This document shows, piece by piece, positions 1 through 64,000 of a stretch of DNA of 64,000 bases. The DNA comes from Phlegmacium glaucopus. Taxonomy: Eukaryota > Basidiomycota > Agaricomycetes > Agaricales > Cortinariaceae. The position numbers and the translations under genes are program-made. The first letter of the stretch is position 1, and every line of letters begins with the position of its first letter. Below the pieces are notes generated by a model that was not told where the DNA came from, did not search any database, and worked only from the letters and a program-made list of their open reading frames with translations. Location: assembly GCA_015039465.1 (NCBI GenBank), contig MU130542.1, positions 62,001-126,000 on the forward strand, written 5' to 3'.

Positions 1-3000
1 GGAGGTAGACCTGGGTAGAGTTTAGCAAAGAAACGCTGGTTTGAAGAAGAAAAAAAAGGCCTTGCTCACGGCTGGTGTCTCCAGTATAGGCTTCGTGGAA
101 GAAGCAGGCCATCTGCCTGAACAAGAGTTGAGCGTTGGTCGTGCTCTCAGTATTGGTGAGAAGACTGCTGAGGGTAAAAGTTATCAAAAATCCAGAGCAA
201 GTTTCACGGAGGCAAGAGGTAGCAAGATAATGACCGCCATAACAAATGGATGCTGTGGTAGTCAGAACTGCGTGGGGGGTATTGGGTCGCATATAGCTAA
301 GAAACAGAAGGGAAAATTTAATGCAACATATATGCGGGATGGAGTCAAAATACACACAGCCTCATGCCGGGTTGGAGGAGGACAGCTTCTAACTGGACTT
401 CAGGAAACTGGTCCTTACTTGGCACCCCTCTGTTGAAGAATCTGATGCTCTTTTGGACGTTTTCAAAGGCCGAGGCTATGGCGTTTGTCTTGGTACCTGC
501 GAGGACCCAAAGCTTTGACCCATCTTTATTGACGCAAGAAACATATGTTGCACGGCCATGACTGTCGACGTGGAAGGTCGAGAAAGCGCCTGTGGTAGCA
601 GCAAGTCCCCACCTCATCTCCAAGTCAGGGTATTCTGAGATGACTCCTTGGTTGGATGAGTTCCTGCGAAATGCAAACAAGTCAGATGCGAGTGAGGTTG
701 GAGGGTGGTCAAGGTGTGGCCTGGGAAAGTCTAGGGCATTAAGGATTTTGCCATCAGGCGAGCGGTGGCTGGTGAGGAGATGAGAAGTCGTCCCTATCCT
801 CTGTCTGGCATTTTGGTTGGCTCCGATCTTGATGGAGAAGTCTGGAAAAATGGGCATTAGGTAACTGGACATGGTCAGAATGGAAGAGCTACCATGGATT
901 GCGAAGGCCTGCATAGGCGAGGCAAGGGTCTCTAAGCCAACCTCATCAAACCCGAATGTGGGCTCAGGATATCCTGTGACTAGTAGATGGTGGCTTGCAT
1001 GGAGGTCCTGGAGCTCCTTGGCACTCCTCCTGTTGAATTCTTCTAGAGTCATGATTTTTATCATTGACCTAGATGGTTCAGCTAAGTAGAGGGGTAGACC
1101 AGACTCATGGTAATCCTTTTCAATGCGGGTGAGGAGACGCGAGATGAAAGACCTTTGCTCAGGGTGCTGGCCAGGCTTAAATTGAAGCTTGATACCAGGT
1201 TTAACTGAAGGACTTACATGAACCAAAGGTACATAGGGAACCTTTTCTCCAAAAATATCACATAGCATATGCTCATCACCATTCACCTGCTTTCGTTTCT
1301 CACAGGAGTGTAACGTCACGTCAGGTAGGTCTTCCTGGGGTGCATTAATCATGGAAAATGAGGATGGATTCCATTGCAGGATAAATAACCTCACCTGCAT
1401 CTCCGTCAAATCGACAACCTCAAACCACCTCCCTTCAACCACGACAGCTTGTCCAGGAAGTGGAGGGTTCCCCCCCTGGACAGACAAGCGTCTTATGGGG
1501 CTTTGTTTTCGCAGCTTTTTGGGAGCGTGCTTTGGACCTTTGAGAGTGGCTAGTTTGGTACCAAAGTCGCTGCTTCGTTGCCTTTTTCGTGATGGTCTGG
1601 AATGCTGAGCATCGACATCCATGGGTTCATTTTCATGGAAGGAGGGCGCTGGATATCCTTGCAGTTCGAGGTCCATAAGCTGGCCATCGTCGATAGAAGA
1701 AGGTGCTCGCAACGGTCTCGAATGCTGAGCATTGACATCCATGGGTTCATTTTCATGGAGGGAGGGCGCTGGATACTCTTGCAGTTTGAGATCCATAGGC
1801 TGGCCATCCTCTATAAAAGAAGGCGCTGGAGGTGCTGGAGATTGTGGTAAGTCCATGGGAATGGGATGGTCGTCATCATCCAGGTAAGGTACCAGGGACG
1901 GTTGCAAGTCCATGGGAATGGGATGGTCATCATCCAGGTAAGGTACTAGGGAGGATTGCAAGTCCATGGAAGGTACCCTTTTGTCTATTTGTTTCTTTAG
2001 AATGGGATAAGATGGCCAGAATAAAGTGTCTACCGATAGTATGGAACCAATTCAGGATGTCTACCTGAACTTCTTGGCGAAGCATTGGGCTGATAAATTC
2101 CAGCTGGTGCTTGAGGCGTGAAGAAGTGGAAATTTCACTGGGCCTCAGGGCCATCTGAAATAAAAGCACCCACAAACTACGCTCGACATTGACAAGGATT
2201 TGAGGCCGATCAGCTGGGAGCAGTTGCCATGCCTTGATATAGGAGTCATGGAGTGCAAATATAAGAGTTAGCTGAAACGCACCTCGAGGGGTTGGTGAGG
2301 TCGTATTCGTTGTTTATGTATCAATGTTGGAACCAGTAAAACTGCAGGGGAGATTGACAACGCAACATGCAATGGGAGTTGGAGATTCGCCACATTTCCC
2401 TTGTCTGGGAGTAGGGAGTGAAGCAGGGATATATCTCTAAAAACAGAAGATAATTAATGCCATTTTCACAAGAAAGTCAGGTTACTCACACTTTGAGCAT
2501 CCTCGCGAGATCTTCAACTGACTGTGGGTACGTTGTTCCCTGGACAGATTTAACAGACAGCTTTGAAACCTGTGAAGGGCAAATACCTGGAGCAGGGAAG
2601 ACAGGTACATCGCTGCCATCTCAAAGTTGATGAGAATTCGATGGAACTCCCGGCTTTCCTGTCGACGGAGAACTGATGCCAAGTGAACAGAAGGTAAACT
2701 TGTAGCGCTATCATGTAACGATTGGGGCTCTGGTTGAACTTTGTCAAATATATTACAGGCCTTTTGAATGGCGATGATCCAGTTGTCAAAGAAAGTATGC
2801 AATCCCTGGAAAATGGCCATGAGAGAAAGGCACCCATCGAATTCAGGTGAACTGACCTTGAAGGAAGGTGTGAGATGGTAGGATTTTTTTGTATACGCGA
2901 GAGAATTATGCAAGTGAGGGCAGAAAAAATATTGTGCTATGTCGAGGGCTCTGTAATAGAACAAATATTTGGTGACCCATCGGATGCATGGAGTGCCAGA

Positions 3001-3231
3001 TATGTCGGATTGCTCAAGAAGTTGGGAGAGGGGAAGAGGTGATTGGAGAACCTTGAGAGCCTCTAGTAAGCCAGGGTCTCCACTGAAGAGATCTTGTTCA
3101 GAACGAAGGATGACGGTCAGGAGGCCCTGAATATCAGGGCAGAATATTCTGTCATTGGTGATGGCATCTGTGAACCATGGAAAGTTTTGGAACTGCTCTA
3201 AATCCTCCTTCGATATGGTAGTTCTAGGCAT
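1..3231 (-). CDS. JmjC-like Fe(II)/2-oxoglutarate oxygenase, paralogue 1 (3' end off the window)
   Basis: Multi-exon gene starting at ATG 3231. The N-terminal module (SKEDLEQF.NFPWFTDAI) and a second helical block ending REFHRILINFEMAAMYLSSL (about 2600-2700) are shared with the genes at 40.2, 44.2 and 22.3 kb. An exon near 2000-2175 (ERSLWVLLFQ) is also shared. The long exon 345-1967 holds a disordered region with repeated PMD..QxxPAPS units, a basic stretch (RKRQR) and the JmjC-like core: MRWGLAATTG, then FHVDSHG (the HxD iron ligands, near position 570), then KLWVLAG. After an intron of about 60 nt, 1-285 encodes YMRPNTPHAV, which supplies the distal His, so all three ligands are present. 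The family includes histone demethylases and hydroxylases; the substrate here is unknown. A CACGTG box lies 75 bp before the ATG, inside a conserved 50-bp motif. Left edge truncated. Confidence 0.72.
1602..1960 (-). repeat. In-frame internal repeats of JmjC paralogue 1
   Basis: Two copies of a 120-bp (40-codon) unit start at about 1602 and 1722 and encode ENEPMDV.AQHSRP plus PAPS blocks. Next to them a shorter unit encoding MDLQ.SLVPYLDDD..PIP is repeated. Copies are in frame and nearly identical, so expansion is recent. The region is acidic and disordered. Confidence 0.8.
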
Positions 3232-3300
3232 GTCTTTTGGAGGAGGGAAAGATGCGGATAAAGGTGGTATAATTGGGAGTTGGAATCGGATTTGAAGAAA

Positions 3301-3350
3301 GTAATCACGTGGATGGTTGGAGTTTCGAATTGCATGTCTAGGGTTAAGGT
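3301..3350 (-). promoter_or_regulatory. Conserved 50-bp telobox/E-box motif, copy A
   Basis: On the minus strand it reads CCTTAACCCTAGACATGCAA, then a short linker, then TCCAACCATCCACGTGATTA. It sits in the sense direction 70-120 bp before the ATG of JmjC paralogue 1. Four more copies lie at 6110, 18331, 26905 and 37476. Confidence 0.65.
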
Positions 3351-3665
3351 TCTGTGTGGATAGGATCCATTCAGCCGCTAACAAACTTGAAATTCCAGCC
3401 AAATGCATCCTCCGCCCAATGCCTTTAAAACTCAAGCAGAAAAGCATGGCAATTTTGGCCCCTGGTCCATCTGTAGAGCCACGTGCGCCGCCGTTCTCCT
3501 TTTATGTCAGGTCCTTGCGCACCTTAGCTTAGTGGAAACAAATGCAGTTTAAAGATAAATACTATACAAAAGCACATATGTATAACCTCTATAATCAAAT
3601 TTTATCCAAGAACTAGCAGACAGCGTTAAATTCACTGTTTCAGAAAGTACCAAATGCTGCAATAC

Positions 3666-5712
3666 TTAATGCCTCTTCCCACTTGGTAGACCCATGGTCA
3701 GATCAACCCCAATTTCCTTAAAATAAGACGACAACCCCCGAACCGTATTTAATGCATCGCTATGGGCCCTAATTGCAGCTACATTTTCGGCTACAGACAG
3801 CTGTGGATAAATTGATTTCCTCCACTTGGCATAGGCCTGGTAGACCCTCTGTTAGCCTGGTGAATGCAAGCGAAGCTGAATAAAACTTACATCCGAAAGA
3901 TGTCCACCCTCCGTAATTATCTTGTGAAACAAGCCTTTGTCAAATGATACAAGCTTGATCACAGATATCAAGCCAGGCATGTCTGAAATGCCAGAGAATG
4001 TTTTAATCAGATGAAGTAGCTCCCTATGATAGTCCGGGGCCTATATTTTCCCAAGTTGTGAAATAGAAAAGCTGTACAAGAGAAGGGCTTACTTGTGGAT
4101 GAATTCTTAGCCCATCTTGGGCAGCGAGGTTCAGGTCTACTGTAGCTGGGCGTACTATCTGTGACGGCTGCCTTGGTTAGAAAGAAGCAACTTAAACCAA
4201 AACCATAGGCAAAGGAGGCATACTTTCTTCCCTTTCAAGAGCTGTGGCCTGTTGGGTGGCGGCTGGATGATCTCAGAGGTCTTCCTCTTCTTTTGAGATG
4301 CTGTACCACCGCCTTCTTCATCCTAGTCAATAGCCACGCCATGAGCAATGTGAAGCTCAGCATGAATTAAAGGCACTGCACCTTGCTGGAGGGCCTCTTT
4401 CTTACAGGAAGATTTGAATTCCCAGACTTCCCAGCTTCTGGAGCTTGCGGACTGGTATCTCTTATGTGGGCCTGGGACTGGTGAGTCATATCTGGGTGAG
4501 GAGCAGCGCTTAGAGTCAACTTACCAGATCATTCGAAGGCCCTGATTCTGCAGGCGAATTCAGCCTCTTTCTGGCAAGGTTCTTTGGGTAAAAAATGCGG
4601 AAGTCAAGGGCAGTATGCAGAAACCTAGGCGTATAAACTTACGCCCACCGTTCCAGATTTTCGGATAGCATTGGAAGCCCCCATCTTGGCATTCGCAGCA
4701 AGTCGATTGCCCTAAATTCATCTTAGCCCTAAAACGAGACTGTGGTTGGAGATGCCAACCTTAACATTTTGTGGGCGCTTCTTAGGGGAAATAGTAAGGG
4801 GAGCCTTCTGAAAAAGGGAGGAAATAGCATCCATAGCCCCTGTGCTTTTGCTCTGAGAGCGGGTTTGAATTTTGCCTCCATCTTCAGGCTCCGGGGTTTG
4901 TGTTGTTATCTCTTTTTTGGGACGGCCTCGTTTTGGCTTTGTAGCCATTTTGATGGGATCTTCAGGAGATTCAAATCCATCTGCTTTCATCTGGAGTATG
5001 AGGCCCTCAATCCATCTCCTGGCTGCATGGGGGGCATCGGTCCGATCCCTTGCACGTATGTGATCGAATAAAACGTATGTGAAGACTCGTCTAGCAGCTT
5101 CTGCAAGAACTGCCTCATGGTCAGCAGTCCATTCATACAGGGCTAATTTTGGGTAAATTGGCATTTTCGGAAGGAGGGGGGTTAACCCATACCTCTTTTC
5201 CACCTGAATCCATCTTCAAATGTTGAATATACCTGGGCAGCTATTGCGGGCTCTCTTTCCCTCAACATTTTGGAGTTGGGTATGCCATGTATGAGTCTGA
5301 GCACCCATCGTTTCACGAATGGGTCATCTTTTGGGTCACCCAGATCGCATGCTCCACTAAGGATTTTCAGGCGCATCTGGTCCAGAAAATGGATGTTCTT
5401 CATATGACGTGGAACTTCTGAAGCACCAGCTGGCAACCTGATGACTTCAGCCAATGAGGATAAGTGATGGAGATCAAGGAGCATGAAGATGGAGGTGTAG
5501 AATGCTGGATAAAAGCGGCTCTGGCCAGCAGTGGAGACTTTGAGGCAAATAGGCCCGTCTGCGGATGCTCTTTCTAGCCTGCATACCCACTTGGAGGTCT
5601 CAGGAAGGGAGCGATAGTTAGAAGGCTGCGGGAAATTTTCAGACCACCAGCTATCTTCTAGAGCTCCTGTTGAATCCCCTTTGCCTTCAATTGACTCCAT
5701 GGAGTAAGGCAA
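3666..5712 (-). CDS. AT-hook protein, multi-exon, function unknown
   Basis: Starts at ATG 5712 (or the in-frame ATG near 5700) and ends at TAA 3668-3666. The N-terminal exon, of about 160 codons, matches no family I know. The next exon ends in a basic tract with an AT-hook core (KPKRGRPKKE, near 4930-4960), which suggests binding to the minor groove of AT-rich DNA. I joined smaller exons by splice sites and frame: 4224-4322 (33 codons, KKRK basic cluster), 4093-4158 (22 codons), 3891-4040 (50 codons) and 3666-3848 (60 codons plus stop). Exons at about 4440-4700 are less certain. A CACGTG box lies at 5774-5779, 62 bp before the ATG. Likely nuclear; no enzyme motif seen. Confidence 0.65.
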
Positions 5713-7442
5713 TAGCAGTAGAGGGAATTGTCATAAACCTATGGCCGAAGTAAGGGCTACGCCAGACGATGATCACGTGCGATGCTTCCAAAGTAGGGGA
5801 TCATCATGCATGACTATTCCAAAGATGAATCAAAAAGCGTACCATATCTACGAATCGCACAGAAATTTTGAGATGGAAGAATGAATTTTATTGGCTGCCA
5901 AAATTCTCTTGCGCTGCCCAGAATTCCGAGATGGGAAAGGGTCTGAGCTCAAGCTGGCACAGGGGAGATGCAACTTGCAAAACAGGGCGGTGTAAAATAT
6001 GGGAAATGAAGAGAAGGAAGCAGAAGAAAGGTGTGTAGTGGCCTGAAAAGAGGTTTTTGTAATCAGAGATATAAACTAGAAATGGCTGGCACTTTACATT
6101 GACTGTTGCAAACCCTAACCCTAGACATAAGACTTGTAATTCCAACCATCCACATGATCACTAGTGTTTCTGATGGTTGGGTTGACAAGGGACCTCAACC
6201 TTCGGCGTTTTCGGGCATCACGTGAGGCATTTGATGCCAAGTGAATGTAATTTAAATTTACGCGTCAACATGCTTCAATCTTTCCCGTAAAGATATGAAC
6301 GCGCCCTATCGCCCTGAGGCACAAAACTCACATTCAAATTTGGCTCATCGGACAGCCATGCACTCTCTGCCGCCAAATTTTTGCCAAATTTCTCCCATAT
6401 GACCCGCATGATATTCAGATCAAAGGAATCAGTAAACTACCCGATAGTATTAATCTATTCGCAATATTATGAACTGGGATGGGAAAAACAAGTTTTCTAT
6501 CGATGTATATGTTAGCTGTACTCGAGATACCAGGGTGATCTATCATTGTGCCCATCAGCAGCTGCTAGATTTCGGACTTATTCATACTCCACGTGCCTCC
6601 AGAAGATCATGTGAAGGGCACTGAAGGTTCAAGTTCATATTCCCACCGCACAAAAGCTGACGGTAAGACAGGCGTGATCAAAAGCAGACCATAGATGGAA
6701 CGATTTGTCCTCCATCATTATATGGGCTGCCTTCGGGAGACTACATGATCGCTGATCTGTTACATTTTCACCTGCCCTGTTGCACTTTGACGGTGCGGCA
6801 GCCCACTCTTGGCCTCGATGCTCATATGCTCATATTGACCGCAGTGGCCAGCGGCACCAGCCACAATGGCCTTCTCTTTGATTCTTCTCCACTCTCCTAG
6901 TATAATACCCTTGGCTAGCTTCATTTTTCTTCGTGTTCTCCCTCTCGATAGGCTCTTTGCCTCAAGCTTTTTCTCTTTTCACCCACCCTTACCGTGGTCG
7001 CCCTTTGTCCTTCTTCTATTTCCTATTCTTTTTTCCTTTTCATCCTTCTTTCCTTTTCGCATACCGCCTTGTTGTAGAAATTACTCGCATGTGGCTGATT
7101 TGAGCTCGGCCCTTTCCCACATTGGGATCTGGGCCCCTACAGGAGAGCTTAGGCGACCAAAAGATAGCTTTTGATCCCAACGCCCCCACCCCTGCATGAA
7201 TTCTCTTTTTTTATAACCGTCATAAAAAGCAAGGCATAGAAAGCCCATCTTGGATAGCTAATGCATGACTAGCAGCATTTTCTTCCAAATTGTGCTTGGG
7301 GACTATGAAATTTTTCGCTAAAAGAGCGATATTGTAAGCTAGGTGAAAAATTTAGAAATTTAGAAAGATCCATCAATATTGCATTCAATTTTCCTTTTGA
7401 AATGCCCTTGAACCAGCCCTTGGAAGTATGGCAAAAATGTAT
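5713..7442. other. Intergenic spacer with motif copy B
   Basis: No convincing gene. An open frame at 6866-7174 is a pyrimidine-rich tract with hydrophobic low-complexity translation. The only clear signal is the 50-bp motif at 6110-6161. Another CACGTG occurs near 6220. Confidence 0.5.
6110..6161 (+). promoter_or_regulatory. Conserved 50-bp telobox/E-box motif, copy B
   Basis: Reads AAACCCTAACCCTAGACATA, then about 10 nt, then TTCCAACCATCCACATGATC. The E-box is CACATG rather than CACGTG. CCAACCATC is followed about 20 nt later by its inverted copy GATGGTTGG. No gene was recognised downstream on the plus strand, so this copy may mark a lost gene. Confidence 0.6.
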
Positions 7443-8513
7443 CTACGCCCAATCCCAGAGTGGCCTCATGTCCCGACGCCTTTCCACCTTCTTTATATAA
7501 GTAAAGCAATCCTCCTTGGGTTCGTCTGTGGCAGCTAGAGCATCCATAGCAGCCTCTGCGAATACTTGGCAATCTCCTTCAACAAAAAGTGAGAAATGCC
7601 TTGCCCATGATGCCGGAGGTGCCTTGAGATTGAGATATATGACATGGCCATTCTTCTGATCCATGGCAGAGCCAATTACCCTGATGATGCTGCATATACC
7701 TGGGATTTTGAGACTGGTTCCAACTACAAAGAGGACGTCGCCTTTGGACATGCTCTGTGCATCAGCTGACGCTACGTCCATGATGATATCCCCAGCATCA
7801 ATCGTCTCCTCGTATAGGACAATATCTGGCCTCAAGAAACCAGACTGCCTTGACCTCTTCTGATTGGTTTCCCTCTCAATCCTGATGGCCTCACAGGATC
7901 CGCAATGGGGCAATATTCCCTGCTCTAGATTGTGAAAATAATTTTCCAGGGGCCTTCTGGCGGAGCAAATGGTGCAGCGTAGTTGAGAGAGGGATCCATG
8001 CAGTGGAATGCAGCGCAAAGATGACAAGTCAGCTTCTGCATTGAGATCAAAGCCAACCCTAGCCTCAAGCCCGTCGATATTCTGCGTATATATTCGCTTG
8101 ATTTTATTTCGGAGGTCAAGAAGTTGAAGAAGTTGGTGAAACTGAGTGGGCTCCGCCATAAATGCCTTCCTTGCCAGAAAAGCAATTAGGTTACAATGGT
8201 CCATAAGGGTGTCCTTGCTCTGGAAAGCATAGTCAGCTGCCATGGCCATTGACTGCGAGGGTGATGTATACATACCGCCATTGCCTTTGCACCCATCAAG
8301 TCTCCAATGCTCATGCGGTTGATTTTTTGGCCGTGGATTCCAGCATCCCCTCTAAATGTAGGCATTCCAGCAGCAGCCGAAACCCCCGCACCTATCTTGC
8401 AAGTTCAGCAGTCTGTACGTAGGAAGGTCTATATTTCACGCACCCACAATTACAACTATAGCCTGCGCTGTTAGAAGGCACTGGATAGCTTTATTTGCAC
8501 TTTTTTCATCCAT
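7443..8513 (-). CDS. Sirtuin (NAD+-dependent protein deacylase), Hst3/Hst4-like
   Basis: Three exons, 8513-8444, 8391-8276 and 8219-7443, joined in frame through introns of 52 and 56 nt, give 320 residues. All core sirtuin motifs are present: GAGVS at residues 24-28 followed by GMPTFRG (NAD binding), TQNID at 107-111, the catalytic His in LHGS at 136, zinc cysteine pairs at 144/147 and 168/171, then LRPDIVLYEE and VGTSLKI. The family removes acetyl or other acyl groups from lysines using NAD+. The TQNIDGLEARVG context resembles the nuclear Hst3/Hst4 class (H3K56), which is inference. CACGTG at 8590-8595 lies 77 bp before the ATG. The gene looks intact. Confidence 0.9.
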
Positions 8514-8922
8514 TTCATAAGACGGTCCAGGGGTGAAGGAACAAAAATGCAGGAAAGGTTGCCACTACTCCTCAGGCATATCCGTCAATCACGTGTGCAC
8601 CTCGGGGGATTTTCTTCCGTGAATACTCAATTTCCCCTCCGGTCTCAGTCAGAGCATAAATTGAAGCTTCTAACTTTACATACAACGGCCTTCAAGTGCT
8701 CGCACTTCCCTCACTCCCATTGCTTTCACTTTGAGGTGAGTAATGGGCTGCATCCGATTCAGCCCCTTTCTCAAACGCTGATGAAAATGCTGCTCGCGTC
8801 TTTCTTTTTGATGTCCCCCTCTGCCCCTGCTGTTTAGATTTTTTATAATTCCTATATGAATTTTTCCCATATCTACCAGAATTTAAGCCAAGGAAGCCTG
8901 GTCAAATATCAGATTTAGTTAC

Positions 8923-11900
8923 TCACATTTTCTCATAGAGTTTCTTGCGGAAAGCTGGAGCATTGAGCTGACTGCGCCTTTGAGCAGGGGATTCCTTCTC
9001 TGTTGAAATGCCCTTTATTCGATAGTATAATGCATTAACCACAAATTCCAGGTTTCCAGCATGGGTTTTCCAAATGGTGACTTTCTTCCGCTCACGCATA
9101 GAAGCGGGCAGGCACTGCAATTTCGAAAAAATGAGGTCTAGATCGTGGTTGAGGTTTTCAATTTGCTCCTCCGTTTGATTGTCCAAGATATGATGATAGC
9201 TGAAAAGGTAGTAAGTGGGGTGATCGGTAAAGGGCTGCAGAGGAGAGCCTTCCAGTTCATCTGGCGTTGGAAAGAAAATCTTCCTTCTGTTCCCAAAGGT
9301 CTCTCTGGGTTTAATCTTCTCCGTTTCCTGAATTAACCCATCCTGCGTTGGAAGTACCGAGATGATGTTCCCGTACATTTTCTGGATGCTCTTCAGAGTC
9401 CAGACGTCCATGGCTTCCTTCAAATTGCCTGGAACTTCTACCGCCTTGGAGGAAAACTGGCCAGCTAAAAGAAGCCATATCTGATGGGTGAAAGACATGA
9501 ATATAGGTGAAGAATCCCGGTGCTTGAGTGAGCCAGATGGCATATTAATTGGAGTTTTCAGAAATTGATCAGGCACTGTTTGTATAAGTTCTATGAGGCG
9601 CGATTGCGCCACCATTTCACCCCAGGGATAATCCTTCGATACACGTTCATGAGATAGTTTTAGCGGGGGTGGTACTTTTTCCTTCGGGGCATCAGGTTTG
9701 AAGGGCGTTTTGTAAGCTTTTACCAGACTTTTGGGATCCTCTCCAGGTACGGCGGGGAGTTTCATCCTCTTTAGATCTAGGTCATGAAGAAAGAAAGCCC
9801 CCCACCCCATCATGACTTCCTCAAATCGCAATTCGCGTAGGACCTGAGCGACGACTACATCCTTGATGATTGGCGTAACCAGAGAATGTCGGAGGAGATG
9901 CACAATAATGAGCGACATTAGCCGATAATTGGGCAAGCGGGCATTGAAGCAGCTTTCATGAAGCAGCAGAAGTTCTGTAAACCTTCTTTCCAAAAACTTG
10001 AAGAAGGTGGAGGATCTAATCCAAAGTATAGGGTCTGAAAGGAGCCAGGTATTAGCCTATCGTAGCGAGTGGTCAGCTGCAATAATTTCCTCCTAAAATA
10101 TATTCAGCACTTTCCTCTTCTACTGCACTTGGTAAATGTCTCAGGATAGTCCGAGCTAATCCACGGATTTCATCTCTCACTCCGAATGACCTGGTTGATC
10201 CTGAGGAAAACAGCTCCATCCAGCTCTTGCATGCTCCTGTAAACTTCTTAGAGCGATCGACCGCATCTTTGTCTCCGCAGAGATATTCGCTAGTTCCTGG
10301 GTTTCTGACCAATTCAAACGCCAGGCAGTAACTGATGCGGCTGATTAGATGCGTTTCTTGCTTTCGTTTCATCCGCATCTCCCCCTTTATACCTCCATAC
10401 AATGCAAGTGTGTTGAGGTGGTGAGTAACACCCTTCTTCATACCCATGCTGTCAAATGACTCACGCAGACGTGGAAGGCGCCACAGGCCCACCAGTGGAT
10501 TTTTATGCCTGCTATGAAACGATACTCCCATTATCAAGATACAGCTCGCCTCGATCTCGGTCCAGCATTCGGTCCCAATCAAGATCGGAAAACATCTCTC
10601 AAACGATCTTGAAATCAGCGGAATATGATCGTCTGGAATCCTCCTCTGGGACGCATTGCTTTGTGGCAAGCTTCATCCCTCGACCATCTGCTACAATAAA
10701 GCAGGACCCGAAACGAGATAGCAAACCAGGGTCGTCTTTTATGGAGAGCTGTATTTCCTCCATCAGACACCCCACCGTCGGCTCGCAAATAACCATATGC
10801 TTTTGCTTTCTATCTCCAGAGCGATTGTGAAGCTCTGCAAGGTTTGGCGGTATGTACTCGGAGAATCCTACCGCATCCTCAAACGCTCTACTGCAAGATG
10901 GAATGGCCACTCGATCAAACCAAAGTTCTTGAACAGCCGATGGAATAAGGGTGGAATATTGACCGTTCTTCTGATTTTTCCGCATCATCCTTGGGAAGAA
11001 GATGTAAAAATTGATCCTTCTTTCACCTTCTCCACAGAATCCAAGCCTGAGGTGAGGGATCCGGCTGAGCTGTACATCTTGTACAAGGCGAGTCTTTGGG
11101 TCATCTAACTCCCCCTCATCTCTGGGTGGAGAGACAAGGTTGACATAGACAGAGTTATGGATAGAAAATCCTGCACGTTGCTCCCAGGATGGGGTTAAAC
11201 AGAGTTCAAAGGAGCGCACTTTGAAATTTTTGAGGCTTGTGACCCATATCAGGCTGTCCAGGTCAACTGAGATATCTATGTCAGGGCTAGGAATGCTGAC
11301 GTGGTCCCTTTCCAAGTCAAGGATCAGGTATTTTGCTGGATTTTGCAAAGTTCCTTTTTCCCTCTCTTTTCCCACCAGAAAAACACGCCTGCTTTCCTTA
11401 GTACCAGAGCGTGGGCCTGCTTCATCGATAAAAGATTGTGCAGAAAGCACCAAGCTCCTTCCATCCGTCGAATTCTGGGGCTTGCAGTCATCGTTTTGAG
11501 GAGAAGTTGCAAAAGGATCGATGTAAATGTTTGCATCCTCCTCAGTATCGTCCAAAGGGAGAGTCCGAAAAGAGGTAGGATGCGACCTAAAGCCTTGGTC
11601 CCTCCAAAACTTCCAACAATCCTGTAACACCTGGACGCCGTCTTTTCCAAACACCCAAATTCTTCGATCTGCGGGCGGTGTATTTTGGGATTGGATGGGG
11701 GCAGACCAGTAATCGTCATACCCTACATCGAATGCTACAGGAGTTTGCTGCGAATCTACGCCTCCATCATCCTCAGGAGTCGAAGTAGCTATTTTGGGAT
11801 GGAAGACGGCAGGCTCGCCTTGCTCCGATGTGGTGTCGGCGTCAGTTCTTTCCGATGCATCTACCTCTTCATCTTCCATAAGATCACTTGGAATGCAGTC

Positions 11901-14440
11901 TCCTGAATGCGTCTCGCATGCTTTACAAGACTCCAGGAAATCCAAGAGCCTCACTAAGGAATAACGAACCCAGCTAAAGCTCATAAATCCTATCTCGAGG
12001 TCATCGATAGTTCCTTGGATTGCCCCAGTCCACCAACCTTGACATTCTTTGCGCAAGAGCCTCCAACTTTGCCCATAGGTGTTGCACCGGTTCAGCGTCT
12101 TCAAGAATATCTGCTGAAGCATAAATCGGTGGCAATTAAAATTCGGGACCATGGACCTGCCCCTTCCATCTTCCTCCCATTTCCACTCCCCAGAAATCAT
12201 CAGATGAAACAACCAGGCTGATTTCTGCCCAAAATCTAATCCTGCCTTATATTTGCCAAGCTTAGATTGATTTATTTGAGCATAGGCACGCGTACCTGCA
12301 TCCAGCTTCGGAGGATTATAGGGATGGATGATACAACATAATCCCAGCCAAAGAAGCATGCGACTGCAGTCCATATCTCCTGAAACCATTCAGGGGTATC
12401 AAGTATCTGGCCCTCATCGCTGGAGCCTAAAAGAAGAGCCTTCCCCTGTCCATAATCAAGAACCAGAAGCACCGGCCTTTCATAGCCAGGGCATTTTTCC
12501 AGCAGCAAAACAACTGGCATTTTTGGGGCGGAGCACTCTGGGAGCAAAAGATTGGCCTTGAGCAAGATTTCCGGAGACCCGTGGACGATACTTTCCAAAG
12601 ATCGCATGTCGAGGTAATAACAGAGAGGGCTAGCACCTCCCAAGGTCTCCCTGTTTTCAAGCCAGTCCGCTAGGATATTAAAGTCTAGAATAGCCGGGTC
12701 GACTGGGCAAGTGGTGTTAAACTTTATGAGCTTCTCCCATGCTCTTCCCCAGAACCATGGGTCCCCCAGGATGCGAGCTGCCATCATCTGTCAGGCTGCC
12801 ATCTGTGAAAATATGCCGAACGACGTAATCACCCTTTGAATACACTTCGGTGCCAGGAAATGCGGAGGCTTGGATAGGTAGGCAATTGTCATCTGGGTCC
12901 ATTGCATCCTTGTCCGATTCCGTCGGGTTAAAAGATCCATCCATCTCACCAAATGAGTATGTAGAAGATGTCCTGGACTGCATCCAAGAGATTCAGTCAA
13001 GAGCTCAAATATCAGGGGCCATGAAGGTACAGACATGTCTCTTTCTTTTGACGCGTCCCCCCAGCATCTTGGAAGCCTGGCGTTTTCAGCTGCAATGCTT
13101 TAGAAAGTTAATAGGGCTAAAACCCACCCTTCTTTTTTTAGGGGCGAATGGCAGGCTAGAGTCCTTCCATGATTGTCATCGAATGGGGAATCAACGTAGT
13201 TGGTATGTACACACCCTAAAAAGTGGCGATGAACTATAATTTTCCAACATAACACCTTCCAGTTCAGGAGGGGGTGAACCCTTTCTCGTATGTTATAAGC
13301 CAGCAATCTTGATTGGAAAAATGTAGCTACCAGCCCGAGAGATGATTGGCGGGAGTGTTGCATGCTGGGAGGTGGTGAGCCCTGGATTATAGCGATCAGG
13401 CTCCGAGATTTTCATGGCACAAAAATGATCGGAAAAATGTACTTACCAAGCCAAGAGATGATTGGCGGGAGCATTGCATATTTTGTAAAACTTGCACACT
13501 GTGAGGCGGTGAGCCCTGGGATTATAACGCTCAGGCTCCGAGAGTTTCACAGTAGGAAATTGATCTGAAAATTTCACCTACCAGGCCAAGAGATGATTGG
13601 TGGGAGTGTTGCACGCTGGGAGGTGGTGAGCCCTGGATTATAGCGATCAGGCTGCAAGAATTTCACGGCACAAAACTGATTGGAAAAATGTACTTACCAA
13701 GCCAAGAGATGATTGGCGGGAGCATTGCATATCCTGTAAAACTTGCACACTGGGAGGCGGTGAGCCCTGGAATTATAACAATTGATCAGGCTCCGACAAT
13801 AATTTCAAAACAGGAAAAAAAATTACTAGGCCAAGCGACGGTTCATACTGAGCATGTAATTGCACTTCGTCACTTTGTAAATTAGGAGGTGGAGAGCCCT
13901 AGGTCCAGAAGATTAAACAGCCATCTCTCCAAAGAAGGCATAGACCCAACTAGACCCAGAGAAGACTGCGGGGATTTCAAGTTATCAAGGGCTCTGTGAG
14001 GCCCGGAACTCTGAGATAAAGCAGTTAGAATTCAGAGATGCAGAGAAAAAGTAGGATACCTCGGTACTATGCAGAGATATATTGGAGGCTATTTCTAACG
14101 AATTTTGGCTGCGAGAAAGCCAAAGGTGAATATCCTCCCGAGAAAGCATAGCTGGCCCGCAAATCTGCAAGAGGAATGATTGGATAAGGCGGTCAATTCC
14201 ATTTGTTTATGCCTGTAAGTTCGACCCTGAACTTTTTCTTTTTGCGAAACTAACACCATGGCAGCTAGATTTGAAATGCTGTGGGACAGCAAATCGGCCA
14301 AAGAAGTCCAGAGCTTCACCATTTTTCGTGCTAGTAAGTTGCCACCTAGTATAATAATGCCCAATCAGGCCTCTAAACAGCAACAGATGAGAGTTTGACA
14401 GTTGCCCCAGGAAGCTGGTAAGGCAGCTACTACATTTCAT
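8923..14440 (-). CDS. Very large multi-exon protein of unknown function with tandem duplicated exons
   Basis: One long minus-strand gene appears to run from about 14,440 to 8923. Splice sites and frame link the cassette exons at 13.26-14.16 kb to SRTSSTYSFGEMDG (about 12.9 kb), to ARILGDPWFWGRAWEKLI (12.78 kb), and through an intron after RSWMQ to AGLDFGQKSAWLF (12.2 kb). It then continues through a long exon to 10.6 kb and further exons to 8923. An alternative is two genes, split near 10.07 kb. No catalytic motif or known domain was recognised. An acidic, disordered stretch (EDEEVDASERTDADTTSE) lies near 11.85 kb. The first exon and start are uncertain; ATG 14440 would put it 49 bp from the divergent BAH-PHD gene. 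Confidence 0.55.
13256..14164 (-). repeat. Tandem array of duplicated in-frame cassette exons
   Basis: On the minus strand, successive exon-like blocks bounded by AG and GT are 14164-14060 (105 nt), 14010-13951 (60), 13898-13827 (72), 13766-13698 (69), 13632-13582 (51), 13515-13447 (69), 13381-13331 (51) and 13280-13256 (25). All but the last are multiples of three, with phase-0 junctions. Introns are 50-66 nt. The repeated blocks encode GSPPPSVQHSHQSSLGL or a version six codons longer; older copies end QSSLGL or PSLGL. The 69/51 pair is duplicated with a 251-bp period. Confidence 0.8.
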
Positions 14441-14489
14441 CTTCTTTTGGCTAAATGGCGCACATAGCTATCTATTTACACACCGGGAT

Positions 14490-15473
14490 ATGAGCCGCCA
14501 GAAGCCCCAGGATTTTGATATATACTGGAAAGAGATGGTGGCCGAAATAAAGACCCTGCCTTCCCAGCCTGATGCACTGGTGAAGGTTCGGTGGTTTTGG
14601 TCAAAAGAGGACATCCAGCAACTCATTAAACCCCTGAAAGTGGACAAAAAACTGACGCAGTACGTCTTCCACCCTTCCGTCTCTCCTGAAACTAATGCTA
14701 TATGTAGAATATTGGGTGCAGCAAGCAGTAATGAACTGTTCCCAGGAGAAGAATTAGTCATCAACTCCTCTGATGCGATTGAATGTCAGTCCAATATTTT
14801 TTATGCTAGCCATGCTGACAGCTTCACGCAGGCAATGTAGACATAGTTCATTTGACTGAATCGGTGAATCAGGAGCCAGTAGTTGATTATTTCTTTCGCC
14901 TTGCATGGGATGAGAGTCTTCAGACCATGCATGTAAGGGTGTGAATTGCACTTCTTCATGAATTCTACTAACCTCCAGTCTGTTTTGCGACAGGGACATT
15001 CGCCCTTCGGCTGTGGCAGGGTTAAATGCCATCAGTTATGGGATCCTGAAAAAGAAGAGCAAAGATACTGCTACCATTGTCAAAAGTGGTATCATTCATC
15101 CTGTCTTGCCATCTATAAACTATACACCCAAACAAAGACAGCGCAACGCTCTGCCAAGGAAATGGGTTTAAAACAGGGGGAAGTGCCCCAAATTCTCCTA
15201 GATGCTGCCTTTCAGCCCACTGCCCGGGGTGGAATGCGCCACTTTATCGCAGGAAACATCAGAATTGTCACCAAAGCCAGAGAATTGGTGGAAAATGAAG
15301 ACGAACGTGAAGGTTTCGCCGAAGGAATGGCCTGGAGCAATGATGAATGGGCTTCTTCGTTGGAAAGTTATTTTGGGATCCTAGAAGAGAATCGTGAAAA
15401 TTTTCAAGAGGAGCAGCTGGTGGTAAGCGGACAAGACATCTATCATTGCGCGGGGTGTAATAAATTTATATAG
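14490..15473 (+). CDS. BAH-PHD chromatin reader
   Basis: Starts at ATG 14490. An intron of about 47 nt (donor GTCAGT near 14786) joins the first two exons, and a second ends at about 14979. The first half fits a BAH domain: VRWFWSKEDI, then NELFPGEELVINSSDAIECN and VDIVHL. The second half has a PHD-type zinc finger, CGRVKCHQLW followed by YCYHCQKWYHSSCL. BAH-PHD proteins read modified or unmodified histone tails. The C-terminus, with a last CAGC pair, is not assigned. It is divergent from the large gene on the minus strand, and about 300 bp ahead of a SET gene on the same strand. The role in histone binding is from the family; the partners are unknown. Confidence 0.72.
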
Positions 15474-15796
15474 AAATCTCAGTCTATAGCCTACTTACCT
15501 AAAAAAAATTCTACACTCTAAGTTGCCATTTTGTCACGATGAGAGACCCTGTTGTTGTCAGGGACATCAGGTAAGGCGCAGGGCAAAGTTTCAAAGGCTT
15601 TGTTCAACTACCCACCACATACTAAACATGATCCTTCGGCCACGCAGGATACATGCTCCTAGCCACCACACAAACCTTGCATATGAGTGGGGGTCAGGCC
15701 ATCAGACAAAGGCAGGAATCGCGAAAGCCTTGTCCGTTTATCAAATCCCCTCAGTTATTGGAGTCAAAGTGGACTCCATTTTGATCAATTCGATAT

Positions 15797-16752
15797 ATGG
15801 ACAACATACTTCAAAGCCCCCCCCATCGTCGCCACATCATAAAGTCTCTTGCAGTTGAACCTCCTAAAGCTCATGACTCCATTCGGATAGCCTTTCGGGA
15901 TAAATTTGAGGCCCTCAAAGCCCAGCTGACATTTGACAACAGCAATGCGGCTGATTATATACAAAATGTGCGCGACAGCTGCAATAGCTTCGTGGAAATC
16001 TTCCAGACTTTCGAAGCTGGTGGGAAGGGGGAAGAGGAGGGTGTTTTGCCATGGTGCGTCTGTTATAGTTTCATAAACATCAGGATGATTTAACTCAGTT
16101 TGTAAATATATTTCCCAGGTTTTTAGGGGCATATGCGATGCTGGTATGTGCAGGAAACAGGGCTGATGTTGGGCTGCATGTTCGACAGACTGATGGAGGT
16201 TTGGGATTTGGGGTTGTGGCTCGGAATGTTCTCCATAAAGGAATCTACCTCTATGAGCTGCTGGGAATGATGGCGGCTGATTCAGAAGCCATGCACTCAA
16301 GATTGTCTGAAATATTTCCCCATCCAACTCAGAAAAAAGGAACGGATCCAAGGATACTTTTCGGGCCAGCGAGGTTCATAAATCATGATTGCAAACTGTC
16401 TAATGTCGAGGTATGCTTCAGCTATATCAGGTTTTACTTCCTTTCTCTGCCTCAACCCGCTCTCCAGTTTGTTGCTATAGAAGGAACATCTGCTTTTGCT
16501 ATTCTGACAACCAGACAGATTAGGGCAGATGAGGAGCTTTACCTAAATTATGGCCCTGACTACTTCGACGATGTTGTTAGCGGCTGCCCTTGCCAGTCCT
16601 GTCAGGCCACCAGCGACGCAGCTAGTTCTACCTCAAAGAAACCGAAGCGTAAAGAACCAGGGCAGAATGAAGGCCGTGTGGCTTCAGCAAAGAAGGCTAA
16701 GAAGGACCGCAATCGGGAAAATCGAAAAAAAAGGGGGGAAAGCCGCGATTAG
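15797..16752 (+). CDS. SET-domain protein, Suv4-20/Set9-like, copy 1
   Basis: The SET core is clear: GGLGFGVVARNV, then GPARFINHDC, an intron, then RQIRADEELYLNYGPDYF and the post-SET cysteines CPCQSC. The order GPxxFINHDC..N, ..LNYG..YF, then CxCxxC matches the Suv4-20 (KMT5B/Set9) class, which methylates H4K20. The motif after NHDC is KLSN rather than the usual xPN, so activity is not assured. The C-terminus is lysine-rich. An intron near 16,055 joins VLPW to FLGAYAML. The N-terminal exon start (ATG 15797, or an upstream exon from ATG 15630) is unsure. A paralogue lies at 27.8 kb with an intron at the same place. Confidence 0.72.
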
Positions 16753-17097
16753 TCGCTTTATGTATTACTGAGGTGAGAAACATGCACTCCTACCTGGAAG
16801 AAGGCCACGTAACACAATTAGATCGCCAACGCATGGCTGCCAATACTAAACGGAGGTTGACATAACCACTAGAGTACTGCCTATGGTGGGCCAGCAGGAC
16901 GCACACTTCCATTAGGCGGTGCAAATTGCTGGAACAGCATATTAGCAGATGACTGGGCAATGGCTGATGTGAGCGTTGAGAATAGAAACATGATGGGGTT
17001 GAATTGTTTATATATGGTGTTATTTGGATATGTTTGTGCAAATGATGTGACATACATTCTTTGTTTATGTTCAGCAGAGGTTTCTTTTGATACATGA

Positions 17098-17172
17098 ACA
17101 GCTTTGCATGACCGCATATCTACAGATTCTGGATTGAAGAGGCAGCTGTGACGGCGCTCGATGTAATTCTTT
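17098..17172 (-). repeat. Dispersed repeat, copy 1 (HSCLFNPES fragment)
   Basis: About 75 bp nearly identical to 18832-18904, with weaker similarity extending about 100 bp to the left. On the minus strand both copies encode YIER.HSCLFNPES.DM..C, and many differences are at third positions, which suggests a once-coding segment. Confidence 0.75.
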
Positions 17173-18330
17173 TTCTTAGGTGTTGTGGGATCAACGCAGT
17201 TGCACCTCCACCCCATGCACTCTCCCTCACTGCAGCCTGCCTAATTTATGTCTGCCGCTTTTATTTTAGTTGACAGCTGCTCACTTTATTCTACAGAGGT
17301 CCAAATCTCATCTCATCAGCATCACCTTTATATAGCTTACCACCTGAATGCCTAGCGTCCTAGTTCTTCTAATTCTGGCACCTTCTCTTCACGCCTTGGG
17401 ATGGAAGGTATAGATCAGAAGGTCTGGTATGATCCGTGGCAAATCCAGCCACAAGGAAACCGCCAAATCTGTAGTTGTTTTCCCTGAAATCCAGGTAGAG
17501 AGATTCTGGGTGGAGAAATGATCTCCAAGGAATGTACCTGCAGTAAACTAGAATCCGGGTAAATTATAGCGCTATGATGGATAAGGGAAGGCCATATTGC
17601 TATCATCAGGGTACCCGTGACGTCCAATGCAGGCTTCTGGCCCAGAATCCACTAAAATGTGAATTCACTGTCAGATCTTGCCGGCATATACAGCTTATCA
17701 CAAGTGCTTCTAAATGTTACGAAGATTCTGCCATTTGCCCATATACTTTTTCCATACCCTATACAGAGGCCTATGACCAGGCATCCAAGGTCCACTTTGG
17801 TTTTCAGCCGCACTCCTAACAAATCTGCCACAAAGTTCCACGTCATTTGATATGCAACAACTGGGGAGGCTGAGCAGTAGACCTGTTGGGATGACGGGTG
17901 GAGGATTTGAATCAGAGAAGCTGGCTGGCAGGAATGCTCAGATAGAGTCAACGCACTTGGATGAATCAATCTATTTGTTGAAGCCTCAGCATCCACCCAG
18001 GAATGAAATTTGATTTGCACATATTCATACATCAGGGGTTGTTGGTCTTGTTGGCCTACTTCTCTGCCCTTGGGTAACTTCAGAGCAAATGGAATCAGAT
18101 TATAGGCGTCAAGGTAGCCGTGACCCCTTGATATCTCCGTCAGCCTTATCTACTACTAAGCTCAAAAAGCAGCTCATTAATGAGAACGGGGGAACAACAG
18201 AGGTACTAAGGCTAATCCAACCTCCTTTCCCAGGGCATAATTAGGGAACCAAAGGGTGTATCGGCATGGTGCGTGGTTGCTTAAATATCTGTACATATAA
18301 CTGAGGACAAAGGCAGAGCAAGGCCGATGG

Positions 18331-18381
18331 AACCTTAACCCTAGGCATGCAATTGGTAAGTCCAACGCTGCACGTGACCAC
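18331..18381 (+). promoter_or_regulatory. Conserved 50-bp telobox/E-box motif, copy C
   Basis: Reads AACCTTAACCCTAGGCATGC, then AATTGGTAAG, then TCCAACGCTGCACGTGACCA. It lies 44 bp before an ATG at 18420 that opens an 85-codon frame of unknown nature. Confidence 0.6.
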
Positions 18382-18419
18382 CAGATGATTGTTGACCACC
18401 AAGGAACGAAAAGATATAC

Positions 18420-18677
18420 ATGAAAAAAACAGCTTCACTTCCAAGCGTCATCAGCCCCACTTCTGAGCATCTTCTTCAACGACTGCAAGATATTTCCCAT
18501 CCCAGATGCATGGATATGGCAGATGGGGGCATACAGTGGGTGGGGCCAATCGGAAAAGACAAGCGACGCCTATCGCTCTATCGAGGTGGAACAGCACCCG
18601 AATCACCTACGATGGAGCATTGTGGACCAGGGCAGGGCACACTATCGTTAGATGGCGCTAACTGCGAGGCCACGTAG
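18420..18677 (+). CDS. Small hypothetical ORF behind motif copy C
   Basis: An 85-codon frame beginning MKKTASLPSVISPTSEHLLQ. No family recognised. The only reason to list it is its position just after the shared promoter-like motif, which mirrors the layout at JmjC paralogue 1. It may be the first exon of a decayed gene. Confidence 0.25.
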   Translation: MKKTASLPSVISPTSEHLLQRLQDISHPRCMDMADGGIQWVGPIGKDKRRLSLYRGGTAPESPTMEHCGPGQGTLSLDGANCEAT

Positions 18678-18831
18678 GGGATGCCTGGGAGAGCGTATAG
18701 GCAACGGTGTGTTGAAGGAAGACATCTCTTGTTTGGTATTATTTAACCATGTTCAAATCATGTGACAGACATTTTCCCATTTATCAATTTGCATTCTATC
18801 CACGAGGTTGATTTGTATATAGGATGAATGG

Positions 18832-18904
18832 CTTTGCATGGCCCCATATCTGCAGATTCTGGATTGAAGAGGCAGCTGTGATGGCGCTCGATGTAATCCT
18901 AAAT
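18832..18904 (-). repeat. Dispersed repeat, copy 2 (HSCLFNPES fragment)
   Basis: Partner of 17098-17172. A TTTAG acceptor-like site sits just before the conserved reading frame on the minus strand, so it may be a relic exon. Confidence 0.7.
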
Positions 18905-19680
18905 TGTGGGCTTTGTGGGCTTGCAGCTGTCGTGTCTCAATAGCCGAAGAATCAGCTTTTGCTCAACTCACTGGCATCTTCTGTTTTTTTTTCAAATCTT
19001 GGTTCATCGTCCTCTATGGCAAGTCATATGGTAGACATAGACGCTGCCGTATCTACTCGTATATTTATTTGTCCGGTATGTTTGGAGCTGATCTGCTCAT
19101 AGCGGGGATCCCGCATGAAATAATAATTTCACTTGGAGTCATGTGGCTACGAAGTACAGAAGTACATTAGAGCCAGCATATCGCAACCTGTGGGTTTGTT
19201 GCGTCTTTGTTGTATTCCTATCTCCCCGAGTATGGCTTCCTTATGCCTCCATATGCCTGCATGTATTGCTGTTTTGTGATAGCAGGCTGGCATGTTTGCA
19301 CAGCATGTGCCTCACTGACTTTGCGAGATTGTGGGATGGAAGAGTAGGGTCTATAAATTTCATCTGTTGGTGATTCTGTCCATATTTCTGCTTCCAACAC
19401 TTTGAGATTTCTACAGTAAGCTGTTGGATGGCTGATTTGCTAATCTGTGTGGTGCTGTTGCATTTAGGATTGTATGCAATGTACCGTTTTACTGAGGTAC
19501 GCCATAGGCTCTACGGCTACGTTATACTGCTCTGGACTACTCCAGCGGATGAACAAGCGCAATACCAGCTTGTTAGACGATTGCATACATAATAGCTAAT
19601 TGACTTGGAGAACACCAGGTGTTAGCGATTACTAAGCTGGTTTCCACAGGTCCAGCATATGTCAAAAACGGCCCTTTAAC

Positions 19681-21140
19681 ATGGACCAATATGACCAGGA
19701 AGACTTTGAACTTTGGGACTCCAAAGAAACTTTTCCGACATCACCCCACCAGCTTTGGCGTTTTGGTGCTGAGCAGCTCCACATATGCCAAGAAGATGGG
19801 ATAATTGTCCTGGACCTTGGGGCGATTGTACACATGGAGTTGGCTTTATTCAACACATTCTACTCCTTCTGGGCTACTGTCCCTGTCCTAATGGAGGAAA
19901 AATTTCTGAATGACGAAGTGCAGGCCACCATCAGGTACCACAGACGACTTCATGCTGCAATAACTGGTACTCTGCTGAAATCCAAGAGCCGGCCACTAAG
20001 CGCAACCCTTCCTCTTCTCCAGCCATGGTTGAAGCGGACGTTATGTCTTTTCCAACATGACGTTGAATCCAGGAAGAGATTCGCGCAAGTCAATTGCCCA
20101 TCACACCTCCTTGAGTCAAGTATGTGGGATAAATATCCCATCGATCAATTGACATGGGCTAAATTGCCAACATCCCAGCCATCTCTGATATAATTTCCAG
20201 ACCTCGATTCCAGAGTTACCTGAAGAACGTTGCTACTCCCTTAATTGGCGCTGAGGATTTTCGATGGACTAAATGCACCCCACCTTGGTGCCTCCAAACG
20301 TTGGTGAAGTGGACAAGCTTTAGAGAGGGGACATGTGGGAAACAGGAGTCAAATGGGATATTTATCCTTCCACACGAAGCGCTTGAAGAGACCTGGGATA
20401 TCTATATAGATATGCCCAAATTCCACCGCAGCTTCGGAAATTGCAATGTTCTTCATCAGTCAATTGGCCGTCTGAAGCCGAATTGTTGGTTGGATGACGA
20501 GGTGGTAAATGCCTATATAGCTTTATTGCTGGTTGGAGGTGTGCCTTCCGTCAGGGTGGCCAATACCTGGGCATTTCAAAAACTCCAGGACGCTGGCAGG
20601 CACCAAGAGGATTTTTTCAAACAACTTGTACGTCTTTTATTTTTCAGCCCTCCTTGTGACTCAGTTTGTAGCTTGTAGGCAAAAAGAGCGACGAAACTGT
20701 AGGCAAAATTATGGCCAAATTTCAGAAGATCTTGATTCCAGTAAATTGGCACAAGGACCATTGGCTTGCAGCGATTCTGAGCGTTGGAGAAAAGGCAGTA
20801 TTCCTCCTGGATAGCTTGAAATCCTATACAGGGCAGCAGGGGAGGCAGAACATATTCAACGTGAGCAGTGCATTGATCAGTTAAAATATAGGTTTCATTT
20901 CAATAGACACAGATCCTCAAGGAAAAAATACCTTTACCAGATGACTGGAGGCTTCAAGAGGTTCAGGGGATACCACAGCAGGGGAACTCCTTTGATTGCG
21001 GCATCTATTGCTGCCAATTCTTAAAATACACTTACTTTGGCAGCCCAATTCCCAACTGGGAGGCGGAGGATGCGGATCAACTACGCAGAATGATGGCTAT
21101 GGAGATATATGAGGGAAGTTTACGCTGGTTTAAGGAATAA
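19681..21140 (+). CDS. Ulp1/SENP-type (C48) cysteine protease
   Basis: Starts at ATG 19681. I join 19681-20119 to an exon from about 20165 (donor GTATGT), then across an intron at about 20,631-20,680 and another near 20,860, to TAA 21138-21140. The C-terminal half is the C48 fold: WLDDEVVNAYIALL, then IPVNWHKDHWLAAI (catalytic His before Trp), FLLDSL (Asp), and PQQGNSFDCGIYCCQF (oxyanion Gln and catalytic Cys). These enzymes remove SUMO or related modifiers from proteins. All catalytic residues are present. The N-terminal 200 residues match nothing I know. No CACGTG was seen just upstream, unlike most neighbours. Ulp1 domains are also carried by some fungal transposons, so an element origin is possible. 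Confidence 0.82.
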
Positions 21141-22269
21141 GCTTAAGAGCCCTGGATCCGGTCCAAATTTTTCTGCTCCATCCAAAACTCGATTCGAAAC
21201 GACATCCTGGCTATAGAGTGGATAGGCTGTAGTTACACCTAGCTCATAACCGCAGCGTCCATATAAATTTTCACTTGGTTTAGGAATGGAGATCAATCTT
21301 GGATTTATATTTAGGAGGATAGCTTGCAATTGACTGGTTGCATAAAGCAGCATGAGCACGTGGGGACCTTCGCCTGTTCTGAGGCCTGCACGTGATCAAT
21401 GGAAATATTGCTTTGCTTTTCCATCGAAATAAGCTACTTAAAGTCACTGCTCTCAGTATGTAGCATCCGTGACTTTTTTAATGCTTTTTCTTGCCTAGTT
21501 TTTTCCCAGAGCAACCGCAGTAGGTAGCTTCAGTAGGTAGCTTTCCTTACCTGTGCCCCACTTGTCCAAATTACAAGACAGCTACCAAATGGCAAATGAA
21601 AAGGCATTGTCATTTTATTCTGGAATAGACGCCATCCTTTCTTCTAGTGGGTCATGCATATGCATATATTCCCTCTCCGTTCATACCAGTGGCATCTTTG
21701 GCAGTTGGCCTGTGCACGTCTCACCAACTGCCCCCCATAGCAGCTTTCAGCTTTCTCTTACTTGAAAATATGGTCGCCAGCAGGTAAACATCCTATAAAA
21801 ATGAGCCTCATCCTTATATAAGACTCCCAATTTAGAAAACTCCCATTTACCAGGTGGCGAGGTAGTCATTTCTAATTGCTCGGGTTGCTCATATAACCTA
21901 GCTGATTTTTAAATCCAATTTGACCTAACTCAACTCACATTGCTGGAAAATGGCTTTTTTCTACCAACATCAAAGTAGCCAATGAAGTAAATCCCGCTTA
22001 CTGGTTTGCGATAAATCAGGTGCCTGACTTACATGTAGACCTATCGATGCTCTACATTTCACAAAAGGGCCATACCTACATCCATTCCAACCCACTGCAC
22101 TGCCATGGAGTTGGATTTATTATTTTACTTATCCCCTGAGGCAGTTTTGGAGCTTCCAGGTTAGCAGCGGTAACAGGGCCAGGACTCCCTGACTTCTTCT
22201 CAGCTTACACGTGACTTACAGGGCAAGGCAGGCCTGTCATTGCAGTTGAACGCAGGCAACACTTACAGG
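21141..22269. other. Intergenic spacer
   Basis: No gene recognised. CACGTG occurs at 21357, 21389 and 22208, the last being 57 bp before the next start codon. A short frame at 21553-21765 has no support. Confidence 0.5.
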
Positions 22270-25200
22270 ATGGACACCCAGCGGCAACTCTATAAATTCC
22301 CCCCATCTATCTTCGGCGATTTGCCCTGGATGAGCGACTTTGTGCTTCAAGATAACCAGGTGATCAGGGGTGCCTTTTCAGAAAAACAACAAAAATTTCT
22401 GGTAGGTTTAAAGCAATAAATCCCCTGTGCAAACAAATGATAGCTGTCGAAGCCTCTAGTGGATGCTCTGATAAAGCACCAAAATACGCTAGCGTTTGAT
22501 CAGACTCTGAGCGTCCCATACCACTACTTCTGGAAGTGGATTACAGGGCAAGATCTGGGAAGCGCTACAGTGGGGGTCCATACTACAGGACAAGCGCATG
22601 TTCTTTCTGCGATGATGGCGTACAGAGTGCTAGAGACCGCAAACATGGTATATGGCTCGCCCTTTACAAGACATGTTTCCAAATTCACTGAAGAACGCCG
22701 CGATGTCGTAAAGTTGGTAGATTCTGTGAAGAAACTAGTGAGTTGGGCCCTCCTCATATTTACAAGGTTATGCATTGCTTGCACTACAGATACAACAAAC
22801 TGGGGAGGATCTGAACTGGGTAGACTTTCTCCGACAGGCAAAAGCAAACGCAGACATGATTTGGGCCAAGGAGGACTGGAATGAAGGCCCAACTTCTGAG
22901 CCAACAGCAGGGGATGAATCCCAGGTTTCTTCCTCCAGGCGTTTGCTTCACTCAGTCATTGAGAAATCAAGAATGGCCCATGGATACTGCGTGTTGGCAA
23001 ATGTAGAAACAGCTGCTGCCCACCTGCTGTATCTAGCCAGCGAGGTTAGTCTGCAAGGCCAGCCCAGTATCAGTTAACTAAATCCATATAGGGAGAGTTA
23101 GATGGCCCTGAGGTGCCGAAATTGGCTGAGAAGCTTGGGCTGTGAGTGCAGTATTTTTGCATCTGTCATCCCTCTCACGAGCCCACAAAAGTACTCTTGG
23201 AGAAGAAGGGCTTTCTTACGTTAAGAATTCCTTGGGTAAAGCAAACTTCCAGCAGCCCCTCTTCTTCGCCCTTGCAGTGTCTCCTATCTTTCTCCTGATG
23301 GATTCCCTGATGTCTGGAAAGTCGTTCGTGAAAGCGTGCACGAAAACATCCCTCTTGAACGTGCGTTGGATTGGGTTTAGCTGGGTACCTGAATTAATCC
23401 GTCAACTCCTAGGCATGGCTGAGCTCTTCATTCAAACGGAGCGAAGAGTTTATAAAGGTAGAAAATAGGCTATGGAAGGCCATCTTTGATGTAGCAGACG
23501 GAATTCCTAGCAAAACTGCCCTAGGAAGTTTCTTCGAAAGCTTGAATTTTTCAGAGCTTTCCGCAGCAGCACCGACGGATGAAACCTGCTTTGTGGTCTC
23601 CAGCAATAAAGGTGAGAAAACAAAGAAGGGAGGCGACTTCCTTGAAGTTTTCCATGCTTTTCTTTGCATTTCCCTAACATAATAACAGATCCAGCTTGGC
23701 ATGAGAGCGATCAACTGGATGCCCCAGAGGCTGGCCGGCTTTCATCGCCTCTCCCTACCCAAGGTGAGCGGTGCTTAGGTAATTTAGATGGAGGTCTACT
23801 GATGGTCTATGGATAAATAAAAGGCACCTCGTTGTCTAGAAAAAGGATCCATGGAGAAAACTCTTCACTTGATGCAGAGTCTCAGTCTAAGAAGATGAGG
23901 GTTGACTTGGGCGAGTCTATCGGGCAGGAGGATGAACCTGGGGCTGTCAGCGTAGCCGGCGTCAACAAAGATGAGCTTGAGCTGTTGGACGTAAGTAAGA
24001 AATATCAAGAAGTATCGGATGGTGGTGACGCAGACTCCCAAGGAAGTGCTGAGGTCTCGAACCAGCAGGGCCAGGTAAAGATGCAGAGATAATTTTCCGG
24101 GTATAATTTTCTAACATTTTTCCGGTTCTTTAAAGGTTGACCCCAAGCACGGACAAAAATTAAGGAGGAAAACCCTGGTAAGGAAGAAGAGGGGTTTTCA
24201 CAAAACCGGGCAGGACAAACTGCATCTGCATCAAACGCCGGCAATAGGTCCACATCAGCAACCGTGGACAAAGGCCCACACGGAGGCAATGCTGGGGCCA
24301 AGGAAGAGGAAGAAGATATGAGTACGATGCGGCATCCTGGATATCTCTCTACCTCGTCTTACCAAGCGCTATGTGATGATGAGGAGGATTGGCCGAACGT
24401 TGAAGCCAAAGAAGAATGCGAGGTTCAGGTAAAGCTATATTTCACATCCTTATATCTAGAGGATCAATTTCTGATTGGGGAAGCCTAGAGGGTCCTAGGA
24501 CAGGAAACCATTAGCTATCCAGTCCCTGGATCTCCTAATGAGGCAATTGCCTATCGACCTGAGGCCCATGTAGGGGATAATATTTATATTCTAGCCTTTG
24601 CTGACCATAATCATGTAGCTGGAAAAAGAACTCTCATGGCTGTACGCACTGGACGGCCAGACTGTAAAATTACACACAGGTGTTCCGATGTATGCAGCAA
24701 GCCCGGATCACTCCTGTCTATCGATAATGTCCAGAAAGGATTGGAATAAGCTCACTCATCTTCAAAGGCAGAGGCTATTTTCCACCAAGGATATCCTGAT
24801 ACTGGATTCTGGCTTTGAATCAGCAACTTTTGACAGGGATCTCCTCCTGTCAGTTGCTGGGAGCATGGATCGAGTTGTCACACTCCATGGTATGTGCTCA
24901 GGCAAACTATGATTCTAAGCCTCATCACTTTATTTTGTAGACCACTCTGCAGATGAATTGGGGAGGAAATCCTTCAGCGGGAATATGGACCTTCTTTATA
25001 GCCATTCAGAGGATCCTAACGGGCTTGTTTTAAGCACCCTTGACCTTCCTGCCGCTGAGGCGTTTCATCCCCACAGGTCCATTTCCACGGATGTCTGCGC
25101 TTTTAATGCAACTGTGGGTAGGCAATACTGCAACCAGAATTGCCACCAGTATCCCCAACGAAGCATGCGTTGGAACGAATGCGCCCTGAAGCATGCAAAG

Positions 25201-26421
25201 GAAAAGTTTAACATAAGCCCTAATGGCTTTGCAAAGTACAAGCGGCTCATCAGCGGGGCAGAATTGCTTTTTTTGGCTACCTTAGTTGAAGACGTCAGCC
25301 TTGGGGATATTAACATCTTCTCCCCAGATAACTACGATGGACGCCTACCTCCTGGTCATAGGTGGACGATAGAAGCGGTCCCAATTCTGCCAGGATCAAC
25401 CATGTAGGCTTCTATATTTACGGCTGTTTTCCCAAGCTAACTTCTTTTTTATTATGATAGATACTTGAGGCCATGTAGGCCACATGCCGTAGTGGCTTTG
25501 CGCCATACTGTGTGCGAAGGAGGATATCTCTATTCTCGGTCTACCGTTGGGGACACCTGCTTTGGAATACTGCATGACTTTGGGACAGGACTATTCGCCT
25601 CCAGCCCTGAAGAGGTTTGGGATTCTCGTGAGCTCATTAGAAGGATCACCACCTATTTCCACATGCATTTTGTTGAGGGCAGATCTCAATCAGGTATGCA
25701 TTTCCAGAGATATATCATGGCCATGCAGTTGAATCGACGCCCTCACACAGATAGCAGCCACCACCTCCCTGATCTGGCTGATTTTAAGGGGGTGGTTGGC
25801 CTCCTTTGTCTGCTAAATGTGGCAACGCTCGGTCACGTCATTTACCTTCCATTTTATCAAGAAAAGGTTAACCTTTTTGGCAGCAGCCATCAAAGCCTGT
25901 TTGCTGTCACAAGGCAGAAAGCTCAGGATATCCTGAAGTATATGGAACGAAAGGTTCTTGTCAGCAAGCATGGGGTGGAGCTGGAGTTTATCCAGCTCTT
26001 CCAAACATATTTTGTCCAGCAGGTCCAAGCCCTCATCCGTCAGTGCTCCGCCAGGCAACCCGAGGGTAACTCCGCCATCGAGGGAGAAAAATCCATCTCC
26101 CAAAAGCTTACTGAAGCAGTAGCTGCCTCATTCTATGCCAAGAAGTGGTTTAGGCTGGAGTTGCGTAGACAAATTAAGATAAAGTATCCAGACACAAGTT
26201 ACTCATGGATCTCTGATGAGGTGTTCGTCACCTCTGTACGCAACCCTGGTCCAGAAGGTTTGCTTAGGTTCACCTATCTAATCGCTTGTTTTAATCAGTC
26301 TTTCACAGGCACCTTGAAAAAGAGCTGCATCTTCGACCTTGAATTTCCTACCAGCCTGGTCTACGATGATAAAAATGAGAAGATGTGCTGCCTGTTCAAC
26401 ATCCTACAGCATCCATGTTAA
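22270..26421 (+). CDS. Divergent JmjC-like protein, paralogue 4 (HxD lost)
   Basis: Starts at ATG 22270 with a module equivalent to the other paralogues (FGDLPWMSDFV). An intron after FSEKQQKFL leads to PLVDALIKHQ. Shared blocks follow: VSSSRRLLHSVIEKSRMAHG near 22.95 kb, FFALAVSPIFLLMDSL near 23.3 kb, and ENRLWKAIFDVADG near 23.5 kb. Next comes a disordered region with a basic cluster (KKMR). In the JmjC core, MRWNECALKH aligns with MRWGLAATTG, but the HxD position reads NISPNG, so two iron ligands are missing. The distal site is kept (YLRPCRPHAVVAL). It is probably not an active oxygenase and may be structural or regulatory. The long last exon is 25465-26421. CACGTG at 22208 lies 57 bp before the ATG. 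Confidence 0.68.
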
Positions 26422-27830
26422 GGTTCTTCCAGTTGGCAGAGGACCGGAGGGTGTCTATTTTTCAATGAATCCATCTTACCAATTTTGGGGGAAATAGATC
26501 AACGTCCTTGACAATCAAAGCATTTGGATTATTCTAGTCGGTTTTGTTTTGTTTTACTCAAATCATCCCTTTGTAGAATTAAATTGTAGCTATTGTTGTG
26601 GTTTTATAGCGCCGTAGTTGAAAAAATTCCCCTCATACTTAATATTCGACTACTGCTGGCTATTTTTTGAGACCCAGTTATAGACAGCAGTCGCCATATG
26701 TCGCCCACCCAATGTGAGCATAGCCTAGGCGTGAGGAGCAGGGAATTGCAGGGAACTGAAGATAAGCCAGAAACGTGTGAGGTATGCAGTCGGCTAGGCT
26801 TTAAATTTGAATGTGTATATATTTCAAGAACACTCGGGCCTTGGTAACTCTGGACTTTCCGTGATGAGAAATTCCAGCAACAAGCTCAACGAATGGCATT
26901 TGAAATAATCACGTGATCGGTTGGATTTCCAGTAGCCGTGTCTAAGATTAGGGTTACAATTAAGTGGCTGCAGCTTGGATCCCTCCTTTGGCTGGATAGG
27001 AAGATAAATTTGGGCAGGGAAATTTTCAGGACAAATATATGGAGGAACCACTCCGCCGTGTCCATATACTTAGATTGAGTCTGTGTGCACAGGGTTCAAA
27101 GGTTCTTGCAGTCATCCAGAACCGTCACCAGATCCCTTTCCAAATCAACCACGACAATGGGATAGGGCTGCATTTATAGCGGAAGCAAGACATAGCAACT
27201 CCTATCTACTGACGCCTTCTTCGATGTTCATATTCAGGATCATTCATATTCAGGGTGCTTGTTCAGGGGTGACGCAATTATAGCGGCTGTGATGATGCTG
27301 TGTGTTGACGCGGTTTGCATGCCACCTGCCCAAGTTCCTCACCCATCGGCCCACTTAGCTCTGGAACGGATGCAGCATTTTTACAAAAACTTGGAAAAAC
27401 GCAGCCTTGTTGTCTCCTGAGCGATACCAGGATCTCATCCCATCGTCAAATGCCAACTCCATTTCCTGGAAAATCTGTGGAATATGCTTGACATGTCAAG
27501 GGAGAAGGCTGATATATTCAGGGCTAAAAGGCCAATCAATAGCCGCCTTTGTAGGCTAGGGCTCCACCTGCAGATGCTCTTACGGTAGATGCTACGCGCT
27601 ACAGCAGTCTTCGTGGCTGTCGACGCAGGTCAGGTCTGGGCTTACCCAATCTGCTGGAGCTTTCTTTGGACGCTTAGATTAATAGGCTTCGCTGGGGAGC
27701 GATCAAATGTTGGCAAGACGTGGGAGGCAGAATATTGGGTATAACCGTAGGCAGGTCCGTGCGTCCGATAGGCGTGACACGTTACTCCCTCATCCAGTTG
27801 TTGAATCATCAACTTATTTGGCAACAAACC
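26422..27830. other. Intergenic spacer with motif copy D
   Basis: No gene recognised. The 50-bp motif lies at 26905-26956 on the minus strand, with only a short frame of about 32 codons after it. Confidence 0.5.
26905..26956 (-). promoter_or_regulatory. Conserved 50-bp telobox/E-box motif, copy D
   Basis: On the minus strand it reads TAACCCTAATCTTAGACACG, then GCTACTGGAAA, then TCCAACCGATCACGTGATTA. No recognised gene follows on that strand. Confidence 0.6.
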
Positions 27831-28950
27831 ATGACCTCTCCTAAGCCTTTGCGATGCTCGTCTCGAATCAAACAAAATATCCGTTTCGACGAGGATGCTA
27901 GCTACCCTGATGGTCCTCCTGTCACTGCTGTTGAAAGATGGGTATCCCGACTTGATCAAGAGGCGTTTCCTAGCGATGATTATGCCAGGATTGACGACAT
28001 TGTGGTCTATTGCCTATTTGCCTCCAAACGCAGTCCAAAATTTTACAGGGCATTGAAACCTACAAGGGCATTTCTAGAGGATGAGTTGCCAATTCCGATT
28101 AATACAGCCTTGGATATCTGCCAGGCCTATCTTCAGTTAGCAAAGACTTCAAGTGACTCGCCCTTTGTCGCCTCGGCAGCAGCAGATGTCCTAACCCAGA
28201 AGTACCCTTCTATATTTTGGGGAGAGAAGGATAGAAGAATTCTGAAGCAGTAAGCCTCGTCCACTTGTTGGCTGACGCCCACGCCTTACATCTTAGCAGC
28301 CTTCTCCAGCGATACCATATTATGACCTACACCTCTCCTACACCAATATGCATTGAAAAGGTGCAATATCACCTGGAACCAGGCTCGAATGTTTCCTGCG
28401 GATTGAAAGCGATGGTCGACATCGACCCCTTCGTGATTATCCTTGCTGCATGTAGCTCTATGTCGTCAAATCTTGTTCCTGGGCGTCCAGGTATATCCAT
28501 CATTACTTCCTCTCAACGCCAGAAGGGGGAAGTAGGCCCCAGATTGATATTAGGGCCATTTCGTTTCGCCAATCATGACTGCTCGCCCAACTGTCAGGTA
28601 TGCATAAGCTGGATGTATAGACACATAGCTGATGCACTGAAACAATCTCTGCAAAGCAGATCATGCCAATTCCAAACAGCTTTGCCTACACCCTGTGCAC
28701 TCTTCAAAAAATTGAGGCTGGGCAATCCATCACTCTCAATTATGCTGCAGATGGATCCTATTTTGGTGACAAGGCCTGTGGATGCGCGACTTGCAACCCC
28801 CACCAACCTCCCGTGGCCGGGAAAAGACCTCTGGACCTATCCAAATTCCTTCCAAACCCCAGCGGGAAAAGATCAAGGAGAGGTGGAAAAAGGGCTAAGA
28901 GACGGAGGCCGAATGCATCGGAATCTCCAGAGGTAAATATTTGTCCATAG
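27831..28950 (+). CDS. SET-domain protein, Suv4-20/Set9-like, copy 2
   Basis: Starts at ATG 27831 (MTSPKPLRCSSRIKQ). The N-terminal helical exon resembles that of copy 1. The SET core has ILGPFRFANHDCSPNCQ, an intron at the same position as in copy 1 (donor near 28,597), then IEAGQSITLNYAADGSYFGD and the post-SET CGCATC. This is close to the Suv4-20/KMT5 pattern (GPxxFxNHDCxPNC, then Y..D.FFG, then CxCxxC), so H4K20 methylation is the best guess. Unlike copy 1, it keeps the full NHDCSPN motif. The C-terminus is strongly basic (GKRSRRGGKRAKRRR), a likely nuclear signal or nucleic-acid contact. The stop is TAG at about 28,950. The exon join near 28,255-28,300 is approximate. Confidence 0.75.
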
Positions 28951-29181
28951 CCATACCAAATGCCACCCAACTTTTAAAATAAATGCCCCTGGAGTGCTAC
29001 CCAAGCAAAGGGGCCAGGTTTAAGCTTCAAGGCTCACTTATGTGTGAATAAATTCTCTGGGGATAATCAAGTATCTCAACCTCAAGGGCTAATATGGACG
29101 CAGAGTATATATCTTTCCCGCACGTGATTGCAGGAATGCTCAGGGTGTAGCTAGTTTACCTTCTCTGCACTTCAAACTGAC

Positions 29182-32100
29182 ATGGACCACGCAGATATCT
29201 CAGCTATTACGCTGGTCTATTCAGACCATCCTTCTCCCCTTTCTTCCCCTCGTCCCCTCTGTAGTTCCCTTGGCTATGGGCGTATTGCCATGTCTGATTT
29301 CCCCAAACACGACCTCAGGCAATCCTTGGCAGCCGAAGGACCTATGAGATCTAAATTAGACGTGGGAGAGATGGAAGTGGACATTGAAGAAAGGCACATC
29401 ACACACTTTAACGAAGCTCTAGTCGGCTCACAAACGTTGGATGATTCAATCTCAGACGATGATAGTATTGAAGTATACGCTGGTAAACAAGGTTGGCTCT
29501 TACTTGCTGACCGAAGTACAAATTGAAGAGCTACTGTTGAAGATGGTTTGACGTCTGATTGGTTGATGGCTACAGATCATGGGGACCTGGAGGAGAGGAT
29601 AGCGGCTGAAAACCACCTTTTTTTATCCAGGTGGGATGCCATCAGTAAGCTTCTAGGTTTATCCTGAATCAGCAGGAGCAGCTCACCTCGCCCCTGGAAA
29701 ACAGCTGAGCTTCACGACGACATGCTGCTAGAACAGGTCGCGTCTCTCCTTGGCCACGTCTGTCTGTGCATTCAGTTGAAACTTCCTCAATTCAGGAAGC
29801 CTGACTTGATTCAACTTTACAGACTGGGATGGTGACATTTCCATGCATTCTCCAACTGAAGGTGGAGGTCTGAGTGTATCGCCTCTCCAAGGCGTGGAGG
29901 CTGCCATGGAAGAAGCCATCCTAGGAAGCTTAAAGGGTGATGTCTTGGATTGCCATGCGGATATGCTGCCACATGCCATGGGCGTCTGGGCTGGTGAAGA
30001 AGCTCAAGGTACCTCTAATCCACTTTATTCGGGCCGCTGCATTCATTGGGCATGTTTTCAGCTGGGTCATGCCCGGAATATGCTGCGGAGATGCTAGAAA
30101 TCGAAGAGTCCAACAGTGGGATCGACTTTGGAACAGAATGCTTCCACAACTACTTGGAATGGAATTTGGATAACCCTGGCCATGCGGTAGGTTGTTTCAC
30201 ATAGAAGATGCCTGCAGCGATCTCAAATTTTATGGGCCAGATGTGCACCGGATGTCAGCGCCCTGCTCCTACCATCAAATGTGATAATGCAGGTTGTTCC
30301 ATCAGCCTGTGCACCGGGGCTGACTCAGCCAGCGGCCCCTGTCTAGTTCGTACGAGCAATGGCCCTTGGCTATGCCCTGCACACTCTGCAGATGTTCCTT
30401 ACCAGGACGCCATAAATGCTAAGTTACCCAGGGTCTACGACCATGGCTTCAGGCTCCGGCCCATGCTATACCTGTTGATCCGATATACAGACGAACTCAA
30501 CCCGATTGAGCTCGCAGGCATTGCAGAGCGCCTCCATGGTGCGTTTCATGGCCACATGGACCTGGTGGGTTTCTTCAGTGCCTATGTAATCAATTCAAGG
30601 GCCAAAAATACCTTCCTAGCTGATGGAGGTGGAAGTAAAGATGCCAAACCTTAATGATGATGCTGCGGAGACTATGAAAACATGGATGTCTAACCACCCA
30701 TCCTCAGCTGTTCTCATAGTTCTAGCAACGGACAGGAAGCCCAAAGTTGGACGTCGTCCTCAATTTCGGGTAGGTAGGCATGCTCTCCAAGGACGGGCCG
30801 CGTTTCAACTGCCATTTTTAGGTAGTGCAAAAAGCATTAGGCCCTTCTTACCAAAGTGTCTTGGTAAAAAACCACTCTCCTATCCGCGGCTTGTTAGTTC
30901 TTGGACCAGGGGAAATCATAGCAATGGAGAAACATCCATCCCAGCTAAAATGTTGGGGTGAACCTGTACGAAAGTGAGTTTTGGACCTCTGAAAGGCGTA
31001 TTCTGCGAAAGATCAATCCTGCCCATAGTGCGGACCTTACCTGGGTTGTTGGGTTTACAAACCCCAACCTTTACTTAGGGCGCATCATGAGTTCTCTTCC
31101 AGAGTTCATTTTCCAGGTTTACTTCAAAACCGTGTTAGGTCGGCCAAATGTGGTGTCAGAGTCGCTGATTTGGTCTTTTGCTTCACCTTGGGTATTGGAT
31201 CATACCTGTATCCTTTTCATTGAACTTTCTTCCCCGACATCCATCTATCCTGTTGCAAAAGAAATCATTAAATGGACCCCAAACATGCCTTGGGGGATTC
31301 CTCTCCAACCTTGTCCAACCTGCAAAGTGAATTGGAGCCTTAAAGCGAGCTTCTGTTCTGGCTTGGAGTGTGCTGTAAAGTGCCATGGTTGTGGCAGCGA
31401 AGGAAGTGGAAAATGCCCAGATGATGGGCAGCAGATGGTCTTCCTGAAGCGTCGGCATCTCAAGGATGGTCCGGAGCCTTACATCCTTGCCACATTCCCC
31501 AAGCCTGCCCAGGTAAATGTAGAGTGGAAGAGCATCCAGGAAAAGGAGGAGGGATATATCAGGCGTGATGAGTTAAGCTCCTATGGTGGGGTTGCTAGAA
31601 AGGTTAGTTTCTTGCATTCAAGTTATGGCGTAGGTTTCTCACCCTGGTTTCAGTTTTGCTCCTCTTGCCATGTGTTTGGAGATGTGAGATCTTGCTCGGA
31701 GTCGGGATGCACTTTTGCGCTTTGCACTGGTCGGAAAGGGGGTCGATGTCTAGACCTTGGGCGGGAAGAGACTTGTTGGTACTGCCCTCAACATTCATCT
31801 ACACGAGCCCACAACCATACGGTGAGAAACTGCGCTCAAAAAATATAGCGTAACTAACCGTTTTCCAGAAGTATGAGATGACAGCCAGAAACTACTGGAG
31901 TCTCCTGGGCTCTCCCGACCCTAGGCCTTTGATGGTTGTTTACATACCTCCGCAGGGTGAAATTGGGGCCTGGAATAAGCCCTTCGCAGATCGTTGGGTT
32001 GCGATTGGGCCATCTGACAGAAACACAGTCTGTTTTTTTTTGTTTTTTGCCTATATAAAGCCTAACATTCCTAGTTTATCGCAGGTACATTTATGGGAGG

Positions 32101-32639
32101 TGATTTTTCTCTCGGGTCTCTCTCTACCTGGGTTGTGGAGAAGGAAGATGCAGATGTTGTGGTTTTGCTCCAAGGGCAAGCGCCTCAAACGTCAGATATT
32201 TGCTTGGTTAGTAATCCTTTCTCATATCCAGCCTATCATCTTGTACTAAAGTTGCTCAAGCATTTTGAACGTGCTTTGGGTGGCCTCTTCAAAGTAATTT
32301 TCAACCCGGAACACAGAGGATATCGTGGGATAGTTGCGCTGGCACCGGGTCTGACGACGCCTGCCTCTCTTGCACAATTTGAGCAGCTGACAATAAGGTA
32401 GGTATGTTGTCTGCTGGAGCTAAATTTATCTGATTTTTTTTCCTAGGCAAAGTCTTTCATGGATCATGGGACCAAGCCATTCCGGATTTAATCCAGGATC
32501 CATGGTCGACCTTCTTCCTGATCTTTTCTTTCATCTGATGGTGCGGAGAGAGGGCGACGGCATCAGAGACCTAGTAGATAAGGTGTTCAATCGACCTTGG
32601 GCGTTGGGTAATACTGACGTTGTATTGGTGGAATTTTGA
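29182..32639 (+). CDS. Cysteine-rich multi-exon protein, function unknown
   Basis: Starts at ATG 29182 (MDHADISAITLVYSDHPS), 56 bp after a CACGTG at 29121, and ends at TGA 32637-32639. Three cysteine-rich blocks stand out. CTGCQRPAPTIKC with CLVR and WLCPAHS lies near 30.25-30.38 kb. PCPTCKVNW with CHGCG lies near 31.3-31.4 kb. CSSCHVFGDVRSC with CTGRKGGRC and WYCPQHS lies near 31.65-31.8 kb. The first and third share CxxC..C..C..CTG..C..CPxH and look like duplicated zinc fingers, possibly PHD-related. The region between and the C-terminal third, with SMVDLLPDLFFHLMVRREGD, are unassigned. Introns are short; the last splits ACAATAAG from GCAAAGTC at about 32,399-32,447. No catalytic motif was seen. 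Confidence 0.6.
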
Positions 32640-35254
32640 CTAAATAAGCCCAAATATTCACAACTTCAACTTCAACTTCAACTTGGAGGCGTGCCGTATA
32701 TGGGACTAAAGGGATGATTTGTTTGGATACATTTTTTTAATTTTAGTTCCTATCTACGTCCTGCGGGGCCTTGCGCTACGCCGGACTGCATCTGTTCTGA
32801 TGTAACTATGCGAATGGTATGCAATGTGTGGTCGCTATCTGCGTGGACGTTTGAATACTTGCTACGCATCTCCCTGCTCTCAGCTACTCAGAGAAGACGA
32901 TATCATGCTTAATATCATCGACGCGCTATCTCTTATGGTTTGAAGGGATAGATAGGTGATTTGGAGCGTTGCTAGAGGGACCCTGAGTGAAACGCGCCAG
33001 CTAGCAGGTCCCCACGAAGCACCGATTTTTGTTTGGTCCACGTGATGGTGAAAATAACCTAATACTACAGGATGCTCTCTCAAGCCTAACTGCATGAAAG
33101 CAAAGTCCTCAAACTCAGGCCAGAGGGAAATAAGCTCCCATGCCACCTTGCATGCTAAGAAACTAATGTGGCTTGAGCGGCAGGTGCACAAAGATAGGGC
33201 GGAAGCCTTGACAGTAGGTGACGAACCGAGGTAAATTTAAAAGGCGCTGACCCCTACGATAACAGAAGCGAAGGATTGTGGCATTAAAAGCTCCATCATC
33301 GGGAGAAAGAGGACGTAAAATTGTCGGTTCAGGTTGGAGGAACGGCGGCAGTCTCATCACCATTGGAAAGAGGGGAGAAAGAGAAATTTCCCATCAAAAA
33401 AGGGCCCAAGAGCTCCGAGAGTTGATAGCCCTGAGGGTGGCGCGGAAAAAAAGGGTGAAGGAGCTTATGGAAAAAAGGGCTGGGACATTTTTCTAGCGAA
33501 GCTACGAGTTGTGGAAAGAGCCTAAGCTATACCTAGGCCAAGTTTTCAGCCATTTGTGCAGTACAGTGAGGCGATTTCAGGCTCTGCCTGGACCTTGGAC
33601 AGGTGCGTATACCCTCCCATGCAGATCATGCGGGCGCTTTTTCTATGGGTGGCAGTTCTTGCTCTCCTTGCGCGGCCCTTACTACCCACTTCCCCTATAT
33701 ACTCATGCCCCATTCAACCTGGCTCACTGAAGGTAAGGTGATCCGTTCTCCCTAGAATTAAATTCACGCAAGGAGACATATTTGAGAGAAAGCAGGGCTT
33801 CCGCCCCATTCCGCAGCTGTAAACTCAAGGTCGGAAAGCTCTAATGAGTCAGGCTACGCTACAATCGAGTGTGGGGACTTTATTCCCTTGACTCAACGCG
33901 GACGACGGTCTACGCTTGCTACCTCGGCATCGCCATTTCTTTGGCATATACGTGCCATTTTAAAATGCTGAAGAATGAGACCCCAGCCCATTTCACTGTA
34001 GCGTGACTTAGATTACAGAGGATCTGATGGATCAAGTTGGATTTGGGTATGCTGGTGCGTCTTGGGCCAAGGTTGCTGGTCACTGGAGGTCTGAATATCC
34101 AACTACATACTCACTTCTATGATTCTTGACGATATGGATGGAAGAGATGGAAGAAGGCCCTTAAATCTCTTAGAGCTAGTTGGCATGCAGGATGAGGATT
34201 ATCAGGCACTTGGGGCATGGTCCATGGCTACGCCCGGCATTACGAGTCCCCCTGAAGCTTGGAATGTGAGGTCGAGGTGTCAGACGCGTGTCGACATTCA
34301 ATAATCGGTCCAAAATATCTCAACATCAATATCCCAAGCTCTTTCGACGAAACACCGGTAGGGGATGTGCTTCTGCATTAAACGCCGGTTTATCCAATGT
34401 GATAGGCTTGTTATCATTGAAGATAAGGTGCATATATTTTAAGGAGCCAACTAACCCATAAGAAACAAAAAATAATAATACAAATGTCTCAAATTCAAGT
34501 TTGCATGAGTTCCGAGTCGTCGCGTGTTCCAATCCAATCTTCCTGCAGACAGCTGTGTAAAGGGTGCTCGCCAGATATGGTAAACTCAAATGGGAGGGTT
34601 TGTGGTTTGGTCGGATGCTGGGGTCGTCTGAGGACAAGGTTGCGCATCACACTTGGCGATGGTGTAGAGTGCAGGCATGGAAGATCTCTGAGCTTCACGA
34701 GGGCAGGGGGAGAGATTTTTTTCTCAGTTGAGAAGCCCTTCAAATTCGCTTCATGTCGATGTAAAGAACCATACCCGGCGTTCGCGCACCAGGCCACTCA
34801 TAAATTACTGAGATACGATTCCCCCAGTTTGGCGCAAGAGATGGTCGAGGATAGGCTGAAAACAGGCCATTTATTCCTCCTGGTGTAGACGTAGCTTCAG
34901 GACGCGCAGTTTTGGTCAAATGACCAGGGCTGTATGGAGCCTAGGCGGGGTGATCATCTAGATGAGGTGATCTGAGCTAGCCCCATTCAGAGAGCCTCGT
35001 CCAGAGTTTAGGGATTTTTGAACAGCTATGCATTTTTTTTGTGAAATGGTGCTGAACCATGCGCACTGGGTTGGGGAATGATGGCTTGTTGTTCATAATC
35101 TTTGTCATCTTTTCAGCTTTTGGATATGTATGTAAGGCTAGGTGGCTAAAAATAGATCCCTCACGTCATCCATTCACGTGATTCCTTTGTACGTTTGTTT
35201 ATGTTGATACTCGAATAACTTGAACACGAACTTCCGCTGAACCCCTTTTTTTTT
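32640..35254. other. Long gene-poor spacer
   Basis: No convincing gene in about 2.6 kb. A direct triplet of ACTTCA lies near 32,660. CACGTG occurs at 33039 and 35175. Short frames at 33278 (lysine/arginine-rich), 34119 and 34484 lack any recognisable family or splice support. Confidence 0.5.
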
Positions 35255-35876
35255 CAAGGGAGTCTTGCTGGCCTTAGATTGGGGAAAGAGAATGAGTGAG
35301 TTTTCTTCCTTCCTTAGGGCTAGGAGCCCGCCAGGCTTCTACGCTCCTCCGGAAATTCCGCCCCAGATTCATCCAGAAGCTGACCTTATCTTTTCCCTCT
35401 TTTTTTTCAAGGGAGTTTTGCTGGCCTTAGATTGGGGAAAGAGAATGAGTGAGTTTTCTTCCTTCCTTAGGGGTAGGAGCCCGCCAGGCTTCTACGCTCC
35501 TCCGGAAATTCCGCCCCAGATTCATCCAGAAGCTGACCTTATCTTTTCCCTCTTTTTTTTCAAGGGAGTCTTGCTGGCCTTAGATTGGGGAAAGAGAATG
35601 AGTGAGTTTTCTTCCTTCCTTAGGGGTAGGAGCCCGCCAGGCTTCTACGCTCCTCCGGACATTCCGCCCCAGATTCATCCAGAAGCTGATCCTATCTTTT
35701 CCCTCTTTTTTTTCAAGGGAGTTTTGCTGGCCTTAGATTGGGGAAAGAGAATGAGTGAGTTTTCTTCCTTCCTTAGGGGTAGGAGCCCGCCAGGCTTCTA
35801 CGCTCCTCCCAATGTTCCGCCCCAGATTCCAGAGGCGGACCTTATTATATCCCATTCCCTATTTGCAGCAGCCTAG
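35255..35876 (+). repeat. Four-copy 153-bp tandem repeat, open in one frame
   Basis: Units start at 35255, 35408, 35561 and 35714, exactly 153 bp (51 codons) apart and nearly identical; the last diverges near 35,810. One frame is open throughout from ATG 35292 (MSEFSSFLRARSPPGFY) to about 35,876. Each unit also carries a donor-like GTGAGT and a polypyrimidine acceptor TTTTTTTTCAAG, so it could instead be a repeated exon of about 37 nt plus a 116-nt intron. CACGTG lies 117 bp before the ATG. Confidence 0.8.
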
Positions 35877-36229
35877 TTTGCCTTGGGAGGGGGAAAGTGT
35901 TGGAGCCTTTTTTTTCTTTTTTTTGTCCCTGTCAATTTAAGTCTAGGGGAGCGTAGCTCCATGCAGAGGTTACATACTTGTGTAATTGGGACTCCTTAGG
36001 CCCCTAGAGCCCATCTCTCAAGCCCCTCCACCTCCTGTTGCACTAGTGAGGCACTATCCCCTACATAGCCCGGCAAAGATACGCCGTTTACGGGAGCGTG
36101 GTATGGCGAGGTGGGGTAATAGCCATCTATTGCACTTAGTTATCTACATCTTTGCATCATTGGGCATAAAGCCCTCTGTCTGTCCAGTGCCCAACTGCTA
36201 GAGTGGTAGGTACGACGCGGAATATCAGG
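35877..36229. other. Spacer between tandem repeat and LINE fragment
   Basis: No gene or repeat recognised. Confidence 0.4.
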
Positions 36230-36600
36230 TTAGGGAGGAAGAGTGAGAGCCGGGCGTGAGGCGGGCGAATGTATCAACTCCTTGATATAATCCTTCTTTG
36301 CTAGGATGGCTCCTAGGTTCCTTGATTGAGGTCCCATCCTGCGGCCAAGATCATGTCTCTCATAATCGTACAAGGGGCATTCAAGCAGAGAATGGACGAC
36401 CGTCTCCGCGACTTCATGGCGTCGCACCCCCTAGCAAGACTCGCAGCGTTTTGGGGCAGCTTTGCCAATTCTGCGTAGGTAGACGTTCAGCTGGAAGTGA
36501 TTGGACCAGATCTGGAAGATTAGGCTACTTTGAGGACGATTGAAGCTTTCTTGCATTTTTCTGAGCTTGTTGAACAGGAAGTCAGGTCGACATTGTTGAA
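36230..36600 (-). mobile_element. LINE (non-LTR retrotransposon) 3' fragment, decayed
   Basis: The minus-strand translation reads WSNHFQLNVYLRRIGKAAP, then KRCESC, a stop codon, then EVAETVVHSLLECPLYDYER and ending at 36230. This is the conserved C-terminus of Tad1/I-type LINE polyproteins (LN.YL.RI......CxxC....ETxxHxLxECPxYxxER). The in-frame stop after CESC and the lack of upstream reverse transcriptase show it is a dead 5'-truncated relic. Confidence 0.75.
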
Positions 36601-37077
36601 TCTTTCCCTTCTGTTGCTCTTTTGTGATGGCCTAGTTTGTACTATAGTAAATATGCAAGAGATCAAGAGGACTCGGTCCGTCTCTTAGTCGAAGCAGGGG
36701 ATTTCGGGTGATTAAAGTATAGATAGCACTTCGTTACTCCTAGAAGCTACCTGTGCTTTTCTTTACAGTAATGGAGTTAGAACTCTGTTTAGAAGTCCTT
36801 GGAGAATGAAGATTGGGGGGAAGTATTCAACTGGTTTAATACAGTACAGAAGTACAGCATTTATACATAAAATGGCACAGTGCCACAGAAATATGGTAGG
36901 TCCCAAGAATAATGAAAGTTATCTCCATCCATTGTGGTTGCTGCGTGTCTCACACTTTTCCATACTTAGGCGACCTTTGTTGCTTGCACTTTACATTCCA
37001 ATGGGCCGCTATAGGCGTTATGTGCTTGGGATAAAGCAAATGAAGGAACATGAATCATCGTCTTCTACTTTGGAGGG

Positions 37078-37310
37078 ATCACGCGTGATTATGTCCTACT
37101 TTGGAAATGTAACGCGTGACTAGCTCCTGCTTTGGAACATCATGCGTGATTATGTCCTACTTTGGAAACGTAACGCGTGACTAGCTCCTGCTTTGGAACA
37201 TCACGCGTGATTATGTCCTACTTTGGAAACGTAACGCGTGACTAGCTCCTGCTTTGGAAACATCACGCGTGATTATGTCCTACTTTGGAAGCATCACGCG
37301 TGATGTCCTA
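37078..37310. repeat. 61-bp tandem repeat built on ACGCGTGA half-units
   Basis: About three and a half copies of a 61-bp unit made of two related halves: ATCACGCGTGATTATGTCCT with ACTTTGGAAA, and GTAACGCGTGACTAGCTCCT with GCTTTGGAA. Each half centres on the palindrome ACGCGT. Similar ACGCGTGAT and ACACGTGA half-units recur near 55,800. Confidence 0.85.
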
Positions 37311-37475
37311 CTTTTGTGTGGCAATTGTTCCGGCGTTTGGCGAAGGGCGTTATGGGAGTGTATTAAATTTTATTCAAGCTAGCGATTGGGATTTTGCATT
37401 GAATAGACGAATGTGCAAAGCCAGGTCGAATTTGATGTGGAAAGGCATTCGCAAGCAATACTTGTACAGGTAAAT

Positions 37476-37528
37476 TTAACCCTAACCTTAGCGCTGGCTT
37501 TCGGAAGTCCAGACGCTCACGTGATCAT
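37476..37528 (+). promoter_or_regulatory. Conserved 50-bp telobox/E-box motif, copy E
   Basis: Reads TTAACCCTAACCTTAGCGCT, then about 10 nt, then GGAAGTCCAGACGCTCACGT followed by GATCAT. CACGTG at 37518 is 95 bp before an ATG at 37618, with the TET/JBP gene starting at 38110. Confidence 0.6.
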
Positions 37529-37617
37529 CGCCTGTAGGGCAACTGGTCCATTTGTAGAGCTGCTTTAGACAGTTTTACTGCATATTTGTATGCTTCGTTC
37601 ACTTCGGATCCGGAAAT

Positions 37618-37821
37618 ATGAGCACCAGCCTTATATTATCGACGTATTTTGCAGAATATGCCCCAGTTCCATCTGAATGGTGGGTCCGATTATGTCCATC
37701 GAGGTCAGCGGTACTTGGCTTCAAAAGCCAATGTGCACCAATTTCTTCCAGTGAAAAGATGCATTTGGCCCTAAATTCGACGTTGGAAAGAACTAGGGCT
37801 CCAACCGTTCTATCTATATAG
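37618..37821 (+). CDS. Small hypothetical ORF behind motif copy E
   Basis: A 67-codon frame starting MSTSLILSTYFAEYAPVPSE. No family recognised. Listed because it follows motif copy E at a promoter-like distance; it may be a relic first exon. Confidence 0.22.
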   Translation: MSTSLILSTYFAEYAPVPSEWWVRLCPSRSAVLGFKSQCAPISSSEKMHLALNSTLERTRAPTVLSI

Positions 37822-38109
37822 CTGCTCCGCCTGAAGCAAATAAGCTATGTTCTCTGCATCGGCATATTTGCGACATCCTTTGCCACTTTTATCTGGTTTT
37901 TAGCCCATGTCTATTTGCTCAGGCACAAGGCAGATTCATTTTTCCTTTTAACCATGATCCACATGCGCTGCGAAAAAATATACAGCACTAGCTGCATAAA
38001 TTACGCCATCTTATAGCGCAGGCAGGTTAGATCCTAGCCACTGCACCTTTTATCACGTGACCCCATTCTTTTTCCAACCACCAAGTGAGCCAACCGAACA
38101 AATTGCACA

Positions 38110-39613
38110 ATGACAAACGAAGCGCATACCGTGGAGATTATGAATTTCAACGCAGAGGGTTTATTTAGCCCAGACGTACTGCAGGGATGCGAGGCCGCTG
38201 TTGATGAAGTTGTGGCCTACGAGGATGGCATAGGTACGTGGCGCTTTTGGGCTGAAAATTAGCAGCAGAGGCATATTATCCAGATAACTCAGGTCCCGCC
38301 TTGCCTGACCAAATGGGAAGAAAACGGCAGCTGTATCAAAGCCCAGGGCATGCTGTAGATGCCCCCCCAAGGCAGAAGGCGCGTAATTTTTCTGAGCCAA
38401 GGGCGAATGCGAAGCAGGAGAGGAAGAGGAGACACAAGCAGTCGAAGGAGGAGACCTATTGGAAGGAATATGGCCACCTTCCGAGGGCATCTATTGTGCG
38501 GAAGTACGTTGGAGGTTCTTTGGAGGTTAGCTCCAACTGTAGGGTCTCCACTTTGCCAGCGAAGGCAGGCGGATACACCGCTAAGTCAAGCAAGCTGGAA
38601 CATCTCCCAGAGATCAAATCACTGGAGGACGCCAAGGCCAGGGGGTTTGCCGTAGTTGATTTAAATGGCCGGTGAGTCCTGCCATAGGAAAGCTTGAGCC
38701 CTGCTCACTGACATTTGCAGAGATCGACCCATAGTTGACTCCCTTGGGAGAGTCTTGGCTGTTTTGGTCCCCCCGCCATCTGATCCAAGATACCGCGCAA
38801 GTTGCAAATCCGCATCTAACAGGATGGAAGAGGAGAGCGCCAAGGTGAATTTTTTGGCAAAGGACCTTACGCACAAGCGGGGCGACAACTTTGCTGCCCT
38901 TAACATAGGGCTATCGTATGGTAACGGGCATACCAAACCTACCCGCCCCAAATTGGGTCGCTTTGATGGGCTTGCAAGGGCTTTATTGGATGACGAAGAC
39001 ATCCAACGTCTGGCGGCATACCAAGATTGTGGGTTTAACTCTGCACCGCGGGGAATATTTGATAAATGTAAATTTCGCAGCTACGTTTGCACTTTGGCAC
39101 CCAAAGGGATATCTGTATTACAAAACCAACCTCGACAAGCTCTGGGAGGCACATCCAGACCTAGATGAGCCCCTTTTCCCCCGTTCGATAATGCCTACAG
39201 TAGCATTCAATATGGGCAGGCAAGTGGCCACCAAGAAGCATGTTGACTCTCAGAATTGTCCATTTGGATGGTGTACCGTCACAGCATTGGGAGATTTCGA
39301 CGCCACCAAAGGGGGCCACATCGTCCTATGGGAGCTTGGAGTAGTTCTAGAGTTTCCAGCTGGAGCCTGTGTCTGCTTACCTTCCGCCATAATCACCCAT
39401 TCCAACATTCCTACAGCAGAGGGTGAAACTAGGATGTCCTTCACCCAATACTGCTCTGGGGACATCTTCAGATATGTCGAAAATAGGTTCAAAACCGATG
39501 TTGACCTGAGGCGCGAAGATCCTGCAATATTTGAGTCCAGAGTCAATGCCAGGAAGATCAGACTCCAGCAGGGGTTTGACATGTTCTACAGAATCCCACA
39601 GGGGAGGAGATGA
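38110..39613 (+). CDS. TET/JBP-family Fe(II)/2-oxoglutarate oxygenase
   Basis: Four exons, 38110-38233, 38284-38671, 38721-39028 and 39081-39613, all joined in frame, give 450 residues. The N-terminal half is basic and disordered (RKRRHKQS-type clusters). The catalytic half matches TET/JBP: TFALWHPKGYLYYKTNL, VAFNMGRQVATKKHVDSQN (HxD), WCTVTALGDFDATKGGHIVL, FPAGACVCLPSAIITHSN (distal His) and ETRMSFTQYCSGDIFRYVE (2-oxoglutarate Arg). The family oxidises 5-methylcytosine (TET) or thymine (JBP) in DNA. Fungal members form lineage-specific expansions linked to transposons. All ligands are kept, so it is probably active. CACGTG at 38054 lies 51 bp before the ATG. The frame change near 39,030 is explained by an intron, not a frameshift. 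Confidence 0.87.
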
Positions 39614-40191
39614 TATTAGCTTATATACACACAGCCCTAGCTAGGAAATATAGAGATTCAAATGTATAGCTCATCGGGCTTAATATTCACCTCCAAAATA
39701 TGGCATGGAATTTTCCAAGTAAAGAGATTGTTATTTTGCAAGGCAAAACTACCCTATATATAAGCATTCAGACAATGGTGCCGCAGTAGGTGGCCCATTC
39801 TTGCATACTGCGGCGCTAATAAGGGGCTGCATTCCGTCGCAAGGTCTTATGCTGCTGAATTCATAGTCTTCGCGTAGCTGTTCTGTCGTCCCTGATTGCC
39901 ATGTCAGGGACTGGATCTGGGGAACCAGCTTATGTTTATATGCTCTGGGTTCTCCTAAAATGACAACAGCTTTGTACCCCAAAAATTCAATTGGAACTTT
40001 TTCCTGGATTCAGATGTCAGGGGAAGCATGGCGAAGAAAAACCGTAAGCTTGTCGATTCTGATAAGCGTTTTATGCACACGTGCCTTGCCGCGCCTTCGG
40101 CAATCTGTCGGAGTGTGATATTTTCCAGGCTCGCACAACACCGAATCGATAGGAGCCAGTTTTCTGTTCTGCCAAAGCACCTTCCTCTGCC
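39614..40191. other. Intergenic spacer
   Basis: No gene recognised. CACGTG at 40078 lies 109 bp before the start of JmjC paralogue 2. Confidence 0.45.
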
Positions 40192-43100
40192 ATGCCTCTT
40201 GGATCGAAGGATACTTTTGACCAATTTAGAAACTTTCCATGGTTTACTGACGCCATATTTGCAGCCGATCAGCCCTCGCAGCCTAACCTGAAGAACCTTC
40301 TGCTCTTTATCATGCGCTGCGAGCAAGACATCTTTTCGGGGGAAGAAACGTGCACCGATGCCCTGGAAATTTTGGAATCCCAACGTCCGATTTCCCAACT
40401 CATCCAGGAGGCCGACTTGCCTCGTGCCTCTTTCATTTGGGCCACAAATTACCTGATGTATTACAGGATCTTGGACGTTGCTCAGCTCCTCTCGTCTAAC
40501 CAAGCAATCAAGCCCCACCTACATACCAGGTGCAATCCCCCGGATTTTTCGCTAACGGTAAGCCCAATTTGATTTAGTGTGCCATCAGCCTAGTTAGGTC
40601 CCTTGACAACAGGGTTGGAATGCTTTTCTGGGGAACTGGACCAACATCGTGCGGCATGCCTCCTGTCTTCTCTCCCAAGTCACGCCGGAGCCCTTGTCTG
40701 AGGATGGTTCCTATTTGACGTTGCCAGCATTCCGCCTGTCATCCGTTCTTCGTCGCTTGGATCGCCTGGAATTCCATAGGATCTTGATCAACTTTGAGCT
40801 AGCGGCGATGCACCTGTCCTCCCTACTCCAGGTAAGCTCCCCATGGTTTATTTCATTCTTTTTGTCCAACCTTACATCGCAGGGAAACGAATATCCTGAC
40901 ACGCTGGAGAAACTTGCAGCCTCACTCAATCTGTCAAGACTCTTTTGTTCAGTTTTTGGGAACCGATATTGATTCGTTGGCATTTCTAGCAATCTATGCG
41001 AGCTTCAGTCCATCTTGTCTTCCAATGGGAACGTGGCGCATTTGCAGCTTCCGTTGCACACTGCTTTGTCAATCTCTCCCATCGTCCTTTTGATCCCAAC
41101 CTCCATCCACAAAGCGCGGATAAAACACCACGAACCACTTGAGGTGAATCTTGTCAGCAGCTTCCCTAAATCCCTCTAATTTTCTCCAGATTTGGCAAGG
41201 TCTCCGATCTGACAGACCAAGCGCGCTTGTCAGCATCGAGCGTCGTCTGTGGTCCCTTCTGTTCGATATAGCGACTTCGACCCGCGTCTGTACAACTTCT
41301 TGCTTGAAGGACGAAATGAAGGCCGCCATATCAACTCTTGATCAGCAGATTGATGCGGACGCTGTAGCTTGGTTTCGCCCACCAGGTAACTGCTCACTTT
41401 ATTTGAATAATCTTCCCTCATACATCGCAAGACCTAGAAGCAACAGATAGCAACCTTCCTGAAGGCGATCACCCTATGGAAGATCAGCAGGAAGAAGGGC
41501 TAAACCCCTGTACTTCCCTAGAAGGCGATCGCCCTATGGATGATCTACAGGAGCTATCGCCAGCCCCCTCCCCCAGAGATGACCTCCGCATGGACGACCT
41601 TGGCAAACAAGAACAGCAATCCCCTCACCCTCCCCTGGATGATGATGATAGCATGGACCTCGATGCTGGGGACGAAGCCCACCCTATTCCACCAAGGCCC
41701 AAACGAAAGCGAATGCATGATGGCCAAACCGCTCCGCCGCAAAGTTCAAACTCGAAACCTACCCCAAAGAGGCCGCGAAATCAGAGTCCAATGCGCAGAG
41801 ATCGGGAGAGAAATACGGTCCAGCCTGGCCAGAGCGTCAAGGTTGCAGGAAGGTGGTTTGAAGCCGTCGATTTGGCGGCCATGAATGTATGGCTCCCTTG
41901 TTGTTAAATATACCTCACTTTGACCCGCTTTATATCGCAGGAGGAGGCGCTGGAAATATCGTTGATTAGCTGTCAGACCAAGGGAAGCAAGATGGCCGGG
42001 AAAGAGAAGATGCTCCCTGATATTGAGGGGACTAAGGTGTCCTATACGCCCTTGGTTCACGTGAGTATGCCATACAAGTCCTCCTTTCTCCCATAATTCA
42101 CCCCTGCATAGCTCCAAGACCAAGGCAAATTCATTGCCTCCCTCATTTCTCACGTTGAAAGAGACTACGATTCAAACACCGGCTTGCCCCTCTACTTGGC
42201 TTACCCTTCACGATCCATGATAAAGATCATGAGCCAGGAGGAGTTTGCCGCCCAGAGCACTGCTGAAATACAGGCCTCTCATGCAGGCCATCATCTCTTG
42301 GTCACTGGCGGCCCTGCTGCAGCTTTTGGATTTGACGAGGTAGGAATGGAGACCCTGGCCTCTCCCAGTCAGGTCTTCGCCATTCACGGTGCGATGTCCA
42401 CGGCTTGATCCAATGCCCCAGCTAACCGTTTATGCCGGCACAGACTCCTCTGTCAGGGTCCAAGGAGGCAACGAAAACGTACGACAACGGACTGGCACTA
42501 CCGCCCACCTCTTGGACAGCCACAACTCGCCCAAGGCCGTTGGCAAGATTCTGAATGCCCTAGACTTCCCCCGTCCACATTTCGACGATCCCTCGCCCCT
42601 CCTCGCTTCGGACGTGTTTTCATTCCGTCGCAACGCATCTCGCCAAGATTTTGCAGAAGATTACCCTGACGCCCATATGCGCTGGGGGCTAGCCGCCACT
42701 TCGGATGCCTGCTCTTCTTTTCACATCGACAGCCACGGCCTTGCCACATATATCTCTTGTGTGAATGAAGGCGGGTCTAAGCTCTGGGTTCTTGTAGGTG
42801 CAAAGGATAATGTGGGGGTCTCAGCCTTCACAAATGCTAAAAATGCATTCGATTTTCATTCGGACAACGCCCTCAAACCAGACAAATTTCCCGATCTCCA
42901 ATTTGAAGCCCTCTTGCTAAGGCCTGGAATGACGCTGTGAGTATTTCTACTTTGCCGTTTTTTTTGAGAGCTTCACACCCTATTTGTCCAGCTACATGCG
43001 GCCAAACACCCCCCATGCAGTAGTGACCCCGACGGCGGCAATATGTCACGGAGGTCATTATCTCACTACCTCGTCCCTCCGCCAAACATGCCATGGGTAT

Positions 43101-43809
43101 TTGATGACTTTTACGCTGAGCACTCTTCTCACCAACGCAGAGCTCACCTCGAAAGTGCAGCTTCTCTTCCGACAGATGGCATTTTTCTTCTGGGATGCAT
43201 TCACGCACAGCGCTCGTGGGTGTTCCTTTTATTTTTTATGCATTTGGCTCCAATGTAAAGCTGCCAGGTCCACCCCCAACAACCCGTGCCCATCTCCCAG
43301 ACGTCGCTACTTTTGAAGGGGTCCTTGACCTCTTTTCTTTCTGCAATATCCTTGAACTGTCCAACGTCACTCATCCAGGTAGCTACGGCCTTCCTGGTCT
43401 GGGGGTCTCCGAAAGATTGGAGATGATTCGGGGCCACGCAGCTTCTCGGGCCATAGTTGAATGGGTCATCACCCACTATGAATTCGCCCAGAGCAAAGAT
43501 CTTGGAAAATTTTACTACGACTACCTGGCCTATCAAACGCGATCTCTGGTTAATTCCAAGCGCTTCGCTGAAAAGAATGGAATTTTCAGCTCCAATGGAA
43601 CTCCCATTGCTACCAACCTGGAAAAGCTGATCGGAAAGAGCTTTGAGCCTACTCATCCATTTTGGGACAGCTGGAACAAGTACTGCGACGAGGAGCAGTT
43701 GGATTTTGCATGGCCTTCGTCTGCCGAACGTCCCACGATCAGACTCCGGGACCTGCCTCTAGCCAGTAAGCTTCGACTCCTAAACCCTGCTGTCTATCCA
43801 GCTACCTGA
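40192..43809 (+). CDS. JmjC-like Fe(II)/2-oxoglutarate oxygenase, paralogue 2
   Basis: Starts at ATG 40192 (MPLGSKDTFDQFRNFPWFTD) and ends at the stop before 43,810. Block order is the same as paralogue 1: N-terminal module, LEFHRILINFELAAMHL near 40.77 kb, and IERRLWSLLFDIA near 41.25 kb. A disordered part follows with PMDDLQE/PAPS repeats and KRKRM (41.45-41.8 kb), then VQPGQSVKVAGRWFE. The JmjC-like core begins near 42.4 kb. MRWGLAATSD, FHIDSHG (HxD) and KLWVLVG precede an intron, then YMRPNTPHAVV gives the distal His. All iron ligands are present, so it is likely active; the substrate is unknown. The C-terminal helical region (LPDVATFEGVLDLFSF, 43.3 kb) is shared with paralogues 3 and 4. 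It is the most complete paralogue and lies just after the TET/JBP gene. Confidence 0.78.
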
Positions 43810-44155
43810 TGCCTTTGACAGTCGAGAATAGCATGGTATGTCAGGGGATGACCTTGGATGATCTGGAGTGGGAGAAAAATTCTATAGCAAGCTCATGAAT
43901 CACGATAGCCAGTTGCTATAACTTTGAGTGTAAATATCGTGCAGATGTTTATAATGGGTTGTCTAAAAAATTTTGAAAGTTGGTGATGTTGCCTTCAGCA
44001 GAGCTTATGGGCTGTACATCTGAGAAAGGATTAGGTAAACCAGCGCCTCTGACGTCAGCGTACGATTGGACACGTGGTATACATGATTATGTAATGTACT
44101 CAGGCAAAAAAAAGGAAGATTGTGCCATTCCATTTACGGTTTTTGGAACACACGC
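43810..44155. promoter_or_regulatory. Spacer with CRE-like and E-box palindromes before JmjC paralogue 3
   Basis: Contains TGACGTCA at 44050-44057 and CACGTG at 44071-44076, 80-106 bp before ATG 44156. No gene seen. Confidence 0.4.
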
Positions 44156-47100
44156 ATGTCCTCCAAGTTTGCAAGGTCAAGCTCGAAGATTTTAGCAGAA
44201 ATATCCTGGAATACGGATGTTGTCATCGGGGGTGCGCACTTGGAGGATCAGGATTTAACGGTGCATGTATGAATAGTCTCACTGCTGCCACTAGTGGTGA
44301 TGTCGCCTTTGTAGAAATTTGAAGAGAGGCTGATCGAAGCAGAAAACGAACTAGCAGGCACATCCAGAGACGTCGTTGCTGCACAGAGGGTGATGAAAAT
44401 TCGACCGACAGATGGGCAGTCTATGGCGCCTATCGCCGACATTGATGTCGCCAAGGCAGTCACTCGCGTCCTGGGGTATAGAATCTTGGACGTCTGCCAC
44501 TGGGCAAAACTGCACCATTCTACGCCGGCAGGATCTCGGAGCATACCCCCAAGTCAAGCGAGGGTGCAAAAGCTGAAAGCGGTGGTGAGCCTCTCTTGCA
44601 ACCTCTAGATCATTCAGCATAATTCAACGCGACAGGATCTCCCAAAAATGGCTGACTGGCCATCTGTGGTGGCATCTGCATCAACTTTACTTGGTTCCAT
44701 CGCATCTCCTAACCCAGCCATCGAAATTATTGAAAACCCTACAGTCTCTATTTTCCACTCGATATTGAACCACGAAAAATCGAAGAGATACCATAAGCTT
44801 CTGCTCAATTTCGACCTTGCAGCCCTCCATCTCAGCATTCATTACGACGTTTGTTCCTGTTTTTTTTTTTTTTTTTTCAGCGCCTGACGACCAACCCTTG
44901 TAGGGCTCCTATGATCTGACAGGTACACTTTTAGAAGAGGCCAAAAATCGGTAACTTTCTCGCCACCTTTAAAACCCGAGCTTTTGATGCTGACAATGGG
45001 CTGCCAGACTTCACATAAAGGCCTTGAATTCCGTCCGGTTCCCATTGAACTTGGCTCTCGCAGTCTCTCCATTAGTCCTTCTGCTTGACCGAAACCTGTG
45101 GCAGTCAAAAGCCAGCTATGGGCTTCTCCTGGAGGTACGTATTTACCTCGTACTCTATGTGCTTTCTAAACTTAAAGGTTCAAGCTTCTTCAAGTGTTCG
45201 CGGGTGGGAAGCCCCCAATTCTCCTCCAAGCTGAACATGAGCTATGGAAAGCGGTTGTTGACATTGCCAGAGGGCGCATGCACACGCTGCCTCGCGTACA
45301 AAACACATTGCAAACCATCCTTGGACTCCTCGAGCAATCCGTCGCCAGCACTTGTCCTGCATGGTTTTCAGGTATGCTGTCCTTCCCTCTGTGCACGCCC
45401 TTTTCATATCCCCTGTTTGTATCCCCAGGTCAAATCTACGGTGAGGAGCCCCCAACGCTGCTTTAACTGCCCTAATCTATTTTTGAAAATAGCTCCTGCC
45501 CTCCCTCCAAACCCCCCTACAGCTGCAGACCCCCAGAGTGGTCACACGTCCAGCTCCCCTACTTCTCCTCAGCAAGATCCAGCCGTAGAGCTCCCACTGG
45601 ATTTTTCTATGATCACCGATCCACCCATCAACTCATCAAGGTCTTCCTCACACCCGTGCCCAACGGAAGAAGAAGGAGGAGGAGACAAAGGGGAAGGCGG
45701 CGGGAAGGGCGGCTGTGATGCAGGCCAACCTGGTGGGAGCGAAAAGGGAGTCGACAACGACCATGACATGGGCGAGCCACCTACACCGTTGCCCCTGGTC
45801 TTCTGCGCAGGAGACAAAGGCGACAAAGGCGACGCAGGTGACGGTGGCGATGCAAGCAATGGCAGGCCTAGACGCGGCGAAAAAGAGCTCGACGACGCTT
45901 ACGATGCAAGCAGCGACGGCGACGATGTCATGAGCCAGTCACCTCCACCCCCTCCCTTGGTTGTCTACACAAGTGATGGAAGTGTCCGAGGAAATCCAGG
46001 CGATACAGGTGATGACCAGCCTGGGGTAAGGGAAGAAGAGCTCGAGAATGTTGACGGCGGTAGCAACGGTGACATGGACCATGCACCTCAATCCAAGTAC
46101 CTGGTACCCTACAGAGGGAGCGAAGAAGACGAAGAAGACGAAGAAGACGAAGAAGACGGAGAAGGCGGAGAAGGCGGAGAAGGTGGAGAAGACGGAGAAG
46201 GCGGAGAAGACGGAGAAGACGGAGAAGACGAAGAGGACGAAGAAGGCGAAGCAGACGAAGGAGGGGGGAGCTTGAAGGAAAAGAACCAGGACTACGGCCA
46301 TGCGGGCGATAGCAGTCCTAGGGGAAGTGAGAAAGAACCCGACAACACTGACGACAATAGCAGCGACAACAGCGGCGACGGTGACGAAGACGGCCAATCG
46401 CCGCCACCTTTGCAGAGGGCCAGGTACAAGGGAAAGAAGCCACGCCGCTCTGAACCTGTGGTTTCCAGAAGAGCCAGGCAGCCAAGTAGAAAAAAGCCAA
46501 AACAAATGCATCAGAGGCAAAGTGCCCGCTCGAAACCTAGGGCTGACTCTCCCCCTCGTTCCTCCACCCTGAACGTTGCATATGCAAGGCCACATTACGT
46601 GAGGCCGGACGTGGTAGTGCGGGTCGTGCCACACCAACCTCCGGTGAGTCAATCGCCCTTGGAGTTCTCTAACTTATACCAAGGCGAATTTTAGCCTCAT
46701 TCGATTGATGCACTGCCTCGACTCGCTTTGCCCCAAGGATTCCTGGTATCTCGTAATTTTATCTCTGCTATCCAACCCATGTCAACTGGCTTTTTTTCCC
46801 ACCTTAGAAAGCCCACCCCTCTCACGAGCTTGAGCTATCTGGACCTTTCGAGCAGAAGACAAAATATCTACCCAGCTTCCATGTACGTTCCCTTTTTATT
46901 TTACCCTGATAACCTCACAGAAGAGGCCATATCAAGAACCAAGCTCAACTCGATGCTCTTTATGAAATATCCGCGTCAAGATCACGCTCCACTCTCATTT
47001 GCTTTGCCCACCACAGCCAATTTAATCCCCTTCTAGATTTCTGCTCCACAATGCACCTTGTCCTTACCAACTGCCCTTTCCCCACGGCGCTATTTGATCC

Positions 47101-48615
47101 GTGCACGCTAGACGAGATCTTTGGGTCTACCGCACTCCCTCTCATCGGTCAGTTTTATTTATATATTTACAAAATGCATGGCGTTTACGGGCGCTACCCA
47201 ACATTAGATGGCACGCGAGACCCCGCCGACGCCCGTGGAAATCTTGGACAGGGGACTATTCAAATGCTCTTGCAAAGTAGCCCCAACCCTCTTGCCACAA
47301 AGCGGATCCCAAGGCCTATACCTGATTGTCGCCCTCCGCCGTCCCTCTCGATTGACCGCAAGGCATGGGACAGCACCATCCGAAAATCATACGCCCCAAA
47401 GGCGGCCACATTTCCCCAGCGATACACTAGTTGGGCATTTGCATCCACCCGGCATTTTTTCGGAGACTGGACCATGGATGGCCAGGGTTTCACGACATAT
47501 CTGAATGTAACTACAGGGAGTGTCTGGGTAGTTGTTGCACGACCCAAGGTGCCAGCTCCGTTGGTAACTTCTTTCGATCCAGTTGGTTCCAACTCGACTT
47601 TGTGGGAGTTTGAAGGGGTTTTACTGCAGGCTGGATCTCAAATGTTCTATCTTTTCCTTTTATTTTTCCTCCAAACACAACAGCTGAATTGTCGCTCATC
47701 AGGATTATTCAACCTGAAACACCCTACAGATTCCTAACTTTGGACCACTTGATCATTAAAGGAGGGGGATTCTATCACATGTCGACCATAATGCAATCAT
47801 GCATTGGTGCTATGAAAAGTTTTGTCTATGGAACCTCCCTCTGCGATCCAGGTCATTTCCAAGCATCACGGACTATGCTGGGGCGAATTTTAATGCACCT
47901 CTTCCAAGAAATATATGAAGGAAAAATCTTGGACCAAGTTGGTGAGTTATAGCCAGAATTCTATAGGCCCAAGCTTTAATCTCCTGCACCTCACAGCCAT
48001 GCCTCCCCATCCTCATTCGTCCCTCCTTGAAACGTTTGAAGGTATTCTTTCCATATTGACCCTGGGCAACTATGCCCAATTGTCCAACTGTCTTCATCCT
48101 GACACATACAGCAATGATGGGGTAGATCCTGTTGAGCGCCTTTTCCTGATTCACGTCAGGAAAAAATCAAAAAAGCTCATCTCATACCTCAACTCCAGCC
48201 TGGAGATCATTTCCCCCTGTAATGAAGCCCTCACCCTCCTCCACCTGTCCCAATCCTATCAACTCCAACAAGCTTACGCCCTTGAGGCCTGCTTCAAGCA
48301 GGCTGTTTCATCTGGGCTAAAGTCGCCCATCGCTGGCCTCACAGAGATGTCCCTCCATGCGCAATTAAAGGCGTCTCTTGGAGATGACTTCTCCAAAAAC
48401 CCTACCCCCCAACAAGACACTGAGCCCAGCTTCTATTGGGGTGAGTTGGACTACAGGGTCCGGCGCTATGCACAGGGTTTACCCTCTGACTACGGTGAGC
48501 CAGCATTTTACCTGTATGAATTGTTGCTAAGAGGTGGGTTAGAAACAGAGGAGCAGCTAGGGCCGGAGGATGTTGAATGGATGGAAAGTGGGGAGATGAT
48601 ACATGTGGAATAGAC
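44156..48615 (+). CDS. JmjC-like protein, paralogue 3 (all iron ligands lost)
   Basis: Starts at ATG 44156 (MSSKFARSSSKILAEISWNT). An intron after EDQDLT leads to KFEERLIEAENELAG. Shared blocks are YRILDV, SKRYHKLLLNFDLAALHLS, NLALAVSPLVLLLDR and EHELWKAVVDIARG. A long acidic, disordered insert with Glu/Asp/Gly runs (45.5-46.4 kb) is followed by a basic stretch with KKPRRSEP and SRKKPKQ. In the JmjC core the HxD position reads GDWTMDG, and the distal site reads PETPYRF with Tyr for His. All three iron ligands are therefore gone, while flanking structure (TTYLNVTTGSVWVVVA) is kept. It is probably a pseudo-enzyme with a binding role. The C-terminal helical block (SLLETFEGILSILTL) is intact and open to the stop at about 48,613. 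Confidence 0.72.
46110..46265 (+). repeat. Degenerate (GAAGAC/GGAGAAGGC)n repeat in coding sequence
   Basis: About 150 bp of 6- to 9-bp units coding EDEEDEE and GEGGEGGE runs inside JmjC paralogue 3. Length is likely variable between strains. Confidence 0.85.
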
Positions 48616-49478
48616 ATGGCAGACCCATTAATTGGTAGCGTAGATATAACCCAGCTACTATATATAGCAGGGCAGGGGTATGCAAAGGAAAGGGATATGC
48701 AAGCTAGGTATATCTACCACTCCCGGTGACCTCCCAGCCCCAAAAAATTACCCAACGATCCCTTATGATGTAGAAACATATCTGCCAATTCAAAATTTTA
48801 TAAACTTGCATCCGTGATGGATTTTACATATCCCTTTTTCTACTTGTTCATTTTTTTTGCGACTTCAGATCTGTACGAAAAATCTCAAAAAGTCACCATA
48901 ATTTCAAAAATTGTTCGATGTTTAAACTCAGTTTACTCTAGGCTAATCATGCAGCGAGGCCTTTCAGCCGCTAAGCCGTGCCCTTAGCATTGCATGTCTC
49001 ACCCTCGCCCGACTCATCTTCGTTATGACGTCTTTAGTCTCACATCTAGTTTAAATAGGCTCACCTGGGTTCAAGGACGGCTTTGTTGGTTGCCGTCCTT
49101 GTGCTCCAGGTGAGCATACCTTTTTATCTACATCGTGTACCCTTGTTGACTGCCACTCTTGTGCTCTAAGTTCTGGTCCATCTCGCACTTTGCTTCTTTA
49201 ACCCACCCACCGACACCCGTGGTAGCTTTCCTCGCGGGGTTGCCCTTTTTTCCCTTAGGGTTTTAGGGCATCCCCAGAGGTTTTGATGCACCCACCTCGG
49301 TTCTTCTTACTTACTCTCACGTTTTTCCCGCTACTAGTATGTATTTCCCTTCATGTATTTGTACAGAGCCGTCGCGCGCAATTCCATCACGAGGGGTACC
49401 TCTGATTTCAGGGTACCCCTTTTTTCGGCTAACACGAGGCCTCCGTGCGAGCGAGTGATTAGATGCTTAATGCTCCAC
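48616..49478. other. Left flank of the transposon with two hairpins
   Basis: No gene recognised. One nested hairpin pairs CTCACCTGG (49060) with CCAGGTGAG (49106) and CAAGGACGGC (49072) with GCCGTCCTTG (49092). Another pairs AGGGGTACC (49392) with GGTACCCCT (49412). A diverged direct repeat of the inner arm follows at about 49,142-49,170. Confidence 0.55.
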
Positions 49479-49504
49479 CACAGCGAAAGACCACAGAATA
49501 TGAC
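49479..49504 (+). repeat. Left terminal inverted repeat of the Tnp2-type element
   Basis: Matches the reverse complement of 55640-55665 over 26 bp with two mismatches; the first 17 bp are identical. Confidence 0.88.
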
Positions 49505-49667
49505 CGTGGCAAAATATTGGATGATTTGAGATTATCTCACATTACTTTCAGATTACTCGCGTTCACATTTCTCCTTCGTCGTAATCATGTAGAATCTAGA
49601 CATATGATATATATTATTTGACTTGATCATTCTCTCACCTCATCCCTGCCCACCAACACCTTCTACA

Positions 49668-52600
49668 ATGCCCTCAATGTCCTACCACCAATGCAGATGC
49701 CTGAAATGCATCAAGAACCCGTCAGGGTATGAGTACCAAACGAAGGATGCTATTAGAAAGCACATAAAACACTATGGAGACACGGAATCACAGTGAGTTT
49801 GCATTTTGGGTACTATCATGCCCAATTGCCTAGCTTATAAACTACCTAGGGCTACAAAGAATCCATTTACGGGCCCAGAAGAAGCTCGATCACCCCTTGT
49901 CAACCTCGATGTCAACAGGCAGTCACCCATTGCTTCCAATGGCTCATCTGATCGATCTATGGGTCCCGATATGCCGGCTCATCAACCCCAACCTCCGGCA
50001 GAATTTGATGAACAGGACGACTATTACGATGACGAAGGATACTTTATTGCGGATGAGTGGTGGCTAGGCAACGGGAATGATAGGGGTGATGAGGGTGTTG
50101 TGCCAACTGGGGTCGAAAGTGACGATGAGGATGATGGGAGGGTTGTACTCAGACAACAAGACATTCCTTCTGTTCCTGCAGGCGAAGCTGCAAGACTAGG
50201 TAAGCTGAAAATAAATGTGGCTGTCGATGCTTACCTGTGTAATCTAGGTGATCATCCGAATCCGCGGCCACTTCTTACCCAAATCCAAATACAACCTCAA
50301 TTTCGCGATATCCAATGGAGGCAAATTGGTGAAATTCATATACAGACCCCAGGCTCAGACGTCAATGAGGCGGACAGGCCAGATGTCATTCCACGGGCCT
50401 TTTCAGAGGCATCCTGCGTTCGGATCGCCTATTTGCAGGCTGTTATCGCAAATATCTATTCACATGTATCTGTTTCACGATCCACAGATATCCTCAACGG
50501 TACGCTTGATGCCCTACTTGCCGCAGGAGTTCTCCCAGCCCACCCTCGACCTGTTCGAACCCTTGAAAGTGCGAAAAGACGTCTTGGAATTGACGCAGAC
50601 CAATATATAACCCAATACATTATCTGCCCGCAATGCTGGAAACACTACACCCCAAAACAAGTCCACGATCTTGACTCTCCAGCTTGCTTGCTGGAATATT
50701 GCGATGGTATATTATTTGAAGAGTCGCTGGGTAGTAAAGGCCGCCGAAAACGACATCCAATGAAGGTCAATCCATATGCCTCAATCATTGATACTTTACG
50801 CCGTTTTTTCATGCGTCCAGGTTTCGCCGAGATGATTCGAGACAGCCGAGGGCATCAAGGCGGTCATAATGATGATGAAAACTTTGTTATGCAGGATATC
50901 TACGACGGAGCTGGCTGGGACCAGTGTTACACAAACACTGTTCGTGAGGTTGGTAATCTGGGTTCAATCCGTGATGTTTCTCGGACTGGAGGTGAACCTG
51001 AGAAGTTAACGAGCCATCGCTATGGCCTTCACCTTACTTTGAACGCTGATTGGTGAGCATGTGAACTCTTCATAGTATTTCGAAAATAAGCAGGATTTTT
51101 CAGGTTCCAGTTACTTTCCAATCGTCCTCATTCTACCGGCCCTATCTACATTACAATCAATGATTTGCCACGGGATCATCGCTTTCTCCAAGTCAATGTG
51201 ATGTCGCCATGTGTAATGCCTGGGCCCGGAGAACCTAATGCACAACAACTTAACCATGTTCTCGAGCCAGCATCGAAAGAGCTCATAATGCTGAAATCTG
51301 GTGTGTGGTCGCCGATTCTTCATTTAAAATTAATATGACTTACTACATATCCTTATAGGTGTTGATATGGATATCCACAGTGAAGAGGAACGTCAGACGA
51401 TATACACCGACTGCATGTTCAATAGCTGCGATACTCCCGCAGCACGTAAGGTCTCAGGGACGTCTGGTCATTCAGCTGACATCAACCCTTGCCCATATTG
51501 TGACTTCGTCCTCGTCGACCTCAATAAATCTCATACCTTCCATGTAGATGGTACGTCTCTCTAATGATTTCAAGATGATTTACAATCAATAAATTTGTCT
51601 AGCTTGCCACAAGAAGAACGATCGTTTCCTTCTCAAACAGGCTTTTGTATCTCGTGATGCCACCACCCCACGTCAGAATCAAATCTTGAAGGATCATGGT
51701 GTTCGATGGTCTGTTATGAACATGATACCAAATTGGGAGCCGTCTTCAAAAACAGCTCTCGATTTTATGCACAATATATTCCTTGGTTTGATTGCCCATT
51801 TCTTCACGCTAGTCCTCTTCGCTGCACATATGTTTTCGGGACGTGGTGGTCTAAATTCTGGCAAGCAAAGATTTGAAACTTTCATCAATGAATTTTGTTG
51901 GCCAAGTCATATTACACGACTTCCAAAGAATGTGAGCTTATGCTTTTCCTTGCTTGCAACTTCACGCCTTCCCAACACAAACTTAGCTGGGTGAAAACCA
52001 GTCACTCAAAAAGGCTGACGAATGGCGTCGGTTGTTGACAATCACACCAGTCCTTCTTTGGTTTGTGTGGCGATCTCAAGATGACACCATCCCCAACTCT
52101 GAGCCTCGATTATCTGGTAACGAGAAAATCACTACCACACATTCACGCAACCCACAAAAACTCTACAATGCAGTACTACTTCTCTGCGCAGGTGTCAGGT
52201 TGTTAGCAACGCGGACGATTACACTTCATCAGGCACGGATGGGTCAAGAATTTCTCGCTCAGTTTAGTCGTGCCCTTTTGGCCCTTGGCGTCCCTCTCGT
52301 TATTAATCATCATCTCTCCTTGCATTTCTATGACATGATTCGCCTATTTGGGCCCATTTATGCATGGTGGCTGTTTGCATTTGAACGGTTCAACGGGATG
52401 ATGGAGAAGGTCAAGCATAACGGCCATGATGGAGGTCAAATGGAGGTGACATTGCTACGAAATTGGGTTCAGACTCAACTAGTATATGAATTACTTCTCG
52501 CCCTCCCAGACAATGCTCACGAACGAGAGCGCGCAATGCTTGAACGCATCATTGAGTCAGAAGGAAGGAAAAGAGGATCTATGATGACCCAGATTGCCAT

Positions 52601-53418
52601 ATTCCGAAGCGAGGTTGATACAGGTATGTCACTTATACTCTAACTGCCTGTCATCAAATATTCCATTCATTTACGCAGACAAAGTAAAGCTTCCAAAGAA
52701 GATTGGGAAGCTTCCTGTCCACCTTATTCAACGCGATCCGACAGGCCAAACTTACCGCCTGCTTCTTGAGTACTCCCAAATTCTATGGCCTGACCTCAAC
52801 CTGGTTGCGCAATTTTCTCCCATTGATGGGTTGTCTTTAATTCCAGGGAATGTAGCCCGCGAAGTTCCATATATCCGCAAGGATGGAATACGATATGGCT
52901 GCACCAGCAATAAACGCACCCAAGCCGATAGTCTGGCTTTCATTTCCCAATCTGCTGAGTCCGACATTCGCCAGGCTGTTGAGATAATCAACTACTACGT
53001 GATTCAAATTCCTAATACCAACAAGCCCCCCCACGTGTGTGCTTTAGTGCGTCGGATGTTCAGTGATGATCAACTACCCCGTATGCCATGGGATCTGTAG
53101 TAAGATTTCATTCTCATGGCGTCAAGGTCCACCAGTAACCATAGCATTCTTAAAAGTTCTTCGACACTTGGCATTCAAGTCTCCTACGCCAACCGCTTTC
53201 ATCCTCAGGAAATCATTCCTGTGGACAGGATTAACGCACCGCTTGGATTGGCCCAGGTAACATCGTGGGCTGTTCAGGGTGATATTTGGATCATGATTTC
53301 ATTCGACCATGTATGTATTTTTTTTTCCTCCAAACCACCTTTTATTGAACGCGTTTGCACTATTTCTCTATAGACGGGAACAGAACCTGAAGACCTTGAT
53401 GATTACGATTTTGAATAG
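49668..53418 (+). CDS. Tnp2-like transposase
   Basis: Starts at ATG 49668. Exon 49668-49792 holds a CRCLKC....H..H zinc-finger-like motif. An intron of about 57 nt leads to the long exon from 49850 to about 51,053, followed by short introns. Conserved blocks fit basidiomycete Tnp2/Plavaka-type CACTA transposases: HYTPKQVHDLDSPACL, YDGAGWDQCY, LHLTLNADWFQ, NDLPRDHRFLQVNVMSPC, VMPGPGEPNAQQLNHVLEP, CDTPAARKVSGTSGHSADIN with CPYC, and ALDFMHNIFLGL. The later part includes SLHFYDMIRLFGPIYAWWLF and ERFNGMMEKVKHNGHDGG. It ends GTEPEDLDDYDFE at TAG 53416-53418. It cuts and pastes the element by a DDE/RNase H-like mechanism. No stop or frameshift was found in the joined exons. Confidence 0.85.
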
Positions 53419-53433
53419 GCTGAGAAAAAGAAG

Positions 53434-55283
53434 TCAGTTGTATATGTCGTACATGTCGTCCATGTCGTCAGGGCTGACAGCTGTGTGGCCACATGACGAC
53501 GATGCTACAGGTTGCTTGGATACCACCTTCTCTTTCCCTTTCCCCTTTTTCACTTTCTCTTTCTTACCACCTACGTCCACCTTTGTTTTCTGTCGCTTTA
53601 TATCTGCCTTCTCCTCTTTCACCCGTCTCTGTGTTGCCTCAATTTCCTCTGGGTCTTTATCATCTCCCCAAGCTACTCCACTTGAAGAAATCCTCGATGG
53701 CATATCAAATCCCTTGTTCTCCGGTTTTTCTAACCAGTCCGAGGAGATCATCCAACGGCGTGCTCGGTTCTCCAGTTTCTTGGCAATAAGTGGTGGAATA
53801 TCCTTGGGCATACCTACAGCTCGTTTGATATACTTTTGGGGTGGAACAGGATCAGGGAGTTTGTCGAGTGCTTTATAGAACTGCTCGAGCTGAAAATGGT
53901 GGTAATTTTCCTTGTTCTTGCTTGGGGTATACAATACGCACCTCAACTGACCGATATACAGGTGGACGAGATGTAAACTCAGTCTTTATAACCTGTCCAT
54001 CCTTGACCGAATCCTCGTCTTCAGACATGAGGGTGTGTACCATCGCAGCGTCATATTTCTTGTCACGGAGCTCATGTTTTTCATCCAGATTACCCCGTTT
54101 GCGTATGCGAACATCTAGTTTCTGTGGGGTGGGTGTCAATGCAACATATCTTCTACAAGCAAATAACAACTTACGCCCTTGGCACGTGAATGCTTCACCC
54201 CTGCCGAAGGCTCCTTTGGACCTACAATACTTGTTGTTTGGCGCATCCCTCCATCATCTCCAGCTCCTATTCCCTCTGCCTCTGGGCTGCTGCTAACCAC
54301 AACAACCACAGGAGCAAGCGCAGCTTGCTGCAATTTCTTCCAATTTTTTGTTGTCTTGACGAGCTCATTGAACTTCCAGACCACTCTGGTTTGAAGATCT
54401 TCGTGAGATATCTCAGCTATAGCAAGCGCAGCCGCTGGTGAGTACTGTGATCCATTCTTGCGTATCCCCTTCATGATCCACTGAAGGTTTTTCCAGTTGT
54501 TTTCATGTGTGTACGTCTTATCCCAATGGAACCTCATCGCCTGCACATCAGCCCCAGCTCTTGTGATCACCGGCCATATGTCCTGTTCAGCAGGGTAGGC
54601 TGGGATCACCTCACCTGTCAACTTGTTTGGGCATCCCATAGCATCAGAAAACACCTGCCGAAGGAGCGCCTGGTGTAAATATACCAATAAAGTCAGCAAA
54701 TCAACATTTAAAAAAGAAAGATACTGACCAAAAAAACATTGCTACTAGCTGCGGCCAGGCTCTTTTGCAACTTCAGAGTTGTTTCCTCATCGAGGATCAT
54801 CTCTTTGTTATCGGAATCCTCACTACTGCTATCAACATCCATTTTTTCTGACCTCTCCTTCGACTGTTGCTGCATTGTCCTGATAAGTTCCCTGATCGCA
54901 ATTACTTCTTCTCCAAGACGGTTTTTCTCCTTTCTTGCATCGCGCTCAATCTTACTGATTGCATTTTTTAGGGTTTCATTTTCTTCTTCAAGTACGGAGA
55001 CGCGTTCTTTCAAGCCTTGGATCTCTAGTACAGCAGTCGTCCTGTTCAAGTTTGGTCCTAATTTGGTTCCTGTTGCGCTCATGGTTGCTGGTGGTTGGAC
55101 AAAAGCTATGCTTCCATATGCAGCACTACGGTTGTGAGTTGAGTTGGAAGGTGGTTGGCCATGAAGACGAGGGTTGATGATTGGATGCGCAGGGTTACTG
55201 GTCTCGTCGGGGAAGACAAAGGTGGTACGCTGGATGGGCTGGGAAGCATCGCGCTGTTCATTCATGGCGGTGGTTGTGCACAA
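53434..55283 (-). CDS. Accessory coiled-coil protein of the Tnp2-type element
   Basis: Minus-strand gene convergent with the transposase, with exon blocks 55283-54708, about 54699-54175, 54169-53950 and 53946-53434. The N-terminal part has a strong heptad pattern (LKERVSVLEEENETLKNAIS). The middle has a compact helical block (WDKTYTHENNWKNLQWIMKG) and the C-terminus is lysine-rich, ending MDDMYDIYN. The start could be ATG 55283 or 55081 (MSATGTKLG). CACTA elements often carry a second gene whose product binds subterminal DNA (TnpA in maize En/Spm). That this is the equivalent is inference from position; there is no evident sequence similarity. Confidence 0.65.
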
Positions 55284-55639
55284 ACAGGTTTTTTTTCGAT
55301 CTATGACTGCATGTGTACCCTCCCCCGAGGAAAAATAGCTATATTAGATCTATTTGACACAGTAGGGCAGTATTTCGAAGCTACTTGGACTTGCAATCAA
55401 AGGAACAAGCCTGAATTCGCAGCCAATTGGGATATCAGGAAGCGTAATGGTGGCCCGGGCCCGATCGCGACTGCAATATCATCAAATTGTACCCCGAAAT
55501 GTGTGAAAAAATGAGGTCAAAATGCATGTATATTCAAAGAGACTTGTAGAACTTCCTAAAAATTATCTGGTTGTGTAGTTTTAGGTATGTTGTAAGAAAG
55601 TCTTCGTGGAATTTGACATTTTGCCCGCATTATATGTGC

Positions 55640-55665
55640 GTCAGATTGTGTGGTCTTTCGCTGTG
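55640..55665 (-). repeat. Right terminal inverted repeat of the Tnp2-type element
   Basis: Reverse complement of 49479-49504 with two mismatches; the outermost 17 bp are identical. Confidence 0.88.
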
Positions 55666-56393
55666 CACCTTAATATAAAAAATTTAACGTTTTATTTCGG
55701 AGCTCTAGACTTGAAAATGTTGTAATTTTGCATATCCCTGCTATATATAGCAGCTTTATTAATATTATGTGATATTTTGTCCCCAAAATGGGAATGATAA
55801 CACGTGAGCATTCCTAAATGGGAATGATAACGCGTGATTATTCCCAAATAAGAGCTGGTAATGCATAATCGTGGGCAAACATGGCATTATTGTGCATGGT
55901 TTATTATCTATGTCCATTTTTGGAAAATTTATTTGTGACGTGAAATTAATGCCACTTCATCATATTTGGTCCTTTTTTTTTGAAATAAATTGCATTCTTC
56001 TGCGACTATTTATGCCTTAGTATACTGACCGCTTAATTGCTTCGCCATAGCTTCGTGTCTCTTGTAATTTCGGCGAGCTTACATGAATTGCGATCTTTTC
56101 GTGATGGCCAATTGCCAGCGATGCATGGATCCAGTCAGACCGTTGCCAAGACGTCCACTCAACGGCGTGACAAGACTACCAGAAAACGCTAAATGCTTTA
56201 AAAAAATCAATTTACGTAATTACCTACCTCCATCTCTCCAACTGTGCCACCAGGGTTGCAGATGAGGAAGGCAAGCTGAACACGCGCACATCAAAATAGG
56301 AAGGAAAAATAAGGCATTGCTAGGAAAAAGCAGGAAGAGTAGAGGCCAGGTTTATGATTTACAATATGGGCGCAGGGTATTTTAGGATATTCC
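55666..56393. other. Right flank of the transposon
   Basis: AT-rich, no gene. Contains the palindrome GCTATATATAGC near 55,743 and imperfect direct repeats of GGGAATGATAACRCGTGA near 55,790 and 55,820. Confidence 0.5.
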
Positions 56394-58268
56394 TTAAGGG
56401 AGGGCATTAGCCCAGCGTAACAAGGCCTGGGCGAATGTGGCTGCGAATACATTGTAATCTACGTCAAGCCTCGTAGTCCAGAGCCCAGCTGTGAGTGTTC
56501 GCTCTACTTCGTTGACGAAGTAACCCAATTCGCCGTCCTCCTTCAACATGAGTCCAACATCAATGCGACAAAAGACCTCCAATGTGCTCATCCCTCCCAT
56601 TTTCTTCCGCTCACAATCAACCAGGCGGCGGTAGGTATTCATGGCAAACATTTGGAACTCTTGCTGGCCAATTTCCCTCTCCATAATGGGAACGTCGGTG
56701 TTGGTATCGAGCGCCGTTATTTGGTTCAACTTTCCCAGCTCCAATATTTTTCTGTGCAAATGACTAAGCAATTAATCGGATAGTTTTGGAGATTCTCACC
56801 GCAATTCTCTTAGGGAGAGGTGTTTATTCATGTCTAGAAAGTTCCAGCTGCCACCATTGGATGCGGTGTGGACGATGTAGACGATTTTCCCACCTGCCAT
56901 CACAACCCTCCACTCCCCCACTTCACGCAGCAAAGCGACATATTCTTGGGAGAACCAAAGGGCACCATCTGGGCCATCATCCAGCTGATTCCAGGTCCTC
57001 TCATGCTGCCCTGGAATTTGAACGTGGAGCTCTCCATCGCTGTGCGTCCTTTTCAGGACGGTATTGGCAGGAATGGGGCCCCCCTTCGTCAGAACAACCG
57101 TTTTAGGCCTTGGTGATCCCAGCTTTCCCGCTATCCAGTCCAGGTGTTTGATGAGGGACACCTTGTTTGCCATGAGATCGACCTGGTTCGGCGTGGGCCA
57201 TACTCGAGTTTCCAGCTCAAGGAGATTCATTTGCTCCCGATAGCGATCCAACTGGTGAAGAGGCAGGCCATATCCGGATTTCTCGTCCCTAGTTTGATGA
57301 ACTCGGAGCGGATGGCAAAGGAAGTATCAAGAGACCTACGAGTAGTCTATAGTCCAGTCGATCCCGCCTAGAAAGATATCGCAGTGTTGGATGAGATGGT
57401 TCATGTCAGGACTTGGGGGATCCGCCAAGATCCAACTGTTTTTAAAATCGTCCCAGGGAATGACCTCCAGGCTGTAAACAGGTGTTGAGTCTGGGTGGCG
57501 TGTTCGGCAGATGGCCAAAGCAATATAGAGCTAGAGAGGGTAAGTAGCTGTTGATTTGAATAGAGGGGGCATACCCATTCCTGCATGAGGACCTCATGTG
57601 GGTATTGAAGTGGGCTGGGATTAGTTGCTTTGTTTCTTTTTTTTGTTTTCTTTATTTTATGTAAAACTAATCCCTGCATATTTGTTACCAAGGCGAGCTC
57701 GCTATCTGATATATGAAAGGTGTTCCAGCCAATTTGCGTCTGGGCTGGGACAATGTCGCCCATGTATCGAGTGGGGTCTGGAACGTAAAGAATGTGCATC
57801 GTTCTATACGTGGTTGGAGGTGGGGGGGGGGTGTTAGATGGTGGGTGGCATGGAGTTTCAGAGGTGGGGGCATTGGGAAGAAAGGGATTAGGGGCCACCG
57901 TGCTGAAAATAGGGGAGGGAGAGATTGAGGCCTCTGAAGAATGGGTCCTAGAGTGGTCAAGGCTCATGCTGTCATCATCTTGGGGTTCAAGACTAGAGCC
58001 TATTGAGGACCCCTGGACAAACATCTGGCTGTGACAGTTGGCTGCCTTTATCTTATCTCGATGCCTTTTCTGCCTTATTCTTGCAAGGTCCCTCGCCCTT
58101 TCTTTCTTTTCGTCCTCTGCTGTGGTCCTGCGGTCTCTGAAATCAGCTAAAAGGGGTTCGTATCAGGAAGGAACATGCCTACCGCTTCGGTTTACTCTTG
58201 GATTTTTCCAGCTGTTTCTTGTGTTCTGGATCACAATTGTATGGGATCCATCCAAATTTCCCAGTCAT
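56394..58268 (-). CDS. Basic-region (bZIP-like) and ATP-grasp-like protein
   Basis: Starts at ATG 58268 (MTGKFGWIPYNCDPEHKKQL). An intron joins to a highly basic helix, EKKERARDLARIRQKRHRDK, resembling a fungal bZIP basic region. A proline/serine-rich linker follows (57.8-58.0 kb). The C-terminal half has KTVVLTKGGPIPANTVLKRT, then FCRIDVGLMLKEDGELGYFVNEVERT near 56.5 kb. The latter fits an ATP-grasp metal/ATP site (RxD....G.....NE). Related unassigned proteins occur in basidiomycetes. The combination suggests a nuclear protein, but both calls rest on short motifs. It ends at TAA or TAG at about 56,394. A CACGTG box is 206 bp upstream (58474), farther than in the chromatin cluster. Confidence 0.55.
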
Positions 58269-60028
58269 TTCGATATCTGATTGCGCAGGGCCTGACATCT
58301 GTTCTGAAAAATCAGACAAACGGACGCGTCTTCTTCATGATTTTCATGGCCTACCCTGTATACCGTGCGTTTTATGAATGTTGAGGGTATGAAGAAAAGG
58401 GTTTCGTTGATGAAATATGCCGTATACGTGTTGTGAATAAGAAATGGAAGGTGAAAAAATAACTGGTTCCTGTCACGTGAATATTGCAGTACGTATGTGA
58501 CATCAAGTTGCCTTACATAATATGCTTATGGGTGCATCAAAAACGTGGAGCAAAGCCACCGGTGTGCGCTTATAAATTACATTAGGGAAAGATAAGAGAA
58601 GCTAACCCGTCCAAAGTTCAATTGGAGGTGCAGCCTGAGCCATCCGGCGATCTTGTTGAGCCTGTGAACGTTGGTTGGCCAAACATTGTGAAATGGCAAG
58701 AATGAGCAACATTATCACATGTGAAACCCAACGGTTGCCCCAGCAGAGGTTTTTTGTTTTTTTTTTTTTTAAAAACCAATTGTTCAGGTAGCTGTTGCCA
58801 CTGATGGTTACAGCGACGCAATCCTCCAGGGAAAGGTCAGGCAATGGCGGTATTCTCTGTCCCGTCGGAAATCAGGCCAAGGTTTGGGATGGGTTCCCAG
58901 ACCTTAGCCCGATGATAGGATCCATATACCTCTAGGTTCGTAAACTGGTTATTTTTGCGATTTAACAACTTCGCAGTATACGCGGATGCCTCGCGGGTAC
59001 CAACTTCACTCGCACTCTCATTCGCGGTTGTCGCACATCCTTTGCACATCACACAACATGATATAGGCCTCGCATAACCTTCGCACATCACTCCTACGAC
59101 CTTCGTAACTATCCAACGCACCCCCGTTCCTCTTCGCACCTCATACTTCGACGTATCTTCAGCTTTCTCTATCAATACCGGACTTAACCATTTCTTTCCT
59201 TCGCAACCACATCTTCACACAGCTTCTCTTTAATCTCGCGGTCTTTCACGGCTCGCATACGCATCCCTTTCACTGGTTTGATCATGGTCCGTGTTGTTTT
59301 CAACTTAATTTCTTTTAACTTTCCATATATATATTATTATTTTATCATCTCCTTCGAAACAGGAGGCCATTCAACTGACCTCCTTACTTATCACTTCTAT
59401 TTTTATTCTATCCCCTATTCCTTCGTTACCAAACTACTGGGCTCATGTGACTTCGCACTAGCTCAATTTTTACATTACTGTTTCGCATACCCGCACCTGG
59501 CTTAGCTTGTTACTCTTGTATTAAGTACCTGTAGCAAGTAGGAGGGAAGGTGAACAAGAGACGGCCAGAGTTTTGATCCCATAAACTTTGCAGCAACGTT
59601 CTAAGTCAATAGTCTCATCCTTTAAGTTACTTCGCGTACTGCGTTATCGTTCGCGGACTTCGCTATCTTCGCGGTCTACTCGTCTAGCGTATTTCGATAC
59701 CGCGAACTTCCCTTTAAATTCTATCGAGGAAACCTACATTAATCCCTCCAAACTACGTTACTACTTGCGGTCTGATCCCACCGCAGGTACATCAACGTGT
59801 GACTTATTTCTAAAACGGGCAACCCTCGGTGCCTACGCTGGTGAAATTTGCTGTTGAACGATTATCGTTCCTTACACTGCCCTCAACATTGACGCTATTG
59901 TACCAGATGAAAGAACTGATGATTTTCCACTGTAAGGATGCTCAAACCATGTGGAACATGTAAATGCACTGATGGATAGGTACATCTCACGGTCAAGTTC
60001 GGATGGATTGACATGGGATTAAACACTT
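58269..60028. other. Gene-poor transition zone, possible decayed retroelement
   Basis: No gene recognised. 58,950-59,280 and 59,620-59,800 are rich in TTCGC/CGCGGACTTCG-like words, unlike the region to the left. Broken frames on the minus strand (58602-59175) and a plus-strand fragment near 59,930 could be remnants of a retroelement, but no domain is secure. Confidence 0.35.
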
Positions 60029-61078
60029 CTAAACTTGGTACAATACAGTGCGTGCAGCACCGGCTACTCTATTAGAACCTTCCTTGAAGTCAGTCAACAC
60101 CACCGGTAGCGATTGGTGATATAGACTGGGTAAATTCAATTTTGGAGATATCGCTTTTTTTTTGGTGGTATGGGGGAGGGAGTAGATGCCGGTGGTGAGG
60201 TTGCAATTGGGGTCGAAGATGAAGAGAATAAAGGCGAGGAGGAAGAGGGAATAGATGGAGGGGAGCCCGAAGACGGAGCAGGCAACTTTGAACCTGACTT
60301 GGACCTTGGAATCGCTCCCACTGTCACTAGAAGACGAACCCCCACTTCCTTGTTGTTGATGCTGCTGCTGTTGATGATGGTGATGTAACACATGTCTCCT
60401 TTGAGGAGGCATCAACCCTCCTCCCCCACCTCCACCTAACGACGATGATTGATGCTGATGATGATTCATCCAAGGAACCTCCACCCAAAGCACCAGCAGC
60501 ATATCCCCAATCCCAATGAACAGAACCACCACCACCTCTCCCTATTCCAGCTCTAACAGATCCTTCAAGATCACTAAATGGCGGACTGGTACCCATCTCC
60601 ACACCTATTGGTATATGGATATGTGGTGTGTGTAAGAAGTATCACCTCCTTGGATCAGGATTGGAGTTGGAGTCGACGATAATGTTGGTACACTGGCAGC
60701 AGTGGGAGCAGCAGTGGGAGGAGAGGGTACGATCGTAGTGGCGAAATGCCCATGCTCGATACTCAAACTCCATCTCAAATTCTGGCTTTCCTCTTCGCCG
60801 TCACCTAACCCTTTCTCGAGCACCTCACCACCCTCATCATCGTCATGTGTAGGTGTCTGCAGAGGCGTAGAATCCATAGACATCTCATCTGTACTGCTTG
60901 TACTAAGCGTAGGAGACATCACCTCCATCGAGCTAAAATTGGCAGCAATAGGCGGCTCCTCCAAAGGTGGATAAGGTAATCCTGATCCCAAGCCGGAGGA
61001 TGGAGGAGATCCAGAAGAAGCCTCCATGAAAGAAGAAGTCGTAGGCATCGCAGAAGTTAACAGTCTCCCATTCATCCA
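60029..61078 (-). CDS. Low-complexity hypothetical protein
   Basis: Open frames on the minus strand run from MNGRLLTSAMPTTSSFMEAS (61,075) through an acidic serine/proline-rich part. They continue into a Gly/His/Gln-rich segment (HHHHQQQQHQQQGSGGSSSS, about 60.35 kb) and a Ser/Pro-rich tail. Frame changes imply one or two introns I could not place. Such composition is common in fungal regulatory proteins, but no DNA-binding domain was seen. It may be the 3' part of a longer gene. Confidence 0.4.
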
Positions 61079-61439
61079 TCATATACCTGACCATGACTGT
61101 TTTTTGATAAGTTATGTTGGGTACTAGGAAGGTTCCTTGGAGAAGGTATCGAGTTGGATCTGGAAATTGAAGTGGATTAGACTCGGAGATTGAAAAAGAG
61201 GAACAAAATGGGACGAACCAGAATCAACGACTTTTAAACTCTCGAAAAAAGACATTTTTGTTCCCTAGGTTGATATTTTTGCGTGGTATCAATGATGGAC
61301 GAGACCAATCAATCTTGTATGGGATCAGTTTTGGTCGTTGAGTTGATAAGGGGTTTAGCGGACTTTTTCTTTTTCTTCCGCGGAAGAGGCCACACAAGGA
61401 AACGGATAGGTGGAACCTCCTACATCCCCACCCGGTCCA

Positions 61440-62620
61440 GACTATGTTACCCCCTCCCGCACCACTGCCTTCACCCTCGGTTTCAGTTTCAGTCTCCTCG
61501 CCTAATCGACTTAGTGAAGTAGGTCTAGCGGTTCTATTGAAGACACGAATGGTAGCCAAGCCGAGATGGGAAATGAACGTTTTAGGTGTCTGGTGGTGGA
61601 ATGAGGATGATGGGGAATGAGTTTGAGAGGAGGGTAGAGATGTAGGTGGGGATGTTGATAAAGGGGATGAAGGGGACGAGTTGTCATCGAGGAGAGGTGT
61701 ACAAGGAGTGGATCTTGCTCTCTGATGTTGAGCTTGCTGTGGTTCGTTATAGCCAGGTCTGGAAATATGATGCTAGGAACCAATGATTGGGGAGAGAAAG
61801 GAATATTGGGCGATGAGGATGAAGATTTCAAACTTGATTTGAGTGGCTTTCCGTTTGATAATGATGTTTTTCTGGAAAAAGGAGGACGAGGGAGAATAAC
61901 AGGTGTTGAAGAAGGACGGAGAAGGGGAGAGGAAAGTGGGAAAGGATATTGGGCCAGGACGTTTCTGGTGTACGCCTCCTAAAACTTCAGCACCGATAGG
62001 CAGTGCTACCAGCATCTGAACTTGCATCTTGCACTTGACAAGTTCTATCGGTGTTCTGGATAAATTATGGGTAAGTAAAGGCAGAGTTCTGAGGAAGATA
62101 AATCAACTCACAAGAGAAAGCTGGTGATAGCACCTGCTCCAGCAGCTGCAAGAGCCAAGTGGTATAAAGGAAGTTTCTCTTGTGGTGCTCGATGGGATAT
62201 ACGACGGATTAAACTTTGAATTTCACCGTATGACAAGAACAAAGACACGTTCTCCACCATAGCACCGAAAATAGGTGCTGGAAGACCAATGAGCAGGAAA
62301 GCTCGAAATATCAGAGACAAAACTAGCGCACTCTGTACAACCCTCTTATACCTTCTATTTTCCATGTTTTCGTAAGGCGATCAATAGGCCCATTGAACCA
62401 CACCATCTCGTCGAGGATATGAGATTGGAGACAAACTTTGGTCAAGTCGAATGGGTGTTCAAAAACTTCCGATACCATGCCTGCAATTTACATGTGAATG
62501 CATAAACTGTAGATAGGGATCAAACTCCTTGCTGACAGAGATGTATGCTACCATAGGTGATCTCTGGCATAGCATGCAGCGCTGCCGACTTGGGGTCTTC
62601 TATATCCTCGTGGTCGGATC
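61440..62620 (-). CDS. Mitochondrial carrier, ornithine-carrier (Ort1/ARG11)-like, divergent
   Basis: Exons 62620-62552, 62480-62352, 62301-62112 and from 62055 join in frame. Carrier signatures are EHPFDLTKVCLQSH (first repeat), GLPAPIFGAMVENVSLFLSY, and AAAGAGAITSFLLTPIELVK with CKMQ (second repeat). The GAMVEN and LTPIELVKCK context is typical of the mitochondrial ornithine/basic amino acid carrier. Oddities are: Cys replaces the usual Arg after KV in the first signature; the GLYRG block before GLPAPI is missing; and the third repeat was not found, with low-complexity Ser/Pro sequence (61.44-61.76 kb) following instead. The first exon upstream of 62620 was not located. It may be a diverged, truncated or pseudogenised carrier. 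Confidence 0.6.
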
Positions 62621-62655
62621 CTAATGAATGAATGGAATGAATGTATGATGGTCTA
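62621..62655. repeat. (AATG)n-like simple repeat
   Basis: Short imperfect run of AATG units beside the carrier exon. Confidence 0.6.
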
Positions 62656-62804
62656 GCACATCATTAAAAATCCAAGTGTAAGTAGTGAGCACAGTGGCAC
62701 AGCCGATGTCGAGCAGTTTGAATGAAGAAGGTATGTAAACTAGGTATGGATGGGTTATGTAAGAAATTCGATGTCTTGCTCAAACCGTAACTTAATGGAA
62801 ATCT

Positions 62805-63590
62805 GCGAGGTATTGGTATTTTTCGCGTCCTTCGTACAACCTGTTGTTATTTCTTCTCCATTTGAAGAGCTACGAATAGTATTTGGGTTTCTGGGGCGCA
62901 ATAGCGATGTAAGTAAAAGATCGGAAGAGTAGGTATAATTCTGATTGAACACGTACTTACCCTTGGGCAGCGCTACTTCTCTGTTCGAAATGTGCCAGTG
63001 GAATCTTTCTTACTTCCTCTGCGCAACGAACTGACGTTCATCAACAGCGATGAAGGGATTTTTTCTTCCTTTAGGCTTTTACCACCTTCTGATGTGCTAT
63101 TCTGTCATTTTCTATTTTCGTTTTTGACCTACATGTCCACACAGTGGGATGTATCCTCCAACTTGTTTATCATCTGCCTTGATAGTTATCGGTGTTTTTC
63201 ATGTCCCTTGTACAACCTGTTGTTGTTTCTTTCCCGTTTGCAGAGATGAAATCGAATGAGATTTCTTTGATTTGGGGGTTCTAATATCTATACGCGATAG
63301 CGATGTAAGTAAAAGGTCGGGAGAGTAGGCATAGTTCTTGAAATACATACTTATCCTTGAGCAGTGCTACTTCTCCATTCGAAATGTAGAATTTTTGTTA
63401 CTTTCTCTACGCAAAGAACTGACGTTAATCAACAGCGATGAAGGGATTTGTTGTATTGCAGTATTCCTGGATTCTCTTCTGTCATCGAATATCCTGATAG
63501 GAGTTTTCCTTTTCTCCTCTTCGACTTCTGACTTATCTTTGTTGTCATTATCATTCCTCTGAGTCACTGGAACGCTGACCAGTGCCTTTG
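62805..63590. repeat. Tandem duplication with about 396-bp period
   Basis: Matching landmarks: ACAACCTGTTGTTRTTTCTT at 62,837 and 63,211; GCGATGTAAGTAAAAG at 62,903 and 63,300; and AACTGACGTTMATCAACAGC at 63,029 and 63,418. The copies are clearly related but diverged, with indels. They contain no recognised gene. Confidence 0.8.
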
Positions 63591-63721
63591 GACTGGCGAA
63601 CGATTCGGAACGGGACAACGGGAAGAAGGGAGGAGGTGGGGCGGAGAGATGGGGAGTGTGGCAGGCTTACCCGCAAGGTGCTTCAGTTTACCAGTCGACT
63701 TGATGTCAATACGATGATCTG

Positions 63722-64000
63722 CTACAAGAACAGTGAACAATCCAGCATCTGATCTTCTGATTGACTTCTCTCACTAATTGTCGCGAAACAGATCGTAAAA
63801 ACAATAAAGATACTTCCATTCATTCTACGAATGTACAGACTTGAGAATACACAAAACAAAAAGGAACAAATAACACCACTGTTATCAAACCTTTCCAAAA
63901 ATGCAGGAACAGAAACTTGAGGATAAACAAAAAATAAGATAGCAGCACATACGACAACAGCAAGAGCAAGAGATGATATAATGTGGGAAACCTCCAAGAA
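63722..64000 (-). CDS. Partial membrane protein at the right edge
   Basis: Minus-strand frame open to the window edge. It begins EVSHIISSLALAVVVCAAIL with a likely transmembrane helix running into FFVYPQVSVPAF. Sequence past about 63,880 is probably intron or 3' flank. The family is not identifiable from one exon. Confidence 0.35.
   Translation of the reverse strand, partial: FLEVSHIISSLALAVVVCAAILFFVYPQVSVPAFLERFDNSGVICSFLFCVFSSLYIRRMNGSIFIVFTICFATISERSQSEDQMLDCSLFL

Follow-up and report, generated by a model that had tools for sequence, protein, structure and literature searches.

An island of chromatin-modifying genes around an orphan protein, and its recurrence in the genome of the webcap mushroom Phlegmacium glaucopus

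Fungal DNA transposons (KDZ, Plavaka and others) carry TET/JBP genes (Kojima 2025, PMC12730594), and the locus described here has in common with these elements a TET/JBP-like dioxygenase, a multi-copy setting and a mushroom host. The "PE type" TET/JBP proteins of PMC12730594 are barely reachable by sequence, as is the TET-like gene of our locus. However, the elements of that study belong to recognised DNA transposons, either of transposase or of Helitron type, whereas in our case many chromatin genes lie around an orphan core and we found no transposase; a term search of the paper's main text returned no Ulp1, JmjC, sirtuin or PHD, and SET genes only in transposons of other eukaryotes. VANC in Arabidopsis is a precedent for element-encoded anti-silencing (PMC10398659, available text), and the logic we propose below, in which an element would encode factors against silencing of that element, is in common with VANDAL/VANC (PMC10398659, PMC5735166); the plant elements encode an anti-silencing protein that is sequence-specific and, unlike the island, have no catalytic chromatin set mentioned in the available text of those two sources. 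The available text of PMC11244446 describes endogenised giant viruses and Plavaka giant repeats in Amoebidium that resemble our locus in being large repeats with JmjC genes, or in reaching up to 50 kb beside Plavaka. They differ in carrying viral genes and JmjC genes of the KDM4-like type, or else tyrosine recombinases, and we saw none of these in the island. Starships (PMC12134995; PMC13066641 for Tremella) are likewise large multi-gene fungal islands, but the available text of these papers characterizes them by a captain tyrosine recombinase and by defined ends; for our island, neither was found among the scanned window proteins or in self-alignments.

Gene content of the island

Our search concerned a window of 64,000 nt in C186, a 510-kb contig from the webcap mushroom Phlegmacium (Cortinarius) glaucopus. 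A preliminary description had treated a 48-kb stretch of it as a dense cluster of chromatin genes with no ordinary metabolic gene between the members. The cluster was confirmed by Pfam and BLAST, its clustering is above chance (random placement, below), and the Pfam matches contain no metabolic family; the left end had to be moved 5 kb beyond the window, since the left arm reaches C186:56,946, and the island spans ~54 kb (C186:56.9-110.6 kb), 48.6 kb of it inside the window. Chromatin-modifying genes make up nearly all of the island, with a large orphan protein amid them. Gene models came from a purpose-written gene finder whose training set was the window itself, and their exon ends are approximate; the Pfam results below apply to the scanned window proteins, a subset of the open frames. 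The features are as follows (window coordinates unless a contig is named):

1..3408, minus strand: JmjA-left, JmjC-like, extending past the window's left boundary as far as about C186:61381; forms the inner portion of the left inverted arm
3666..4671, minus strand: unkE, small protein; homologues on C29 and C200
4718..5700, minus strand: unkD, AT-hook protein; homologues on C29, C135, C208 and C200
7443..8365, minus strand: module sirtuin; Pfam SIR2 at 7446-8351, E 1.4e-23
8923..12944, minus strand: core protein, taken as a single orphan gene; 1225-aa model
14258..15473, plus strand: BAH-PHD reader-like protein; BAH 0.0029 and PHD 0.0037, both below Pfam cut-offs; ends set by eye
15797..16752, plus strand: SET-domain protein 1 (SET1); SET domain 16069-16749, Pfam E 5.5e-8
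19681..21140, plus strand: Ulp1/C48 protease; Pfam E 2.3e-22
22105..26421, plus strand: JmjB, JmjC-like; HxD replaced by NxS
27831..28950, plus strand: SET-domain protein 2 (SET2), Suv4-20-like
29182..32639, plus strand: PHDx, large Cys-rich orphan, 890 aa; no family found in Pfam, partial homologues on C29 and C76
37065..37304, plus strand: composite motif (CTACTTTGGAA...CACGCGTGAT) repeated in tandem, located upstream of the TET-like gene
38110..39613, plus strand: TET/JBP-like dioxygenase gene, by profile alignment; below Pfam detection
40192..43809, plus strand: JmjA-right, JmjC-like; in the right inverted arm
40203..48607, plus strand: right inverted arm; partner C186:65214-56946, of which 1-3214 lies in the window
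44156..48613, plus strand: Jmj4, JmjC-like; outermost gene of the right arm, adjacent gene models merged into one
49479..55665, no strand assigned: Plavaka (CACTA-like) DNA transposon, outside the island; Transposase_21-like gene, 26-bp terminal inverted repeats, 3-bp CAC duplication

The four JmjC-like genes, described earlier as paralogues, are related to one another by BLAST. HxD...K...H is complete in two of the four, JmjA-left and JmjA-right, which are candidate JmjC demethylases (KDM2/KDM7-like) with weak domain support (the JmjC domain of JmjA-right, 42413-43809, had a Pfam E-value of 0.0065, below the cut-off; a match to a KDM7 profile had an E-value of 0.0057). JmjB is without both HxD ligands and Jmj4 without the His of HxD, and neither has the full demethylase motif. 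In Infundibulicybe gibba, two pairs of JmjA paralogues appear to share contigs. Inverted, diverged arms of 8.3 kb, with one JmjC gene pair per arm, flank the island; the arm ends coincide with JmjC coding ends, and the arms look like gene-pair duplications more than transposon termini.

Both SET proteins had been called Suv4-20-like. This holds for SET2, for which the match to SUV420H2 had an E-value of 3.7e-9 in a hand-spliced model; its Pfam SET E-value improved from 0.0023 in the initial model to 4.4e-8 after manual adjustment of a single splice junction, and in the adjusted model SUV420H1/H2 as nearest relatives, the NHxC motif and post-SET Cys residues point to a Suv4-20 SET methyltransferase. 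SET1 is a SET protein, but its nearest solved structures include SUV420H2 (E-value 8e-5) alongside several EHMT2 matches (near 6e-4). The sirtuin, Ulp1 protease, BAH-PHD protein, AT-hook protein and two large orphans of the preliminary description were all present: the first three by Pfam (BAH and PHD below cut-offs), the sirtuin with a SIR2 score of 84.2 bits against a cut-off of 24, the AT-hook protein by the motif GRPKK in unkD, which we take to be an AT-hook, and the orphans as gene models. In a profile alignment, the HxD, PG, H and R motifs of the TET/JBP-like protein line up with seven Tet_JBP stretches of the genome, with an E-value of 0.001 for one pair and a probability of only 21%; the protein had no PDB sequence match, and Pfam Tet_JBP, with 13 matches genome-wide and none on C186, misses it. 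The composite motif upstream of this gene matches once more at 5772-5796 (minus strand), upstream of unkD.

The core protein had no family match and a structure prediction with a pLDDT of only 32.5; its family has 1.2-1.4k residues. A word-based search found eight relatives beyond its own P. glaucopus record, namely Psilocybe cyanescens and seven metagenome proteins, so within reach of that search its taxonomic spread appears patchy. The metagenome contigs with a core gene are up to 43 kb long, and that of Psilocybe cyanescens is 13.6 kb.

Recurrence of the gene set in one genome

In the 60.5 Mb searched, we found the core protein at four substantial loci and as one fragment, and the BAH-PHD protein at the same four loci plus one fragment. 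The module sirtuin, Ulp1, BAH-PHD and unkD families each lie within 10 kb of the core at all four substantial loci, such that the five families occur together again, as diverged copies, on C29 (111 kb), C135 (104 kb) and C208 (70 kb); fragments of the wider gene set lie on C62 (881 kb), C76 and C200. When 5 core, 5 BAH-PHD, 11 SIR2 and 7 Ulp1 loci (the last being relatives found with the module query, not every Ulp1 of the genome) were placed randomly, one of 400,000 trials put all three partners at one core locus and none did so at more than one; 5 of the 11 SIR2 loci of the genome belong to modules. The three module lineages have only about 20-60% of residues in common, and their genes are arranged in different orders and on different strands, indicating that the linkage survived divergence and rearrangement. 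The core of the island behaves as one inherited unit. The idea of a multi-gene unit in the preliminary description is thus supported by joint recurrence, and scattered single-copy genes, which would have spoken against it, are not what we saw inside this genome. We found no published description of such a unit in the literature searched.

Other members are less constant. JmjC and TET-like genes accompany the module in two lineages, with no match to these queries at C135 and C208 (24-26 kb each), and SET occurs only at the C186 island: SET1 and SET2 queries had no match at any other module locus examined, and a genome-wide Pfam SET search matched once on C186 and, of the other contigs that carry module pieces, on C62, C130 and C26, at a distance from those pieces. 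C135 and C208 have a 10.7-kb block at 96% identity and other pieces mostly at 88-97%, collinear rightward, and their left flanks do not match; they could be two haplotypes of a single locus, in which case there are fewer independent copies than contigs. A second island lies to the left at C186:0.6-51 kb, with a matching outer plan of outward-facing JmjC genes at both ends, JmjA, JmjB and TET-like genes; the outer ends of its arms are without a typical terminus. The close copies are fragmentary with ragged breakpoints, that on C200 spanning mid-sirtuin to mid-JmjA. Their coding sequence is under constraint (purifying selection): 10 of 13 dN/dS comparisons were readable, eight giving 0.34-0.53 and the remaining two 0.15 and 0.79. 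The recurrence of the core set, the leftward extension with inverted JmjC arms and the related island to the left are new.

Boundaries and candidate explanations

Neither Pfam scans of window proteins nor self-alignments revealed terminal inverted repeats, a target-site duplication, an empty site, or a recognisable transposase or recombinase enclosing the island. The region has LINE-type genes, as judged by eye. A suggested mating-type linkage did not hold up, the STE3 matches being on C127, C144 and C240 and the homeodomain matches on C238, C144 and C84, with none on C186.

At a probability of roughly 45%, we regard the island as a co-inherited module whose core set has multiplied in the genome, most likely a selfish element managing its own chromatin. 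In such an element JmjA would strip repressive histone methylation, the TET-like enzyme would oxidise methylated DNA, Ulp1 would take SUMO off silencing factors, marks of the element's own would be set by the sirtuin and the SET proteins, the BAH-PHD and AT-hook proteins would tether the complex to element DNA, and the orphan core protein would be the central organiser or a mobilising factor. The island may be mobile. The SET, JmjC and TET matches missing in other lineages lower our confidence; also against a selfish module, we found no termini or known mobilising enzyme, the kit is incomplete in some lineages, and two of the four JmjC proteins are without the HxD pair. A bolder version, which we consider doubtful, would make the island a giant mobile element of a novel class in fungi. 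The orphan core would be its mobiliser, and the cargo, where most complete, would be machinery against silencing (histone demethylase, deacetylase, methyltransferases, deSUMOylase, DNA dioxygenase and readers), with the five-gene heart staying linked across lineages because its products act as one complex on the element's chromatin.

It is also distinctly possible that the island is an immobile host cluster of cooperating chromatin regulators, e.g., for silencing or opening a genome compartment, that was segmentally duplicated in a transposon-rich, fast-rearranging region, its linkage arising from co-regulation or co-adaptation. The ragged close copies, the LINE-type genes and Plavaka in the region, the variation in gene set between lineages and purifying selection, which is compatible with host use, all fit such a cluster, as could an excess of CACGTGA in the island (20 observed versus 3.1 expected) but not in the 30 kb outside (2 versus 2.2) if it means shared regulation; however, the excess on C29 and C135 is largely in short repeats, relatives are few and patchy among named genomes within word-based search reach, partial copies are decaying, and the same five families occur in three deeply diverged versions within one genome. 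We consider it improbable that the locus belongs to a B-like accessory chromosome, or to a block near a centromere or telomere, that carries a special gene content to further its own transmission: accessory chromosomes are known from a basidiomycete (PMC13066641, available text), the island lies near a contig end with transposon genes and other copies lie on the small contigs C29, C208 and C135, but C186 and C62 are large and no telomere repeat was visible by eye at the start of C186.

We think it very unlikely that any of the known large transposons Plavaka, KDZ and Starship carries the island as cargo, even with a Plavaka 1 kb from the island's right end and TET-carrying Plavaka and KDZ elements in mushrooms (PMC12730594). 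The inverted repeats and CAC duplication of this Plavaka bound 49479-55665 (6.2 kb) and exclude the island, which largely refutes the idea for that element; its proteins had no match in the other module loci examined, and the scanned window proteins included no KDZ family, hence no KDZ transposase beside the TET-like gene, and no tyrosine-recombinase captain. JmjC genes are abundant in endogenised giant viruses of Amoebidium (PMC11244446, available text), but a remnant of such a virus, for which viral core genes and intron-poor genes would be expected, is highly improbable here given intron-rich gene models, no viral family in the Pfam-scanned window proteins, and IMG/VR scans (two short peptide patterns each) that returned no core or JmjA relative. 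A chance pile-up of unrelated chromatin genes is barely credible: JmjC-like matches are also present on nine further contigs, of which seven carry no known core gene and no module fragment, but the same partners recur, and the co-occurrence counts refute chance for core, sirtuin, Ulp1 and BAH-PHD.

To our knowledge, known anti-silencing elements rely on one or few factors. If the selfish-module reading is true, one unit would bundle readers with probable enzymes for erasing acetylation, SUMO and the methylation of both histones and DNA, with diverged recurrence of its heart in one genome; it would be a natural toolkit for how selfish DNA beats heterochromatin, and the fungal islands on record would gain an unclassified one with an orphan core. 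Even as a host cluster, linkage kept through rearrangement would make a physical complex of these proteins a testable prediction.

Gene content of the island

The window (bases 62001-126000) lies on contig C186 (510,156 bases) of the 259-contig, 60.5-Mb genome of Phlegmacium glaucopus, an ectomycorrhizal mushroom of the Cortinariaceae, and holds most of a block of chromatin genes that we call the island. Scanning proteins predicted by a small, window-trained gene finder against Pfam gave clear SIR2, Ulp1 and two SET domains (the second SET only after re-splicing), and BAH, PHD and JmjC scored under the Pfam cut-offs and were supported by motifs and relatives. The gene list of the preliminary description was borne out. 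Of its two Suv4-20-like SET proteins, SET2 is nearest to SUV420H2 (E-value 3.7e-9), and SET1 is near both SUV420H2 and EHMT2. The TET-like protein was out of reach of Pfam; profile comparison with Tet_JBP stretches of the same genome put its iron and 2-oxoglutarate ligand motifs in register (E-value 0.001 for one pair, probability 21%), which gives the assignment modest support. Kojima 2025 (PMC12730594) defines among mushroom TET/JBP proteins a "PE type" remote in sequence; the window protein is similarly remote.

Of the four JmjC-like genes, the two called JmjA have HxD, K and H intact; in a third both HxD ligands are gone, and in the fourth the His is. A search for relatives of JmjA found eight proteins, two from P. 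glaucopus and six from Infundibulicybe gibba (28–32% identity; four of the six form two pairs whose contigs match in length and are presumably one and the same), and HxD and the distal H are intact in all eight. The best plausible PDB matches of the JmjA profile were weak (KDM7, E-value 0.0057; KDM2A, E-value ~0.1). Lone JmjC-like matches of the island family also occur on contigs with no known core gene, at C145:352.7-353.9, C128:401, C125:534, C220:152.7, C92:1.9, C72:20 and C113:59 kb.

The gene we call core (window 8923-12944, minus strand; BYT27DRAFT_7226128 in P. glaucopus) is read as a single gene of at least 1225 residues rather than as three genes. Among 5.8 billion proteins there were nine matches, comprising its own record, one in Psilocybe cyanescens (56%) and seven on metagenome contigs (51–64%); since the search depends on short words shared with the first 500 residues, distant relatives may have been missed. 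Core members had no Pfam family in common, and PDB sequences gave no credible match. Blocks VDLDSLIWV, VADGRGMKLATKQ and YGGIKAE are conserved, and partly kept even in the most distant copy. A 12-row tree supported grouping of the C29 copy with two metagenome rows and of C135 with C208, and gave no clear branching order near the window and Psilocybe proteins.

Recurrence and constraint

Whole-genome searches found four substantial core loci (C186, C29, C135, C208) and a fragment on C130, and BAH-PHD loci on the same four contigs with a fragment on C26. The module sirtuin and Ulp1 adjoin all four substantial cores (remnants of both lie on C62), as does the AT-hook gene unkD, which has a further copy on C200 among the fetched loci. 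These five families are common to three lineages, C186/C200, C29/C76 and C135/C208/C62, between which gene order and strand vary. The C76 fragment (JmjB2-Ulp1-PHDx, the last a large Cys-rich protein) has 93% DNA identity to C29, and the C200 fragment (sirtuin end-unkD-unkE-JmjA, unkE being a small protein) 91–95% to the window. The module is accompanied by JmjC-like genes at C186 and C29, and pieces of such genes occur on C76, C200 and C62. It has TET-like genes at C186 and C29 as well, and among the fetched loci SET genes were seen at C186 alone. The fetched 24–26 kb of C135 and C208 yielded no gene of the JmjC, TET or SET type; N gaps on C29 and C62 may conceal genes. Dispersed palindrome-like repeats around TGCATGTGATTGTTCAGAACAATCACGTGCAT adjoin the module at C135:36-42 kb and C208:50-59 kb.

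In a random-placement trial one core locus fell near BAH-PHD, SIR2 and Ulp1 in 1 of 400,000 draws, and never more than one, versus four of five core loci observed with partners; the count falls to three should C135 and C208 be haplotypes of a single locus, as their partly collinear match allows. Module sirtuins make up 5 of the 11 SIR2 loci found. Among the best 120 of 298 sirtuin relatives, nearly all the top ones metagenomic, identities cluster with few exceptions near 63–70%, 53–59% and 38–42%, and generic sirtuins start below these, near 35–38%.

Close copies are under constraint, with dN/dS of 0.50 and 0.35 (core), 0.34 (sirtuin) and 0.34 (unkD) for C135/C208, 0.48 (sirtuin) and 0.36 (unkD) for C186/C200, 0.15 and 0.46 (TET-like) for C186/C29, and 0.53 and 0.79 (Ulp1) for C29/C76; change counts are small, 3 of 13 rows were excluded as out of frame or gapped, and some raw rows had in-frame stops, representing introns or decay.

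Architecture, motifs and edges

Self-alignment of C186:1-156000 showed that C186:56,946-65,214 is the inverted counterpart of 102,203-110,607 (58–63% identical). Each arm carries two JmjC-like genes with 3' ends pointing outward, and the module genes sit between; because homology ends at coding ends, the arms are not classical terminal repeats. A second island lies to the left (C186:0.6-51.3 kb). JmjC genes mark its two ends, its interior contains JmjA, JmjB and another TET-like gene, and it has ~3-kb inverted arms (0.6-13.5 and 44.9-51.3 kb) split by what by eye is a LINE-type insertion; most arm segments are 96–98.6% identical, others 78–90%. DNA identity of this island to C29 is 98–99% over 3.6 kb at the TET-like gene and over 0.8 kb in JmjB; on C29 the entire core set separates these two stretches, so this part of C186 looks core-set-deleted. 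The second island may thus be a C29-type island, allelic or duplicated, that has undergone a deletion.

The motif CACGTGA is enriched in the island (window 1-48615; C186:57001-111000), with 20 copies versus 3.1 expected, compared with 2 versus 2.2 outside it at C186:126-156 kb and 0 versus 2.0 at eight other TET loci. Four of the copies precede unkD, sirtuin, PHDx and the TET-like gene, 57–224 bp upstream of where these genes are predicted to begin. A composite, CTACTTTGGAA-CATC-CRCGTGAT, forms a tandem array upstream of the TET-like gene (37065-37304), is found a single time immediately before the AT-hook gene (5772-5796) and also in that gene's C200 copy; even with 6 mismatches allowed it had no match at the C29, C135, C208 or C62 loci. 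Separately, at window 35243-35829 a 153-bp unit is repeated in tandem about four times with little variation, and the array can be read through as a protein-like open frame.

At the right edge is a self-contained transposon:

49,479-55,665, Plavaka transposon with 26-bp inverted repeats, a 3-bp duplication (CAC) and, on the opposite strand, a companion gene

We take the name from the transposase match and terminus; the Transposase_21-like protein scored under the Pfam cut-off (E-value 6e-4). This element is unlikely to have moved the island, as it does not enclose it and its proteins had no match at the other fetched module loci. Nor was linkage to mating type, suggested earlier, supported, as STE3 and homeodomain genes were found on contigs other than C186.

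Interpretation

The most likely reading, at a probability of roughly 45%, is that the island is a module inherited as a unit, which multiplies in the genome and controls its own chromatin. The preliminary description had proposed an undescribed multi-gene system, and to this extent the proposal stands: five families recur as a unit, and our search, confined to open-licence literature, met no description of these genes as a unit. The island's ends, a mover and polymorphism could not be shown, and for that reason a host gene cluster spread by segmental duplication explains the data nearly as well; that SET, JmjC and TET matches are missing from other copies strengthens the host-cluster explanation and slightly weakens the module reading. 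A bolder proposal, a new giant mobile element with core as mobilizer and anti-silencing genes as cargo, we consider less likely. Earlier reports have mobile elements carrying anti-silencing genes singly (PMC12730594; PMC10398659; PMC5735166), and in Amoebidium JmjC-rich giant repeats are endogenized viruses (PMC11244446).

The data establish which genes belong to the island, that five families recur, that coding sequences are constrained, and that active-site residues are intact in JmjA and, judged by motif, in the TET-like protein. If the island is a self-managing module, its readers would recruit the enzymes, JmjA would demethylate histones, the TET-like enzyme would oxidize methylcytosine, Ulp1 would remove SUMO, and the core protein may organize or mobilize the unit.
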